A stretch of 64,000 nt of DNA from Magnolia sinica. Taxonomy: Eukaryota; Streptophyta; Magnoliopsida; Magnoliales; Magnoliaceae. The stretch spans positions 82,911,959 through 82,975,958 of the forward strand of contig NC_080579.1 in NCBI RefSeq assembly GCF_029962835.1, in the 5' to 3' direction. Below the pieces are notes generated by a model. The model saw only the letters and a list, made by a program, of their open reading frames with translations, had not been told where the DNA came from and made no database searches. Position numbers and translations under genes: made by a program. Below, in pieces: positions 1 to 64,000 of the stretch. Numbering within the stretch: the first letter of the stretch is position 1; every line of letters starts with the position of its first letter.

Positions 1-15
1 TTGAAGTAATAATAC

Positions 16-115
16 CTGATTGCTGCATCTTTCACAGCTTTAATCTCTCGCAGAGAAGCTCGTTGATTTTCACTTCTGAGGGCTTCAAGCTTTTCGAGTC
101 TCCTTCTTTTTATCG
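16..115 (-). other. possible terminal part of a host exon (edge of window)
   Basis: Read on the minus strand, this stretch is open and translates to a charged, helix-prone peptide containing RRRLEKLEALRSENQRASL followed by REIKAVKDAAIR. It ends at AATCAG|GTATTA, a good plant splice donor at bases 15-14. The composition looks coding, but the window edge cuts the context off. Similar motifs (LREI/DIEALKDAKIR followed by the same donor and similar intron bases) recur at 16.32-16.44 kb on the same strand. The stretch may therefore be a duplicated exon, a gene remnant or part of a dispersed repeat. No family is recognised. Confidence 0.22.
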
Positions 116-130
116 TGTTGGGATTTAATA

Positions 131-2074
131 TTTCAAAAGTGTACGCATTGCATGAGATGAATGGTGGATCTCGCGGCACATGTGCCAATTTGGTAGACGC
201 ATGTGGGATCTGGAACTTTCATCATGTGGGGCCCACTATGAACAGTCTCTTTTGCTAAAAATAAGCCTGGTCCACTCCTCACGGAAGCCACATGAGCTCA
301 TTAAATCTGGACCTTTAATCATTTTAGATTAACCGTTTAATTTTTTCTACTTGGGTGGCCTAAATTCGGTTATCTCTCAGATGCATCTAAAATTCGGGAG
401 TCGCCTGATGAACGGCTTGGATCTCCAAACCATATTACCATCAATCAGAGGCTTGGCACTCGCTCGATTCACTTGCTTTTCCTCATTTCCAACCGACGAA
501 GCTTTGATGGGCCATCTATCAAAGCCCACCTTTACCTCGTGGAAGAATAAAGGGGGGCTATTTGATACTCCGGCGGAGTATGTTGCTTGATACGCAGCAC
601 TCACCGGTCATACATTACCTCAGATTAAACCGACTAAACTGTCTAAGCCAATTTTCCTGAGTAAATACTCCAAAATTAAACTGATTAAAAAAATCCTAAC
701 CTCTGACTTGTGGACAGTTGTTAGTTGAAATAGGGCCATTGGATTTTATTTTTTTTTCACTTTTAACCATCCATAAAATGTCTATCAATCCGATATCCAT
801 ATAATTAAATAAGCATAATTTTTCGTACATGAGACATGTAAGGTGAATACCAAATTTTGGACAGTTCAATTTGATTTACATAGATATCACTTAAATAATA
901 TGTTTATCATCCATCGGGGTCCGGCAGAGTATCAAAGTTAATAAAGTTAAAGTAGTCCAACCACCCCGTGTTTATCCGTGAAAGCAAGAGAATCGGATTC
1001 CTCGCCCATCTTGAAAGGATGGAAACGTTATAGGTGCACTCGCTCGAGTGCATTTTCTACCTGCGCTCGTATCACACGTGCAAGAGATGGTATGTGTGTG
1101 ATGTTTCAGCCCCTAATCAGGTGATTCCAACTGTACGGATCCGGTTGTGCAGATAGCATGTTTGGAAAACCATGCCAGTCGTAGCATAAGAGGGAATCAC
1201 TTCTGGGTCGTGGACCGTTGATCAATTTCTGTAGACAGCTGTGATGTTAGACACGTTTGCCTCTTTACACGAGTGAGGCAAGTGCTCTTATGAATTGCAG
1301 TTGAGAGAGTACACTAGTATTTTTCTGGGAAAAAGTTAGCACGGTAGACACTTCCTTTCTATGCTTTTGTTCTTTTTTTTTTTTGAACGGCAAAAAACTT
1401 ATGTTACCAAAGTACATTTTTCAGGTAAGGAAATAGGGTTTTGGACAAAAATTCTTCTGATTTTCAGGTAAAAGCAGTTGAAAAAGTACGGGTATTTTCT
1501 TTTTTATTGGGTTGTCCGTATGAGTAAAGGTGTAGTTTGGTAAGATAGGTTTTGTTCGGGTCGAAAAAAGGATAGTGGATGGAAGGTCGAGTCTACGGTA
1601 AAAAATTACCGTTTTTCTGGAATTTTCTCTCGAGTATGGAGGAAGCCAAAATAATACTTGTGTTTTAAGTCCAAATCACTTCCATCCTTGCCTTACTAGA
1701 AAAATGTGTTGGATATACTGAAAATAAAAAATGAAATAAAATAAATTTTGATTGTTTTGTGTGAGCGTCTCAATTTCCAAAGTTGCAAGTAAGAATACTA
1801 CATATACATCCACATATGAACTCCAAAACTCCTATTATTTTCGATGTGGGACAAAAGCACATACCGCACTTTTCCTATTTAAAATTTCTGAAAATCATTT
1901 TAGCAACAAAATCTCAAAATTTTAAAATTTTGAATTATCTTTTTGAAAATCACAAATTTCAACATGCCTAATCCTGACTATTAGCCTAGTGGGTGCCACC
2001 AGAGGTGTATTATTTTTTTCACTTTTTAATATTAAATCTTCACTGTTTCATACTGTGGCCTACATATGGTCATT
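131..2074. other. non-coding stretch, no gene seen
   Basis: AT-rich sequence with no convincing open frame. A block at about 971-1180 resembles the DNA that flanks Copia-2 (17.17-17.24 and 24.70-24.85 kb). A GTGGGGCCCACTATGAAC stretch near 226 is a fragment of the MITE-type sequence common in this window. Nothing else is recognised. Confidence 0.5.
971..1180. repeat. dispersed repeat shared with Copia-2 insertion site
   Basis: Motifs appear in the same order here and around the Copia-2 insertion: GTGAAAGCAAGAGAATCGG, then GGTGCACTCGCTCGAG, then ATCACACGTGCAA, then TTTGGAAAACCATGC. The other copy reads in the same direction in the DNA flanking Copia-2, which interrupts it. The class is unknown. 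Confidence 0.45.
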
Positions 2075-2076
2075 TA

Positions 2077-2514
2077 GGAGGTGTTTGGACTGCAAGTTAC
2101 TTAAGCTACTTATACCTTAGGTAATTTGACTTGATTTTTGCTTATTAAACTGAAGTGATTAAATAATATTAATTTAAAAAAAAAAAAACTACTTATAATT
2201 GATCATCAGCCAAATTTATTTGTCTCAAATAAGTTACTTATCTAATGTTGTAAGTAGAAAGAAAGTAAATTATTTGGTGGTATCCAAATGAAACATGAGG
2301 GAAGTTTGGATCTTTAAGTTACTTAAGATAGTCTACTTATACGTTAAGTAACTTATCTTGATTTCTACTTATTAAATTGAAGTGATTAAGTGACTTCAAA
2401 AAATAAGTATACTTATAATTGATCATAAACCAAACTTATCTCAAATAAGTTACTTTATCTACCGTTGTAGGTAGAAAAAAGTACTTATTTAATGGTATCC
2501 AAATGAGTCCTTAA
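2077..2514. repeat. tandem pair of ~215-bp MITE-like units
   Basis: Two head-to-tail copies, about 2077-2292 and 2299-2514. Each begins with a GTTTGGA box followed by AAGTTACTTAAG and ends with GGTATCCAAATGA. The ends are short inverted repeats (TTTGGA / TCCAAA), and the centre repeats ACTTATAATTGATCAT. This is typical of a small non-autonomous DNA transposon, here duplicated in tandem. No clear target duplication was found. Confidence 0.5.
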
Positions 2515-2689
2515 TAACAAAAATACAGCAATGGTTCTCATTCAACTGAAAGATCGGTGTCCCAAGTTCGACCACTTGGGGAGATCTTGTTGTGTTTTTT
2601 AGAATAAAAAATAAATTTCAAAAATAAAAGTTATTTTTAGAAAGTAAATAAATATATTAATTATTTAAACTTTTCATAAATAGTGTGTA

Positions 2690-2769
2690 TAGCCAGTCGA
2701 TAAGAGAAGGGGTTTTTGCTTATGCAACTAGGGTTCAAATCTCCTCGAGGACGGTGCTTTGCACCGTCC
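2690..2769 (+). other. tRNA-like A/B boxes and hairpin inside the Copia-1 LTR
   Basis: AGCCAGTCGATAAGAG (A-box-like; GGTAAGAG in the 3' LTR) is followed about 40 bp later by GGGTTCAAATCTCC, a good match to the Pol III B box GGTTCRANNCC. A hairpin with 9-bp arms and a TTT loop follows at 2749-2769. The same module lies at about 10419-10498 in the 3' LTR. It looks like a SINE or tRNA fragment captured by the LTR family before this copy inserted. Confidence 0.45.
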
Positions 2770-3115
2770 GCGCGCGCGTGGCGTGGGCTGTAGGGCTGCT
2801 TGGGCGCTTTATTAAGCGCACTTAGCACTTCGCACGTTCGCATCGTCGCAAGGAGCAATAAGAGCCTTAGTCTTTTTGGCACACGGTTCAATTTTTTGAG
2901 CCATAGTACCCTGATGTTTTATTACCTTTTTTTTTGGCTAATTGAGAGTAATTGTAACATGATTGTACATATGGTACCTATGCCATGTGTCGCTTATGTG
3001 GATACAGTTTTTCCTGTTGGATAACTGCTCCTGTCTGAATGGGTACAGAAATAACTGCCATATGACATAGAGTCATGTCCTTTCATGGAAAGGCAATTAT
3101 TTGCTGTGAATGGGT

Positions 3116-3164
3116 ATGGATTTCTTGAAGAGGCTCTTTAGCACCTCTTCAGGAAGAAATCCAT
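3116..3164. other. hairpin just upstream of the LTR TATA box
   Basis: The arms ATGGATTTCTT-GAAGAGG and CCTCTTC-AGGAAGAAATCCAT pair with one 3-base bulge around a CTCTTTAGCA loop. The hairpin is conserved in the 3' LTR and lies directly before the TATA box. Confidence 0.6.
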
Positions 3165-3178
3165 GACCCTTCAGTTGA

Positions 3179-3185
3179 TATAAAT
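3179..3185 (+). promoter_or_regulatory. TATA box of Copia-1 5' LTR
   Basis: TATAAAT in the last 40% of the LTR, the usual position of the U3 promoter. The same site is present in the 3' LTR. Confidence 0.5.
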
Positions 3186-3570
3186 CCTAGATACTATAAT
3201 CCAGAAGAACAGACTCTTAATTCTTAACATTATATCATCTTCTGTGCAATTACTCTCGATCTAATCTCTTACTGAGTTTTTTCTGAACATCTTAAGGCAT
3301 ATCGGTGTCAAAACTAGAGATCTGTTCAACACTTAAATGTGCAAATTTTCGTGTTGAAAATTGGATTGAGAGTTCATTGTATCCTGAAGACAATTTGTAG
3401 TTTTCCTTCGTTTGCACTTGCTGGAATTTTCAGAAAAAAGGCAGCAAATCTGTCTTGAGAAATCGACTATTCAAGTCGAGCCTTGAACCCGATAGATCTG
3501 ATCGTTTTCTTCTATCCTCCGTTGTGTATTAGATTTCTAACATTCAAGACAGATTTTTACTCTAGTCACA

Positions 3571-6500
3571 ATGGAGGCAATTCATTCCATTCAAGTTATG
3601 AACCAAGACTTTGTACGACTGGATCGTTTTGACGGTCAATTCTTCTCAAGATGGCAGCAGAAGATGTTTTTCTTTCTGACAACTCTGAAGTTATCTTACA
3701 TCTTAGATGATGATCTGCCTTCTCTGACCGAACCAAATGACGATGACTCAGAACAAGTGAAGGCAGAACGAAAGAAAAGGAAGGAAGACGATTTTCTATG
3801 CAAAGGTCATATCTTAAACGCCCTCTCTAATTCTATCTATAACTCATACCGTAAAATATCCTCTGCTAAAGATCTGTGGACGAAATTAGATGAAAAATAT
3901 AAAACTGAAGATATCAGTACTCAGAAATTTATGATCGACAATTATGTCCACTTCAAGTTTAAAAATGATCAGCTAATTCTCTCCCAAGTAACCGAACTAC
4001 ATAACTTGGTTGATGAATTGAAGATTGGTGGCATAGATCTTCCTGAAGAATTCCTAGTCGGTGTGGTAATTGTAAAATTACCCTCATCATGGTTTGATTA
4101 TAAAAAGAAACTGAAACATGATGAGAGGAAGTACAATCTTGAAGGGCTTCAACGACATCTTCGTATAAAAGAAGAGTCCAGAAACCGAGACAAGAAAGAA
4201 AGTGCTTCAGAAAATCATTCCAAAGCAAATATAGTAGAAGATGACAAGCCAAAAATTCAGAACTCCAAATCTATTCCCCCAAAGAAAGATACAGAGTTTA
4301 ACAAAAGGGGAAAGAAAAAGGGCAAGTGTCACTTCTGCAATAAGTCAGGACACTATATAAAGGAATGTCGACACAGGAAGAAGCAACTGAAAGATCAGAC
4401 TAACATGACAGAAGACCAACTTGTAGCAATGGTTACTGAAGCTAACACAGTAATATCCGATGGTGGATGGTGGCTAGATACTGGTGCAACCATTCACATA
4501 TCGAAGGACCGAAACATCTTCAAGACCTATGAAGGTATTACAACTAGATAAGAGGTGAAGATGGGTAATAACGTTCGTGCGAACGTTGTTGGAAAAGGAA
4601 CAGTCGAGCTTCAGTTTACATCAGGCAAAAGACTGACACTAACAAATGTATTGCATGTACCTGACATGTCTAAAAATCTAGTGTCAGGCGATCTTCTCAA
4701 TAAGAGAGGATTCAAAATAGTGATTGAGTCTGATAAGTTGGTTATCACCAAGAATGGTATGTTTGTTAGCAAAGGATATTCATGTAATGGTATGATTAAA
4801 CTAAATATTAATAATAATAATAATGTTTCCGTTTATATAGTAGATTCAGTATCTTTATGGCATGCTACACTAGGTCATGTTAATTATCATTCAATGAAAA
4901 GAATGATGATCCTGGGACTTATACCAAAATATGAAATACAACAAGAAGGGAAATGTGATGTGTGTGCCCATTCTAAAATAACCAGAAAACCATTTGGGAT
5001 TGGCATGAGAAAATCACAACCCTTGGAGTTAATTCATTCCGATATCTGTGATTTAAATAATACCTTAACTCGTGGAGGAAAAAAGGTATTTTATCACATT
5101 TATCAATGACTTCACTAGATTTTCCTATGTATACTTGATAAAATGTAAAGATGAAGCCTTTGAAAAGTTTAAGCTTTATAAGGCCGAAGTGGAAAATCAG
5201 TTGAATATAAAGATTAAAGCCCTTAGAAGTGATAGAGGGGGTGAGTATTCTTCTAATGAATTCAATGAATTCTGTGAATCAAATGGTATAATCCATGAAT
5301 TTACAGCACCTTACACACCTCAGCAGAATGGCCTAGCAGAATGCAAAAATAGGACATTAGTTAAGATGATCAACTATATGATATTAAATTCTAGATTACC
5401 ACTAAATTTGTGGGGGGGAGCATTGTTAACAGTAAACCGTATTCTAAATGTTATCTCACACAAGAAATTAGATATCTTCCCATATGAATTATGGAAAAAG
5501 AAGAAACCATATCTTCATTACTTCAAAGTGTGGGGAAGTATAGCAGAAGTCAAGATTATTGATTTTAAGAAAGTAAAGTTAGGTCCTAGAGGAATCAGGT
5601 ATGCTTTTGTAGGTTATGGGATTCATAGTCATGTATATAGATTCCTGGTTCTAGAACAAACTTCTTTTGCTGACAAAAACATAATTATAGAGTCTAAGGA
5701 TGCTATATTTTTTGAAAATACAGTATACAAAGACTATATGAACAATCATACAAAAAGGCATGTTGATGAAAATATAATAGAACCAATGAACGAAGAGCCT
5801 AACAACTTTCATGATAAATCTAATGTTCATCCAGGAGGAAATGAACCAAGGAGATCAAAAATGGCAAGAAAAGAAACATCTTTTGGCCCAGATTTCTATA
5901 TGTTCCTTATAGAAGGCAATAGAAATGAAATACGCAAGGAGATTACTCTACCACTAAGTATTGAAAGTGATCCATCAACGCTTAGTGAAGCTCTCTCATC
6001 TCCTGATGCAAAGTTTTGGAGGGAAGCCATAGACGATGAAATGGATTCCATAATCTCAAATAACACTTGGTGTTTGGCCGATCTTCCTCTAGGTTCAAAG
6101 CCTATAGGATGTAAGTGGATTTTTAAAAGAAAGTTCAATCTTGATAAAACAATAAATAAGTTTAAAGCTCGATTGGTAACCAAAGGATTTAGATAAAAGG
6201 AAGGTATCGATTTTTTCGATACATATGCTCTTATTGCTCGAACATCTACCATTAGGACTTTAATTGCTCTTTCAGCAATTCACCACCTAGTAATCCATCA
6301 AATGGATGTCAAAACGGCATTCTTAAATGGTGATCTAGATGAGGAAGTCTATATGCAACAACCTGAAGGGTTTGTTCAACCCGGGCAAGAGAAGAAAGTG
6401 TGTAAACTGGTCAAATCTCTCTATGAGCTCAAGCAAGCTCCTAAACAATGGCATGAGAAGTTTGATCAAGTAGTACAATCTAATGATTTTAGAGTAAACC

Positions 6501-9500
6501 AAGCAGATAAGTGCATATATATTAAGGGTCAAATCATTATCTGCCTATACGTAGATGATATGCTAATATTTGGACCAAATGAGGACTATGTGAAAGAAAC
6601 TAAAAAGTTTCTAAGTACCAACTTCGACATTGTTCACTCCCCAAGTATAGGGTTGTGATGTAGTAATAAACTCGGTAAGACCGAGGTCGAATCCACAGGG
6701 ACTGATACCTGTACGTTATCTGAAACCAAGTAGAACTAGAACTAGACTAAGATGTGATCTAACCAGATAGAATTTTAAGGAATAATTGGGAAATAATTAT
6801 CTAGAACTTAAGGAATTCAAAAGAAGGAAACTAGGGATTCAGAGGATCCACTTGTAGAGATCAGGAAGAAATTATGCCTGCTTCAGAAATCATGGAATTT
6901 AACTAGACTTCCTTTGATATAGTTTTCAAGAGGTGAATGGTATATGAATTAGAATGGATTCCATCACCAAGCCATGCCCAGGAGACAAAGTAAACAACAG
7001 AATTAAACTAATTACCAACCAACCAACAATGTATGAGGATCAGGAAGGGTACTGTCATCTTACCATGCCCATGGGACAATGATAAACAACAAGGGTTCCT
7101 AATTTCATAAACTTAAAAAAGGGGAAAAAAATACTCAAAGCCATTGCAAACCCATTGTAATTTCAGTCACAACAGACCATAAAAGACTAAAAAATATTCC
7201 TTTAATAATCAACTATATCAACTTCAGTTTAGAAATTTAAATTAAAGGCATAAAGTAGGTTCTCCCATCTCGCTACAGGCTTCACCTCTTAGCCCTAGCT
7301 AAGAGGTTTAGCCACACATGATATGGGCTAAATAAACAACGAAATAAAAATAAAAAGGGAAAGAAAAGAACAAGAAGGAAGAAGAGAGAAAAAAATCACT
7401 TCTCGTCCCTGCCAAACCCAACCGATGCTTCCAGCGAGCACAAACCAAACCCGATCTCCCTCCTGACGTGCAGCCAACCAAAACCAAGCACCCTTGCTCC
7501 CTGCCTTTTTCCCCGGCCGTGCACAGCAGCAGTAGCCCCCAGACCGTTTTTCCTTCACACGCTGCCGGCGGCCAAACTCCTCCCGTCTTTTCCTTTTTTC
7601 CTTTTTTTCCTCCACGTTCAGCTCCTTTTTAAAGATGGAAAGCTCTCTCCAGAGCTGCTGTGGAGTCCTGAAAGGATTAGGCTGCGGAAACAGTCCTTCT
7701 GCAGCCAAAAAAACGCCCTGCCCTCTGCTGCGAGGAACGTCACGCAATCCGGAATACCACGTCTCCGCGCTTCTTCTTTTTTTTGTTTTCCTTCCAAAAG
7801 GACAACGTCCTTTGGAAGATTTTTGGCAGACCTACCTGATGAACGGTTCAGATCGTCCGTCCGATCGCTCCCACGAGTGCACAATCCGCCGCAAAAACCG
7901 AACGGCTTCCGGTTGCGAAAACAGATTAGCGTCATTGACGCTGTGACGATGGTGGGCCCCACTTTACTGTCTTTTTGGAAAATCCAATCCGTCCACTGCG
8001 TTCTACTCGAAAAACCAGGTGAGAAGCACTACTTTTGGACCAAATTCTATGCGGCCCACAATACCTTCTACTCCGCCGTTCATCATGCCTTTAACGGTCA
8101 GGATTTTGTAATATTTTACATGGTCTCAAAAGGCCACCTTGATGAGGTAAATACCCCACCTATGCGCACAATGGACGGTCCCGATTGGACCGCCGAATCA
8201 AGATGGTGGCCCACTGCACCCAACCGCAAGCCGGACAGCGTTACGCTGTTTGCGTAAGTGACGAGTTCGAGTTTGAGTCGGTCAGCGCCTGCTGACCGAC
8301 TTCCTTATTTCTTTTGTTCGTCCGGTGCACTTGTGCACCTTGCACGTGCACTGCAAGTGTGGGTCCCATGGTGATGTTTGTAAGAAATCTGCTCCATCCA
8401 TCTGTTTTGACACGTAGTTTAAGGCGTTGAGACCAAAATTGGAGTATATCCAGATATCAGGCGGGGCCCACATAATGATTAAAGGCGCTGATCTGTCCGT
8501 TGGGCCACTTCCACAGTGATCCAGGAGCTGAAATTTTACGTGTACGGTTTATTTATGGTCCTCAGGCCACGTATGAAGTTTTGAACTGATCAGATGGTGG
8601 GAATCCTATGATCTTGCATTCTGGACACTTTTTAGGCCACTTGAGCTTCAATTTCTTGATTTTCTTGGGTCCCTGATGTGTAATTCTGTTGATCTTGGGT
8701 CTCTGGAGTCCGTCACACGCTTTGGTGTCATTAGAGCGTTAAGTCCATGCTTTAAGCACCCATTTCGGTCCAGGCTCGTACATACACTCTGCATTATAAA
8801 CACGATTAATCAGTCCATTAAGCGGTATCATGCGTGTAAATCTATGCAATAAATGGGTCTGATATGCAATATTTGACCCTCAACAGACATGAAGGATATG
8901 GGCAAAGCCGATGTAATATTAGGTATTAAGATTTATAATCTTAATGATGGAATAGCCTTAACACAATCTCATTACCTAGAGAAAGTGTTAAAGAAGTTTA
9001 ATCATTATGATAATAAACCGGTTTCAACCTCATTTGATCCAAGTATTAAATTGGTTAAAAATACTGGTATATGTAAAGCATAACAAGAATATGCGAGTGC
9101 TATTGGGAGTTTAATGTATACAATGAATTGTACTAGACCCGATATAGCATTCACAGTAGGAATGCTAAGTAGGTATACCAGTAATACAGGACAAGTACTC
9201 TGAAATGCGATTTCGAGAGTTTTAAAGTATCTAAGAGGAACCATAGACTATGGACTGCATTATAAATTATATCCCGCTGTACTTTAAGGTTACAGCAATG
9301 CAAGCTGGAATGCAGATAGCATAGAATCTAAATCTACAAGTGGCTGGATATTCACTCTTGGAGGAGGAGCAATATCATGGGTATCTAAGAAACAAACGTA
9401 CATATCTCACTCTACAATGGAAAGTGAGTTTATTGTACTTGGTGCTACTTGTAAAGAAGGTGAATGGCTAAGATACCTACTGTTGGAAATCCCGTATTGG

Positions 9501-9761
9501 CCAAAACCTACTCCTGTCATTTCTATCTTTTGTAATAGTCAGGCTACTCTTTGCCGTGCAATGAGTAAGACTTATAATGATAAGTCTAGAAATGTAGGTC
9601 TAAGGCATAACTTTTTTAAAGGATTGCTCAGAGATGGAGTAATCACAGTGGAATATGTTAAATCCATCCTGAACTTAGCAGATCCCTTAACAAAAGGTTT
9701 ATCAAGAGATCAAATAAGAAGAACCACTAAAGGAATGGGACTAAGATCCATAAAGATATAA
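3571..9761 (+). pseudogene. Copia-1 gag-pol region, broken
   Basis: Fossil polyprotein region that starts at an ATG 29 bp after the 5' LTR. Parts in order: a UBN2-type gag starting MEAIHSIQVMNQ; a CCHC zinc knuckle CHFCNKSGHYIKEC near 4327; an aspartic protease WWLDTGATIHIS near 4469; an integrase with its HHCC head near 4860-4980 and DRGGEYSSNEF near 5233; a reverse transcriptase with KWIFKRKFN near 6113 and YVDDMLIF near 6550; and RNase H with STSGWIF near 9335. The domain order (integrase before reverse transcriptase) fixes the superfamily as Ty1/Copia. The region is broken at about six places and is also split by the solo LTR at 6631-8885. No lineage within Copia is asserted. Confidence 0.92.
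6631..8885. mobile_element. 2.26-kb solo LTR inserted in Copia-1
   Basis: It starts TGTTCACTCC, ends GACCCTCAACA, and is flanked by the 5-bp duplication GACAT (6626-6630 and 8886-8890). Copia-1 reverse-transcriptase coding sequence resumes directly after it. It has no coding domains and no repeat of one end at the other, so it fits a solo LTR rather than a full element. The GACCGAGGTCGAATCCACAG block near 6680 recalls long LTRs of Tat/Ogre-type Gypsy elements (from memory). It is younger than Copia-1. Confidence 0.85.
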
Positions 9762-10302
9762 CTTTCACTCTTGATGACAACCCTACCTATGTTTTGAAAT
9801 ATAGGCTAAGTTCAAAGGGACAAACAAGTCAAGTAAGCAACTGAAATATACACTAGAAAAAGAAAATTTGAGCCTCATTCCTAAAAGTCTAGTGTTTGGT
9901 TTCTGCATTTCTTTAGAGGCTGAGTACTAACTCTTAATAGATCTATAAACAGACTTTGCTGAAATAAAGAAGAATCATCTTTGATAGATATACCTATATG
10001 AGTAGAGAAGTGAGGCCGCTTTTAAAGAGATTAGGATCGTCTCTAGAATACATATGAAATAAGGATACGCACAAGGCCAGAAATGTGCAAACTTTTAGAT
10101 CTCCAGTTATATATGAATAAATGTGTGTTATGTATCCGGTGAGTCATATAAGGTCCTTAGATCAAGACTAATGGGTCACTAAATACCTGTCATAACTTTG
10201 ATACATATACACTAAAGTAAATGTTCAAATCCAAAAGATACATTTACTTATACACTTATTTATACTGATATGCCATTCATTCTATAATCTGATTTTATTT
10301 TT

Positions 10303-10316
10303 GAAATTGTGGGGAT
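10303..10316 (+). other. Copia-1 polypurine tract region
   Basis: A short purine-rich stretch (GAAATTGTGGGGA) immediately before the 3' LTR, in the place where plus-strand priming occurs in LTR elements. It is a weak match in length. Confidence 0.45.
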
Positions 10317-11270
10317 TGTTGTGTTTTTTAGAATAAAAAATAAATTTCAAAAATAAAAGTTATTTTTAGAAAGTAAATAAATATATTAATTATTTAAACT
10401 TTCCATAAATAGTGTGTATAACCAGTCGGTAAGAGAAGGGGTTTTTGCTTATGCAACCAGGGTTCAAATCTTCTCGAGGACGGTGCTTTGCACCGTCTGC
10501 GCGCGCGTGGCGTGGGCTGTAGGGCTACTTGGGCGCTTTATTAGGTGCACTTAGCACTTCGCACGTTCGCATCGTCGCAAGGAGAAATAAGAGCCTTAGT
10601 CTTTTTGGCACACGGTTCAATTTTTTGGGCCATAGTACCCTGATGTTTTATTACCTTTTTTTTGGCTAATTGAGAGTAATTGTAACATGATTGTACATGT
10701 GGCACCTATGCCATGTGTTGCTTATGTGGATACAGTTTTTCCTGTTGGATAACTGCTCCTGTCTGAATGGGTACAGAAATAACTGCCATATGACATAGAG
10801 TCATGTCCTTTCATGGAAAGGTAATTATTTGCTGTGAATGGGTATGGATTTCTTGAAGAGGCTCTTTAGCACCTCTTCAGGAAGAAATCCATGACCCTTC
10901 AGTTGATATAAATCCTAGATATTATAATCCAGAAGAACAGACTCTTAATTATTAACATTATATCATCTTCTGTGCAATTACTCTCGATTTAATCTCTTAC
11001 TGAGTTTTTTCTAAACGTCTTAAGGCATATCGGTGTCAAAACTAGAGATCTGTTCAACACTTAAATGTGTAAATTTTCGTGTTGAAAATTGAATTGAGAG
11101 TTCATTGTATCCTGAAGACAATTTGCAGATTTCCTTCGTTTGCACTTGCTGGAATTTTCAGAAAAAGGACAGCAAATCTGTCTTGAGAAATCGACTATTC
11201 AAGTCGAGCCTTGAACCCGATAGATCTGATCGTTTTCTTCTATCCTCCGTTGTGTATTGGATTTCTAACA
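10317..11270 (+). repeat. Copia-1 3' LTR
   Basis: 954 bp, TG...CA, partner of 2588-3542, followed by the target duplication GATCT. Confidence 0.95.
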
Positions 11271-11275
11271 GATCT

Positions 11276-11871
11276 AACATGGTCCATCCATCAGTGTCCA
11301 ATGTACCAACCCCTAAATTCCTAACAATTAGATCCCATTGGTCCAAACTCAAAATCAGCCTGTGGTATGCATGTCTTCTGCTTGACGATAATATATAAAT
11401 AAGGCTAGCAACGGGCTGTTGAACAGGGAGCGCTGTCCAAACTTTGGTTTGGCTTGGACATGATAAATAGGGCCATCGGTTAATCAATTTATTGGAGTAT
11501 TTCAAAAAAATTTATGAAATTCAGTGTAGTTAGCGTAGTGTCCAAAGCTTTTAGAAAGCAAACCACTTTTATGATTTTGTGTGAAGACTTTGGTCCATAT
11601 GGAGTAGGAAAAAGGTGTGGAGATTGATTTAAAGTATCCTATTTCTAACACTTTTAAGGGCCTACTTGTGTCACTAATTACTACTATAATGTAAAAGAAC
11701 GTGAAACATGAAATGATTAAAAAATTATTTTACCCATATCCACATAACAATCTTAATGATGGCATATTTACATTAATGTCAAATCATCACCAAAGTATAA
11801 TAATATATGTTTGATTTTGGGATGATAAATCATAATGATTATATATTTCCTTTACATTATCAAGGTAATTG
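11276..11871. other. non-coding stretch, nothing recognised
   Basis: AT-rich sequence continuing the pre-insertion target of Copia-1. No open frame or repeat is recognised. Confidence 0.4.
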
Positions 11872-12060
11872 ACAAAAACAAAAAAAAACAAAAAAAAAAA
11901 AAAAACCTTCCTTTTTTAAATCACATGAACTCATGCACCGTACACAAGCCCACACACTCACACCACAATGGATGCTCCTACACTACACAATGGGTGCTTG
12001 AACCAATAACCTCGCGTTGAAATTCTTGTGAGTCTACCATTGAGGCATAGGGTTGCAGCC
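11872..12060 (-). mobile_element. probable tRNA-derived SINE
   Basis: On the minus strand the head reads ATGCCTCAATGGTAGACTC (A-box-like), then TTGGTTCAAGCACC (B-box-like) about 45 bp on. These are the spacing and order of a Pol III promoter. The body runs about 100 bp and ends in a long T-rich homopolymer (A-rich on the plus strand, 11873-11905). The length of about 190 bp suits plant SINEs. No exact target duplication could be fixed in the low-complexity flanks. Confidence 0.5.
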
Positions 12061-12383
12061 AAAATAAAATAAAAAATAAAAAATAAAAAACTTTAACCAA
12101 ACCAACCTTAAAAGTATTTGTATTATGCCCTATTCCAACATGCACATGAGCAAGGTCAGGGTTGAGCGGACTAAAAGTGCAATATAGGAAACATACATGT
12201 GAGATGTGCCTCCTCAAAATTGGAGATGCATCTAAATAAACATGTTTATTTATTTATTTCGAGCTAGGATTTCAAGAAATAGGTAAAAACTCCATGCTTC
12301 TCTTGAAATTTCTTTGTCAATAGGTGGAGCACTGGTTTGGTATTAAGTTTCTCCGTGCCGTGTGTGCATAATGTGAAAAGCTG
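12061..12383. other. non-coding stretch
   Basis: A-rich simple sequence, then unique AT-rich DNA. No gene or repeat is recognised. Confidence 0.4.
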
Positions 12384-12806
12384 TATGTTGAGTGATTATA
12401 TCTTAGAGATAGCACGCTAAGAGGCTATTGCACTGTTAGATTCAACGAATTGACGCAAACCTAGCAGGTTGGGTGATTGTATCCTAGTGATAATGTGCTA
12501 GGAGGCTATTGCACTGTTAGATTCAAATGATTGACGTGATCCTAGCAAGTTGGGTGATTTTATCTCAAGTAGGGTGATTTTATCTTAGGGATAGCAAGCT
12601 AAAATGCTATTGCACCATCAGATTCAACGGATTGGCACAAACCTAACAAGCTGGGTGATTGTAACCAAGGGATAAGGTGCTAAGAGGCCACTGCACCATT
12701 TGATTCAACAAATTGACACGAACCTAACAAGTTAGGTCATTGTATCCTAGGGATAGCATGATAGGAGGCTACTCCACTGATTCAAGAGATTGGCACGGAC
12801 TTAGCA
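12384..12806. repeat. minisatellite, 81-bp period, ~5 units
   Basis: The GTGATT landmark recurs at 12392, 12473, 12554, 12655 and (as GTCATT) 12736. Spacing is exactly 81 bp except for one internal 20-bp duplication near 12554-12574. Each unit holds CTAAGAGGCTATTGCAC, GATTCAACGAATTGACG and AACCTAGCA motifs. The array ends in GCAAGAGTATCACATTCGAC, which to my recollection resembles leader sequence of plant Copia elements. No frame stays open across units. Confidence 0.8.
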
Positions 12807-13081
12807 AGAGTATCACATTCGACATGGATGTGGAGGGTAGGCTTTGCAATTCATGAAAAATGCTTTTGCAAATTAGTTATTTTGTTTATGCATTTTCTTT
12901 TGTTCCTAATTAAGTTTAAATAAATCTGAATTAAAAAGAATCCCACACCTATTTTGATGAATTGCAGAGCCTGACGTGTGGTTGTAAGTATATGAATGTG
13001 TGTGGCAAACCTCTGACTCACTTTGTTTATGAATGCTTACAAATCATTCCCATTTTTCACATATATTTCTAAACTACAGTT

Positions 13082-13248
13082 AAGGACGTGTGTTTGGATG
13101 CACGAGCATTTTGAATTGCGAACACTCAGTTTAATTAAGAGGAATTAACACATATTGATATTGAATTATTCTACCATTCAATTCATATATAATAAGTAAG
13201 CTGCTTTCAAATTGCAATTTGGAGCCCAAACACTCAATATGAATGATC
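13082..13248. mobile_element. possible small MITE (PIF/Harbinger-like ends)
   Basis: The ends GTGTGTTTGGATGCA and GAGCCCAAACACTC form an imperfect inverted repeat around an AT-rich core of about 140 bp. This resembles PIF/Harbinger-type MITEs, but no target duplication was confirmed. Confidence 0.3.
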
Positions 13249-13262
13249 ACGAAGGAAATTAA

Positions 13263-13808
13263 GTTTTGATTAGTTCCATCACAAATAATTGCTCAGATAA
13301 TATTAGTTGGGACTGGAGGAGGGGTGTTTATATGATCCACAGACAATATGAACAATATACACAGGTTAATTTTCAATTTATACAAGTGGGGGCAATGGTT
13401 TAGTGATCAAGACCAATGGCTTGCTGGGCCCCACCGTGGATTGACAATGCGCCGAAATCTACACGAGAGGATGATCTTAACTTTTCAATTGGTGCCCTCC
13501 AAATAGATGGTCAAGATTAGGATCACGATCCACATCGAAGTTTGGTCACTACGATCTCCTGATTTGAGACAATTGGAGGCAACCTTATGATTCAACAAAA
13601 AGAATCTGGATCGTTGACTTATTCAGATGATTGGATAGTTTCTAACTCGTTTATTCGGAAAGCACACGTATAATAGCAATCAATTAAGGCTACAAAATGG
13701 GCCAGGCTAGCTGATGGTTGTCCAAAGATGGCCCATTAATTACATGTCCAGGCCCAAGAATAACCCAGTCCGTTAGCCAACATTAGACCAATGGTGTGAA
13801 ATAAGCTA
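13263..13808. other. non-coding stretch
   Basis: Contains GGGCCCCACCGTGGATTG and related motifs of the window-wide MITE families but no complete element or gene. Confidence 0.4.
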
Positions 13809-13816
13809 GTTGGGCC

Positions 13817-13967
13817 TAGAGCTGTACACAAACCGAGTTAGCATGGTTAAATCGTTCGACTTGACTCAGCTCGAAACTTGACTCAAACCTGAGTCAGTTC
13901 GAATCAATTCGACTGGGATCGGGTTCACTTAATATAAATATTTTGTAAATATTTATATATTTCAATA

Positions 13968-14059
<92 letters not shown>

Positions 14060-14294
14060 ATATTATTATTATATATTATATATTATATATTAAAAACTCT
14101 AAAACCTAAACTCAAACTCAACACGTAGGCTCAAACTTGAACTTGGCTCGAGCTGGCCCGAGCTGCTGACCGAGCAGAGCCGAGCTGGCCAGTCAGGCTT
14201 GAGGACCGAGCAGAGCCAAGTTCAAGCTGGGGTTGCCTGGTAGCTGAGTCGAGCTGGGCCAAACTCAACTCGATTCGGCTTGTGTACATCTCTA
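13817..14294. mobile_element. hAT-like MITE with (TA)n expansion
   Basis: Inverted ends TAGAGCTGTACACAAACCG and, on the reverse strand, TAGAGATGTACACAAGCCG. The 8-bp flanks GTTGGGCC and ATTGGGGC match at 6 of 8 sites, the hAT duplication length. The interior is rich in GAGCTG/CTCGA motifs and carries a long (TA)n run. There is no transposase. Confidence 0.65.
13975..14053. repeat. (TA)n microsatellite
   Basis: An almost pure run of about 39 TA units inside the hAT-like MITE. Confidence 0.95.
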
Positions 14295-14302
14295 ATTGGG
14301 GC

Positions 14303-17169
14303 TCACCTGTCAGCCCGTTGGGTATCTTCAGGACCAGGCCTATTTGGACCGTTTATGGGCTTGAAGAATCAAGACTGTATAACAGCATGTGGACAACTCA
14401 GATTGAACCTGACCCAATGCTCTAGACTGGATTCAATCTGGGGCATTCATTAAGTCCATATCTTGAAAGGATCAATCTTAACTGTTGGATCGATGGTGTA
14501 TAGAGGGGCACAAAACACAATAATGTCATCTTCTCACATCCATTGGGCTGATCTTCTCTGAATAAACAGTTAGGATCATCCAATCAGTGTCATATTAGGC
14601 TATGAACCTTTTACAGTAAGGCCCACTTAGTGATCTAGAGCCAGTCAATGGGTGGTACTATATATGAAGGATTTTGGATGGGTGATGGCCACCAAGGACT
14701 GCATAGATGCAATTCCCCCGAATTGACTTCGAGTTGGTTGAGTCCGCTCCGGTTTTGGAGCATAGAATCAGCATCGAAATATGCCGAACCAGACCCAACT
14801 CAGCATCTATGGTCTACAAAGGCAAAGATGGTAAAAAAAATTTCACTGACCCACCAAAGCAAGAAAGAAGAGCCACATTTCTTTTGCTTTACTGCTCTTC
14901 TTTCATTTAGGCCAGCAGTCCATACAGGTGGGGCCCACTTGTCAGTGATCTATAATTATTTGGCTCCTTTTGCAGGTCCCTCCATGGATGTTCTGATGCC
15001 AAATAAATTTTTCTCATTGGATAATCCTAGCATTAATTGGCCTATAGAAATTAAGGATGGAAAAGATAAATATACCAGTTAAGCACGGCCGAACTCAGCC
15101 ACTGATACTTTCTTGAAAGGGATTCAACAATGCCAATCCAAAATTATCAGCATTTTCATTTGGGTTCCAAAATCTATTGCTGCATATGGGTCACTGTCTA
15201 TACTTTCTTTTTTAATTTCTATTTGCAGGTCTATTACTATGGCTGGGATTGTCCAGTGGGGAATCACTGTGAGGTGGGCCATAGTGAAAACAACGTCCAT
15301 CCATGCCAAATGTTAGGGTTGATAACTTGAGCTATCACCCAAATGATAAAACGCGCTAAAAATAAAAATAAAAATAAAAATCAAAGCAAACAATACCAAC
15401 TTGGTATTAACAATCATTCAACTCTAAGAATTACATGACATAGTAAGTAATTACAATGATCAATAAACATAAAAGAAAGATTATTCTGCACTTTAGCACT
15501 TAGTTTTGTTACAACATATACAAATCTAAATACATGCCATCTATTTTTCTACTTGGTAACCCTTATACTAACAAGGCCTAAACACTCTAGGTTGCACTGC
15601 TCACCATTGCTCCCACACTCTTCAGTGATCTTGATCTCTCATTCTCTCCAATAGTTGCTCTTCCTAAATGGTCTTGATCCTATAATCCTTCCTCAGTAGT
15701 CTTGATCTCTCTCCTCACTCTCGTAGCTCTCCTGGTCTTGCTATCATCCTCTTCAATGGTTTTAATCTCCCTCTATTGCCGGGTCTCCTACCTGCCGCTG
15801 CCCCCTTACGGTGTGTGCATCCCACCAATTAGTTAAGCATATCCCAAAGTGAATACTGTAATAGTTTACAGTTGTGAAGAAGGCCATATTTGAGATTATC
15901 AAGCATCGCATTCCCCATTTGGCTGAAAGAAAGGCGAGTTACTCAATGCATTTCTAGCCTAAAGAATGGCAAGCTATACTCTAATTACTTATATTAGGTA
16001 GCAGTAATTCCCTCTGCAATCCACCAAGAAGCTAAAAATATATTACTCCACTGAAAAAAATTAATGAACATCGACCAAACTACATTACATGGTTGAAATG
16101 AGAGGATAGGTCACAATAGCTCAACAACATTAATTGTAGCAGATTACCAAGATGAAAACCCACATATTTTGTGTGGTATCTTCATTAACAAAAACCATAG
16201 AAATTCTTAATCTTCTTTTTTGTCTTGTTTTCCTTGACTCAATCTCTTCGCTCTCATTTTCAAAACCCTCTATTTGCATCTCGCTGTTACAAGCAAAATA
16301 GAAATCTTACCAGGCTTGGAAGGAGTAATACCTGATTTTTGCATCTTTGAGAGCTTCAATATCTCTCAGAGAAGCTTTGAAGTTTCCCTACCTGATTGCC
16401 ACATCTACGGAGGCTTTAATCTCTCCCATGAAGCTTTAGAATCGCCTTAGTTTTACATCTTTTTAGAGCACTTTATTCTTCCTTGTCTTGAACGCAATGT
16501 GATATATTTTAAAAATCTTACAGTAGTCTTGCAAAACACACTAAACGATATTCACTTAGTATTATGGGTAGATTTAAAAATATCACATTTTATAAGAGAA
16601 AAATAAAAAAGTAAATATGTTGAGGAAATTGTTATCGAGATTTTTATGCTATAGTTCGTCAAAATTCGATTTCATGAAATATTACCTCCGTGAATCTATT
16701 ATCCCGGCAGCCGATCTTTGAAGGAGAGAGCTTCCAACGTTCATTTATTAGTTTTTTTAATTTAAAAATCAATTAAGTCGAGAATTGTATGGTTAAACTG
16801 GTTTGTGTAGGACACTTAACCCCTCTAACTTATGTTCCACCCAACAAAAAATTGGCCTATCAAATCATTGGAAGGGTTACATTGGATCTTCTTGGATCAT
16901 GTAAATTAATTATTATTTTTTATGGTATGGTCCACCTATGATTGGATCCACCATACTTTCTGTTCATCTAATCATCATGGTGCGGTGTATCTATGGGACT
17001 CCATGATGATGTTATCCTTAGGCCAATGGGGCCCTAGAATTCTTGACTTCAACAGTTTTAATATAAAAATAAAAAATAAAAATGAAGCATTTTTGTTAAT
17101 TTCACATGTCCAAAAGCACCCCTTCCCAATAACAACACGTGTGGGGCCCATCCGTCGACACCTTTACCC
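14303..17169. other. non-coding stretch with low-complexity and exon-like bits
   Basis: No complete gene. It includes CTTGATCTCTC-rich repeats near 15.6-15.8 kb, an (AAAAT)n tract near 15.36 kb and the exon-like motifs described at 16.32-16.44 kb. Short open frames near 14.65-15.33 kb overlap one another and show no domain. Confidence 0.4.
16322..16440 (-). pseudogene. exon-like tandem motif similar to left window edge
   Basis: Minus strand. Two ~60-bp units each read GCTTC...GAGAGAT(A)TT(G)AAGC...GATG..(A)AATCAGGTA. The peptide of one unit is SLRDIEALKDAKIR; the other is close to GEIKASVDVAIR. Both end at the same donor-like AATCAG|GTA seen at base 16. This is probably a decayed copy of the same exon or repeat; the class is unknown. 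Confidence 0.25.
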
Positions 17170-17235
17170 AGGAAAGAGTAAAGTAAAACGTGATTCGTAA
17201 AAGCAAAAGAGCCGTATTCTTTACCATGCTTGGTG

Positions 17236-17728
17236 TGTAAGAACTCTATTTAGTGGGCCTCACTGATCAACGGTCTGGATTGTTATACAGTTGGACTGGA
17301 TGATTGAGTAGACCAGTGGGCCCCACTTCAGGTGATGCGCTGCGCAGTCTATCTGCGCAGCTCTGCGTACTAGGGCTGGAATGCTATAGCTGTCTTACGC
17401 AGACAGCAGTTTGGGTTGAACTAGGATGCTACAACGTGGAGCATGAGAGAGAGAGAGTTGTGATGGGTTTCAAACTCCCTCTCCACAGACTCTATAAAAG
17501 AGAGCTAGGTCCCCAATCCTACACCACAGCAAAAATTCGAGTCCCATCTACTGATTTGCAGAAAGGGTGTGAAGGAGAGGAAGATCCTAAGTTCTACAGA
17601 TATTCTGGTATTCTTATCCGGCTTCCATGGCGGCGTCTCAGCTAGGTAAGCTATCTGAACCCCTGATCGCCATGTCCCATGCACAGAAAGATCCGTGGGC
17701 CTATTCCGCATTTAGATTAAGTCCCACA
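17236..17728 (+). repeat. Copia-2 5' LTR
   Basis: 493 bp, starts TGTAAGAACT and ends AGTCCCACA. It has a TATA box at 17493-17500. It contains a ~68-codon open frame that also appears in the other LTR and has no known domain. Confidence 0.97.
17493..17500 (+). promoter_or_regulatory. TATA box of Copia-2 LTR
   Basis: TATAAAAG, a strong plant TATA match about halfway through the LTR. It is repeated at 24463-24470. Confidence 0.7.
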
Positions 17729-17730
17729 GT

Positions 17731-17742
17731 TGGTATCAGAGC
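17731..17742 (+). other. primer-binding site, initiator tRNA-Met
   Basis: TGGTATCAGAGC begins two bases after the 5' LTR. It is the standard complement of the initiator tRNA-Met 3' end used by plant Copia elements. Confidence 0.95.
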
Positions 17743-19618
17743 GACTGTGCAAAGGCATGGATGATCAGATTCATCCATTAAATATTTGAATTCATAATCA
17801 TTTTTTTTCGAATTCCCAAATTAGGCAAATTGGAATTTCGAATTTTGAATTTAATTAGGGATTTCAGATTTGAATCCCCAAATTAAGAAAATTAGGGTTT
17901 TCATATTCGAATACCCCAAAATCAAAAGTAGATAAGGGATTTGGATTCGAAACCCTAAATACAGATGTTCAGATAAGGGATTTGGATTCGAAACCCTAAA
18001 TTCAGAGTTTCAGACTAAGGAATTTCGATTTGAAACCCTAATTACAGAAACCCATATTAGGAATTTTGAAAATCCTAAATCCGGTTATTCAGATCGGGGA
18101 TTTCTGATCAGAAATTAGGGTTTTCCAATTCAGAACACCCAAATCTGAAAATTAGGGATTTGGAATCCCATATCAGATTGGGGATTCCGAAACCGGTTCT
18201 TCCTGCGGACCCCTACCTGCGATTTGTGGAGCCGATTGCCATTGTCGATCTCCAGATTTACAGATGCAGGCTATGACACGCCATCTTCCCTTCAAACCAT
18301 GTTTCAGAGTCATTGTCGGCGTTGCATGGTTGAATCTTCATCGCTGGAGGCCATGTCCGCCGCTTCAAATGGCATTCTCGACACCATAGATCCATTGCAA
18401 CCCATCAGAACCTCCTGATAGCAAGCTACAGAGAGAGTAGCTTCTTCTCTTCTCATCAGGAAGGCAGTCTCTTCTCTGCTGCTTGCGGTGATAGAGGAAT
18501 CGCCTCTCTCCTCTGCTGCTTGCGAAGATGGGAGAACCGATTTTGGTTAGGTCGTTTATGATCTTATAAGCGGTCGAGTATGCAAACCCGCTTGCTTTCG
18601 CGTTTTCACCCGCGATTGGGATCCAATTACATATTAGGTTGGGCCCGAGGCTCGTGTTGGGCCCATTCGGGCCCATTCCATAAACGGAGATCCACTTCGT
18701 TGCTGAGCATGACACCTGATATGGTCCCATCTTGGACCATTCAATATCAATTAAGGTCATATGTAGGCTCACTTCTGATCATTCAGCATGAGCACTATAT
18801 TTGGATCTTTAGCTAAATTGATAATATATAGATCTATCCAATCACTTATGTTATTCCATTAAATCAATATATCATATAAGGGTTGAAAGTCAAAATTATA
18901 ATGCTCATTGATAATGATCATAACATGTAGAGTCTTGATTCGGTGTTATTATTGGCCGATCACCCATCTTTAAACGTTGATATGGACCGTTGGAATATAA
19001 GATGTGAAACTTTTTTCACTTTTAAGGAATTCCAAAAAGATCGGTATCAACTAACTTATGGACCGCATCGGACTAATTAAGAAATAATGCATAGAGAGGC
19101 ATGATTATAATAGCAATCTTAAAGTCTATATTTGTAGTTTTGAATTTGGTTGTGTTAGCCACCATAGTGACCTCAATCGATGAAAACTTTACAAGTACAG
19201 ACTTGTAACATTGGGATCAGAAAAATTGCATACAATTACGTTCACGTTTTTCATGCGTACGGTAACGAAAACATAGACGATTACCGTTTTGGCAGTCAAG
19301 TGAACGGGTGAAGTAAATGGTACTGGTAATGTAAAACTGAAAGACTCATCTCACCCATAGGTGTTGAGTGTCTCAAATTTACATGACTTACATCACTCAG
19401 CTTCATGTTCAGGAGGATCACTAACATGTTATTATTATCTCCCACAGGAAGAATGATGATGATGTAACAGATTCTCACCAGGATGTGATAGTTGGGCCCA
19501 TTTTCATCCTGGAAGATTCAGTTGATGCCTCCCTTAGCAACTGAATTGATTAACTTTGCCTGATATTTGTTTACATTCACAACATTCCTTTTGTGAAACT
19601 ATGAACTAATGTGAGTAT
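17743..19618 (+). other. Copia-2 untranslated leader with telo-box-like repeats
   Basis: An unusually long leader between the primer site and gag. From about 17.83 to 18.18 kb it repeats GGGATTTGGATTCGAAACCC with TAAAT, spaced about 42 bp in its clearest part. Each unit contains AAACCCTAA, the plant telo-box. From about 18.2 to 18.7 kb the sequence is more GC-rich and unlike the rest of the element. No domain is recognised there; captured host DNA is possible. Confidence 0.6.
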
Positions 19619-22600
19619 ATGTGTATCTCTTATATTTCAGTCTCAATTCCAACTAATACACATCAAGTCCCTGCCTTAAATGGATCTAATTATACTCAAT
19701 GGAAGAACGCCATTGAAGTTGTACTGGGTTGTCTTCAATTAGATCTTGCCCTGATAACACCAGAACCGCCAAAGCCATCTGATAATGCGACTGAAGCTGA
19801 ATATAATCGATGGGTTGCATGGTTTAGATCAAATGATACATGCCTGAAAGTCATTAAATATTCAATTTCTGAATCGATGAAGGGTGTCATGCCTGAAACA
19901 GATAAGGCTAAAGTTTTCCTGACTAAAATGGAAAAATATTTTAAGAAATCTGATAAATCTAAAGTGAGCATTCTTCTAAATAAATTGACTCACTCGTCCT
20001 ATGATGGAAAAGGCAACATCCGTGAATACATTGTAGAGCGGATCGAGGTCGTTTCTAAGATCCGTGTTCTAGGGCTTGCACTCACTGATGATCAACTGGT
20101 TCATTTGATCATGAACAACCTACCTCCCCAATTCGGCACGTTCCTGGTAAACTATAACACTCTGAAGGACATGTGGACATTGGATGAACTCATCACTCAG
20201 TGCGTCCAAGAAGAAGACAGGATCAGACAGATGATAAAAGTTCAAAATGTTAATATGGTGACTTCAGGACAAGGGCATGGGCAGGGGAATAAAGGTAAAA
20301 GGAAGAGGAAACAAGGTTCTAATAATGGATTCTCTGGTCCTCCATCTGGAAACCATGAGAATCAATCTGGAAATGGATCTAAACGCAAATGGGTTAAAGG
20401 CAAACCGTGCTTCTTTTGTAAAAAGACGGGTCATCTAAAGAAAGACTGCGAAGGTTTTAAGGATTGGCTCATAAAGAAAGGTAATCATTCTGTTCTTGTC
20501 TGTTTTGAATCTAATCTGACCGATGTGTCAGCGGATTCCTGGTGGATAGATTCAGGAACTACTATTCACATATGCACTTCTATGCAGGAATTACTACAGG
20601 CCAGGCCACCAACTGATGCGGAGCGCTCAGTATACGTAGGCAATGGTGTCAAAGTCGACGTGGAGGCAATAGGAGTCTATAGGCTTAAGTTGAAGTCTGG
20701 TCATTTTTTGAATTTAGTTAATACATTCTGTGTGCCGTCTATAAGACACAATTTAGTTTCAATTTCCTGTTTGGATAAGTTGGGATATTCGTTCCACTTT
20801 GGAAATAAAAGTTTTAGTATTTACTTTAATTCGATTAAAGTTGGAACCGGATCTTTAGTAAACAACTTATACCAGTTAGACTTGATTGCCTCTCACGTCT
20901 ATAATATTAATACCTTGCATGGAAATGTAGTGGGATCCAAGCGAAGACTAGACTATGAGAATTCCTCCATGTTGTGGCACAGGCGGCTATGCCATATATC
21001 TCGTGAGAGATTAGACAGGCTTGTGCGAGAAGGAATTTTGCATTCTCTAGACTTCTCTGACTATAAAGTATGCATTGATTGCATAAAAGGAAAACAGACT
21101 AGAACGAGAAAGAAAGGTGCAACCAGGAGTGTAGATCTATTAGAGGTTATACATACAGATATCTGTGGACCATTCCCTACAGCCTCATGGAGTGGCCACA
21201 AATATTTCATTACCTTTATAGATGACTACTCTCGCTTTGGGTACCTATACCTTATCAGTGAGAAATCAGATGCCCTGGATGCTTTTAAAATCTATAAAGC
21301 CGAGGTTGAAAATCAACTTGATAAGAGAATTAAAGTTGTCAGATCTGATCGTGGTGGTGAATACTATGGCAGATATGACGAATCAGGTCGCAATCCAGGG
21401 CCATTCGCTAAATACCTACAGGATTGTGGCATTGTTGCTCAGTACACTATGCCTGGTACTCCAGAGCAGAATGGAGTTGCTGAGAGACGTAATCGCACCC
21501 TTATGGATATGGTGCGAAGTATGGTCAGCAATTCAACATTACCAGAATCTCTGTGGGGTGATGCGATCAAAACCGCAGTTCATATATTAAACAGGGTTCC
21601 CAGCAAAGCAGTAAGCAAAACTCCTTTTGAGTTGTGGAATGGGAGAAAACCAAGTCTCCGATATCTACATGTTTGGGGTTGTTCTGCTGAGGCCAAAATT
21701 TATAACCCGCATGAAAAGAAGCTTGATCCTAGAACCATAAGTTGTTTCTTCATTGGATACCCAGAAAGATCAAAAGGCTATCGATTCTACTGTCCTTCCC
21801 ACTCGAGCCGGATTGGTGAGACTGGGGATGCCAGAGTCGGTGAGGACACTGAATACAGTGGGAGCACGAACATAAGAAATTTTGTATTTGAGGAACAAAG
21901 GACTGTGACTCCGTCATAGTCAATTCGGATCACGTGGACATTAATGATGCAGTCGATTCTGCAGTCACTGCAGAACACCACGTAGAACCTCATATACAAA
22001 CCACTGATGAGGAAAATCAAGATCAGACCCAACAAGCTGAACCATTAAGAAGATCTGAAAGAGAGAGAAGGCCTGTAAATCGAGACGATTACATCGTATA
22101 CTTACAGGAACACGACTTTGACATAGGGGTGGAAAAGGATCCTGAATCCTTTACACAAGTCAAACAAAGTGTTGATCCTTCTCGTTGGTTTAATGTCATG
22201 AAAGATGAATTGAAATCCATGCAGGACAATAAAGTATGGGATCTTGTAGAGTTACCCACTGGAATAAGGCCGATTGGTTGTAAATGGATATTTAAAACCA
22301 AACGGGACTCCAAAGGTAATGTCGAACGATATAAAACCAAACTTGTTGCCAAGGGTTTTAACCAACGTGAGGGCATTGACTTTAAGGAGACTTTCTCACC
22401 AGTATCAAAGAAAGACTCATTCAGGATCATAATGGCTCTTGTAGCTCATATGGATTTAGAGTTACATCAGATGGATGTAAAGACTGCATTTCTCAATGGG
22501 GATCTAAATGAGAATGTGTACATGTTGCAGCCCGAAGGTTTTTGTAGCTACTGGCACAGAACATTTGGTTTGCAAACTTAAGAAGTCCATCTATGGGTTG

Positions 22601-23722
22601 AAACAGGCATCGCGGCAGTGGTACCTTAAGTTTCATGAAGTAATTTCTTCATATGGCTTTGTAGAAAATACTGCAGATGAATGCATCTACATTAAAACCA
22701 GTGGGAGTAAGTTCGTTATGATGATTTTGTATGTTGATGACATTCTGTTAGCTAGCAGTGATACCAGAATGTTGAGCGACACCAAGAAATTTTTATCTCA
22801 AAAGTTTGAAATGAAAGACCTTGGTGAAGCTTCTTACGTCATCGGCATTGAGATTCGCCGTGACAGAACACTTGGACTGCTCAGCTTGTCACAGAGGACC
22901 TATATTGCTAGGGTACTCGAAAGGTATGGCATGCAAAATTGTGCTTCAGGAAAGTCGCCCATTGTGAAGGGCGACAAATTTGGTTTATTTCAGTGCCCAA
23001 AGAATGATTTAGAAAAGAATCGAATGAAAGAATTTCCGTACGCATCAGTAGTAGGGAGTATCATGTATGCTCAAGTCTGTACGCGACCGGACATTGCCTT
23101 TGTCACTGGAATGTTGGGAAGATATCTATCTGATCCAGGAATGCAACATTGGATAGCTGCAAAGAAAGTATTACGGTATCTTCAGAGAACAAAAGACTTC
23201 GGACTCACATACAGAAGGTCTGATCAGTTGGAGTTGATCGGATATTCAGATGCAGACTTCGTAGGCTGCGTCGATACTAAGAAGTCTACTTCAGGATACA
23301 TCTTCATGATGGCGGGAGGATCTGTGTCGTGGAAAAGCGTGAAGCAATCTACCACAGCCCCATCCACTATGGAAACTGAATTTATTGCTTGCCATGAGGC
23401 ATCTAATCAAGCACTATGGTTACAGAGTTTCTTCTCGGGTTTGCGGGTACTGGAGCATATCCGGAAACCGTTGAGAATATTTTGCGATAATTCGGCTGCT
23501 ATTTCCTTCTCTAGTAACAACAAGCATTCGTCAAGGTCAAGGCATATCGACATCAAGTATCTTGTTGTAAAGGAAAGGGTTCAGAATCATCAAGTGTCCG
23601 TGGAATTCATCGGCACTAAGCAGATGATTGCAGATCCGCTCACTAAAGGACTCCCTATCACGCCATTTCAGGAACATGTAATATCCATGGGAGTCATTGA
23701 TCCCACAGATGTTTTCAGTTAG
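19619..23722 (+). pseudogene. Copia-2 gag-pol region, nearly whole
   Basis: Polyprotein region with about two breaks. UBN2-type gag (starts near SIPTNTHQVPALNGSNYTQW); CCHC knuckle CFFCKKTGHLKKDC near residue 264; protease WWIDSGTTIHI near residue 308. The integrase has its HHCC zinc head near 20.97-21.09 kb, HTDICGPFP near 21.15 kb and SDRGGEYYGRY near 21.35 kb. The reverse transcriptase has KWIFKTKRD near 22.28 kb and the catalytic YVDDILLAS near 22.73 kb. RNase H has GYSDADFVGC near 23.24 kb and METEFIACHEAS near 23.37 kb. A TTTCAG acceptor-like site lies just before the conserved gag start. The Copia lineage is not assigned. Confidence 0.95.
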
Positions 23723-24210
23723 TGGGAGTTGAGCGTACTTTGATTTTCATAGACACTTAGAGATCTCGTTTTATACAGTTTGTTTGGACGATTTTGATAT
23801 AAAGATTTATTTCTGCTTATTTATATATATTTGCGCAAATTTTGAATAAGTGGAACTACAGTTATGTCTCGTTGGAGACATGAAAAAGCTTCAGGACCTC
23901 ATAAAGATAGGCACATATTATCACACTAAAGTGTGTAATCCTTATACCACATTTCCTAGTTCGTGATCTATGTCGTTAAGATTGAAAGTATTTGTGATCG
24001 CGCTTAGACTCACTTCGCCTAAATTAAATGTTGTGATGATTACCGCGTTTCGATACTGACTGTTTTGATGGACCAGATTGAATAGCATTACTCATATTGT
24101 CCAACTGTTTTCATTGGTTAACCATTCAGATATTTTCTTAAAATATCAAAACTTGTTTACAAAATTATTATATGTATAACTATCATTGACGTTGCTCAAT
24201 GAGGCCCAAG
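23723..24210 (+). other. Copia-2 3' untranslated region
   Basis: Non-coding sequence between the end of RNase H and the polypurine tract. No extra gene is seen. Confidence 0.7.
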
Positions 24211-24218
24211 TGGGAGAA
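24211..24218 (+). other. Copia-2 polypurine tract
   Basis: TGGGAGAA directly before the 3' LTR, typical of Copia plus-strand primers (AAGTGGGAGA). Confidence 0.85.
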
Positions 24219-24698
24219 TGTAAGAACTCTATTTAGTGGGCCTCACTGATCAACGGTCTGGATTGTTATACAGTTGGACTGGATGATTGAGTAGACCAGT
24301 GGGCCCCACTTCAGGTGATGCGCTGCGCAGCTCTGCGTACTAGGGCTGGAATGCTATAGCTGTCTTACGCAGACAGCAGTTTGGGTTGAACTAGGATGCT
24401 ACAACGTGGAGCATGAGAGAGAGAGAGTTGTGATGGGTTTCAAACTCCCTCTCCACAGACTCTATAAAAGAGAGCTAGGTCCCCAATCCTACACCACAGC
24501 AAAAATTCGAGTCCCATCTACTGATTTGCAGAAAGGGTGTGAAGGAGAGGAAGATCCTAAGTTCTACAGATATTCTGGTATTCTTATCCGGCTTCCATGG
24601 CGGCGTCTCAGCTAGGTAAGCTATCTGAACCCCTGATCGCCATGTCCCATGCACAGAAAGATCCGTGGGCCTATTCCGCATTTAGATTAAGTCCCACA
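24219..24698 (+). repeat. Copia-2 3' LTR
   Basis: 480 bp, identical to the 5' LTR apart from a 13-bp length difference. Followed by the target duplication TGGTG. Confidence 0.97.
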
Positions 24699-24892
24699 TG
24701 GTGCACTTGATCGAGAGCAGTTTGCAAGTGCAATCGCATCACACGTGCAAACCGGCATACATGTCTGACATCGTATCCCTTCATCGAGGGATCTATGTAC
24801 ATCTTATGTTTGAAAAATCATGCATAAGTGAATTTGCACCATTGATGAACTTCTATATAGGGTTCCTTTATTATACCAGGGAGCTTTGCCAG

Positions 24893-25381
24893 GGAAGCGG
24901 ATTGCCTGTTACCCGGGATATTCTTGTGCCCGGCACTGTGGGGTGATGTCAATGACAAATCCACTCCGTTTATTTGTTTTTAAATACCACAACAGGACAG
25001 AATTCTAAAAATCAAGAATATCCAAAACTCACGTGGGCCATAACACACAAAACAGTGAGGATTGAACGCGTGGGGTGACAGAAGTTTTGTATCGGGATGA
25101 TAATAGTTCCTACATTTTATCCGAGTAGCAATAACCTTATGAACGGTTTGGATGGCATATAAACACTATCGTAAGCTCAAGGAAAGTTTAAACGGTGGAC
25201 TTTTTGTTCCCACCATATCGTTAATGTAGCCCAAAAATCTGCCTGATTTTTATAATCCTATCCTATTTGGGTCTTTAAAAACAGATAGATGGAGTGGATT
25301 TGTCACGGACATATCTGTGGGTGCTACAGAGCCTCAGGAACAGGTATATCTCTGTGCCCGGGTCACAGGCAATCCGCTTCC
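24893..25381. mobile_element. fold-back MITE copy 1 (GGGCCCACC family)
   Basis: Long inverted ends: left GGAAGCGGATTGCCTGTTAC then CCGGG; the right end is the reverse complement GGAAGCGGATTGCCTGTGAC then CCGGG. Inside lie the family landmarks: CTCACGTGGGCCATA, GTTTGGATGGCATATAAACA and CACTCCGT. There is no coding capacity. I class it as Mutator-like from the target-site length seen in copy 2; no clean duplication was found for this copy. Confidence 0.75.
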
Positions 25382-25443
25382 TAACGAAAGCCAAAAGCGG
25401 GTTCAGGTCAGCTAATGACCCCGTCGCCATACGCGCAGGAAAC

Positions 25444-25909
25444 GAGAGCGGATTAGGTGAGACCCTGGCCTCACCTAAAGACCGTGCGTCCCTTACCGTA
25501 GGGGCCACCTTGATGTTATGTATCAATGCCGTTCATCGGTTTTTCCAGATCATTTTAGGGTATTATCTCAAAAATGAAGTAGATCCAATTATCAATTGGA
25601 CCATACCATAAGAAACAGTGGTGATGGACCATCCTACCATTAAAAACTTGTCAGGGAGTACCTTAATGTTTCCTTAGTGTTTATTTAACATCCAATCTGT
25701 TGATAAGTTCACATAATATGACCCACTAATGGTCAACCAACACGGTTTCTTATGGTATGGTCCACCTGATAATTGGATCTGCTTCGTTCCCTAACATAAT
25801 TCAAAAAAACAATACACGGAATGGATACATAATACATACATCAGGGACCCACGGTAAGGGACGCACCCTCTTAGGTGAGAGAGACTGGGGTCTCACCTAA
25901 TCTGCTTTC
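25444..25909. mobile_element. fold-back MITE copy 2, 9-bp target duplication
   Basis: Ends GAGAGCGGATTAGGTGAGAC and, reverse strand, GAAAGCAGATTAGGTGAGAC. The flanks GCAGGAAAC (25435-25443) and GCATGAAAC (25910-25918) match at 8 of 9 sites, the length expected for Mutator-like elements. The core has GTGCGTCCCTTACCGT arms and TTTTAGGGTATTATCTCAAA. Only 62 bp separate it from copy 1. Confidence 0.8.
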
Positions 25910-26143
25910 GCATGAAACACAAGTGAAATATCCAACCATCCATCATGTGTACTATATCGTGTAGATGTTATTGCTAGAAGAGAAAGGTTGTCCACTCGAT
26001 GCTAGAAGATCTGGGCCCGATTGCTATATTCGTTAGAAATCCATTCCTGATGTCAGTTTCACCCAGCACAAAGATGAGGCAGATCAAACACCCAGATGGG
26101 CACATGACAAGAAAAAGTGGGCGCTGTCGGTAGGCCCTTCATG

Positions 26144-26684
26144 GGAAGCGGATTGTGTACTGAGTAAGCGTAGTGAGTAAACTCTGTGGGCCCCACTGTC
26201 ATTTATGCATTGTATCCACTCCGTCTGTATCCACTCCGTCCATCTGTTTTACCACATAATTTTAGGGCTTTATACCAAAAATGGAATATATAAAAATCTC
26301 AATTGGACCACACTACGGGGAACAGCGTGAATTGAACATCTACCGTTGAAAAATTCTTGGGGGCAACTAAAGTTTTAGATCAAGCTGATATTTGTTTTTT
26401 CCCTTCATCCATGTATGTCTGATCTTACGAACAGGTTGGATGACAAATAAACATCACCGGGGGCCTTAGAAAGTTTTCAATGGTAGAAATCAATACTTCT
26501 ACTTTTTTCCCGTGGTATGATCCACTTGAGCTTTGTATATGCATCAATTTTGAGTTGAACCCCTAAAATGATATGGAAAAATGAATGGACGGCATGGATA
26601 AACCACATGCATTCTCGGAGGGCCTTACAGAGTTTACTCATTACCATAAGAGTGTACGGTAACTCAGTACGCAGTCCAATTTCC
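26144..26684. mobile_element. fold-back MITE copy 3
   Basis: Left end GGAAGCGGATTGTGTACTGA and right end (reverse strand) GGAAATTGGACTGCGTACTG; both arms continue to GAGTAAACTCTGT before the shared core. The flanks CCCTTCATG and CCCTTCGCG match at 7 of 9, within a base of the proposed ends. Confidence 0.7.
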
Positions 26685-26695
26685 CCTTCGCGGGG

Positions 26696-27244
26696 GGAAG
26701 CGGATTGCGAAGTGAGAAACTCACCATGCTTAGCGCACTGAGTAAACTCTGTGAGGTCTGTCATGATTTATGTATTGGATCCGCTCCGTCTATCTATTTT
26801 ACTAGATAATTTTAAGGCATGGGCCGAAAAATTAAGCATATAGAATATGCAAATGGACCACACAACAGGAAACAGTTGAATTGAACGTCTACCGTTGAAA
26901 ACTTCTTGGGAGCCACAGAAGTTTTGGATCAAGTTTATATTTGTGTTTTCCATACATCTATGTTAGTATGATTTCATGAACATGTTGGATGACAAATAAA
27001 CATCATTGTGGGGCCTAGAAAGATTTCAACTGTGGAAATCATTATCCCCACTGTTTCCGATGGTATGATACACTTGATCTTTGGATATGCTTCAATTTTG
27101 GGCTCAACCCCTTAAATTAGATGGAAAAACGGATGATGGCGTAGATAGACAACGTACATTCAAGGTGGGCCCAACTGAGTTTACTCAGTACAATGAGAGT
27201 ACGATGAGAGCATACTGAGTAACTCAGTAGGCAATCCAATTTCC
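26696..27244. mobile_element. fold-back MITE copy 4, next to copy 3
   Basis: Starts 12 bp after copy 3 in the same orientation. Ends GGAAGCGGATTGCGAAGTGA and (reverse strand) GGAAATTGGATTGCCTACTG; the arms share CACTGAGTAAACTC with copy 3. The core contains GGAAACAGTTGAATTGAACG and TTTCCATACATC. Copies 3 and 4 are close relatives in tandem. Confidence 0.7.
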
Positions 27245-27581
27245 TCAATGGGACTACAGTGATGTTTATATGCCATCCAAACTGTTGGTAACATTATTGA
27301 AAACATTCTTGAACCAAAACTTCTGCAGCCACAAAGTAGTTGGTGTGAAACACTACTTTTGGTTGCGTTCCCCCAGACTGTATCTGATATAAATTGGAAT
27401 CCATTCACACCAAAATGATATGTTTTGAAATCTCAACAAACAGGTACCCTCTCCATTCAATTTCGCATGAAATCTTCACCCCGTCAATGACAGGATTCAA
27501 CCATGGCTGCCACCACCACAGGCAGCAGCAGCAGCCATGGCTACCATGAGCAGCTGGTGCCCACGAACCTCTGGCCACAGC
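27245..27581. other. non-coding stretch with a short CAG-rich frame
   Basis: It includes a short ATG frame at 27503 (MAATTTGSSSSHGYHEQLV...) made of CAG/CCA-rich sequence. No domain or splice support is seen; not called as a gene. Confidence 0.35.
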
Positions 27582-28141
27582 TAGGGCTGAAATGGTCTAG
27601 GCTAGTCCATTGGACGTCTGGGCCTAGCTCGTCTTGGGATGGACTTGGGCTGAAGTATAGGCCCAAGATCTGGGCTTGGGCTAGAATATTATACCCGTTT
27701 TAAAATTGGGCTGGGCTTGCACTAGTCGTCCAAAAACACTTCTTATCCAGCCCGACCGTTAGGGTTTTCTAAGGGTAATTTTATAATTTTATTTATACTA
27801 TAAAAAATTTGAAATCCCATCTACTCTCTTTCTGCCTTACCTTGACCCACAGAGGGGTAACTAGACATCTCGAGGGCTAGCACAAGGATCAACTTCCTTG
27901 TGTTGTCATAGCATATGTTCTACTCCATTGAACAAACCACCCCAAACACTGCCCTAAGTTCGTACTTTAGATAAGCTTTCATATCTTTCTCTCGATTTCG
28001 TCATGGTGGCATGGCATGGCATGGCATGGAGCTCGGGCTGGACTATTCTGTCCCATCATGAGCCCGGGTTGGGTTCGGGCCAATGTTGGAAAATGTGGGC
28101 TGGTCTTAGATTGAGCTTTTCCTGACCCATTGACACCTTTA
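27582..28141. mobile_element. probable hAT-like MITE
   Basis: Begins TAGGGCTGAAATGG and ends, reverse strand, TAAAGGTGTCAATGG, a common end type of plant hAT MITEs. The interior is rich in GGGCTGGGCC-type words and a short (ATGGC)n. The 8-bp flanks GCCACAGC and GCTGCAGG match at only 5 of 8, so the ends may be slightly misplaced. Confidence 0.45.
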
Positions 28142-28832
28142 GCTGCAGGGACCCAAAGTCATGGCTGCGAAATAGATGGGGAGATTGAACGGGGTAGGAG
28201 ATTAGTTCTATTTTATTTATTTTTATTTTTTAAAAAGATACTTTAGGATAAGAGAATATGAAAGATAATGGTTTTGATTTGGACCTGGTAATCAATCAGT
28301 GGGCATGCTTGATTATAGGCTTGGTTAAAGATTGGTTTATGTTCTCTCTTTGGTACGAACTATTGTAATTTGTCAACCAGTCTGAGAAGCCCATAAACAA
28401 CAATATGTTGATGTACAAAGTTGTCCACAGTATCTTTAACTACTGGGCAAATCTAGACCATAGAATGCATGAGTTTCATCATTTTGAACACAGGGGTTTT
28501 GCTTCAACATTCTAAGTCAATGAACTAACTTTTATAGCCCACTTGAGATTTGAAATCACCTCATTTTTTGCCAAAGTATATTTCAAGGGGCTCATTATAA
28601 TCATTTTGTAAAATGTTACATATGTACACCAATTTGAGGTATTAAAGATTTTTTAGTTAATCAAATTCAGGTACTGTGAACGTTGCCTGTGGTCTCGACC
28701 ACCCTACTTCCCACACAATCCACATGAGGGCAGAGGAAGGATGTTCGCATGTAGGCCCACTTTGGGGTGATGCAGTGTGTTTATTATTTGACTTGGCTAT
28801 CTTCTCGTTTTCTTGGTTGTGCAATTCTTTCA
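28142..28832. other. non-coding stretch
   Basis: AT-rich sequence without a gene or a recognised repeat. Confidence 0.4.
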
Positions 28833-29766
28833 GGGGGTATTTGGTGCAAGGGATTAGCCGGTATTAAGTGGGATGGAATTGCTTCTTCTTTTTTTTTCTA
28901 ATAAATGCACTTGTCAGTGGATTGTTTCTTAATGCCATGGGAGTGAGTCTATTCACTTTGGTGTTTACGTCCTCTACGAGATATGGCTTAAATATATGTT
29001 TTGATTTGATAGTGTTTGGTTGTACATAGAAAACAACTTCCAATCTTGAAAACAGTTTTTGAAAACCCACGCTAGGAAACAAGGTGGGGCCTACCTTGAT
29101 GTTTGTGAGGATCCACCCTATCCATCCATTTTGCAAGATCATTTTAGGACATGCTATAAAAATTTAGGCAAATCCAAAACTCAAGTGGGCCATACGAAAT
29201 GAAATAGTGGGGAAAGCAATTCCTACCGTTGAAACCTTCCCGAGCTCCACCTTGATGTTTATATGTCATCCCAACCGTTTATAAGGCCATTCCTTTCAGG
29301 ATGAACTGACAACACAGAAAACTTAGCATGATACAAAAATTTTGTGACCATATGAATGTTTCAATGGTGGTCACTCAATCCTCACTGTTTTTTCTCATGT
29401 GGCCCACTTGAGTTTTGAATCCACCTCGTTTTTTTGTCGCATGCCATAAAATGATCTTGCAAAATGGATGGATTCCTCACAAACATCAAGGTGGGCCCCA
29501 CCTCCCTTCCCAACGCAAGAACTTCCTGCGTAAAAACTTTAGCAAAAAATTCGAAGGATTACGAAAATCTGAAGATTACAAAAATCCACACTTGTGGCGA
29601 ATGGGATTGCAGAAAGCCTTCCTTACTCCATTTAAACCAGCACAAGACCCTATGTTGAAAACCCTAGCTCTAATATGACGAACCAAACGAGGAATGATTT
29701 TTCTTACATAGGATTTGAAGATCTATCCCACTTAATACTAGGTAATCCCTTAAACCAAACATGCCC
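28833..29766. mobile_element. Harbinger-like MITE carrying an inserted fold-back MITE
   Basis: Inverted ends GGGGGTATTTGGTGCAAGGG and (reverse strand) GGGCATGTTTGGTTTAAGGG, both followed by ATTA..(C/T)...GTATTAAGTGGGAT. The flanks TCA/TTA suggest a 3-bp PIF/Harbinger duplication. The middle is occupied by another element (29075-29509). No transposase. Confidence 0.6.
29075..29509. mobile_element. fold-back MITE copy 5, nested
   Basis: Arms GGAAACAAGGTGGGGCCTAC and (reverse strand) GGAAGGGAGGTGGGGCCCAC continue through CTTGATGTTTGTGAGGAATCC. The core has the family words GTGGGCCATACGAAATGAAA and TTTATATGTCATCCCAACCG. It lies inside the Harbinger-like MITE. Confidence 0.7.
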
Positions 29767-31956
29767 TTAAAGTCGACCAAGAATGGTATGTTTGGAAATT
29801 TGAAGTCGTCACTAGCCAATTAAGCTTGGTTGAATCCACAATTAGCTAGAGTTTGTGGGATAGCCTTGAGGTCAGGATATCGTGAAATCTCTTAACCTAA
29901 ATAACTTCAACGATTAGCCTGTAACCACAAGATTTGAGTAAGGGTCTCGATGACAGAAGAGGATGAGGTTAAGCACCATCTTCTACCCGCACGATGTGTA
30001 ATCTTTACTCTATGAGATGTATGACTTTCGAGAAAATTTAACTATGCAGTAGTGTTGTGCATCTAGTCTTACTTCACGTAGTCCTTTAAGAGGACCAAGC
30101 AAGTGAAAATAGAAAAAATCATATCCTAGAGTCAGGAGGTCAAGCGACATCAAGTATGCAAACAAAAAAAGGTACACAAAATAGATAAAGTAAGAATGTG
30201 AATGACGATGATGATAAATTTGTGAATGTGTACTAAAATGGAATGTGTTTTGAGTTTGACTGAGATGTCTGGAAGAAAAGAGAAATAGGATACCCTTTTT
30301 ATACAAAAGGGATGATCAAACATCTCTAATTCTGACCCTACTCTTGATTTAGCTAACTTCCTTTGATGGATTGAATTTTTAAGGGCTGGCATTTTCAACT
30401 AGGCAGGGCTTCGGCAATGGTGTAGAACTTTTCGAGCAATCTTAAAGAAAGGGGACCCCTCGCAAAAAAAAAAAAAAAAAAAGGCTTACTGGAGGCCTGG
30501 ATTTATAGAAAATTATCGTCAACTTGTGGTGAGCCAATATTGTTCTTTCGTTCATCTACATCTTTGGTTGGTAAAAAGTAGGCCAGGTGTTTTTAGGTGT
30601 GCGGTGGGTTGACAGTTCACTTCCTTCATTCTCTCCTGCCTGGCTATGTTTTGGAGCTTTTCCTTCGCTTTTGATGTCTGATTCCTGGCTAATCCCAAGC
30701 TTACAATATCTACGATCTCTTGATCATGATCGTTTACTGCCTCTAAGGGGTACTTAGGTTATATTCTTTGTTTTTTGGTCTATTTCCATTACTTCTTGGG
30801 GCGTATGGGTGTAGTTTTATTGAAGCGAAGCACGGGTATGGATTTGAGCACATGCATATTATTAGTTCTGATTATAGGTCCAAGGGTCGAAATCTCTCAA
30901 TCTAGTTCTATGACTGTAATCATGATGAACCGAGGTTCCCGCTTCTTAATTTTGCTAAGCATGTAGTGGTTGTTAAGGGATAGAGGGGCGATTTTATCGA
31001 AGTTCAACCAATGATTTATGAGTAGTATTTTGCGATTTAGGTGGGTTGTCTATAAATGCCCCTTTCTAGCAAAGGTTGCCAGCAACCGAATGCTAAAGCA
31101 AGTGAACACTCCACCGTTCGGTTAGGATGGTGCGAATTGTCTTATTTCAATCATAGTATCTTCATCAAAATGCTTATGGGGTCGAAAAAACGTTGTGACT
31201 TGTCCCTATGCTTCTTATGGCTTTAAGGGTCACCAAATCAATACTCCTCCACATCATGATTACAATGAGCGCATCAAGGGTGTCTTCAAGTCTGGATGGT
31301 TGGAGCCTTTACGCTTTTTGTAGCATTATGAGGGTAACTTTTTTTTTAATACGGAAAAGTAGTTCGCGGTGCATGCACGATCCCTTAAAACTGCTTGTAA
31401 GACAAGTCATCTGTAACGGGCAATTTCCTACACGTTCTACACCTTTTGCAGATATCCCACATTATGGATGCATTGGTCTTATAAGTATCTTGGACTAGAG
31501 TCTTTTTAGGTTATTCTTCTAGCATGCAAAATTTTGATTTTGACACTTTCATCGAACTGAGCTTCTTCACAGCTAAAAGTGTAGTTGTGTTATCTTAATC
31601 ATACTTTGTTTGCATTCTAAGAAGGTCGACCTAACACTAAGAGTCTTTAAGTCGATTGTCTTGTATCCCACATATGATTTAGGAAAAACCAAGATTAAAT
31701 ATTGCTTGTGTCAGTACCCACCAGGGAGTGTGAAAGACTCCTCAGTGCCTCGGATATCGTGTGCATTGGGTTTCTGAAATCTTTTATTTTTTATTTTGGA
31801 TTTTGAAGAGGTCCCTACCGGTAGAACATGGTTTTGTGAAGTTTTTATGTAAAAATCATTTTAAAATATCTTTTCGAAGCTGTTTTATCATCAGATGGTT
31901 TTTTTATTGGGCCTTTTCTTCTTCTTTATTTCTTAGGAATTTCTCAATTGAGTCTA
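29767..31956. other. 2.2-kb stretch without gene
   Basis: Mixed sequence with a homopolymer A run near 30.47 kb and several short unrelated frames. Parts near 29.95-30.03 and 31.70-31.90 kb look like decayed repeat DNA, but I cannot name the family. Confidence 0.4.
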
Positions 31957-32560
31957 TGATGTAGAGTGGGTCACAGACACTTTCATGTCCAAGATGGACC
32001 AGAGAAGGCCCGATCAGAGGTGGAAGTGATCAAGATTGTCAGAACTTCAAAATAGTCGTATCTCACAAACCAGGATGAGTTTTTCGATATATCATATATG
32101 ATTTTGGTATAGGAGAAGATACTTTAGCCAACCAACCCCACTATGATGGGTTGACCGTACCAGATTCACTTGATTCCATCATATCAACGGTCAAAAGTCT
32201 TTTTTATTTTCATTTTTACTATAAACAATAAGTTTTGATTCAATCATAACTTTTGATCCTTTGTGTTTTAAGAGGTGTGTCCAACATGAAAATGGCTTAA
32301 TAAAATTAGGAGAATAACATGTTTAGGCCAAATTGGACACTATTTTTGGCCAAAAACCATAAAGTCTAATAGGAATCATGATTGTCTATAAATAAGAAGT
32401 TTACTACTTATAATAAGTCACGTTTTTAGGGAGTTTTGAGTCTGAAACTCCACTCTAGGTTTGAGTTCACTATTTTTTATTGAGTAGTCTAGAGTCACCA
32501 AAACCGTTCTTACAATTGTAGGTGTCAATTCTTCCTCTAATGCATCAAGTGGATATCATT
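31957..32560 (+). repeat. copy of the 704-bp LTR family (copy 1, end uncertain)
   Basis: Begins TGATGTAGAGTGGGTCAC and shares a long ordered series of motifs with 46877-47580 (opposite strand) and 63474-64000. These include TTTCATGTCCAAGATGGA, TCTCACAAACCAGGATGAG, TAGCCAACCAACC, TCCAACATGAAAA and CTATAAATA. The right end could not be fixed. Probably a solo LTR or truncated LTR. Confidence 0.65.
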
Positions 32561-32766
32561 AGTATGGTATGTCATTAGCTTGGTGTAGGTTTGTTTCTAC
32601 TTGATTTTGCTGATCGCATGGCAGAGCTCCAAGTTGGGTCTTGTTCTCTCCTGTTTTTCCTTCCTTCTTTGCCAGCTTCTTTTGTTAGAGTTCCTTTTTT
32701 GTGGTTTAAAGGATATGTAGGTCTCTTCCGTTTTGTGGAGCCCACCTAAATGATTGTATATAATTT

Positions 32767-32943
32767 GAGCCCGGATCCTCTGTTATCTGGTCAACAGGGA
32801 TTCACTGTTACCCTAATGGTTTGGCGTCCAAAGCTTCTTTTTTTTTTTTTTGTTTTTTTTTTTTTTTGAGTGGTGACGTGGACCAATGAGGATTAGGGTA
32901 ACAGGAAATCTCTATTGACCAGATAACAGAGGATCCCGAACTC
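32767..32943. mobile_element. 177-bp Mutator-like MITE, perfect 9-bp duplication
   Basis: Inverted ends of about 50 bp (GAGCCCGGATCCTCTGTTAT..., GAGTTCGGGATCCTCTGTTA on the reverse strand) around a poly-T centre. The 9-bp duplication ATATAATTT is exact at 32758-32766 and 32944-32952. A second copy, in reverse orientation, is at 38739-38910. Confidence 0.92.
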
Positions 32944-32952
32944 ATATAATTT

Positions 32953-33678
32953 TCTGCATCAATAGACTTATAAAGTTATAGGTGGTGTGCTCCCACCTAA
33001 AAAAAAAGTCGGAGGTATTATGATTCATAGCATATTTTACAAACTAAGCACGTTAGTCTCATAACTTGATTTAGTTGACCCAGCCCAAGTTAGGAAAACC
33101 AGGCCTACCATGGTCAGCATGCGACTGGGCCTGATTTTCAAGTTTACCCACAACTTGGTAACTCAGGTGACAAACATGTCAATCGGGTTCAGTTTCAAGG
33201 TAATGTGCTAATTTTCTACAACAGAATAAAAAAAAAAGAAAAAAAAGAAAAAAAAAGAATGGTCGTTATTTTTTATTTTATTTTTTCTAATTTCTAGAGA
33301 AGAATAATAAGAATTGGAGTAATTTCCTTTTTGATATTTTCAAGATTTATATTTAATGAAAAAGACTAAGGATGAAGAAAGAAAAGTATAGTTTTTGTTA
33401 AACTTTTATTTATTTATTATTTTTATGAATTAGTTTCTACTCAGGACCAGTTAGAAAGTGTTGTTGTTTTTTTTTTTTTTCCCTTTTTCAGAAGTATGTA
33501 TCCATATGCAATGACATGAAAATAAAAGAAAATAAAATAAAATAAGAAGGAAAAAACTTCTTCTCTTAAGTAGTTAGATTAACTTTTCTTTAATTACTAT
33601 TATATATTAATCCTAATTAGATTATGAGAGATGCTTCAGTTACACGTAACCCATCCATAGCGGTTATTATGGACCCAT
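32953..33678. other. non-coding stretch, A/T homopolymers
   Basis: AT-rich with several A and T runs near 33.23 and 33.47 kb. No gene. Confidence 0.4.
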
Positions 33679-34202
33679 GGGAGCTGATTGTGTCCTGCCC
33701 CTGACTAGAACATTATCCGTACATGCAGGGGCTCTGTGGGGCCCACCGTAATGTATGGGTTTTATCCATGCCATCTATAAATTATTCTAGATCATTTTAA
33801 GGCATAAGCTCAAAAAATAGGGAGGTCCAAAGCTCAAATGGACCCTGCTACTGGAAGCAGAGGTGATAATGACACTCACCATTGAACCTTCTTAGGGGTT
33901 ACAGTGATGTTTATTTGCCATCTAACTTGTTCATAAGGTTCTATAAGACCTGGAAGATGGAAAACACAAATATCAGCTTGATCAAAAACTTCTATGACTT
34001 CCAAGAAGCTTTTAACTTGAGCGTTCAATCCCTACTTTGTAGTCCACTTGAGCCTTAGTTCTGCCTCATTTTTGGGTTCATACCCTAAAATGATAGGGAA
34101 AATGGATAGATGGCGTGGATAAAACACACATATCATGGTTGGCCTACACAGCCCTTCCTGGACAGATTATGGTCCAGGCGGGGGCAACACGCAATCCCCT
34201 TT
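33679..34202. mobile_element. fold-back MITE copy 6
   Basis: Left GGGAGCTGATTGTGTCCTGC then CCC; right (reverse strand) GGGGATTGCGTGTTGCCCCC. The arms reach CTGTGTAGGCC/CTCTGTGGGGCCCACC and then the shared core (ATTCTAGATCATTTTAAGGC, GGAAGATGGAAAACAC). The ends are approximate. Confidence 0.65.
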
Positions 34203-34629
34203 CCAGACAAATGCAATTTTTCTTTTTTAAAATGGCCATAATGGCCATTATGCCCCGTATCATAAGAATAACCATTACTGTAGCCGTTATAGCTCGTTGC
34301 TAAATAGCTTGGATCCATTAGCTCACAAGAGCAGTGTAAGGTATAGCACGCCTAGTTGTATTGGGACACTTAGTCAAATCCACTGTCCACTGAGTCCCAC
34401 TCACATTTCATAGTATAATCCATTGATCCCGACTATCCACTGTGTCCCACACACATTTCAGCATCTATCATGCTAAACATCAGACCAATCCCACAAATAT
34501 TAATCATTTGATTAATGGCCTTTTATATGGACGATTAAGATTGTTTACACAAAAATGTCCAACCAAGAAGTTGGTGCATCTATTTACTAGAGCCCCTCAT
34601 GGAGTGCTCGTGATTTTAAAGAACTTTCC
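34203..34629. other. non-coding stretch
   Basis: Contains CCACTGTGTCCCACTCACAT-like words repeated twice near 34.38-34.46 kb. No gene. Confidence 0.4.
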
Positions 34630-34741
34630 TTAAGCAATGGTAGCCATCAGATTCCTGGCTTAGAAAAAAGGATAGTTATAGAAAATTAAGCAATGGTAGC
34701 CATCAGATTCCTAGCTTAGAAAAAAGGATGGTTATAGAAAA
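34630..34741. repeat. 56-bp direct tandem duplication
   Basis: TTAAGCAATGGTAGCCATCA starts at 34630 and again at 34686. The two 56-bp units differ at about two sites, so the duplication is recent. Confidence 0.9.
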
Positions 34742-34799
34742 TAAATCCAAATCAAGGATGACTGTTGATCCAATCAGTGTGATTTTTCTATAAAATATG

Positions 34800-35796
34800 T
34801 GTTGGTATGGAATTCGGCTACATAGAATATGTGTATATTGCAGGCATGTCACAATTGATTGGGTCTAATTCAAACCGTGGCCATGACCCCTGGCATCCAG
34901 ATAGAGTGAGGTTTGGTTGTATGCTTCATTGTTTGTCTATTCAGTCAATTCGCACTCATTACTTAGGTGATTGGTCGAAGTTGGGGCTCTTCTTCCAATG
35001 AGCTCTTTTTTTCCTTGAAAATTTAAGGAATTTTATAGGTGTAACAATTCTATGGTTGAAACAAAAAAGATTAGAGAGAGGTGGATGTGGAGAAAGACGT
35101 GTGACTCATTACTACAACGGGATCACTAGCCTGGCTGAGAGTAGCAGGGTGCTTCTACGAGCAATGTGATGATGAACGAGGCAAAGACAATGCTAAATAT
35201 TACAACTATGGTTGGCCCAGCATATGAGCATAGGCGGACAGCCTAAGCTAAGGTCATCCTTCAGATTTGTCATACAGGCGCAGATGGAAGGGAATTACAG
35301 GTGCTAGCAACAGCTAATAGTTGGTCCGGCATGTTCGCAGCAATGAACTGAAATTACATGTACCATAACAGTCCGATGTTGCTCAGGAACGGAGAACTAA
35401 ATATAGATACACAGTGTTATGCTGGATTTGTAGTTGGATTTTGAATTCGTAGAAAGGGGGAAGGGTCGCATTCTTGATCTACTTCTGTTATTTATAGCTT
35501 TCTGGAGGATATGAGGGAACAATTGTCTGTCCATGTGGTACTTTCAATGTAACCAGCTGGGAAAGAGCAATTACATTCATCGACCATGATCTTATCCTCA
35601 TTGGATGCTCAGAACAAGCTCTAGGGTTGAGGTGGCTGGAACAGTTCCTTACTCTTATCCAGAGATAATCTAAATACTAAAAACAACGATGAAGAGATGA
35701 CCTGTCCATTAAATCTTTACACATGCTTCTCAAATATCCTTTATGCCACATGGCTCGATCTGCATCGTTTATATGGTTTGGACGGATTTTGGTACA
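34800..35796 (-). repeat. Gypsy fossil LTR (3' side)
   Basis: It matches 52637-53552 over its length, with landmarks such as GAGGTTTGGTTGTATGC, TGGTTGAAACAAAAAAGATT and CAACGGGATCACTAGCC. On the plus strand it ends GATTTTGGTACA, i.e. it starts TGTACC on its own strand. The minus-strand CTATAAATAACAG near 35.5 kb is a plausible TATA box. Confidence 0.65.
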
Positions 35797-36119
35797 AACA
35801 ATACCTTCTCACATTTCTAGCTTTTCTTAAATTGAATAGCTAAAAATGTGGTAATGCATTAATGAGGTGGCCACATGGCGCTCTTTACTTCCTCAATAAC
35901 AAAAGGCGTCTTTATCTTTTTATTCTTCCCACCATACATTTTCCATGTGTCACACGAAGAATACATTTTTGTATCTCTAACACAGCTTTTGCCTTTAAAT
36001 TCATTTGTATCATCATATGACAATTAATGATGCATATGCGAAGGCTTAATAAATGTTATCTCATCTTTTTTGCCCATTTTTTCTTTAACTTTAGTTGTGA
36101 CCTCCATAGTCATTCTATG

Positions 36120-36640
36120 CGGGGGCTGCTTGACTGGTTTGGATCATTCTTTAATCGACAATTGATGCTCAACTAATTTTTTGGCTTAAACCTGGCATTT
36201 CATGATTATCCTAAACAAAACAATTTTTGTATTTCAGTAGGAGTTCTACCATTACCTTGTGTTCTTCCGTCGATAAGAAACCACTAATGTATTTCGGTCG
36301 GGGGAAACAATCATCTCTTATATTAACTTCGACCAAAGGATCTTGGACGTCCACCTGCAAATCGTCAAGCTTTGCTAGGGCAACTTCCAAGTAGGGCTGT
36401 CAACGGGCCGGGCCTGGGGTTGGTCTTGGCCCAGATTTTAAACTGTTTCGGGTCAGGCCTATTCAAAATTCTCATTTTGCAGGCCCAAGCCCAATCCGTT
36501 GATACCCCTACTTCTAAATCTTTAAAAGATATGTCGTCTCTAACACTTTCATCGTATTCTAGCAAACACTCGACTATATTGACAAAACAACTGCTTCCTA
36601 ACTCATGATTATCAAAAGTTTGCTTGATTTTAACAAATCA
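36120..36640 (-). pseudogene. Gypsy pol fragment (linker before reverse transcriptase)
   Basis: The minus strand reads fragments such as LAKLDDLQVDVQDPLVEVNI and NHEMPGL. They match the segment that precedes reverse transcriptase in Tat/Athila-type Gypsy elements (family knowledge: ...EYKDVFAWSYEDMPGLDP...). It is interrupted by a 119-bp hAT-like MITE and belongs to the fossil at 34.8-53.6 kb. Confidence 0.6.
36392..36510. mobile_element. 119-bp hAT-like MITE
   Basis: Ends TAGGGCTGTCAACGGGCC and (reverse strand) TAGGGGTATCAACGGATTGG. The 8-bp flanks CTTCCAAG (36384-36391) and CTTCTAAA (36511-36518) match at 6 of 8. A standard plant hAT MITE with GGGCC-rich subterminal sequence. Confidence 0.8.
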
Positions 36641-37847
36641 AGCCATGAGTTCAACTACTTCTTACTTTTTTCTTTAGTGTTGTATTGTAACGCACCAAAC
36701 TTTTCAATACCCGAGTATTGAAAGTTCTCGAGCGTTACCAAGAAATTTACTTAGTATGTACACGTGTACGATACCAATCCAACTATCCTAGCCTTACATC
36801 CTTGCCCTAACATAAACCTAACCGTTGGAAATTACCTCCATTCAATAGATTTAACCATCTGACAATTGATTTCAAGATAAGACCATCCATCACGTGATTC
36901 AACATAAGTACTTTTCCATGAATGAGACGATGACTTACTCCCTATCCGTAATGATTTAGATATACATTCTTTTGTAAGAATTTCTTAGAAACGTGCCTAT
37001 AATCATATGGAGCCATTAGATTTCTCAAAACTCACAGATCAACAATTATTACGAAAACGTTATTAACTAGACCCTAAATTCTAGATCACATAGTTCTCAC
37101 GATCCGTTTTGTAAGACCTGTATCCTAGCCTGTACTGTTCCGTAGGCTTACGCGGTCCTTCCGGTCGAATTCCAGTAACCTTCGACCTTTATCGGACATT
37201 TGCGCACGATCCTAAGTCGAGTCCTGTTAACTTGAGTCAACTCAACCCGAGACTTGTACCTTAGTGACCACGCCGTCGCCGCGGTTCCGATGCCACGTCT
37301 CGCGCGCCAAGGTGATACCTTGACCAGGAGATATGGGCCCGTGTTCAGTTTGAGAAAATGTCGCGCATTTGCAATCCCAAGAGAATCTCTACAATATATC
37401 CCATCAATCATTCTCACGTCAAGTACAAAACTTCATTCCCAAGCAACCTCAAAGTTAAAGTAACCCATCCCTCACATGTTAAAGTACACATTACCCATCA
37501 CTCACCTTTTCACCCATCACCCTCTTACATCACTCACACCTCTCTCTCTCATCTCTCTCTCTCATCTCCTCCCAAGCAACCCACGATCCAAGCAAGCTCC
37601 ATGAGAGAAAGTTTTGTGTGGCCCACTTCCCACTTGCCATCTCCACCATCCAAAAATCATCTCCACCATTGAAATGCATCCCTCAGAGCTCTAGGATGCG
37701 TTGATGGAAGAAGAAGTCTAAGAAGATCACGAGGTGGGTGTTCATCCGTCGATTTTTATATTTGATGGCCCACTTGTGGTGGGACCCATCTTGATGTATG
37801 TGATTGTAAGCTAGAGGGGCACATAGTGGCGGGGTCCCTCCCATCCA

Positions 37848-37849
<2 letters not shown>

Positions 37850-37902
<53 letters not shown>
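37850..37902. repeat. (CT)n microsatellite
   Basis: A pure CT run of about 26 units inside LTR B, preceded by interrupted CTCTCAT tracts from 37.54 kb. Confidence 0.95.
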
Positions 37903-37903
<1 letters not shown>

Positions 37904-38738
37904 TGTTGATGGGCCACCACCATGATGCAAGTATTTTATCCATGCCGTCTACCACATGGACCACACCGCTGTCCAAGCAGGGCCCACCTCGCTGCCATGT
38001 CTGGGGACTACCTTACTGACCATTTTGGACTAGCCTGGATGAAAGGAAAACACCAATATTAGTTTGATCCAATCAGGTGGGCCACGTGCACGTGGGACGC
38101 ACATGTGATGCATGTGCCTTATATTGACACCGTCCGTCCAGGGCAGCGGCCCGCTGCGATGTATGTACGCTGCCCGTTGTGGGGTCCATCTCGTAGACGT
38201 CCAGCAGCAATGTCGCTTGGACCGTCTGGAGTAGGCCACCTGTGTGAAGAGAAAACACATATATCAGCTTGGCCTTACAAGCTGGTGGGTCTCACACGTG
38301 TGGACCCACCTTATATCCACACCGTCCATTCGTAGGGACGGTGGGTCCCAACAGCCGTGCCGCTGTGTTGACGCCCACAAGTTCTGTGGTCAATCACGAG
38401 GTGGGTGTATATGCTAACCGTCCATCCTAGGGTGGGGCACCACCTGATGTATGTGTTTTGTACAAACACCGTCCATCCAGTTCTCCTGGGAAATGAAATA
38501 GACTCAAATCTCAGGAGGAGCACTGTCCAGATCATGGGCCCCACCTGTTGGACACGTGTGGAGTATCTACACCATCCTAAAACTGAGGTAGATTCAACAC
38601 TCTGATGGGCCATGTACATGGGGCCCACCTTGCTGTATGAATTCTGCATCCTAACCATCCATCTGCTGGACTTACTGTGATATATATATATACTTTATAT
38701 CCAAACCGTCCATGGGACCCACCAGACGTATGAATTTT

Positions 38739-38910
38739 GAGTCCGGATCCTCTGTTATCAGGTCAACAGAGAATTCCTGATACCCTAACTCTCATTGGTC
38801 CACGTCACCACTCACTAAAAAACATAAAAACAATAAAAAACAAATTTGGACGCCAGACCATTAGGGTAACAGGAATTCTCTGTTGACCTGATAACAGAGG
38901 ATCCCGACTC
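38739..38910. mobile_element. 172-bp Mutator-like MITE, perfect 9-bp duplication
   Basis: Same family as 32767-32943 but inverted. Ends GAGTCCGGATCCTCTGTTAT and (reverse strand) GAGTCGGGATCCTCTGTTAT; exact duplication ATGAATTTT at 38730-38738 and 38911-38919. Inserted into the repeats of LTR B. Confidence 0.93.
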
Positions 38911-39075
38911 ATGAATTTTATACCCACACCATCTTTTTGTGTGGAGCCCTGCACGTGCGGATCCTCACCGTCCAGACCTTGGACGGTGGGACCCACCAAG
39001 ATGCATGCGCTGTACATCCATGCCGTCCATCTGGATGGGTGGTGTACCCCACCTGGACGCTGGACGTACCCCCTG

Positions 39076-39077
<2 letters not shown>

Positions 39078-39138
<61 letters not shown>
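39078..39138. repeat. (TA)n microsatellite
   Basis: A run of about 30 TA units inside LTR B. Three overlapping frames across it are artefacts of the run. Confidence 0.95.
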
Positions 39139-39144
<6 letters not shown>

Positions 39145-39714
39145 TATCTTTTAATATAATATTATATTATGTGGGCCCCACGTGGGACCCACCTCGTCCA
39201 AACTAAGGCGGATTTAAATCTCAGACGGGCCACCACGTGGACTCCCACATGATGTATATGTTTTATCTCTACCGTCCAGGGGATTATGGACGGTGGAGAT
39301 GCACCTGATGCAGGTGCTGGCAGCACGTGGCCCCACCTGACACGTGTAATATCCACCGTCCATTGCTTGGATGATGGGGTCCATCGTGATGTATCTGTTT
39401 CATGATCCACACCGTCCATCTTGTGGATCCCACCGCAATATATGTGTTATTCATGCCATCCATCTACTGTGGGCCACATTCACATGGGCACCACCATGTT
39501 GTATGTATTTTATCTACACTGTCCATATGTCTGGATGGTGCTGGACAATTTTTGGATGGTACTGATTTGCATAGGCAATGTTTGGATGATGTTGATTTAC
39601 CTAGACAATGTTTGGATAGTGGGCCATGTGCCCCATAGAATGATAGTGTACAATGATATACATGTTACACCTACAACTATTGAAATGATTTTAGATGTAA
39701 TCCAAGCTCCCATC

Positions 39715-40345
39715 TGTGAGGCCCACCTTGATGTACTTTGTGGCCCATCCGTCAGGCCCACTTTGATGTATTTTGTGGCCTATTAGAGAGGCCCACTTTG
39801 ATATACATGTGGCCCATCATGATGTATCTTTGAAACATGAGCGGGGCCCACCTATTGCGTGTTTTGAGGCCCAGGTGCAGGGCCCACCTATTGTGTATTT
39901 GAGGCCCGTATAATGAGGCCTATGGGTTAGGCCCATTGTGATGTATTCGAGGCCCATGAGCAAGGCCTGATTTAATGTATTTATGGCCCATGTAATGGGG
40001 CCCACCTGTTGCATATTTGAAACATGTGGGTCGTGGCCCATTGTGATGTGTTTCTAGCTCATATGTCGTGGCTCATTGTGATGTATTTCCAGCCCATATA
40101 TTATGGCCCATTGTGATATATTTTCGGCCTATGTGATTCGGCCCATTATGATGTATATGTGGCCCATGAGTGAAGCCCGACGTGTGTATATGAAACCCAT
40201 GAGTTAGGCACATAGTGATGTATATTAGGCTTTTGTGTAAGGCCATGGGCCCACTATATGTTTAACCTTATGTGGGCCACTCCTTGGGAGCAATGTTGGT
40301 TGACTGTCCACATTGATGGGCAATGATAGTTGGATGTCCACATTG
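39715..40345. repeat. GAGGCCCATTGTGATGTAT array, block 1
   Basis: About 13 degenerate units of roughly 40-50 bp: GAGGCCCA(C/T)(C/T)(T/G)TGATGTAT followed by TTGTGGCCCAT. It ends in AGGCCATGGGCCCACTATAT and GCAATGTTGGTTGACTGTCC, a tail that recurs after block 2. Confidence 0.8.
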
Positions 40346-40529
40346 TGACCTTCCCTTAGACCTTGTTAGGTTGATTCTCATAATTCACTTGTGGGTTAAC
40401 CTAAATAAGTGGGCTTCATTCGCCATAGATGAATGGTTTCGCGCTATCAGATTTGATACAACCACAGCCAAGGGTCGATCGTTATATTATGATTGATTGG
40501 CTGTCCACCTACGGACCCCACCTTGTTTA

Positions 40530-41036
40530 TATATGCTGGTCGTCGATCGGTACCGATTATCGATGTTAATTATTGGCGCCGATTGTCGATGTTGAGCATT
40601 GGTGCTGATTATCGAGGCCGATTAACGATCGAGGCCATTTATCATGGCCGATTGTTGATTCCGATTGTCGTGGCCGATTGTCAATTCTAATTATCGAGGC
40701 CGATTATCATGGCCAATTGCCGATTCCTATTGTCGTGGCCGATTGCCGATTTCGATTATCGAGACCGATTATCGATCGAGGCCGATTATCATGGCCGATT
40801 GCTAATACCGATTATCATGGCCAATTATCAATTGATTTGCGATTGTTGTGGCCGATTGCCGATTCCGATTATCGAGGCCGATTATCGATCGAGGCCGAAT
40901 ATCGAGGCCGATTTCGATTTGTCGAGGCCGATTGTATAGGTTAAGTTCAATTGTCGAAGCCGAGTATCGAGGTCAATTCCGAGTGTCGATTCTGATTATT
41001 AAGGCCGATTTCGATTGCCGAGGCTGATTGTCGAGA
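40530..41036. repeat. GGCCGATTATCGAT array
   Basis: Short degenerate units (about 12-20 bp) built on (G/T)GGCCGATT(A/G)TCGA, with variants such as CATGGCCGATTGCC. Around 30 units. It is enriched in GATC/CGAT and CpG, unlike the flanking AT-rich DNA. It lies between the two GAGGCCC blocks. Confidence 0.8.
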
Positions 41037-41470
41037 CCTATATGATGTATATGCGACCCATAGTTGAGGCCCATTGTGATGTATATTCGGCTGGTGTGAT
41101 GTATATACGGCCCCTATTTGGAGCCCAATGTGATGTCTATGCGGCCAATATTTAAGGGCCATTGTAATGTGTATTCAGCTCGTGTTTAAGGCCCAATGTA
41201 ATGTATATAAGGCCTATGTGATGAGGCTCATTATGATACATTTGAGGGCCAGGCGATGGAGCCCATTGTGATGTATGTCAGGCCCATGTGAAAGACTCAT
41301 CGTGATGTGTATTAAGCTCTTGAGTGAGGCCCATAGTGTTGTATATTTAGCCCTTGTGTGAGGCCATGGGTCCACTATATGTTAGGCTTTATATGGGTCA
41401 TTCCTTAGGGGCAATGTTGGTTAAATGTCCACATTGTCGAGGATGATTGTCGATGCCGGCTATTGATACT
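41037..41470. repeat. GAGGCCCATTGTGATGTAT array, block 2
   Basis: The same unit as block 1, closed by the same tail (AGGCCATGGGTCCACTATAT, then GCAATGTTGGTTAAATGTCC) about 1.1 kb after the first. It is followed by a short return of the GATTGTCGATGCC sequence, so the whole array was once duplicated as a composite unit. Confidence 0.75.
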
Positions 41471-43207
41471 GATTATGAATATGTGACAGCATAACATCAT
41501 GATACATACTCATACGCATCATCTGCATGTTTGATTATGAGATATGGTTGACCATTGCATATGGTAGGTTGTTCATAGGACTCCCTGATAGGCAGAGTTG
41601 CCCCATATGAGCGCACGATATGCGTAGGATTGATGCATGATCGAACTATGTGACTCATGCATCTTACATTGTGTGTGTTGTGATTACTGTACACCCTAGC
41701 GACATCAGGGCCGTAGCCTCCACATGCATATCGTGGATGGCCAGATGGGACACCAAAAATCTGTTCTACATGGGGTGCTATAGATATCCCTGAGTGAAAG
41801 TCCCTAAACCCTCTTGGTTTCAAAGGTTGCTCCAACGTTTAACCGAGTAGACGCATGAGCGCATGAGGGTCGTATACCGTTGGCCGCGTCTCCCACTGTT
41901 TCGTGGTCGGTTGGAAGAGGGTGCAACCTTACCTGCCTGAGAGGAGGGGGTAAAGCTAGGCTGAGTTTGACCAGCTCAAGGAATGGGTTTGCTATCGACA
42001 AGTCGGGCCCGATATTGGCAGCGGATATTGAGGTATCTTCCACTCACCTTGTTGCGCGCGATGGGCCGGCAATCTGGTTTGGAGTGTAATAGACCCCGGT
42101 GATTTCTCAGGGAGGAACTGTACTGATATGTGGACTTATTGAGCATGAGTTGCATACTCATTCATTCATTCATTTACTATCTACTCGGGCTGGTGGTGCG
42201 CAACTATTTGTTACGTGTACCTTCGTAATGGCCAGGATCTCGGTTGGGGTGTGTGACTAACCTGAGATCAGGAGTTTACCACATTAAGTCTGACTATCCA
42301 AATTTAGGTTTGAGACTGGTTTGAATAGAAGTCCCTTGTAATGGACCCTATAGCTTGCGATACTACGTACTATCATCTCGATTTTATGCTCCAGCATGAT
42401 CATTCCATTCGCACCGCATATCTCATTACATCCGTAGCATATGACATTTTGGGTTACTATATTTCTGCATTTATACGGCCTAGATACGACTGAGGGTATT
42501 CGTGGACTCATCAGGATTTGCATATTGTATTGCATCTTCGACATTTGATATTTGGCTTGTTGTCTCCGCATTGCATAACTGATCTATATTGCTTTATCAG
42601 TGTATAATATTGTTTTATTATATTTCTGCATCGCATAGCCTAGATAAGGCTGATGGTATTTATGGGCCTATCAGTATGTTTTCGCATTACTCTGATATCA
42701 TATGATTTATGAACTTGCCAGTATTTCTAATATTATACGATTTATGAGCTTGTCAGTATTTCCGCTTACTCTGATTTCTCTGATATTGCTTACTTAGCAC
42801 TTACCTTGTGCACACACTTTTACCACCCACTAAGCTTTCTATAAGCTTGTGCACGATAGATGCATATAGGTGACGTTAATTTGCAGCAGCGTTAAGCATG
42901 GAGCATATAGTGGTCTTCTGGAGCTTTGATTTTGACATATGTGTTTTTCCTTTCAGCATTATATTCAAATGTTTATATTAGTAGATATGTGATGATGATG
43001 TTACCTTTGAGATTTGGGTAAACTTGTGGTTATGCTTCTTATGAAATAAATATACGTTGTAAAACCCTCCTTATAGGATCCCAGGATCGGAATCTAGCAT
43101 GTGAGTGCTGAGAGCCGAGAATAGGGTACTACAGAGGTTGTCGGCACCGAATTCGGTGATCAGGATTCCTGTGAGTCCGATCTCCTGGTTTGGGGCGTGA
43201 CACGTTT

Positions 43208-46200
43208 CATACGAAATTTTATATCATGCCTAATTGTCATAAATTAACCATACACGTAGAATTTCAACCCTTAGATCATAGTAAATTAGCTACTTGACCT
43301 CTACATCCGTTCATACACTTATCAGATCAAGATTTTGACTCATCCATCTTATTTACATCATATGAATATGCTTAACCCACCATTAGAATTACAATCCAAG
43401 GAACTTAGACATGTGAAAAGTCACTCGAACCTAAAATATACATGTCCTACCCCTAATCACTCCAGAAAACCACCTTGTGTTCATCCATTTACAAAACTGA
43501 TAGTACAATCACCCAAATACATGACTAGAGTACCAACCATCAAGTCTTCCTATTTTTATACGTCATCTTACCCTACATCATATGTGGATCCCCCAAACGG
43601 GCCATCTGAATATCAAGGTAATCCATTCATAACGAAGATCTTTGGCCATATGTCGAAACTATCGGCTAACTTCTCTGTTAAATGTATGAAAGTATTATTT
43701 TAAACATCGGGGCAGTATATTCCATTAAAAAGGCATCATGGTCATCTGTAAGCGATCTAGGCTCAAATTGGACAGATGGAAAGAACATGAAAAACGGGGG
43801 ATACCCGCCAAATTTCAAGGCATTTAGACAATGCACTCTAATATAACAGACGTCGAAAGATGACTAGAAAATGGATGGAAAATTTATAATTAAAGGATGT
43901 CAAGTAACTATGCAGGGGTGAAGATGGTTTTAACGGTGAATACCATTTCATGCATTGGCGGATCGTGCGACCCACCTAAAGATCGGATCTACTTCAAATT
44001 GGGGACCATGGGTTAGCACGGCGTGCTGAATACGGTGAAGGAAGTGGATCCCCTAGAAGATCACCCTAGTGGACCCCACCGATCACCTAAATTTGGATAA
44101 AAAATGGGAGTTCCGTCCGCTAACGAAAACGTGTGACGAAAGGAAATTTCTAACGTAGATTTCACTCACACTTTTACAACGTGTAGCCCACCTAAGACCT
44201 AGATCGGTCCCATACTTCAGGCCATAGTCGAATACGATTTTGCAAATACGGTGAAAGAAGTGGATCTCTCAAAGGACACAACATAGTGGACCCCACCAAT
44301 TCCAGCAAGGAAACGACCGAAAATCTCCGCACTCTTCCACATTTCTCTCCGCATACATCGCCAGAAACTAAATCCAACTTAAACTCACTGTATAAGAAAT
44401 CCAAAGGGGCCTACCTGGGCTGATCGGAACCGTCCACTTCTTAGAAAAAAGGAGTTTGACCCCACCTACGATGACAGAAGAAAGGGGAGAGAGAAGATCA
44501 GCACGGTTTAATCAGTTGGATAGACGTTTTGCACCTAAGAACGAGATCCTGACCGTTCATCTTTAGGCCCTCTCAAAACCGACCCAGCTGATATAGGGTA
44601 GAGACCCAGCAGATGAGACGGGGGCTGAGAACACGTTTTCTTCTTGGCTTGGCAAGACATCCCGTTTTTGTGTTCGCACAAAACAGAGTTGCGTAACGGG
44701 AGCTATGCCAGAAGGATCTGTAAGTCTTTTGCGCCTATTAATACCTTGCATCCGACTGAAGAGAGAAAGAAAGAAAGGGAGGAGAGAAAGAAACGTGGGA
44801 GATAATAATGGTCCTGATTCTGCTGGACGTATCAGTAAGAGGGAGTCAACTCAATGTCGTTGAATTTAAGCTATCAGGTTGAGATCTAAGGCCAGCACAA
44901 GGTAAGTTGTCCACGAATATAATAACCTAGTCTTAGTTTTCAAATTAAACAACTGAATTTTATAATCCTAGATCTACGTTACAGGTCCAATCCTAGTAGT
45001 TAATCTTAACTATATGAACCATGTATTATTATAATCTAACAACGCGAAGTGTGTTAATTATGATTAGATTTCGATCTTAAAGTATGAATACATCAACCTT
45101 AGCAATTAGAAGGCGATTTATCTTAAGAGGTGAGGGTTTCATCCTTTAAGCTTACGTTGATTTAAGTTGATATATTTATCTTATCCTTTTATGCCTTCAT
45201 GGTATATTACCGCGTCTTTTACGTACCTTCTGTCTTTTGATGCATTTTATCTTGTCTTTACACTTGTACTTTATGTGCCTTTTTTTCTGTCCTCAGATTT
45301 CCATTACTTTCCTTTTATTTTTATTTTAATTGATATCATCAAATGTTGGACCTCTAAGATTTTTACGTAACATCCGTAGTAGGGAGCCTTCCTAAGTTTA
45401 TGTAAGGCTATGGATACAAGCCTTGCTCTTGCCTTTAATAATCATGAGTTGGCCTTAACCACTCTCCTCACATTCGAGTTGACCTTTGTCACTTGTCTCT
45501 TATTCGAGCTGGTTATTGTCATGCGCCTTTTTACCTTAATCACTTGGCATGTGTCTTGATATTCTTAACCTTTCATATATTCAGGATTACTCCTTAATGC
45601 AAGTACGATGTTGGAAACCCTTCCTCTAGTGATCGATTAAATATCGTGGATGTAATGCGCTTTCGGTAGTGGCCCTGGGGCGACATATAATTCTATGTTT
45701 CTCGGGTTGATGGTGTCCTGGTTGGTGTACATGAGATGTTTTGTATACGCAGTACATCAATTTCGAGTTATGGGGGGTTGGTTGTCGCAAATAGTCGCTC
45801 CAATTTCTATAGACGTATTCTCCTGGTTTGTGTATTGTGCCCGTCTTATGACAACCACGTAAAATCATGTTAAGCGTGGGACACGCCAGCAAATATCCGA
45901 AGCTTGGAATGCGAGTTAAGTCGGATAACTATAACCATATTCCACATTATGGCGATTGCTAAGTGTGATACACCGCATATATTTTGCTAAGCATGCATCT
46001 CACATAGATTGCTTGTGCATTGATACCTCTTGTAGTGTGGAGTACTTGACATATCAGAACATTTACATTATTTTTTTTAAGATCTTGAATTACTATTAAT
46101 CTTAAAGGGTAACCTTCACTATGAGTAGGGCATTGACCCTCTCCCAGTCGTATAGATTATACAGGTGACGTATAGATAGTTGAAAGAATAAGAAGATAAT

Positions 46201-46474
46201 TTATGATTTAGATTTATACTTCTGCTGCGAACTCGATAAATGTAATAAGCTTCCATTGAGAAGGCCTTTGATTATTCTTTTTACTTTAATGAAATATAAT
46301 TAATTAAGTTGATTTTATTCTTGTGAATGTTATCTTCAGGAATGTATCTGGATGTGATCCAAATGAAAAAAATAGGGTGCAATTTTCTAAAAGCATCCAA
46401 GTTTATACATCATTAACACTCGGTTTTCTCGGGCACGAGTATGAAATCTGGCCATGAAATTTTGGGATGTTACA
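43208..46474. other. right part of solo LTR A, non-coding
   Basis: No gene. Contains short frames without domains and an acceptable LTR-like end (TTTTGGGATGTTACA). Purine-rich GAGAGAAAGAAAG near 44.76 kb. Confidence 0.6.
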
Positions 46475-46876
46475 TGTATTCATGGAAAATCTTCGATGAT
46501 GTAAGAATGCTCTAGACATTACACAATTGATGTTATCGACGTAATATTTCTTTCTTGGCAGCTAGACTTATATCTTTCACCTTAATCATTGAATTTTTTT
46601 TTTATACAGAAGCTTCAATTGATTGGCCAAATCGATCTCAACTCGTGAAAATTACAAGCCCAACATAATATTCGTAGAGTTAAGCCTCTACCTTATTGGA
46701 TTCTACACAAAAAGGTTTACTATCAGCTAGAACTATTTCCAATTTCCCTCTGTTCCAAAAAAAAAAAAAAAGAACTGATGAAAGGATGACAGAATGTAAA
46801 AATTTGCATGAATCTAATCTCGTCCAAGGATAGCATTACAGTTTAAGGTTGATGGACCATGAAGAAGGTCGTTAAT

Positions 46877-47580
46877 TGACACAGGGATGAACGTGATGAG
46901 GATAACTACTTCGAATCCACGGAGCTTCTCTGGACTCCTCACAGAGACTTCTCGAATCCACGAGGAAAGAAAGCAGAAAAATAAAAATAAATTCTAAGAA
47001 ATTCGAAATTGATTAATTGATCACTAAAAATGAGTTCACAACCCTTTAAATAGAGGTACCAAGCAATGGGAAAGAAATCAGAATCAAACTACAACTAAAA
47101 CTCCTAGAATCCACGACTTACTATAAATAGTAAACTTACTATTTATAGACGGTCGTGATGTCTACTAGTGCGGAAGGTTTTCGGCCAAAAATAGTAAGTG
47201 TCCTATTTGGCTTCACCAAATTGTTCCCCCAATTATTCTAAGCTCTTTTCACGTTGGACGCAACTCCTAAAGCCCAATGGATGAAGAGTTATAATCAAAC
47301 TAAAACTTACTATTTATAGTAAAAATGAAATTAAAGTAGGGAAACGACTGTCGATCCAGGGGTTTTTCGCAATTCCGGGCTACAAAACCCAGCATAGCAG
47401 GGTTGGTTGGCTAAAACAGCTCGTTCCACCCTAAAATCATATATTTTACATCAGGTAACTCATTCCGGATTACGAGATACGCCTGATCTAAGGTCCGACG
47501 GTCCGGATCACTTCTATCGTCGACCGAGCCTTTTCTGATCCATCTTGGCCATGAAACTATCTGCGACCTGCTCTACATCA
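46877..47580 (-). mobile_element. 704-bp solo LTR in the Gypsy protease region
   Basis: On the plus strand TGACACAGGG...CTCTACATCA; exact 5-bp duplication TTAAT at 46872-46876 and 47581-47585. On the minus strand it starts TGATGTAGAGCAGG and contains TTTCATGGCCAAGATGGATC, GAGTTACCTGATG and TCTATAAATAGTAAG, matching the copies at 31.96 and 63.47 kb. No coding sequence, so a solo LTR. Confidence 0.88.
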
Positions 47581-47585
47581 TTAAT

Positions 47586-47790
47586 GCTACTCTTACCCTT
47601 GATTGTCAGTTCAATCAATGAAATTCCTTTAACATCTGTCACACCACTGGTGAAATCAGTGATAGTTACCTCTGTAGAAATTAGGTCGGAATAAGTCTTT
47701 CCTAACTTCTTCAATATGTTTACCAACAAAATGTTAATTGTCGCTCCATTATTTACCAAGATACGGGAACGAGACATGCATTCATATGTG
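47586..47790 (-). pseudogene. Gypsy aspartic protease fragment
   Basis: The minus strand reads RSRILVNNGATINILLVNIL then KKLGKTYSDL, the retropepsin signature of Tat/Athila-type Gypsy elements (family form: ALIDNGSAINVLP). It continues with VTITDFTSGV. Part of the fossil at 34.8-53.6 kb and abuts the 704-bp solo LTR. Confidence 0.75.
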
Positions 47791-48999
47791 TTAATGTGAT
47801 CAAAGGTTTGAGATACTCTGACATTTCATGGGAAGGTTGGTTGAAGACTACCTTTTCCGCGTGCACATCTAGTTCAATAGTGATAGTAGATGCACCCTCA
47901 CGGCTGGTCGGTTGCTAGTCGATCGTTTCATCTTTGACTAGCATTGCCCCTGTTTTTTCAACATCACATTCGATGCTACTCGACTAACCTAATTTAGCTA
48001 AAAAAATTAAGAGGAAGCGTGAACATCATATTGTAATTTACTTTTAACGATGTTCCAAATGTGATGGTTGTCAGTGTTTGTTTGCTGGATTCTTTGTCAT
48101 TCATTGAGTGTGTCGTTTGCTGAAAATTGACATCTTCTTATAAAATCTTTGTATTTTTAAATATTTCTTCAATTACCAAATTCTCTTTTAAAGAGTCGTG
48201 GTTACTTACATCTTCTTCCAAATAGCCTTTTTGTTCGGTCTTGATGGTGGGGTTTCACTCATCTTGGTTAGTTTGCATATTTGTACTTGGAATGACCACT
48301 TCATCTTTCTATTTCTTGTTCAAGTTTTAATTCAGGTCCAATTTCGACCAAAGGATTCTCAACCATACAGTCTCTCTCTAATCTATTATAGGTATGATTT
48401 CAAATTTTTATGAACTTTTTTGCTGCCCTTTGTCGCTGTCAATAACATTTTTGAGTCTTTGTCATTTCCTATGAGTATTGCGAAATTTTGGGATGAACGA
48501 CCCTAACCCATTGGTTGACCTTACACATGGCCAGTTTTGACTATCCTTGGTTGTTTTCTGTCATAATTTTTAAAATTGTTTCACTGCTTCACATCTGAGA
48601 CAGTCTTCTTTGGGTGACAAGTTTGGTATTCTCAAATGGTGTTATGACCATGTATGTTACCTTGTCTCTTCGGCGCATGGAATGCTTTTGCTAAATGCTA
48701 CTGTTGAATATTATCATCGCATTTTTTACATAGTTTATTTTCCTTGACTAATGACTCATTACTAGAATAACCCTGTCCTCTAGTGTTTTTGTCGACTTTA
48801 GTTCTCTTATCGGCATAATTTGGTCGATGACCATGTTTCTCCTTTACCGATGCACGATCTATTTTTCATCTTGGGGCATCTAGTTTTCATCTTGGGGCAT
48901 CTATGTTTTTCATATTCGTGGTGACTGTGTTGATTCCCATGGATGGAAGAATGGGTTGGTGTTGACCAACATAATCTCATGCTCTCTTTCTGGAAATTT

Positions 49000-49143
49000 T
49001 TTTTTTTTAATCTAAAAAGGGAAGGGGTGCAACACGAGGACTCCTTAGGAGGTCACCCATCCTAGTACTACTCTCGCTCAAGCATGCTTACTTGCAGAGT
49101 TCTGATGGGATCCGGTTCATTAGTGCTTGTATAATCGCACCCC
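49000..49143 (-). mobile_element. retroposed 5S rRNA sequence (5S-derived SINE-like)
   Basis: On the minus strand a whole 5S rRNA sequence (49142 to 49024) is followed by TTCCCTTTTTAGATT and a run of 12 A. It is bracketed by a target duplication of 17-19 bp: TCTCTTTCTGGAAATTT at 48983-48999, and TCTCTTTTTCTGAAAATTT at 49144-49162. That is the structure of a LINE-mobilised Pol III transcript. It sits between gag and protease of the Gypsy fossil. Confidence 0.85.
49024..49142 (-). rRNA. 5S rRNA-like sequence, probably a retropseudogene
   Basis: 119 nt. Starts GGGTGCGATTATACAAGCAC and ends CGTGTTGCACCCC. The internal control regions are well kept: A-box region AAGTAAGCATGCTTGAGCG, intermediate element plus start of C box AGAGTAGTACTAGGATGG, then GTGACCTCCT. 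By eye about 10 sites differ from the usual plant 5S sequence. A single copy, outside any 5S array, with a poly(A) tail and target duplication, argues for a retroposed copy rather than a working rRNA locus. The internal promoter could still be recognised by TFIIIA. Confidence 0.88.
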
Positions 49144-49559
49144 TCTCTTTTTCTGAAAATTTGAGCATTCCAGAATCTATGTTGTTCTAGATCACGTTCC
49201 TAAAAAGCAATACAATCTTGTTGAATAAGAGCGTGAGCCATGCCATTTACATTATTCTATTTTCTTCAATTCTTCGGATAAAGGAACTCTTTGCTTTGGC
49301 AGAAGTTTTATGAGTTTGGTGGCTAATAAAAGATCAAATATCTCATCATTTTTAATAATATAAAAGGAATATTGCATATTTTGTTCTGTAATTCCTTAAC
49401 TGGATTGGAGCCTTGATGAGATGACTCATCATCCACCTTCACTAGGGTCGTATAAATGAATGGTTTGTTAAGATTTATTTCAGTGAAAGCTATTTCATAG
49501 TTTGGATCACGATAATAAGTTCTCGATGATGAATTTTTCTTTTAGTTCTCTTCTTATAG

Positions 49560-50225
49560 AAGCTATTCATATCCGATCGCTCTATCTAATAAATTGACCA
49601 AAATTTCAAAGTCTATTCCTTCAAACTTTTTTTGAATTTCAATATCCACTCCTTCAATAACCACTTTAACGAACTGAAATTCTAGAAGAAAGACTCGACA
49701 TTTGTTTTTTGCCTTTTTAAATCAATTTATGTATATCTTAGTCGATTCACCTAGTAGCTATTGAATGTGACATAAATTAGCCAAAGAAAATTCAGGTTCA
49801 GTCCGGTAGAATTGTGCATGAAATATTTCTTCCATATCTCTCCAAGACTGAACTGAATTCATTAAAAAATTAATGTACCATGTAAATATTGTGTTAGTCA
49901 ACAAATTTGTGAACCAATTCAATTTCACATATTCTTTGGTAAAAAACTCACCGCATTATGCAATGAAATGTTCAATGTGTTCTGCTGTGGACTGACTTGC
50001 ATCTCTAAAGAATAATGAAAACTCTAAAAATTTTGTACCTCTCAGTAGCTCAATAAGCCGATCGACCCAATCTGGGTATGGCTTACGATAAACAGGATGG
50101 TTAGTGCAACAACAATGGCATTGGCTGGTCACCTGGTTTATCAAATTGATCAATTCTTCCCAGCCTACTGGAGGGAGTCCGGGATTAATCATTGGAGGCA
50201 ATTGTATGCCCTTGGGAGGTTGCAC
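49560..50225 (-). pseudogene. Gypsy gag fragment
   Basis: The minus strand reads KPYPDWVDRL then LRGTKFLEFSLFFRDASQST and AEHIEHFIA, the start of a retrotransposon gag domain of Tat-like type. Further matching fragments (e.g. KKFEGIDFE) continue toward 49.56 kb. Part of the fossil at 34.8-53.6 kb. Confidence 0.7.
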
Positions 50226-52636
50226 TACTAGAACCTATTGAAATTGTGTAAATTATCTAGCATGGCACATGCGAAAGCTTAACAAATCTTAAAATTATGA
50301 GCAAGTACTTTAAAATTCTTTTCTTAACTAATTTACCAATTCAAACTAATAAGTCAATTAACACTCAGGCTTCCAAACCAAAATGAGTCTAATCACATAA
50401 ACTACAATATGTGCAACAATTAAGCAACTAGTTTATAAAGCAAGATAGTGATCTTGTGTGTGAGATTTGCTAACTATTCAACACCTAAGATACATCTAAT
50501 TATGCATTCATATAATTCAAGGAATTAAGCCCACAAGCATATATAGAAATGTACGCAAATAATAATCCCAAACAAAAGCATGTATAATGGTTCAGCTATT
50601 TATCTACTCTATTCCCAGCAGACACACTCTCATTGAGTGTACCAAAATTTCACTATCGGAGGTTTTAAATTAAGTTCACCTATAACATTTACAAGGGTAC
50701 AGTCCCATTGGAGGCCTACACAAGGACTTGACGCACATACGCTCCTATGTCAGATGAACACATTTTCACCCATGTCAATGGCTCCCATAAGATACTTTAG
50801 TTGATTTTTTATTGGCTAACCAACAACCACTAGCGGTCCTAATCTAAGGTTCTATGTACACTCCCATCGAAGGCTTTCTTAAAGACTAACACGTACACAC
50901 CCGTGTCTGGTAATGTGGTCCTAATCCAAGGCCCTACGAATACTCCCGCTGGAGGATCCTCATGGAGACTAACACGTACGCACTCGTGTCTGGTGAATTT
51001 GAAAATACACAAGAGCCTAGATCTTATACAAGAACCTATTTGAGTTTAGGTCACAAAATGTACAGTCAATCCTACACAATGAAATAGTATGAAATAGACT
51101 CTAATAAATAACAACTGTACTTGTAAGATTTAGCCCATTTTGTAGTGCCTTGTTGAGATATTCAATGCTCTCTCATGCTTGAATCAACTTCTTAATTGCT
51201 CTCCCGATCGTTAATGCTGATGGTTCAACTCTACGATCAAGCACCTTGCATGCGATGCTCCGATGAGATGACTGAGGTAATGGGAGTTGGGTTAAATCTC
51301 ATATAACTAATGATATTAGTTGATTCCTAGTAGTGATTCACTTAAATGGGTGTTCTAGAAGATTTAGATAAGAATATGCCTATAGGTTTGTGTCTAATCT
51401 CTAGAACAAGCGAGAGAACATGAACCTTCATAATCAAGCTTGGAATGTTAATTAGATTGGTTAATCAGAAGAATGATATTATGAATATATTTGGTTTGGA
51501 GTCTAGGATGAAGAATATGAATGGGAAATCACACAGGCTTTACTTGCACAAAAACCTATCGTTTTCCCCAAGAACCGAACGCCCATTTTATAAAAATAAT
51601 GTTGCAACGGCTAGTTAATGGTTCTTTCAATAGGATCGAAATGTCATTCGATATGATCGAGCTATCATTTGATCCCATTAAGAAACTCCAAAAATTTTTT
51701 ATTTACTTGCTGGACTTTGATTCCATCAAGACCCACTAAAAAATTACTATTTTGGGTAGTGTGATTTACAACATTTTTGCATCTCTTATAACGTAACTTA
51801 TCATCTTCTAAATGAGCTCCCAAGACTGAGGGATGATCAAACAAAGGTTTACCTATTTAAGAATGTATCATGTATAGGCTATGTTGTTTTGAGTCTAACG
51901 ATAAGGTCACCAAGGCACCTCATGATTTACCTAATATTCACTCCTTGATGCTTCATGTCTTCATGTGTTTTTGGTCTTTAACTTTCAAGGACTCAACTGA
52001 CTTACTGACACAGACTCACGTGATTGACAAATAGGTGCACAAATAAGTGCACTAACACTTGCCCCCAAGTGCTTCATTATTCGGCATGAATGACATATAG
52101 CGAGTAAGTCATGGTTTATATCATTTTTATTTGGACCGTTGAATTGGCCGTTTCTTCCATTCCTCCTAATGCTTACCTGATGTGACATATTTCAGCCTAC
52201 CATATTTGGGTCTAGCTGAATATTACGTGTACATATAATCGGCAACTTTGGGGGTACATTGTTGAATCTAGGTGCTTCCTGATTATACTGATGGTAATCG
52301 AATAACTTGTCATTAAGGAATGTTACAAGCATGTTTATAGCTTCAGTTTGAGCCCTAAAGTATTTGGCTTGCACCCTTAATCAATTAGTTCTCATAAGCT
52401 AACATTAACACTTCCTAAAACTCCATTAAAATCCATGGAGTTGCTTTGGGGTGATGATTCTACCGTTGGAACGACTAGAAGTGGATGGTTAAGGATCTAT
52501 TGTTCGGTCTGCATTGGAAATGCTTCAAGGACCTGATTAAGATCATGATCTTCAATATTTTCACTAACTCGAGTAAATTGCTTACTTATGTTGTTAAACA
52601 TTTCAATTAACAACTGCACTTCTGTCCCATCGGGCT
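50226..52636 (-). other. internal non-coding part of the Gypsy fossil
   Basis: Leader side of the fossil. It holds imperfect repeats at 50.70-51.00 kb, with the words ACTCCC.(C/T)(G/T)GGAGG and GACTAACACGTAC then CACTCGTGTCTGGT. Several short minus-strand frames near 52.0-52.8 kb have no recognised domain. A further nested insertion somewhere in 50.2-52.1 kb is possible but no target duplication was found. Confidence 0.4.
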
Positions 52637-53552
52637 TGCCATTGATTTCGAATTCGGTCACACAGAAAACGTGTGTGGATTGTAGGCATGCCAGATCTGA
52701 TTGAGCCTGTTTCAAACCCTGACTACCGACCCCTGACTTTAAGATAGATTGAGGTTTGGTCGTATGCTTAATCATTCGTCTATTCAGCCAATCATGTGCA
52801 CTCGTTACTCAGGTAATTGATGGAGGTTGGGCCTCTTCCTCTAATGAGCTCTTTTTTGCCTTAAAAATTTAAAGACTTTCAAAAGTGCAATAATCGTATG
52901 GTTGAAACGGAAAAGATTGGAGAGACGTGGGTGCGGAGAGAGACATATGACTTGCCACCATAACGGGATCACTGGCCTAACTGAAAGTAGCATGATGCTT
53001 TTGAGAGCAACATACTGATGATTGAGCCAAAGGCAATGTCAGGGATTACAACTACGGTCCGCCCAGCGTATGAGTATAGGTGGACAGATTCCTAAGCTAA
53101 TGTCTTCCTTTACATCCGACACGCATATACAAAAAAAAGAGAATTACAACAACTAGTTACAACTGAGAGTCGGTCGGTCTGCTGGTGTCGAGTAGTGGAA
53201 AACTGAACTTATACATACAACGTTGTGTTGGATTTGTAGCTGGATTTTGGATTTGGAGAAAGAGGGTGCCGTACTTTGGATTTGCTTCTACTATTTATGG
53301 CCATTAAGGAACGATGAAGGAACAACTATCTGTCCAGATGTCGCTTTCACGTGTAACCAGTTAAGAAATAACAATTATAATCATTGATAATGATATTATT
53401 CTTATTAGACGCTCAAAATGTGCTCCAGGCTTACGTGTGTGGAATGGAAAAGATGATATTTCCTTCAAACTCCTGCGCATGCTTCTCAGATATTCTCTAT
53501 TCCACATGGCTAAATGTGCACCATTTATTTAGTCTCTAGTGATTTTGGTACA
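52637..53552 (-). repeat. Gypsy fossil LTR (5' side)
   Basis: Partner of 34800-35796, same orientation, ending GATTTTGGTACA on the plus strand. A minus-strand frame overlaps its end, but the similarity to the left copy covers the whole block. Confidence 0.65.
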
Positions 53553-53789
53553 AATAATGAGTTATGAGTAAATAGACGGTTCAGGTCCATCGATCTGGAT
53601 TGTCCAACATCGAGAAGCATTTACAGCGCTTTGTGGGTACCGGAGCATTTCTTTTTATCCTAATCAATTGAATTAGTACCACACACGAATCGTGAGAAAA
53701 AGGTCGAAATTGGGCGGGAGAAAACAAATGATTAAGATCGATCCGCTGAATTCCATGTTCGGTGGGGTCATTCTGGCACTTATGTTGGC

Positions 53790-54288
53790 CACTCTGCTAC
53801 TGGACGCTGCTCTGTGGGCCTTACCATGATGCGTGTATTTTATCCACGCCATCCATCCATTTTTTCATATCATTTAAGTGTATGAGTCTAAAAATGATGC
53901 AAATATAAATCCTAGGTGGACCACACCATAGGAAACAGTGGTGATTGATCGCCTACCGTTAAAAACTTCTTGGAGCCACAAATTTTTGGACACGCTGGTG
54001 TTTGTGTTTTCCCTTCATCCAGGTATATGTGACCTAATCAATAGGTTGGATGGAAAATAAAAATTAATGTGGGCCCTACGAAGTTTTTAATGGTGGGCGT
54101 TCACTCCATTGTTTTCATGTGGTGTGGTCCACCTGAGATTTCGATCATCCCCTTTTTCGGATCCATGTCCTAAAATGAGCTTTCAAAATGGATGGACGGC
54201 GTGGATAAAATACTTACAACATGATAAGGCCCACATAGCACCGTCCAACAGCCAGTCTCTACTCGCTCGTCGGTATGCGATCCGCGTT
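53790..54288. mobile_element. fold-back MITE copy 7 (ends approximate)
   Basis: Arms CTACTGGACGCTGCTCTGTG and (reverse strand) CTGTTGGACGGTGCTATGTG before GGGCCTTA(C/T)CATGATG. The core holds CCACACCATAGGAAACAGTG and TTTTCCCTTCATCCAGGTAT. The right end GATCCGCGTTC resembles the family tip. Confidence 0.65.
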
Positions 54289-54977
54289 CTTTTCACGTGT
54301 GAGTTTTCGAATCTAGAAGGCAGAAGCACACGCAAAAATATACTTCCCCTCGAAGTCATGACTCGGCAACTACAGTGATAGTTTGTCATCATTTTTCAGG
54401 TTTTATCGAACAACAGCTACAGGAAAAATGTTCAACGGTCTAAATTCAATTACGAAAATTAGATGGTCACGATCATTCGATCCATGTAAATTTTTCGGGC
54501 CAAGCTCCACTCACAGTAGATTTTTAGTTTCTCAAAATCCAAACTTTTATACACGTAGACACCATAACTTAAAATTTCGATATAAAACAATCACCATAAC
54601 TTACGTTTGGAAAAGAGGATATTCAACGGTCGCGTCAACCAGAGGCATCCATCGCCACGTGGCGCATTTCGGCTGCTTCACGTTTACGGCTGCCGGCTGC
54701 CAACCATAACCGTTGAACCTGATCCATTCACACACGCCAAAACATTGTTCAGGGATTCCCGTTATACCCTCATTGGCTATTCAAAATATCAAAAAAAATG
54801 CCCTTACACAATCATTTTTACCAAAATTAGTTTGTTACTCGACTCGGCTCCATGTCCAACCGGGTCGGGTTGACCCGAAGACTCAACCGAGTCTTTCGTT
54901 GACTGGCTCATAATCAAATAAAAACATATACTGGTTATAACTACTTAAAAATGATCTAAAGTAGATAAAATTACTTT
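54289..54977. other. non-coding stretch
   Basis: Overlapping short frames on the plus strand without domains. No repeat is named. Confidence 0.4.
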
Positions 54978-56070
54978 CATGGTGGGGCTGGTAAGGTGCA
55001 TGGGCTCTTTTGACAGGACTTAGAATGCTTTCATGATGCTCCATGGGCTGCACTAGGATGTATTTGTTTCCAATTTATTATAGGACATTAGCTTAAAAAT
55101 GAGGAAGATTCAAAATTTAAATTAACCACTGACTATAGTAATTGAATTCACAACATTACAAACTTTCCAGGGCCCACTGTAATGTTTATATGCTATTTGA
55201 CTTGTTGATTAGGTCACATGGACCTGAATGAAGAGAAAATGCAAATTTAAGCTTCATCAAAATAAATTTGTAGCCCTTAAGAATTTTTTAATGGTATGAG
55301 TTCAATAACTATTGTTTCCTCTATAACATGGTCCACATGAGATTTTAATCTACCTCACTTATGGGCTCATACCTTAAAATGATCTGAAAAAAATGAATGA
55401 ACAACATTGATAAAACACATACATTATCGTGGGGTGCATAGAGCAGTACGGCTGTACACGAGTCGAATTGAGTCGAGCTTGACATAGCTTGACTCGGCTT
55501 GCCACTAGCTGACCCTAGCTCGAACTTGACTCAGCTTGGTCCTCGAGCTTGACTGGGCAACTTGGCTCAGCTCGGGCCAGTTCGAGCCAAGATTGAGCCT
55601 CTGCGGCATTTTCTTAAACACATGGAGTGCACCTTCAATTTCTAACAAAATGTAAAGCGGCAACATCGGTTTACAAATATTTCATCAAACACTCAGTAGA
55701 TAATATAAAAATTAAGATGCAAAGGAATTTGTTTCATATCGATACCTTCCTCACCACCAACCAATACTTCATTGATTCATTTCATCAAATACTTGCTAAG
55801 GAGCATCAATATCAAAATAACCGAGTCACCAAACTGGCTCAATCCAAGTTTGATTCGAGTTCAATCCGAGTCGAGTTGAGCTCGGGTAAGCTCGAACGTG
55901 ACTCGAAAGTTTTTCGCGCTCAAGAAATCAGCTCGACTCAACTCGAACTCAGTTTCGAATTGAGCTTTTTCGAGTTGAGTTGAACGAGATAACCGAGCTA
56001 ACTTGGTTCGTATAAACCCTTATAGAGCATCATCTGAATAGCTACAACATTTGTATGCAATCCGTCTCCC
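54978..56070. mobile_element. fold-back MITE copy 8 split by an hAT-like MITE
   Basis: The core words TTATTATAGGACATTAGCTTA and ATGGTCCACATGAGATTTTA belong to the family. The right arm is interrupted after GGGGTGCA and resumes beyond the insert with ATCTGAATAGC, ending ATGCAATCCGTCTCCC like the family tip. The left end is diverged and approximate. Confidence 0.55.
55447..56022. mobile_element. hAT-like MITE inserted in MITE copy 8
   Basis: Ends TACGGCTGTACACGAG and (reverse strand) TAAGGGTTTATACGAA. The 8-bp flanks TAGAGCAG (55439-55446) and TAGAGCAT (56023-56030) match at 7 of 8. The interior is rich in GAGTCGAGCT/AGCTCGACTC words, as in the element at 13817-14294. Confidence 0.75.
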
Positions 56071-56571
56071 TTTTTAACCAAAAAAAAAAGTCGACAAGTT
56101 AACTGGCTAAGTTTATTTTCTTGCATTGTATTGGTCCACATCATCATTAACACTATATCAACACTGCTACGTTAAATCGCATCTCATATTGCAACAAATA
56201 AGAAATTCAATTTCAGTCATAACGAGTGATGTTGAGTCAACCAAGTTTTTGAGTACAGCTAGTGATGTTGAGTCAACCGACTCATCCAAACCAAGTCATG
56301 ATCAGGAGTGAGTTTACTAGACTGGTCAAGCCTGGTTAACTCAGGATGTGTTTCAAGTCGACCCCCGAGATTTAGAAGTTTGGTTGTACCATGCTAGGAA
56401 AATTAATCTAAGCAAGTTATATATAACTTCACTATCTGTAGATGAATTTAGAACAATAAAAAATCAAAAACTTTAATGTGTTATATTTTGTTTTAAAATA
56501 ATATTAAAATTTGAATTTTCAAATTTTCAGTGATTTCCCTCCACATTTGAAAAGTTTTGGTACTTTTGTAT
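56071..56571. other. non-coding stretch
   Basis: AT-rich, with a ~40-bp direct repeat of AGTGATGTTGAGTCAACC at 56.22-56.28 kb. No gene. Confidence 0.4.
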
Positions 56572-57438
56572 TGTAGGTTTTGTCCTACATCAGATATGAC
56601 AAAGTAAACTATCTTGTATATAAGATGGTCTTTTTACCTAGGGCTTGAGCCCCTTTCAGAGGGCATGTGAATTTGGTCTTATGGGGGGACTATGCCACAA
56701 TAGCTCTAATCTATGTCATTGACCACACACGCGCGCGCCGAGCCGAGCCGAGCCGAGCCGTGCCGTGTTGTGCCGAGCCAAGCCCAGTCTGAGTCTGTGT
56801 GCGTGTGGGCGTGCACATGCACATGCGCGACGCGACGGGCTAGGCACCGGCACGGGCGTGGACGCAGGCGCGGGTGAGTGTGGGTGTATGTGTATGTATA
56901 CTCGCGGGACTTTATTTGCGAGAGTGTACTCGCACTTGCGCCTTTTCGTTCTAAACCAGAGAGATGTATCCCTTCCGGTTGGTCGCACCTAAACCCAACG
57001 GACCTAAACTTTTGTAAAGTGTGTTTATACACCACTTCAGAGTCTATATAAAGACTACCGATTCCAGTTTTAAATATATGAAATTATTATCTCTCTTATA
57101 AAACTCTCTCTGATACGGTTTTAAGAATTTTACTAAGTTCATCGCTGAGTCAACTCAGCATTTTCGGATTAAATTGCAAGTGATTCGAGCCCGTGTACAA
57201 TGAGTGCACCGCTGGGACCAGGTCATAGTCGTTGTATCCTAGAGGTCGATTACTCTGGAAACTTGTTGCATTTGGGACGCTGTCTAAGGAGAGAAAATTC
57301 GATTTTAACCCGAGTGACTTAGTCACGCCTCGACTTAATTCAATAAGTTCTTCTTTCTCAAAATTTTATTTTATTTTATTTTATTTTTTATTTTTTCTTG
57401 ATTTTAATAGTCTATTTAATTCAACCAAATATTCCAAC
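56572..57438 (+). repeat. Copia-type LTR remnant (probable)
   Basis: Starts TGTAGGTTTTGTCCTACATC, an LTR start form common in plants, and has TATATAAA near 57044. The downstream block GCACCGCTGGGACCAGGTCA...TGTATCCTAGAGGTCGATTA resembles the U5 end of plant Copia LTRs, as far as I recall. It may end at CCAACA (57438). No target duplication was found. Confidence 0.45.
56735..56890. repeat. CpG-rich (GCCGA)n and (TG)-rich patch
   Basis: Repeats of GCCGAGCCGA, then CGTGCACATGCACATGCGCG and CGGCACGGGCGTGGACGC. It stands out from AT-rich surroundings by its density of CpG. Confidence 0.7.
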
Positions 57439-57985
57439 ATAATGGATGCCTTTCATCACTAAAATCAGAAGTTTGGATAATCTCTGTAGCGTGTTTAAGG
57501 GATAAGAGATATTTTATTATATGAAAAGGAATATAAGCGGTTCTAACAGTAGGTAGAGCAATACAGGTTGGCTCTGACGGATGCAAAACGAACACTATCA
57601 AAAGTGTGTCACTGCAAAGCACACTATCACCGTACACGTGGCGCAAACTTACAAGATTTGAAGCATTTATTTATTGAGCCCTAGTAGAGCATGCCACACA
57701 AGATAAAATCTACGGTTCAGATGATTGACGAGTTGTATATGATGAGTGTCAGCAGATCCGTGGAACTTAACCCCTGACCATCCATTTGTAATTCACGTAG
57801 GGACCAAATAACGAACGATCCGGATGGCAACTAAATAGCATGACTGGGTACGTTTATTACTGAAGAGCGTTCCAGTAAATGGCTAACATCTGACTTTGAA
57901 TTTTGAAATATCAAGATCAAAACCGTTAAAATCGCAATTTTTTAGGCTCGCATTTATTTGAACTTACGGTAATTACCCTACATTC
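57439..57985. other. non-coding stretch
   Basis: No gene or clear repeat. Contains common short words such as CGTACACGTGG. Confidence 0.4.
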
Positions 57986-58330
57986 GAATTGTGTGGGGCC
58001 CACCCATGATGTAATGTGGAATCCCGACCGTGAATCTGGTGTTCCTTATGTTCACCGTGCGTCCCAAGAATCATCCTTGTGGAAAACTCAAGTGGACAGC
58101 AATGTATTATCATGCCTAACGTGGTGTGGCCCATCTGAGGTTTTGAATGGCGTAAGCTTTGGTAAGTCCTTTCATTCCAGTGGGGTGCACCTGATGAACT
58201 GGTTGGATGGAATATAAACACTTGCTGTACCCCAGATTTCATCTGGAAATTTCTATTGTAAGTGTGTAATGGATGGGTTGGATGGTACTCAAACACAACG
58301 ATTGGCCCATGCAGCCCGGAGATCATACCA
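57986..58330. repeat. MITE-like repeat, second GGGCCCACC family
   Basis: GTGTGGGGCCCACCCATGAT at the left and ATTGGCCCATGCAGCCC at the right enclose ACTCAAGTGGACAGCAATG and GGTTGGATGGAATATAAACA. It is related in wording to the fold-back MITEs but not colinear with them. Confidence 0.45.
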
Positions 58331-58885
58331 ATGGATGTGATCATATTCAATTAAAAACAAACAAAAATTAACGGTCGTTCTTGTCAGCTTAGAATAATGA
58401 CGGCTCAAAATTGGCATCTGTGGGTGATATTGACCACCCAGTCAATGGACAGTCCCCGTTGAATAAAGGTGGACCGTTGTCCAGTCAATGGACCGTTAAA
58501 CGGCTAAGACTGAGAGAAAAAAGAAAAGAAAAGAAAATTAACAGATTTCATGGCTAGGATCTTCATAAACACACAGGAGGCATCCCCATACACGGCCAAG
58601 ATCTGGCATCAAGTCTAGATTACGTAATTATGAGGCCCACATGCATGGATTAATCAGTCCTTAAAAGTCCATCCTGATTAGTCTACATAGCCAGATGTAC
58701 GGTAGTGATGTGCCTTAAGCTTACCAGGAATCGTACAATGCTGAAGCCGAATGTTGTTACGTAATTGGGGCTTTCTCTGATTCAGTGATCTAATCGGTGG
58801 TTCCTGTGATGGCCCACCACGAGTCACCGGCCAAGCGGGTTTATCAGATCCGACTTGGGCGAGTCCCCACTCGATTCAGGCCCTT
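58331..58885. other. non-coding stretch
   Basis: No gene. CCAGTCAATGGACAGT-type words occur twice near 58.44-58.49 kb. Confidence 0.4.
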
Positions 58886-59160
58886 GCGACATCCGTTCTG
58901 TTCATCAGTTTCTCCAACTCATGCTAGGATTTGATCCAAAAATTGAGGCAGATCCAAAAATCAGGTGGGCCACACCATAAGAAACAGTGTAAATGAATGC
59001 TTAGACCATAGAAGTATCGAGTAAGGCTGATATTTGTGCTTTCCCTTCATCTCGGTGGGAATTACCTTATAAACGGGTCGGATGGCATATAAACATTACA
59101 GTTGATTCCAATAAGCGTTCAATCCCTCTGGTACTTGTGTGGCCCACACGAGTTTTCATA
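58886..59160. mobile_element. fold-back MITE copy 9, fragment
   Basis: Colinear with the family core (GGTGGGCCACACCATAAGAA, ACAGTGTAAATG, TGCTTTCCCTTCATC, GGATGGCATATAAACATTAC), but both outer arms are missing. Copy 10 begins just after it. Confidence 0.6.
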
Positions 59161-59179
59161 GAAAGACCACTGACGAGAA

Positions 59180-59718
59180 GGAAACGGATTGGCTACTCCC
59201 CCTGCCACCAGCTTCTTGGCTGGTGGTCGGTGCTCTGTGGGCCTCATCATGATGTTTGTGTTTCATCCATTTCGTTCATCTATTTTTACATATCATTTTA
59301 TGGCTTGATCCCAAAAATGAAAAGGTTATAAATCTCATGTCGACAACACCACATGAAAACAATAGTGACTGGATATCCACCATTAAAATCCTCCTAAGGC
59401 CCACTATACTGTTTATTTGACATCCAATCTGATGATTAGATCATACAGGCGCAGATGAAGAGAAACAAACAAAGAACAGCTCGATTCAAAACTTTCATGG
59501 CCCCCAAAATGTTTTTAATGGTCTACCCACATTCAACACTGTTTCCTGTAATGTGGTCCACTTGATATTTGGATATACCTCATTTTTATACTCGTTCGTA
59601 AAAGGATATATAAAAATAGATGGATGGCATGGATGAAACACATACATCATGGTGGGGCCCACATAGCACCGACCATCAGCCATAGGCTGGTGTCAGGGGG
59701 AGTAGCCAATCCGTTTCC
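59180..59718. mobile_element. fold-back MITE copy 10, well preserved
   Basis: Ends GGAAACGGATTGGCTACTCC then CCCTG on both arms (reverse strand of the right arm identical through CTCCCCCTG). These are followed by CACCAGC, GG(C/T)CGGTGCT(C/A)TGTGGG and the shared core. The flanks GACGAGAA (59172-59179) and GACGAGAG (59719-59726) match at 7 of 8; the exact duplication length is 8 or 9 bp. No coding sequence. Confidence 0.82.
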
Positions 59719-59969
59719 GACGAGAGATGATAGTGATTGGGTTAGGATCAGATTGGATAAGCCTGGAAATAGGGTCCGCGTTTTCCCTGAAATTCAGCAC
59801 TACTCCGCGTTCAAGGATGGGAAGGACGTCCACGCATTTCTAGAATAACGAGTCAATTGACTCCTTTAGAGTATGAGCTTATCCATGTAAGTGCTCCGCG
59901 TCGGTCCAGTTTGAGTGTGATTACTGGCACGCTACCTTGGAATTGACCGAACCAGCCTTCCATTCAAAT

Positions 59970-60640
59970 TTATGGGGTCCACCGTGATCTATATGTTTTA
60001 TCCATGCTGTCCATTTATTTTAACGGATCATCCATTTATTTTAACGGATCATTTTAGGACATGAGTCCAAAAAGAAATCAAATCGAAGGCTCATGTGGAC
60101 CACAAGTGGACCACAACACATGAAGAAGTATGACTTGTTAGGATATTATTGTTAAAAACTTCCCGGGTCCACATCAGTTTTGCATCAAGCTGATATTTAT
60201 GTTTTCTCTTATACATGTCATAAGCTTATGACCACGTTGGATCGAAGTTAAATATTACGGTGGGTTGTAGGAAGTTTTGAATGATAAGCGTTCAATCGCG
60301 GCTGCTTCGTATGGTGTGGCCCACTTAAGCCTTCTATCTACCTTGTATTTTTGGTTCATGCCCTGGAAACAATCTAGGATGAAAAACGCTATGTCACGGT
60401 GCGGTAGTATCAATCCAAGTCCCTATGCTCGACCTTATAAGCGGTATGGATGGTATATAAACATCACAGTGGACCTAAGGAGGTTTCCACGGTAGAAATT
60501 TCCCTACTTTCTTTTTCAATATGCAGTCCACTTGAGTTTTGGATCTGTCTCATTTTTTTGACACAAGCCCTAACAAGATCCGGGAAAATAGATGAACGGT
60601 GTGGATTTCTGACAAAAATTACGCTGGGCCACACCTAGCT
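59970..60640. mobile_element. fold-back MITE copy 11 (decayed)
   Basis: GGGGTCCACCGTGATCTATA at the left and a diverged GCTGGGCCACACCTAGC at the right. The core (GAGTCCAAAAAGAAATCAAA, GTATGGTGTGGCCCACTTAA, TTATAAGCGGTATGGATGG) is clear but contains extra material. A 21-bp direct duplication of TCCATTTATTTTAACGGATC lies at 60.01-60.05 kb. Confidence 0.55.
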
Positions 60641-61302
60641 TCTGAGGGTGGTGGAAAAGGTATAAGAGGCAATTCGCGTCCTTACTGTATGACCCATCTA
60701 AAAATGGACCGTGAGTTTGACGATTCAGCATAAGCTACATGCGTGCCAAGTGTACACTTGTTTGGTCCATGAGAACTGATCACCTGCAGTCAAGGTACCA
60801 CAATTAATGGTACCATGCCATCGTACCGGCCAACATGCATATGTAATTTATGTAGGTCATCAGTACAATGAAAATGGTGGGCCCGACAAAGATGATTAAC
60901 TATAATAAAATCATGCAGGTGCTCTGATTAGGTGGGCTGCACCATTGGAATCAATGGATAACCTACAGTCTGACTCAACATACAGGTGTGTCCCACTTAC
61001 TGACCCAATCAATCTGATTTTAGAATATGATAATCATCATGGTGGGGTCTATCACTCCAATGCTACTGATTTACCAAAAGAGTTTCATGCTCTCTGGAAA
61101 GATGGAAGAGTACCAAAAATTGTGGTACCCTTGCATGTACCAAATACTCCTCTTCTTCTCTAATATGGCATAATTGTAATTGAAAGTCGACACAGGGGCA
61201 ATTCCGTACCCATTCTTCGCAACGGTTCAAAAGAGCCGTCTGAAATGAATCCAAGCAAGAGACGTTTCCCACCTCTTCACGGACATCGTGATTTCTCTCT
61301 CG
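60641..61302. other. intergenic/upstream region of the small gene
   Basis: No gene. GTACC-rich words near 60.79-60.83 kb (GGTACCACAATTAATGGTAC is palindromic) and near 61.11-61.14 kb. It probably holds the promoter of the 61.5-kb gene in its last 100-200 bp. Confidence 0.45.
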
Positions 61303-61310
61303 TATATATA
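61303..61310 (+). promoter_or_regulatory. probable TATA box of the small host gene
   Basis: TATATATA lies about 200 bp before the chosen ATG. It is followed by a pyrimidine-rich leader (CTCATCTCTCTCCCTCTC near 61.35 kb), a common pattern of plant 5' untranslated regions. Confidence 0.5.
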
Positions 61311-61509
61311 CATAGAAGACTTTCAAAGACAACAAGTTATTTTCTTATATACTCATCTCTCTCCCTCTCTATCTATAAGAAGAACATCAAAACCTCCGTG
61401 TTTCTCTTCCTTTTGCCTCCAGAAGAAAACCCAAGTTTTCTCTCTCAAAGACGAGAAGAAGAAGAGAAGCTATTTTGTTTTCTTGTTTTTCATTCTCGAT
61501 TACAGAGAA

Positions 61510-61722
61510 ATGGAGAACAGAAGAGAAGGAGAAGAAAAAAGGGAATTGGTTTTTCCAATTCACAGCCAAGTGAGGAAGATCAAGCAAGAAGATGAGAAGA
61601 TCAAGGACCCTGAGCCATCTCCACCGCAGCAGCCCGATACCAGACGGGCAGTCCTCAGAGAGATCACGAGGCAGCTATCGCGATCGCCACTCGGGCGAGT
61701 AATCTCAGTATGTGAGATGTAG
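61510..61722 (+). CDS. small host protein of unknown function (70 aa)
   Basis: Single-exon frame of 71 codons starting MENRREGEEK and ending in RVISVCEM. The start is the first ATG after the CT-rich leader in a fair plant context (AGAGAAATGG). An upstream in-frame ATG at 61288 would precede the TATA box and encode only leader sequence, so it is rejected. The protein is highly charged and soluble, with no signal peptide or membrane segment. A middle HSQVRKIKQEDEKI helix is followed by a proline-rich spacer and the tail RQLSRSPLGRVISV. From memory, this layout (HSQV.KIKQE then SRSPLG...ISVG) matches a family of short uncharacterised plant proteins; no function can be stated. It is the most gene-like frame here outside transposons. 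A second frame at 61722-61760 encodes a very acidic run and may be chance. Confidence 0.6.
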   Translation: MENRREGEEKRELVFPIHSQVRKIKQEDEKIKDPEPSPPQQPDTRRAVLREITRQLSRSPLGRVISVCEM

Positions 61723-62185
61723 ATTTTGACGAAGATGATGACGATGAGTATGAAATATAAGTGGGGCTTTTGTATATAGATTCACACCATCCCCTTTTGT
61801 TTCGAATATGGGAGATTGGATTTTAGAATTTTAGACTTCTCTATCTTTTCTTGGATTTTTATTGTTCCTTTTTTTAGTAGTATATTTGGTTTTTTTTTTT
61901 TTTCTCCTCTTTCTTTTATTTATGATCATGATAATAGAGAGAGAGAGAATTCTATTTTTTTGGTGATCATCGATTCGGAGACTGTAAAATGGGCCTGCAG
62001 ACGGGCTTTGGACTTCGGGCCTGGCCTGCCTCAGGCCGGACTTAGGCAGTAGGATCAGGCCGTATGGCTGGACTCAGACTCAAAACATAAGCGTGCTTAT
62101 CAATCGGACCGGGTCTGGACTGTGTACAACTGCCGTGGGCTGTCCCGAGTCTAGCCGGCCCATTAGATTTGCAAGTGTTTCTTTG
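61723..62185. other. 3' region of the small gene and GGGCC-rich tail
   Basis: T-rich sequence suitable for a 3' untranslated region, then GGGCCTGGCCTGCCTCAGGC words near 62.02 kb like those of hAT MITEs. No gene. Confidence 0.4.
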
Positions 62186-63010
62186 TGGTTCGGGTGGGCC
62201 CCATCATATTGTTTGTGTAAAATCCACCCCGACCAACTAATGCGTCACACAATTTTAGGTCCACCGAATAAATATCAGCCCTATCCATTATTCAAGTGGA
62301 CTTCACGATTAAAAATAGTGTACAAGGTAATTTTCACCCTCCAAACTGTTTCCATTGGTATGGCCCACATGAATATGTATTGGTCTGAATGTTGGGTCCC
62401 ATGCTTCAACTTTGGTGTGACGTCTAATGGTTGGATCGGAATTCATATATTCATCACGAGTGGGCCCCTTAAAAATTTAGAGCGAGCAACTCTCTCCAAA
62501 CTGTTTTCTAACTGTTTCCCAACTGTTTACTTTTGTGTGGCCCACATGCATCACAAGCCAGACTGATTTTTTGTACCTGGGTAGAACATAGGATTACACA
62601 TCTAATGATTGGAGTGGATTTCATATACACGTAACGGTGGACCCTCAAAAAAAAGATCCCTCGAACCGTACCCTACCTCATTAATCCATATAAGTACCAT
62701 TCCACTAGCTTCACACCGTGAAAGCAAATGGGTGGTTGGCTTGAGTGGGTCCCACTGTATTTATGTAAAAGCCACTCCAACCATTAAGGTGAGTTGCCCA
62801 TTTTGTCTAAAAAAATCAGCTTCATATTTGGTTTAGGTGAATTATATGAATGGAAATAGTATATGGGGCAACGGTTATCCTTCAAACTATTTCCACTATG
62901 TGGCCCAAGTAAATCACTAATGGATATGATTTGTGGGACACGGGCCTAAATGTTTGTTAGGAATCTAATTATTGAAACGAATTTCATATAATTATCAAGT
63001 AAAAATCAAG
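62186..63010. repeat. two diverged copies of a third MITE-like family
   Basis: Copies at about 62190-62545 and 62740-63010 share, in order: GTGGG(C/T)CCCA(C/T), TTGTGTAAAATCCAC or TTATGTAAAAGCCAC, CCTCCAAACTGTTTCCA or CCTTCAAACTATTTCCA, ATGGCCCACATGAAT-like words, and CGGAATTCATATA or CGAATTTCATATA. Same orientation, no coding sequence. Confidence 0.5.
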
Positions 63011-63227
63011 CATAGCTGTCTACGTGTAATTATTATTATTTTTATCTTTGGGCTTAATATGGCACTAAATATCTAATGTTCATTATGGATCTTAGATAAA
63101 CAATATGGCAGCATCCCCTAAAATTATGTTTTTTTTTTTACCTGGACACCTTCTGCCCGGCAGGAGGAGGTGGGGACTTTATTTTTGGTAGGGCCCACCA
63201 TGGTGTTTATGAAAGACTTACTCCTGA

Positions 63228-63375
63228 TTTTTTTTTTGGCTAGCTTGTTAGTACACCCCTGTCAGTTCACACTTCACTGTTAGTGACCCCACTAGGGTAT
63301 CAATTCTAAGACCTTAGTGTTGAAACAAGGTATCTTTTATAGAGTGTACCACTTGAGCTATGTATCAGGGTGTAA
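63228..63375 (-). mobile_element. tRNA-derived SINE
   Basis: The minus strand starts with ACATAGCTCAAGTGGTAC, an excellent A box (TAGCTCAAGTGG). A B-box-like GAATTGATACCC follows about 50 bp on, and the element ends in a run of 10 A after AACAAGCTAGCC. The length of about 150 bp fits a short plant SINE. Target duplication not resolved. Confidence 0.6.
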
Positions 63376-63473
63376 TTAAGGGGTGATCTTAATTTAAGAG
63401 TAGAGTAAAAAAATTAAGTTTATTTGTAGTCCACTGGGCCACACCCAAGAAATTAGTTTGGAGAGAGACTTAC

Positions 63474-64000
63474 AATGTATAGTGGGTTGCGAGCAATTTC
63501 ATGTCCAAGATGGATCAGAAAAGGCCTGATTGGAGGCAGAGGTCATCAAGATCGTGAGAATTTTAAAACAAGCATATCTCGCAAATCGGAATGAGTTACT
63601 CAACATACGGTATATGATTTTGGAGTAGGATAAGCTACTTTAGCCAACCAACCTAGCTATGCCGAGTTGCTTGTGCTGAATTTGCAAGATTCCATCACAT
63701 CCATGGTGAATTCCATATTTATTTCTGTTTTTACTATTTTTAATAAGTTTTAAATTGATTATAACTCTTCATCCATTAGGCTTTAGGAGTTGTGTCCAAC
63801 ATGAAAAGTGCTTAGAATAATTAGGAGAATAATGTGGTTACCCACATAAGATACTTGTTATCCTTATTTAAAAGGTTATAAATTTGCTTTTAATCATCAA
63901 TCAATCAATCAAGTTATGAATTTATTAGAATTTATTTATACTTTTTTACTTTATTTCTTAGTGGATTCAAGAAGTTTCTATGAGGAGTCTAGAGAAGCTC
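63474..64000 (+). repeat. copy of the 704-bp LTR family, cut by window end
   Basis: Colinear with 46877-47580 (reverse strand): TTTCATGTCCAAGATGGATC, GCATATCTCGCAAATCGGAA, TTTAGCCAACCAACCTAGCT, TGTCCAACATGAAAAGTGC, TTTCTTAGTGGATTCAAGAA and GAGGAGTCTAGAGAAGCTC. It may be a solo LTR or the left LTR of an element continuing beyond the window. Confidence 0.75.

Follow-up and report, generated by a model that had tools for sequence, protein, structure and literature searches.

In plants, Mutator elements make up 41.5% of MITEs (PMC12550479). In Drosophila, the Foldback-like element Galileo falls into subfamilies defined by their terminal inverted repeats (TIRs) and includes 12 chimeric copies with non-matching target site duplications (TSDs); sequence has been recruited into its TIR, and exchange or conversion was put forward to explain how a subfamily arose (PMC3573991). 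Tm1, a Mutator/Foldback element of root-knot nematodes, has TIRs which within one and the same element are on average 93.15% identical (PMC3169594). Here we describe a fold-back MITE family from Magnolia sinica, seen in a window that is the whole stretch of 64,000 nucleotides analysed. Its copies were previously thought to carry copy-specific, self-matching arms - a tempting misreading that is now corrected by the resolved history.

The element family and its copies in the window

By a full-core profile (at least 80% of the model covered), which replaced a half-length profile that had mixed outer and inner repeats, 11 core matches lie in the window. This bears out the first-pass annotation in its account of a fold-back core common to at least ten copies, and the GGAARCGGATT-type tips described there do flank several of the matches (Table 1). 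Elements are built from a GGAARCGGATT-like tip, an arm of about 45 nt and a palindromic core of about 420 nt. Our counts leave out 14 of 80 profile matches with incomplete core ends and, among the first targeted loci, the 10 of 60 that lack a full core match.

Table 1. Copies and core matches in the window, with arm types and flanking 9-mers
Feature	Position	Strand	Arms and tips	Flanks
Copy 1	24893..25381	+	divergent; singleton arm type GCCTGTNACCCGGG; exact tips at both ends	no recognisable 9-bp TSD, 3/9 alike
Copy 2	25444..25909	+	T03 (GGTGAGACC..)	GCAGGAAAC (25435-25443) / GCATGAAAC (25910-25918), 8/9
Copy 3	26144..26683	+	T02 (CTGAGTAAACTC); L tip GGAAGCGGATT, R tip GAAATTGGACT	CCCTTCATG / CCCTTCGCG, 7/9, read by eye
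Copy 4	26696..27243	+	T02; L tip GGAAGCGGATT, R tip GAAATTGGATT	just 5/9 alike, by eye
Copy 5	29086..29499	-	core match lacking the GGAARCGGATT tip; grouped by its core with arm type T04	
Copy 6	33679..34203	-	T05 (GTGTTGCCCCC)	
Core match	53816..54232	+	degraded arms (..ACTGGACGCTGCTCTG / ..TTGGACGGTGCTATG); T01 by single linkage, tree position adjoining the T01 clade, not inside it	
Core match	55045..55437	-	untyped	
Copy 10 of the first-pass annotation	59180..59718	-	T01 (GGCTACTCCCCC); exact tips at both ends; L arm with L-type loop, R loop altered and untyped by the rule used	
Partial core match	60029..60377	+	outside the interval annotated earlier	
Distant core match	62196..62644	+	105.8 bits; outside the interval annotated earlier	

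At exactly 9 bp, the two sides of 59 flank pairs are 73.8% identical versus 26.5% after shuffling, and 40 of the pairs are at least 7/9 alike (shuffled mean 0.85). A 7-bp TSD, the trait of Foldback/Galileo elements (P superfamily), was not detected (0.300 versus 0.251 shuffled, and no perfect 7-mer). Terminal inverted repeats are present at the TSD boundary, as is the case in Mutator MITEs, and the tip-bounded window copies measure about 0.47-0.55 kb, within the MITE size range of less than 800 bp. No transposase gene was found in these tip-bounded copies: the window has 12 stop-to-stop frames of at least 150 aa, all of them outside these copies, and one of the 12 overlaps with the distant core match at 62196. 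Genome-wide, one core motif has 12,800 exact matches against 20 for the reversed pattern, and the exact combination of tip, arm and core has 4,318 against none for the reversed control. The 9-bp target duplications therefore make these elements Mutator-superfamily MITEs, non-autonomous and very abundant. Transposase matches (PF10551) are abundant, too (1,104 candidates, of which 150 were scored, those listed exceeding the cut-off), and many open frames of 700-990 aa are found among the loci listed.

Arm types and subfamilies

Each copy had been said to carry an arm sequence of its own. Of the copies singled out in the first-pass annotation, this applies to copy 1 alone, the arms of which form a singleton type. 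Copy 2 carries arms of type T03, copies 3/4 those of T02, copy 6 those of T05 and copy 10 those of T01; all four types have several copies and are found again at other C1 loci, and the annotation itself already gave copies 3 and 4 one arm in common. Among window and C1 loci, 53 of the 56 copies with both arms typed bear the same type on both ends, compared to a shuffled mean of 32.9. On the core tree, the eight arm labels require seven changes - the minimum possible - where shuffled labels require 30.4 on average (112 rows, 37 of them without label, after removal of 4 of 116 copies as near-duplicates). Linkage of arm type to subfamily, proposed earlier as a way to check the first reading, is thus borne out. 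T01 by itself takes three changes on the core tree. The core of one T01 copy, L036, is distant from the T01 clade.

Consensus arms are 0.85 alike within five families versus 0.48 between them (shuffled 0.44). The core is not uniform: its outer half (positions 1-70) is 0.83 alike within and 0.75 between these families, its inner half (71-135) 0.75 and 0.68, respectively. L and R arms are 0.74-0.95 alike in six of eight families and unlike in the other two, T07 (0.42) and F (0.50), whose arms are partly cut at fixed length and which adjoin each other in L010 and L023. The arms are recurrent types inherited by subfamily rather than invented per copy.

A conserved hairpin inside every arm finds no clear support: one random arm per type (n=27) gave a mean folding z of -0.36 and no excess over flanks (-0.35), and compensatory changes in T01 did not clearly exceed those in shuffles (L arm: 4 versus a mean of 1.89, p=0.10; R arm: 1 versus 1.00, p=0.68). 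Seventeen hand-picked arms appeared strongly structured overall and, relative to dinucleotide shuffles, the consensus arms of T01, T02 and T05 fold with z values of -2.9 to -5.5, that of T03 with about -1.2 and that of T04 with +0.35. We regard arm hairpins in T01, T02 and T05 as a lead only.

Tests for copying between arms, in copies and in founders

The first-pass annotation also held that the two arms of one copy match each other better than they match those of other copies, which is correct for arm type (the 53 of 56 copies above) and, in T01, goes no further once relatedness of the cores is controlled. Raw permutation gives own-copy L-R identities above those of other copies in T01 (0.825 versus 0.806, n=37, p=5e-5; without the A2 set 0.815 versus 0.806, n=31, p=0.009); in T02 the values are 0.690 versus 0.685 (n=6, p=0.26), with the own arm nearest in 0/6. 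Within the A2 set of six (partly misfiled: L044, L078), the own R arm is nearest for one L arm (p=0.03). In the core-controlled test, which covers T01 and for which copies more than 97% alike in core were dropped first, the 33 copies outside the gg clade (own L-R 0.816, other L-R 0.804, L-L 0.840, R-R 0.838) show an own-copy excess of 0.000 over the three nearest-core copies (p=0.93), as do the 15 copies of the gg clade (0.000, p=0.85), and in neither set is any L arm nearest to its own R arm (0/33 and 0/15). Control for core relatedness removes the raw excess, so homogenisation does not act on individual copies after their insertion, and per-copy conversion in T01 is rejected despite the positive raw test; our data show that here the two arms drift independently. 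Taken with the core tree fit, this is largely the outcome named beforehand as speaking against copy-specific arms, namely arms that fall into subfamilies without own-copy excess.

Conversion by hairpin extrusion that evens out the two arms of every copy after insertion - in essence the within-copy homogenisation suggested earlier - is therefore very improbable. Besides the slightly higher raw own-copy identities, it may draw on L046, where the same unusual inner bases occur in both arms, and on L052, with an L-like loop on both, but it has to cope with the nil excess over nearest-core copies (own arm nearest in 0/48) and with near-fixed L/R differences that persist across copies in T01 and T02 (for T02, three copies with both arms usable). 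Also, for the exact L-type loop (2,338 matches), the 100 matches listed, read by eye, contain no pair at element spacing.

What our data do reveal is copying in a founder. The g loop has 288 strand matches (palindromic variants counted twice), with 26 pairs, i.e. 52 of the 100 matches listed, counted by eye. In the tree of lr, lg and gg copies (L103, L036, L035 and the window rows removed), support is 97/86 for the gg clade, 100/100 for six lg copies and 100/94 for lg plus gg, with lr-like copies outside and bootstrap values not fully settled. The targeted copies stem from C1, with further gg copies from C2-C4, and their selection by exact patterns favours well-preserved arms; loop-typing rules varied between analyses and some loops stayed untyped (x). 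As for the lg intermediate, its six loci represent one original insertion, four of them having a common TSD (CTTTTATAT); the L090 and L091 regions are 96% alike over 1,164 bp. At each of the six sites (26-39) by which the two lg arms differ, the L arm of gg copies has the R-type state, whereas at site 68 and at most positions inward of it the base is that of the lg L arm; therefore, the tract spans 14-67 bp, its inner bound being a single site (68) with the next clear site at 97. For independent point changes to give this result, six differences would have to match within 14 bp, a 1-nt indel among them. This shows that the R loop was altered first, that the tract was then copied to the L arm and that the clade then amplified (lr to lg to gg); a reversal in the lg lineage is a less parsimonious history. 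The earlier proposal that new arm sequence is acquired at one end and afterwards transferred to the opposite one thus survives for one founder event with a mapped tract, not for each copy. L113, a seventh copy labelled lg, is placed among ordinary T01 copies, and L074 has a doubtful ll label, its R loop reading CCCCATGG.

From the symmetry of arms within most families, set against how little they resemble those of other families, we infer that arms were likewise copied at earlier subfamily origins and that founder-level tract copying probably recurs. Ancestral symmetry established once, followed by plain subfamily divergence with zero conversion after the superfamily start, deserves very little credence: some arm types do have a weak common start (e.g. 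GGCTACTCCCCC, GAGTACTACCCCC, GCGTCCTACCCCC), but L and R arms ought then to be as unlike as those of two families, whereas 0.74-0.95 is observed against 0.48 (five families), and in the gg clade a tract of the L arm derives directly from the R arm. Ectopic recombination swapping arm types between unrelated elements, which would make the families mosaic, is improbable; L103 (a gg body with a T05-like L end) and L113 (a T01 copy with a g-type R arm) are chimera-like, but both are without matching TSDs (4/9 each), as expected of fusions without later transposition, and arm types otherwise track the core tree.

It is highly likely, then, that the family descends from few, mostly symmetric sources, with independent arm drift, rare tract copying in founders and subsequent amplification. 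A MULE transposase would presumably mobilise the MITEs in trans, and a limited number of source elements would give rise to the copies, most source lineages bearing the same arm type at their two ends; a copy would have matching arms because both are inherited from a symmetric founder. After insertion they would drift independently, and symmetry would be restored rarely and in source lineages, when one arm changes and a short terminal tract is copied to the other - most likely by template switch to the inverted arm during break repair - before the homogenised element amplifies. More tentatively, subfamilies might be born by repeated rounds of this cycle in which only the symmetric form bursts, and arm turnover around the conserved core might then be a terminus-swapping route for MITEs to switch or escape transposases or silencing.

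Comparison with known systems

One clade with near relatives before and after the event records, in order, a change on one side, the copying of a short stretch from arm to arm and a burst. It makes it possible to test on a concrete example how terminal inverted repeats evolve and yet keep their likeness to each other, in a family whose thousands of copies suffice to measure conversion tracts and rates. In the literature searched, no title dealt with conversion between the arms of plant MITEs. Plant MULE-derived MITEs (PMC12550479) share with our elements the 9-bp TSD, TIRs, a short non-coding body and high copy number, but in our family the subfamilies resemble each other more in the core than in the subterminal arms. 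Plant MULEs with multiple long TIRs also change the make-up of their end TIRs, although there one element has several TIRs, as opposed to arms being replaced around a core that is conserved (PMC3310237). Tm1 resembles our family in its 9-bp TSD, MITE-like members and composite TIRs, yet these TIRs consist mostly of 14-bp tandem repeats, and the portion of PMC3169594 at hand describes no subfamily-linked arm types. Galileo is similar in its TIR subfamilies, chimeras without matching TSDs and proposed exchange or conversion; it differs as a member of the P-element superfamily with a 7-bp TSD and long repetitive TIRs (PMC3573991), whereas the family described here has a TSD of 9 bp and a copied tract no longer than 67 bp. 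Conversion and chimeras are already known from Galileo, and the present family is a well-resolved case of a plant MULE-MITE.

Element class, abundance and neighbours

These elements are Mutator-superfamily MITEs, since they carry terminal inverted repeats, lack a transposase frame and are flanked by a 9-bp target-site duplication (TSD). Among 59 distinct flank pairs the 9 bp beside the tips are 73.8% identical (26.5% when shuffled), with 23 perfect repeats and 40 pairs matching at 7/9 or more (shuffled mean 0.85); repeats of 5-8 and 10-12 bp gave no comparable signal in these pairs. Mutator MITEs are described as common among plants (PMC12550479). A core profile made from window copies (G000:C7:82911959-82975958) and refined on 264 kb, namely the window together with twenty stretches of contig C1 (10 kb each) picked around motif hits and hence enriched for elements, yielded 80 non-overlapping matches that cover 80% or more of the 421-nt core; the window accounts for 11. 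Across the 1.84-Gb assembly, a single core motif has 12,800 exact matches (reversed pattern, 20), and the pattern of tip, 20-50 nt and core start occurs 4,318 times (control, 0).

The mobilising partner would be a MULE. The MULE transposase domain PF10551 is common genome-wide (1,104 candidates, 150 of them scored). Many of the scored matches lie within open frames of 700-990 aa and at least eight, among those listed, tie at 115.7 bits; this is likely a recently active MULE family. As for the neighbouring repeats, both Copia-type elements have direct repeats near their ends (97-100% identity) and gag, integrase and RVT_2 domains across several broken frames, and the MITE trio at loci L027 and L028 is a segmental duplication.

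Features in the window and at sampled loci, with arm types of window copies
Feature	Location	Detail
Copia-type LTR retrotransposon	window 2587-10955	
Copia-type LTR retrotransposon	window 17353-24622	
Degenerate tandem arrays, adjoining	window 39751-41480	~13/26-nt (CCGATTRTCGAGG-like) and 34/35-nt (GGCCCATTGTGATGTATWT-like) units
Three adjacent MITEs, order repeated	L027:4188-5713; L028:4662-6179	C1, ~50 kb apart
T07 core + F core, identical arrangement	L010:5852-6779; L023:4956-5883	
lg MITE insertion	L090, L091, L092, L112, L114, L117	contigs C1, C2, C3
Copy 2		arm type T03
Copies 3/4		arm type T02
Copy 6		arm type T05
Copy 10		arm type T01

Arm types and the fate of arms after insertion

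The first-pass annotation saw the arms as copy-specific, and as either homogenised within the copy or gained and then copied to the other end. Copy-specificity is not borne out by our typing of 116 full copies, in which single linkage sorted 153 arms (tip with at most two mismatches, sufficient length) into 27 types; seven types hold at least two arms. Of 56 copies with two typed arms, 53 bear the identical type on both ends (shuffled mean 32.9), and the three mixed-type exceptions include window copy 1, the arms of which are visibly alike. The types recur and track the core tree: when arm type was linked to subfamily, as the annotation had proposed, eight labels with at least two rows (75 of 112 cores, 37 rows being uncounted) needed 7 changes, the minimum, as against a shuffled mean of 30.4. 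Scored by itself, type T01 needs 3 changes because sub-clade T01b is nested inside it and two T01-typed rows (L036 and a degraded window copy at 53816) lie outside the main clade.

Homogenisation within each copy might be read from a first test of 37 T01 copies (subset A2 included), where own left-right identity was 0.825 vs 0.806 for other pairs (p=5e-5), or 0.815 vs 0.806 (p=0.009) without A2 (n=31). In that first test, left-left and right-right identity were higher, and the own right arm was nearest to the left in 0/37. T02 (n=6) gave 0.690 vs 0.685 (p=0.26; own arm nearest, 0/6) and A2, a partly misfiled set, p=0.03 (1/6). Once copies more than 97% alike in core were dropped and each copy was compared with its three nearest-core relatives, own-copy excess was 0.000 both in T01 (n=33, p=0.93, positive in 18/33) and in its gg sub-clade (n=15, p=0.85), with the own arm nearest in 0/33 and 0/15. 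Moreover, T02 retains six near-fixed left/right differences (9 left, 6 right arms), its three two-arm copies having the expected letter on each side in 16/18 cells; T01 retains two, with 48/62 cells as expected in 31 copies; the left letter stands on both arms in 6 and the right letter in 1. The L-type hairpin loop has 2,338 exact genome matches, and no pairs at element spacing were found among the 100 listed. Thus, arms drift apart independently after insertion, in T01 at least, and ongoing homogenisation within the copy is not upheld. A copy-level event may have occurred in L046 and in L052, each a lone candidate.

A copied tract in the gg sub-clade

Gain of new arm sequence followed by copying to the other end, on the other hand, describes one event that we could map. 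Typical T01 elements (lr) have a CAATG loop in the left arm and a CCCGTG-like loop in the right, and sub-clade gg has the CCCCGGAGC loop on both. This loop has 288 strand matches genome-wide (palindromic variants counted on both strands), including 26 pairs ~467 bp apart among the first 100 listed; further matches revealed lg elements, with the old left and new right loop. When the cores of 81 T01 copies were placed on a tree with bootstrap support (L103, L036, L035 and window rows left out), gg copies form one clade (support 97/86; nine untyped or damaged rows fall inside), 6/7 lg copies form another (100/100), and lg and gg group together (100/94). Branching directly outside are L046 and L074, with L-type loops on the left and R-type or near-R-type loops on the right, so the right loop changed first and the left second.

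Based on consensus letters of gg and lg arms, the gg left arm is R-type at 6/6 sites that separate the lg arms (positions 26-39, a 1-nt indel included) and at position 68 has the base common only to the lg left arm. Hence, the copied tract measures 14-67 bp (minimum-maximum) of the outer arm, the inner bound depending on one site (68; the next clear site is 97). Inward of position 68 the gg left arm is L-type at nearly all sites, which excludes exchange of a whole half; R-like calls there are mostly at private lg changes. The weak point of this reconstruction is that all six loci of the lg clade represent a single old insertion, as judged from a common TSD (CTTTTATAT; L091, L112, L114 and L117, where readable) and a 96% alignment of the L090 and L091 regions over 1,164 bp; TSDs of gg copies are many and different. 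Another repeat, dispersed or duplicated, probably brought the lg insertion to these loci. Alignments of L109 with L111 and L110 also run past the element ends.

Symmetry in other families and comparison with Galileo

Consensus arms of five tip families show left-right identity of 0.85 (0.74-0.95), and 0.48 between families (shuffled baseline 0.44). At core positions 1-70 the corresponding values are 0.83 within and 0.75 between families, and at positions 71-135, 0.75 and 0.68. Without end-to-end exchange, left and right of one family would differ as much as two families do; likeness being greater within families, source lineages probably regained their symmetry once the families had split, most strongly at the ends. 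We therefore infer that founder conversion recurred in families other than the mapped gg case, families besides T01 and T02 being represented by 2-5 copies each. T06 arms reach 0.76, and those of T07 (0.42) and F (0.50), partly cut at fixed length, are asymmetric. In both L010 and L023, ~86 bp separate the T07 copy from the F copy, and the pair may constitute one composite or dimeric mobile unit.

Consensus arms fold far better than shuffles in T01, T02 and T05, slightly better in T03 and no better in T04; those of T01, T02 and T05 are near-palindromic, making the elements nested fold-backs. Conserved arm structure is not claimed, as a random one-per-type sample of 27 arms had no excess (mean z -0.36; flanks, -0.35) and no compensatory changes in T01 arms were significant.

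Our search, the coverage of which omits many journals, found no literature on arm conversion in plant MITEs. The event history of this MITE family is unusually clear, albeit within a known kind of phenomenon: work on Galileo describes TIR subfamilies and the recruitment of sequence into TIRs, and gives exchange or conversion as a way in which subfamilies arise (PMC3573991). L103 (gg body with a T05-like arm and about the first 120 nt of core) and L113 (ordinary T01 body with a g-type right arm), each with a TSD match of 4/9, look like two-copy fusions, and chimeric fusions of this sort are described for Galileo, too (PMC3573991).
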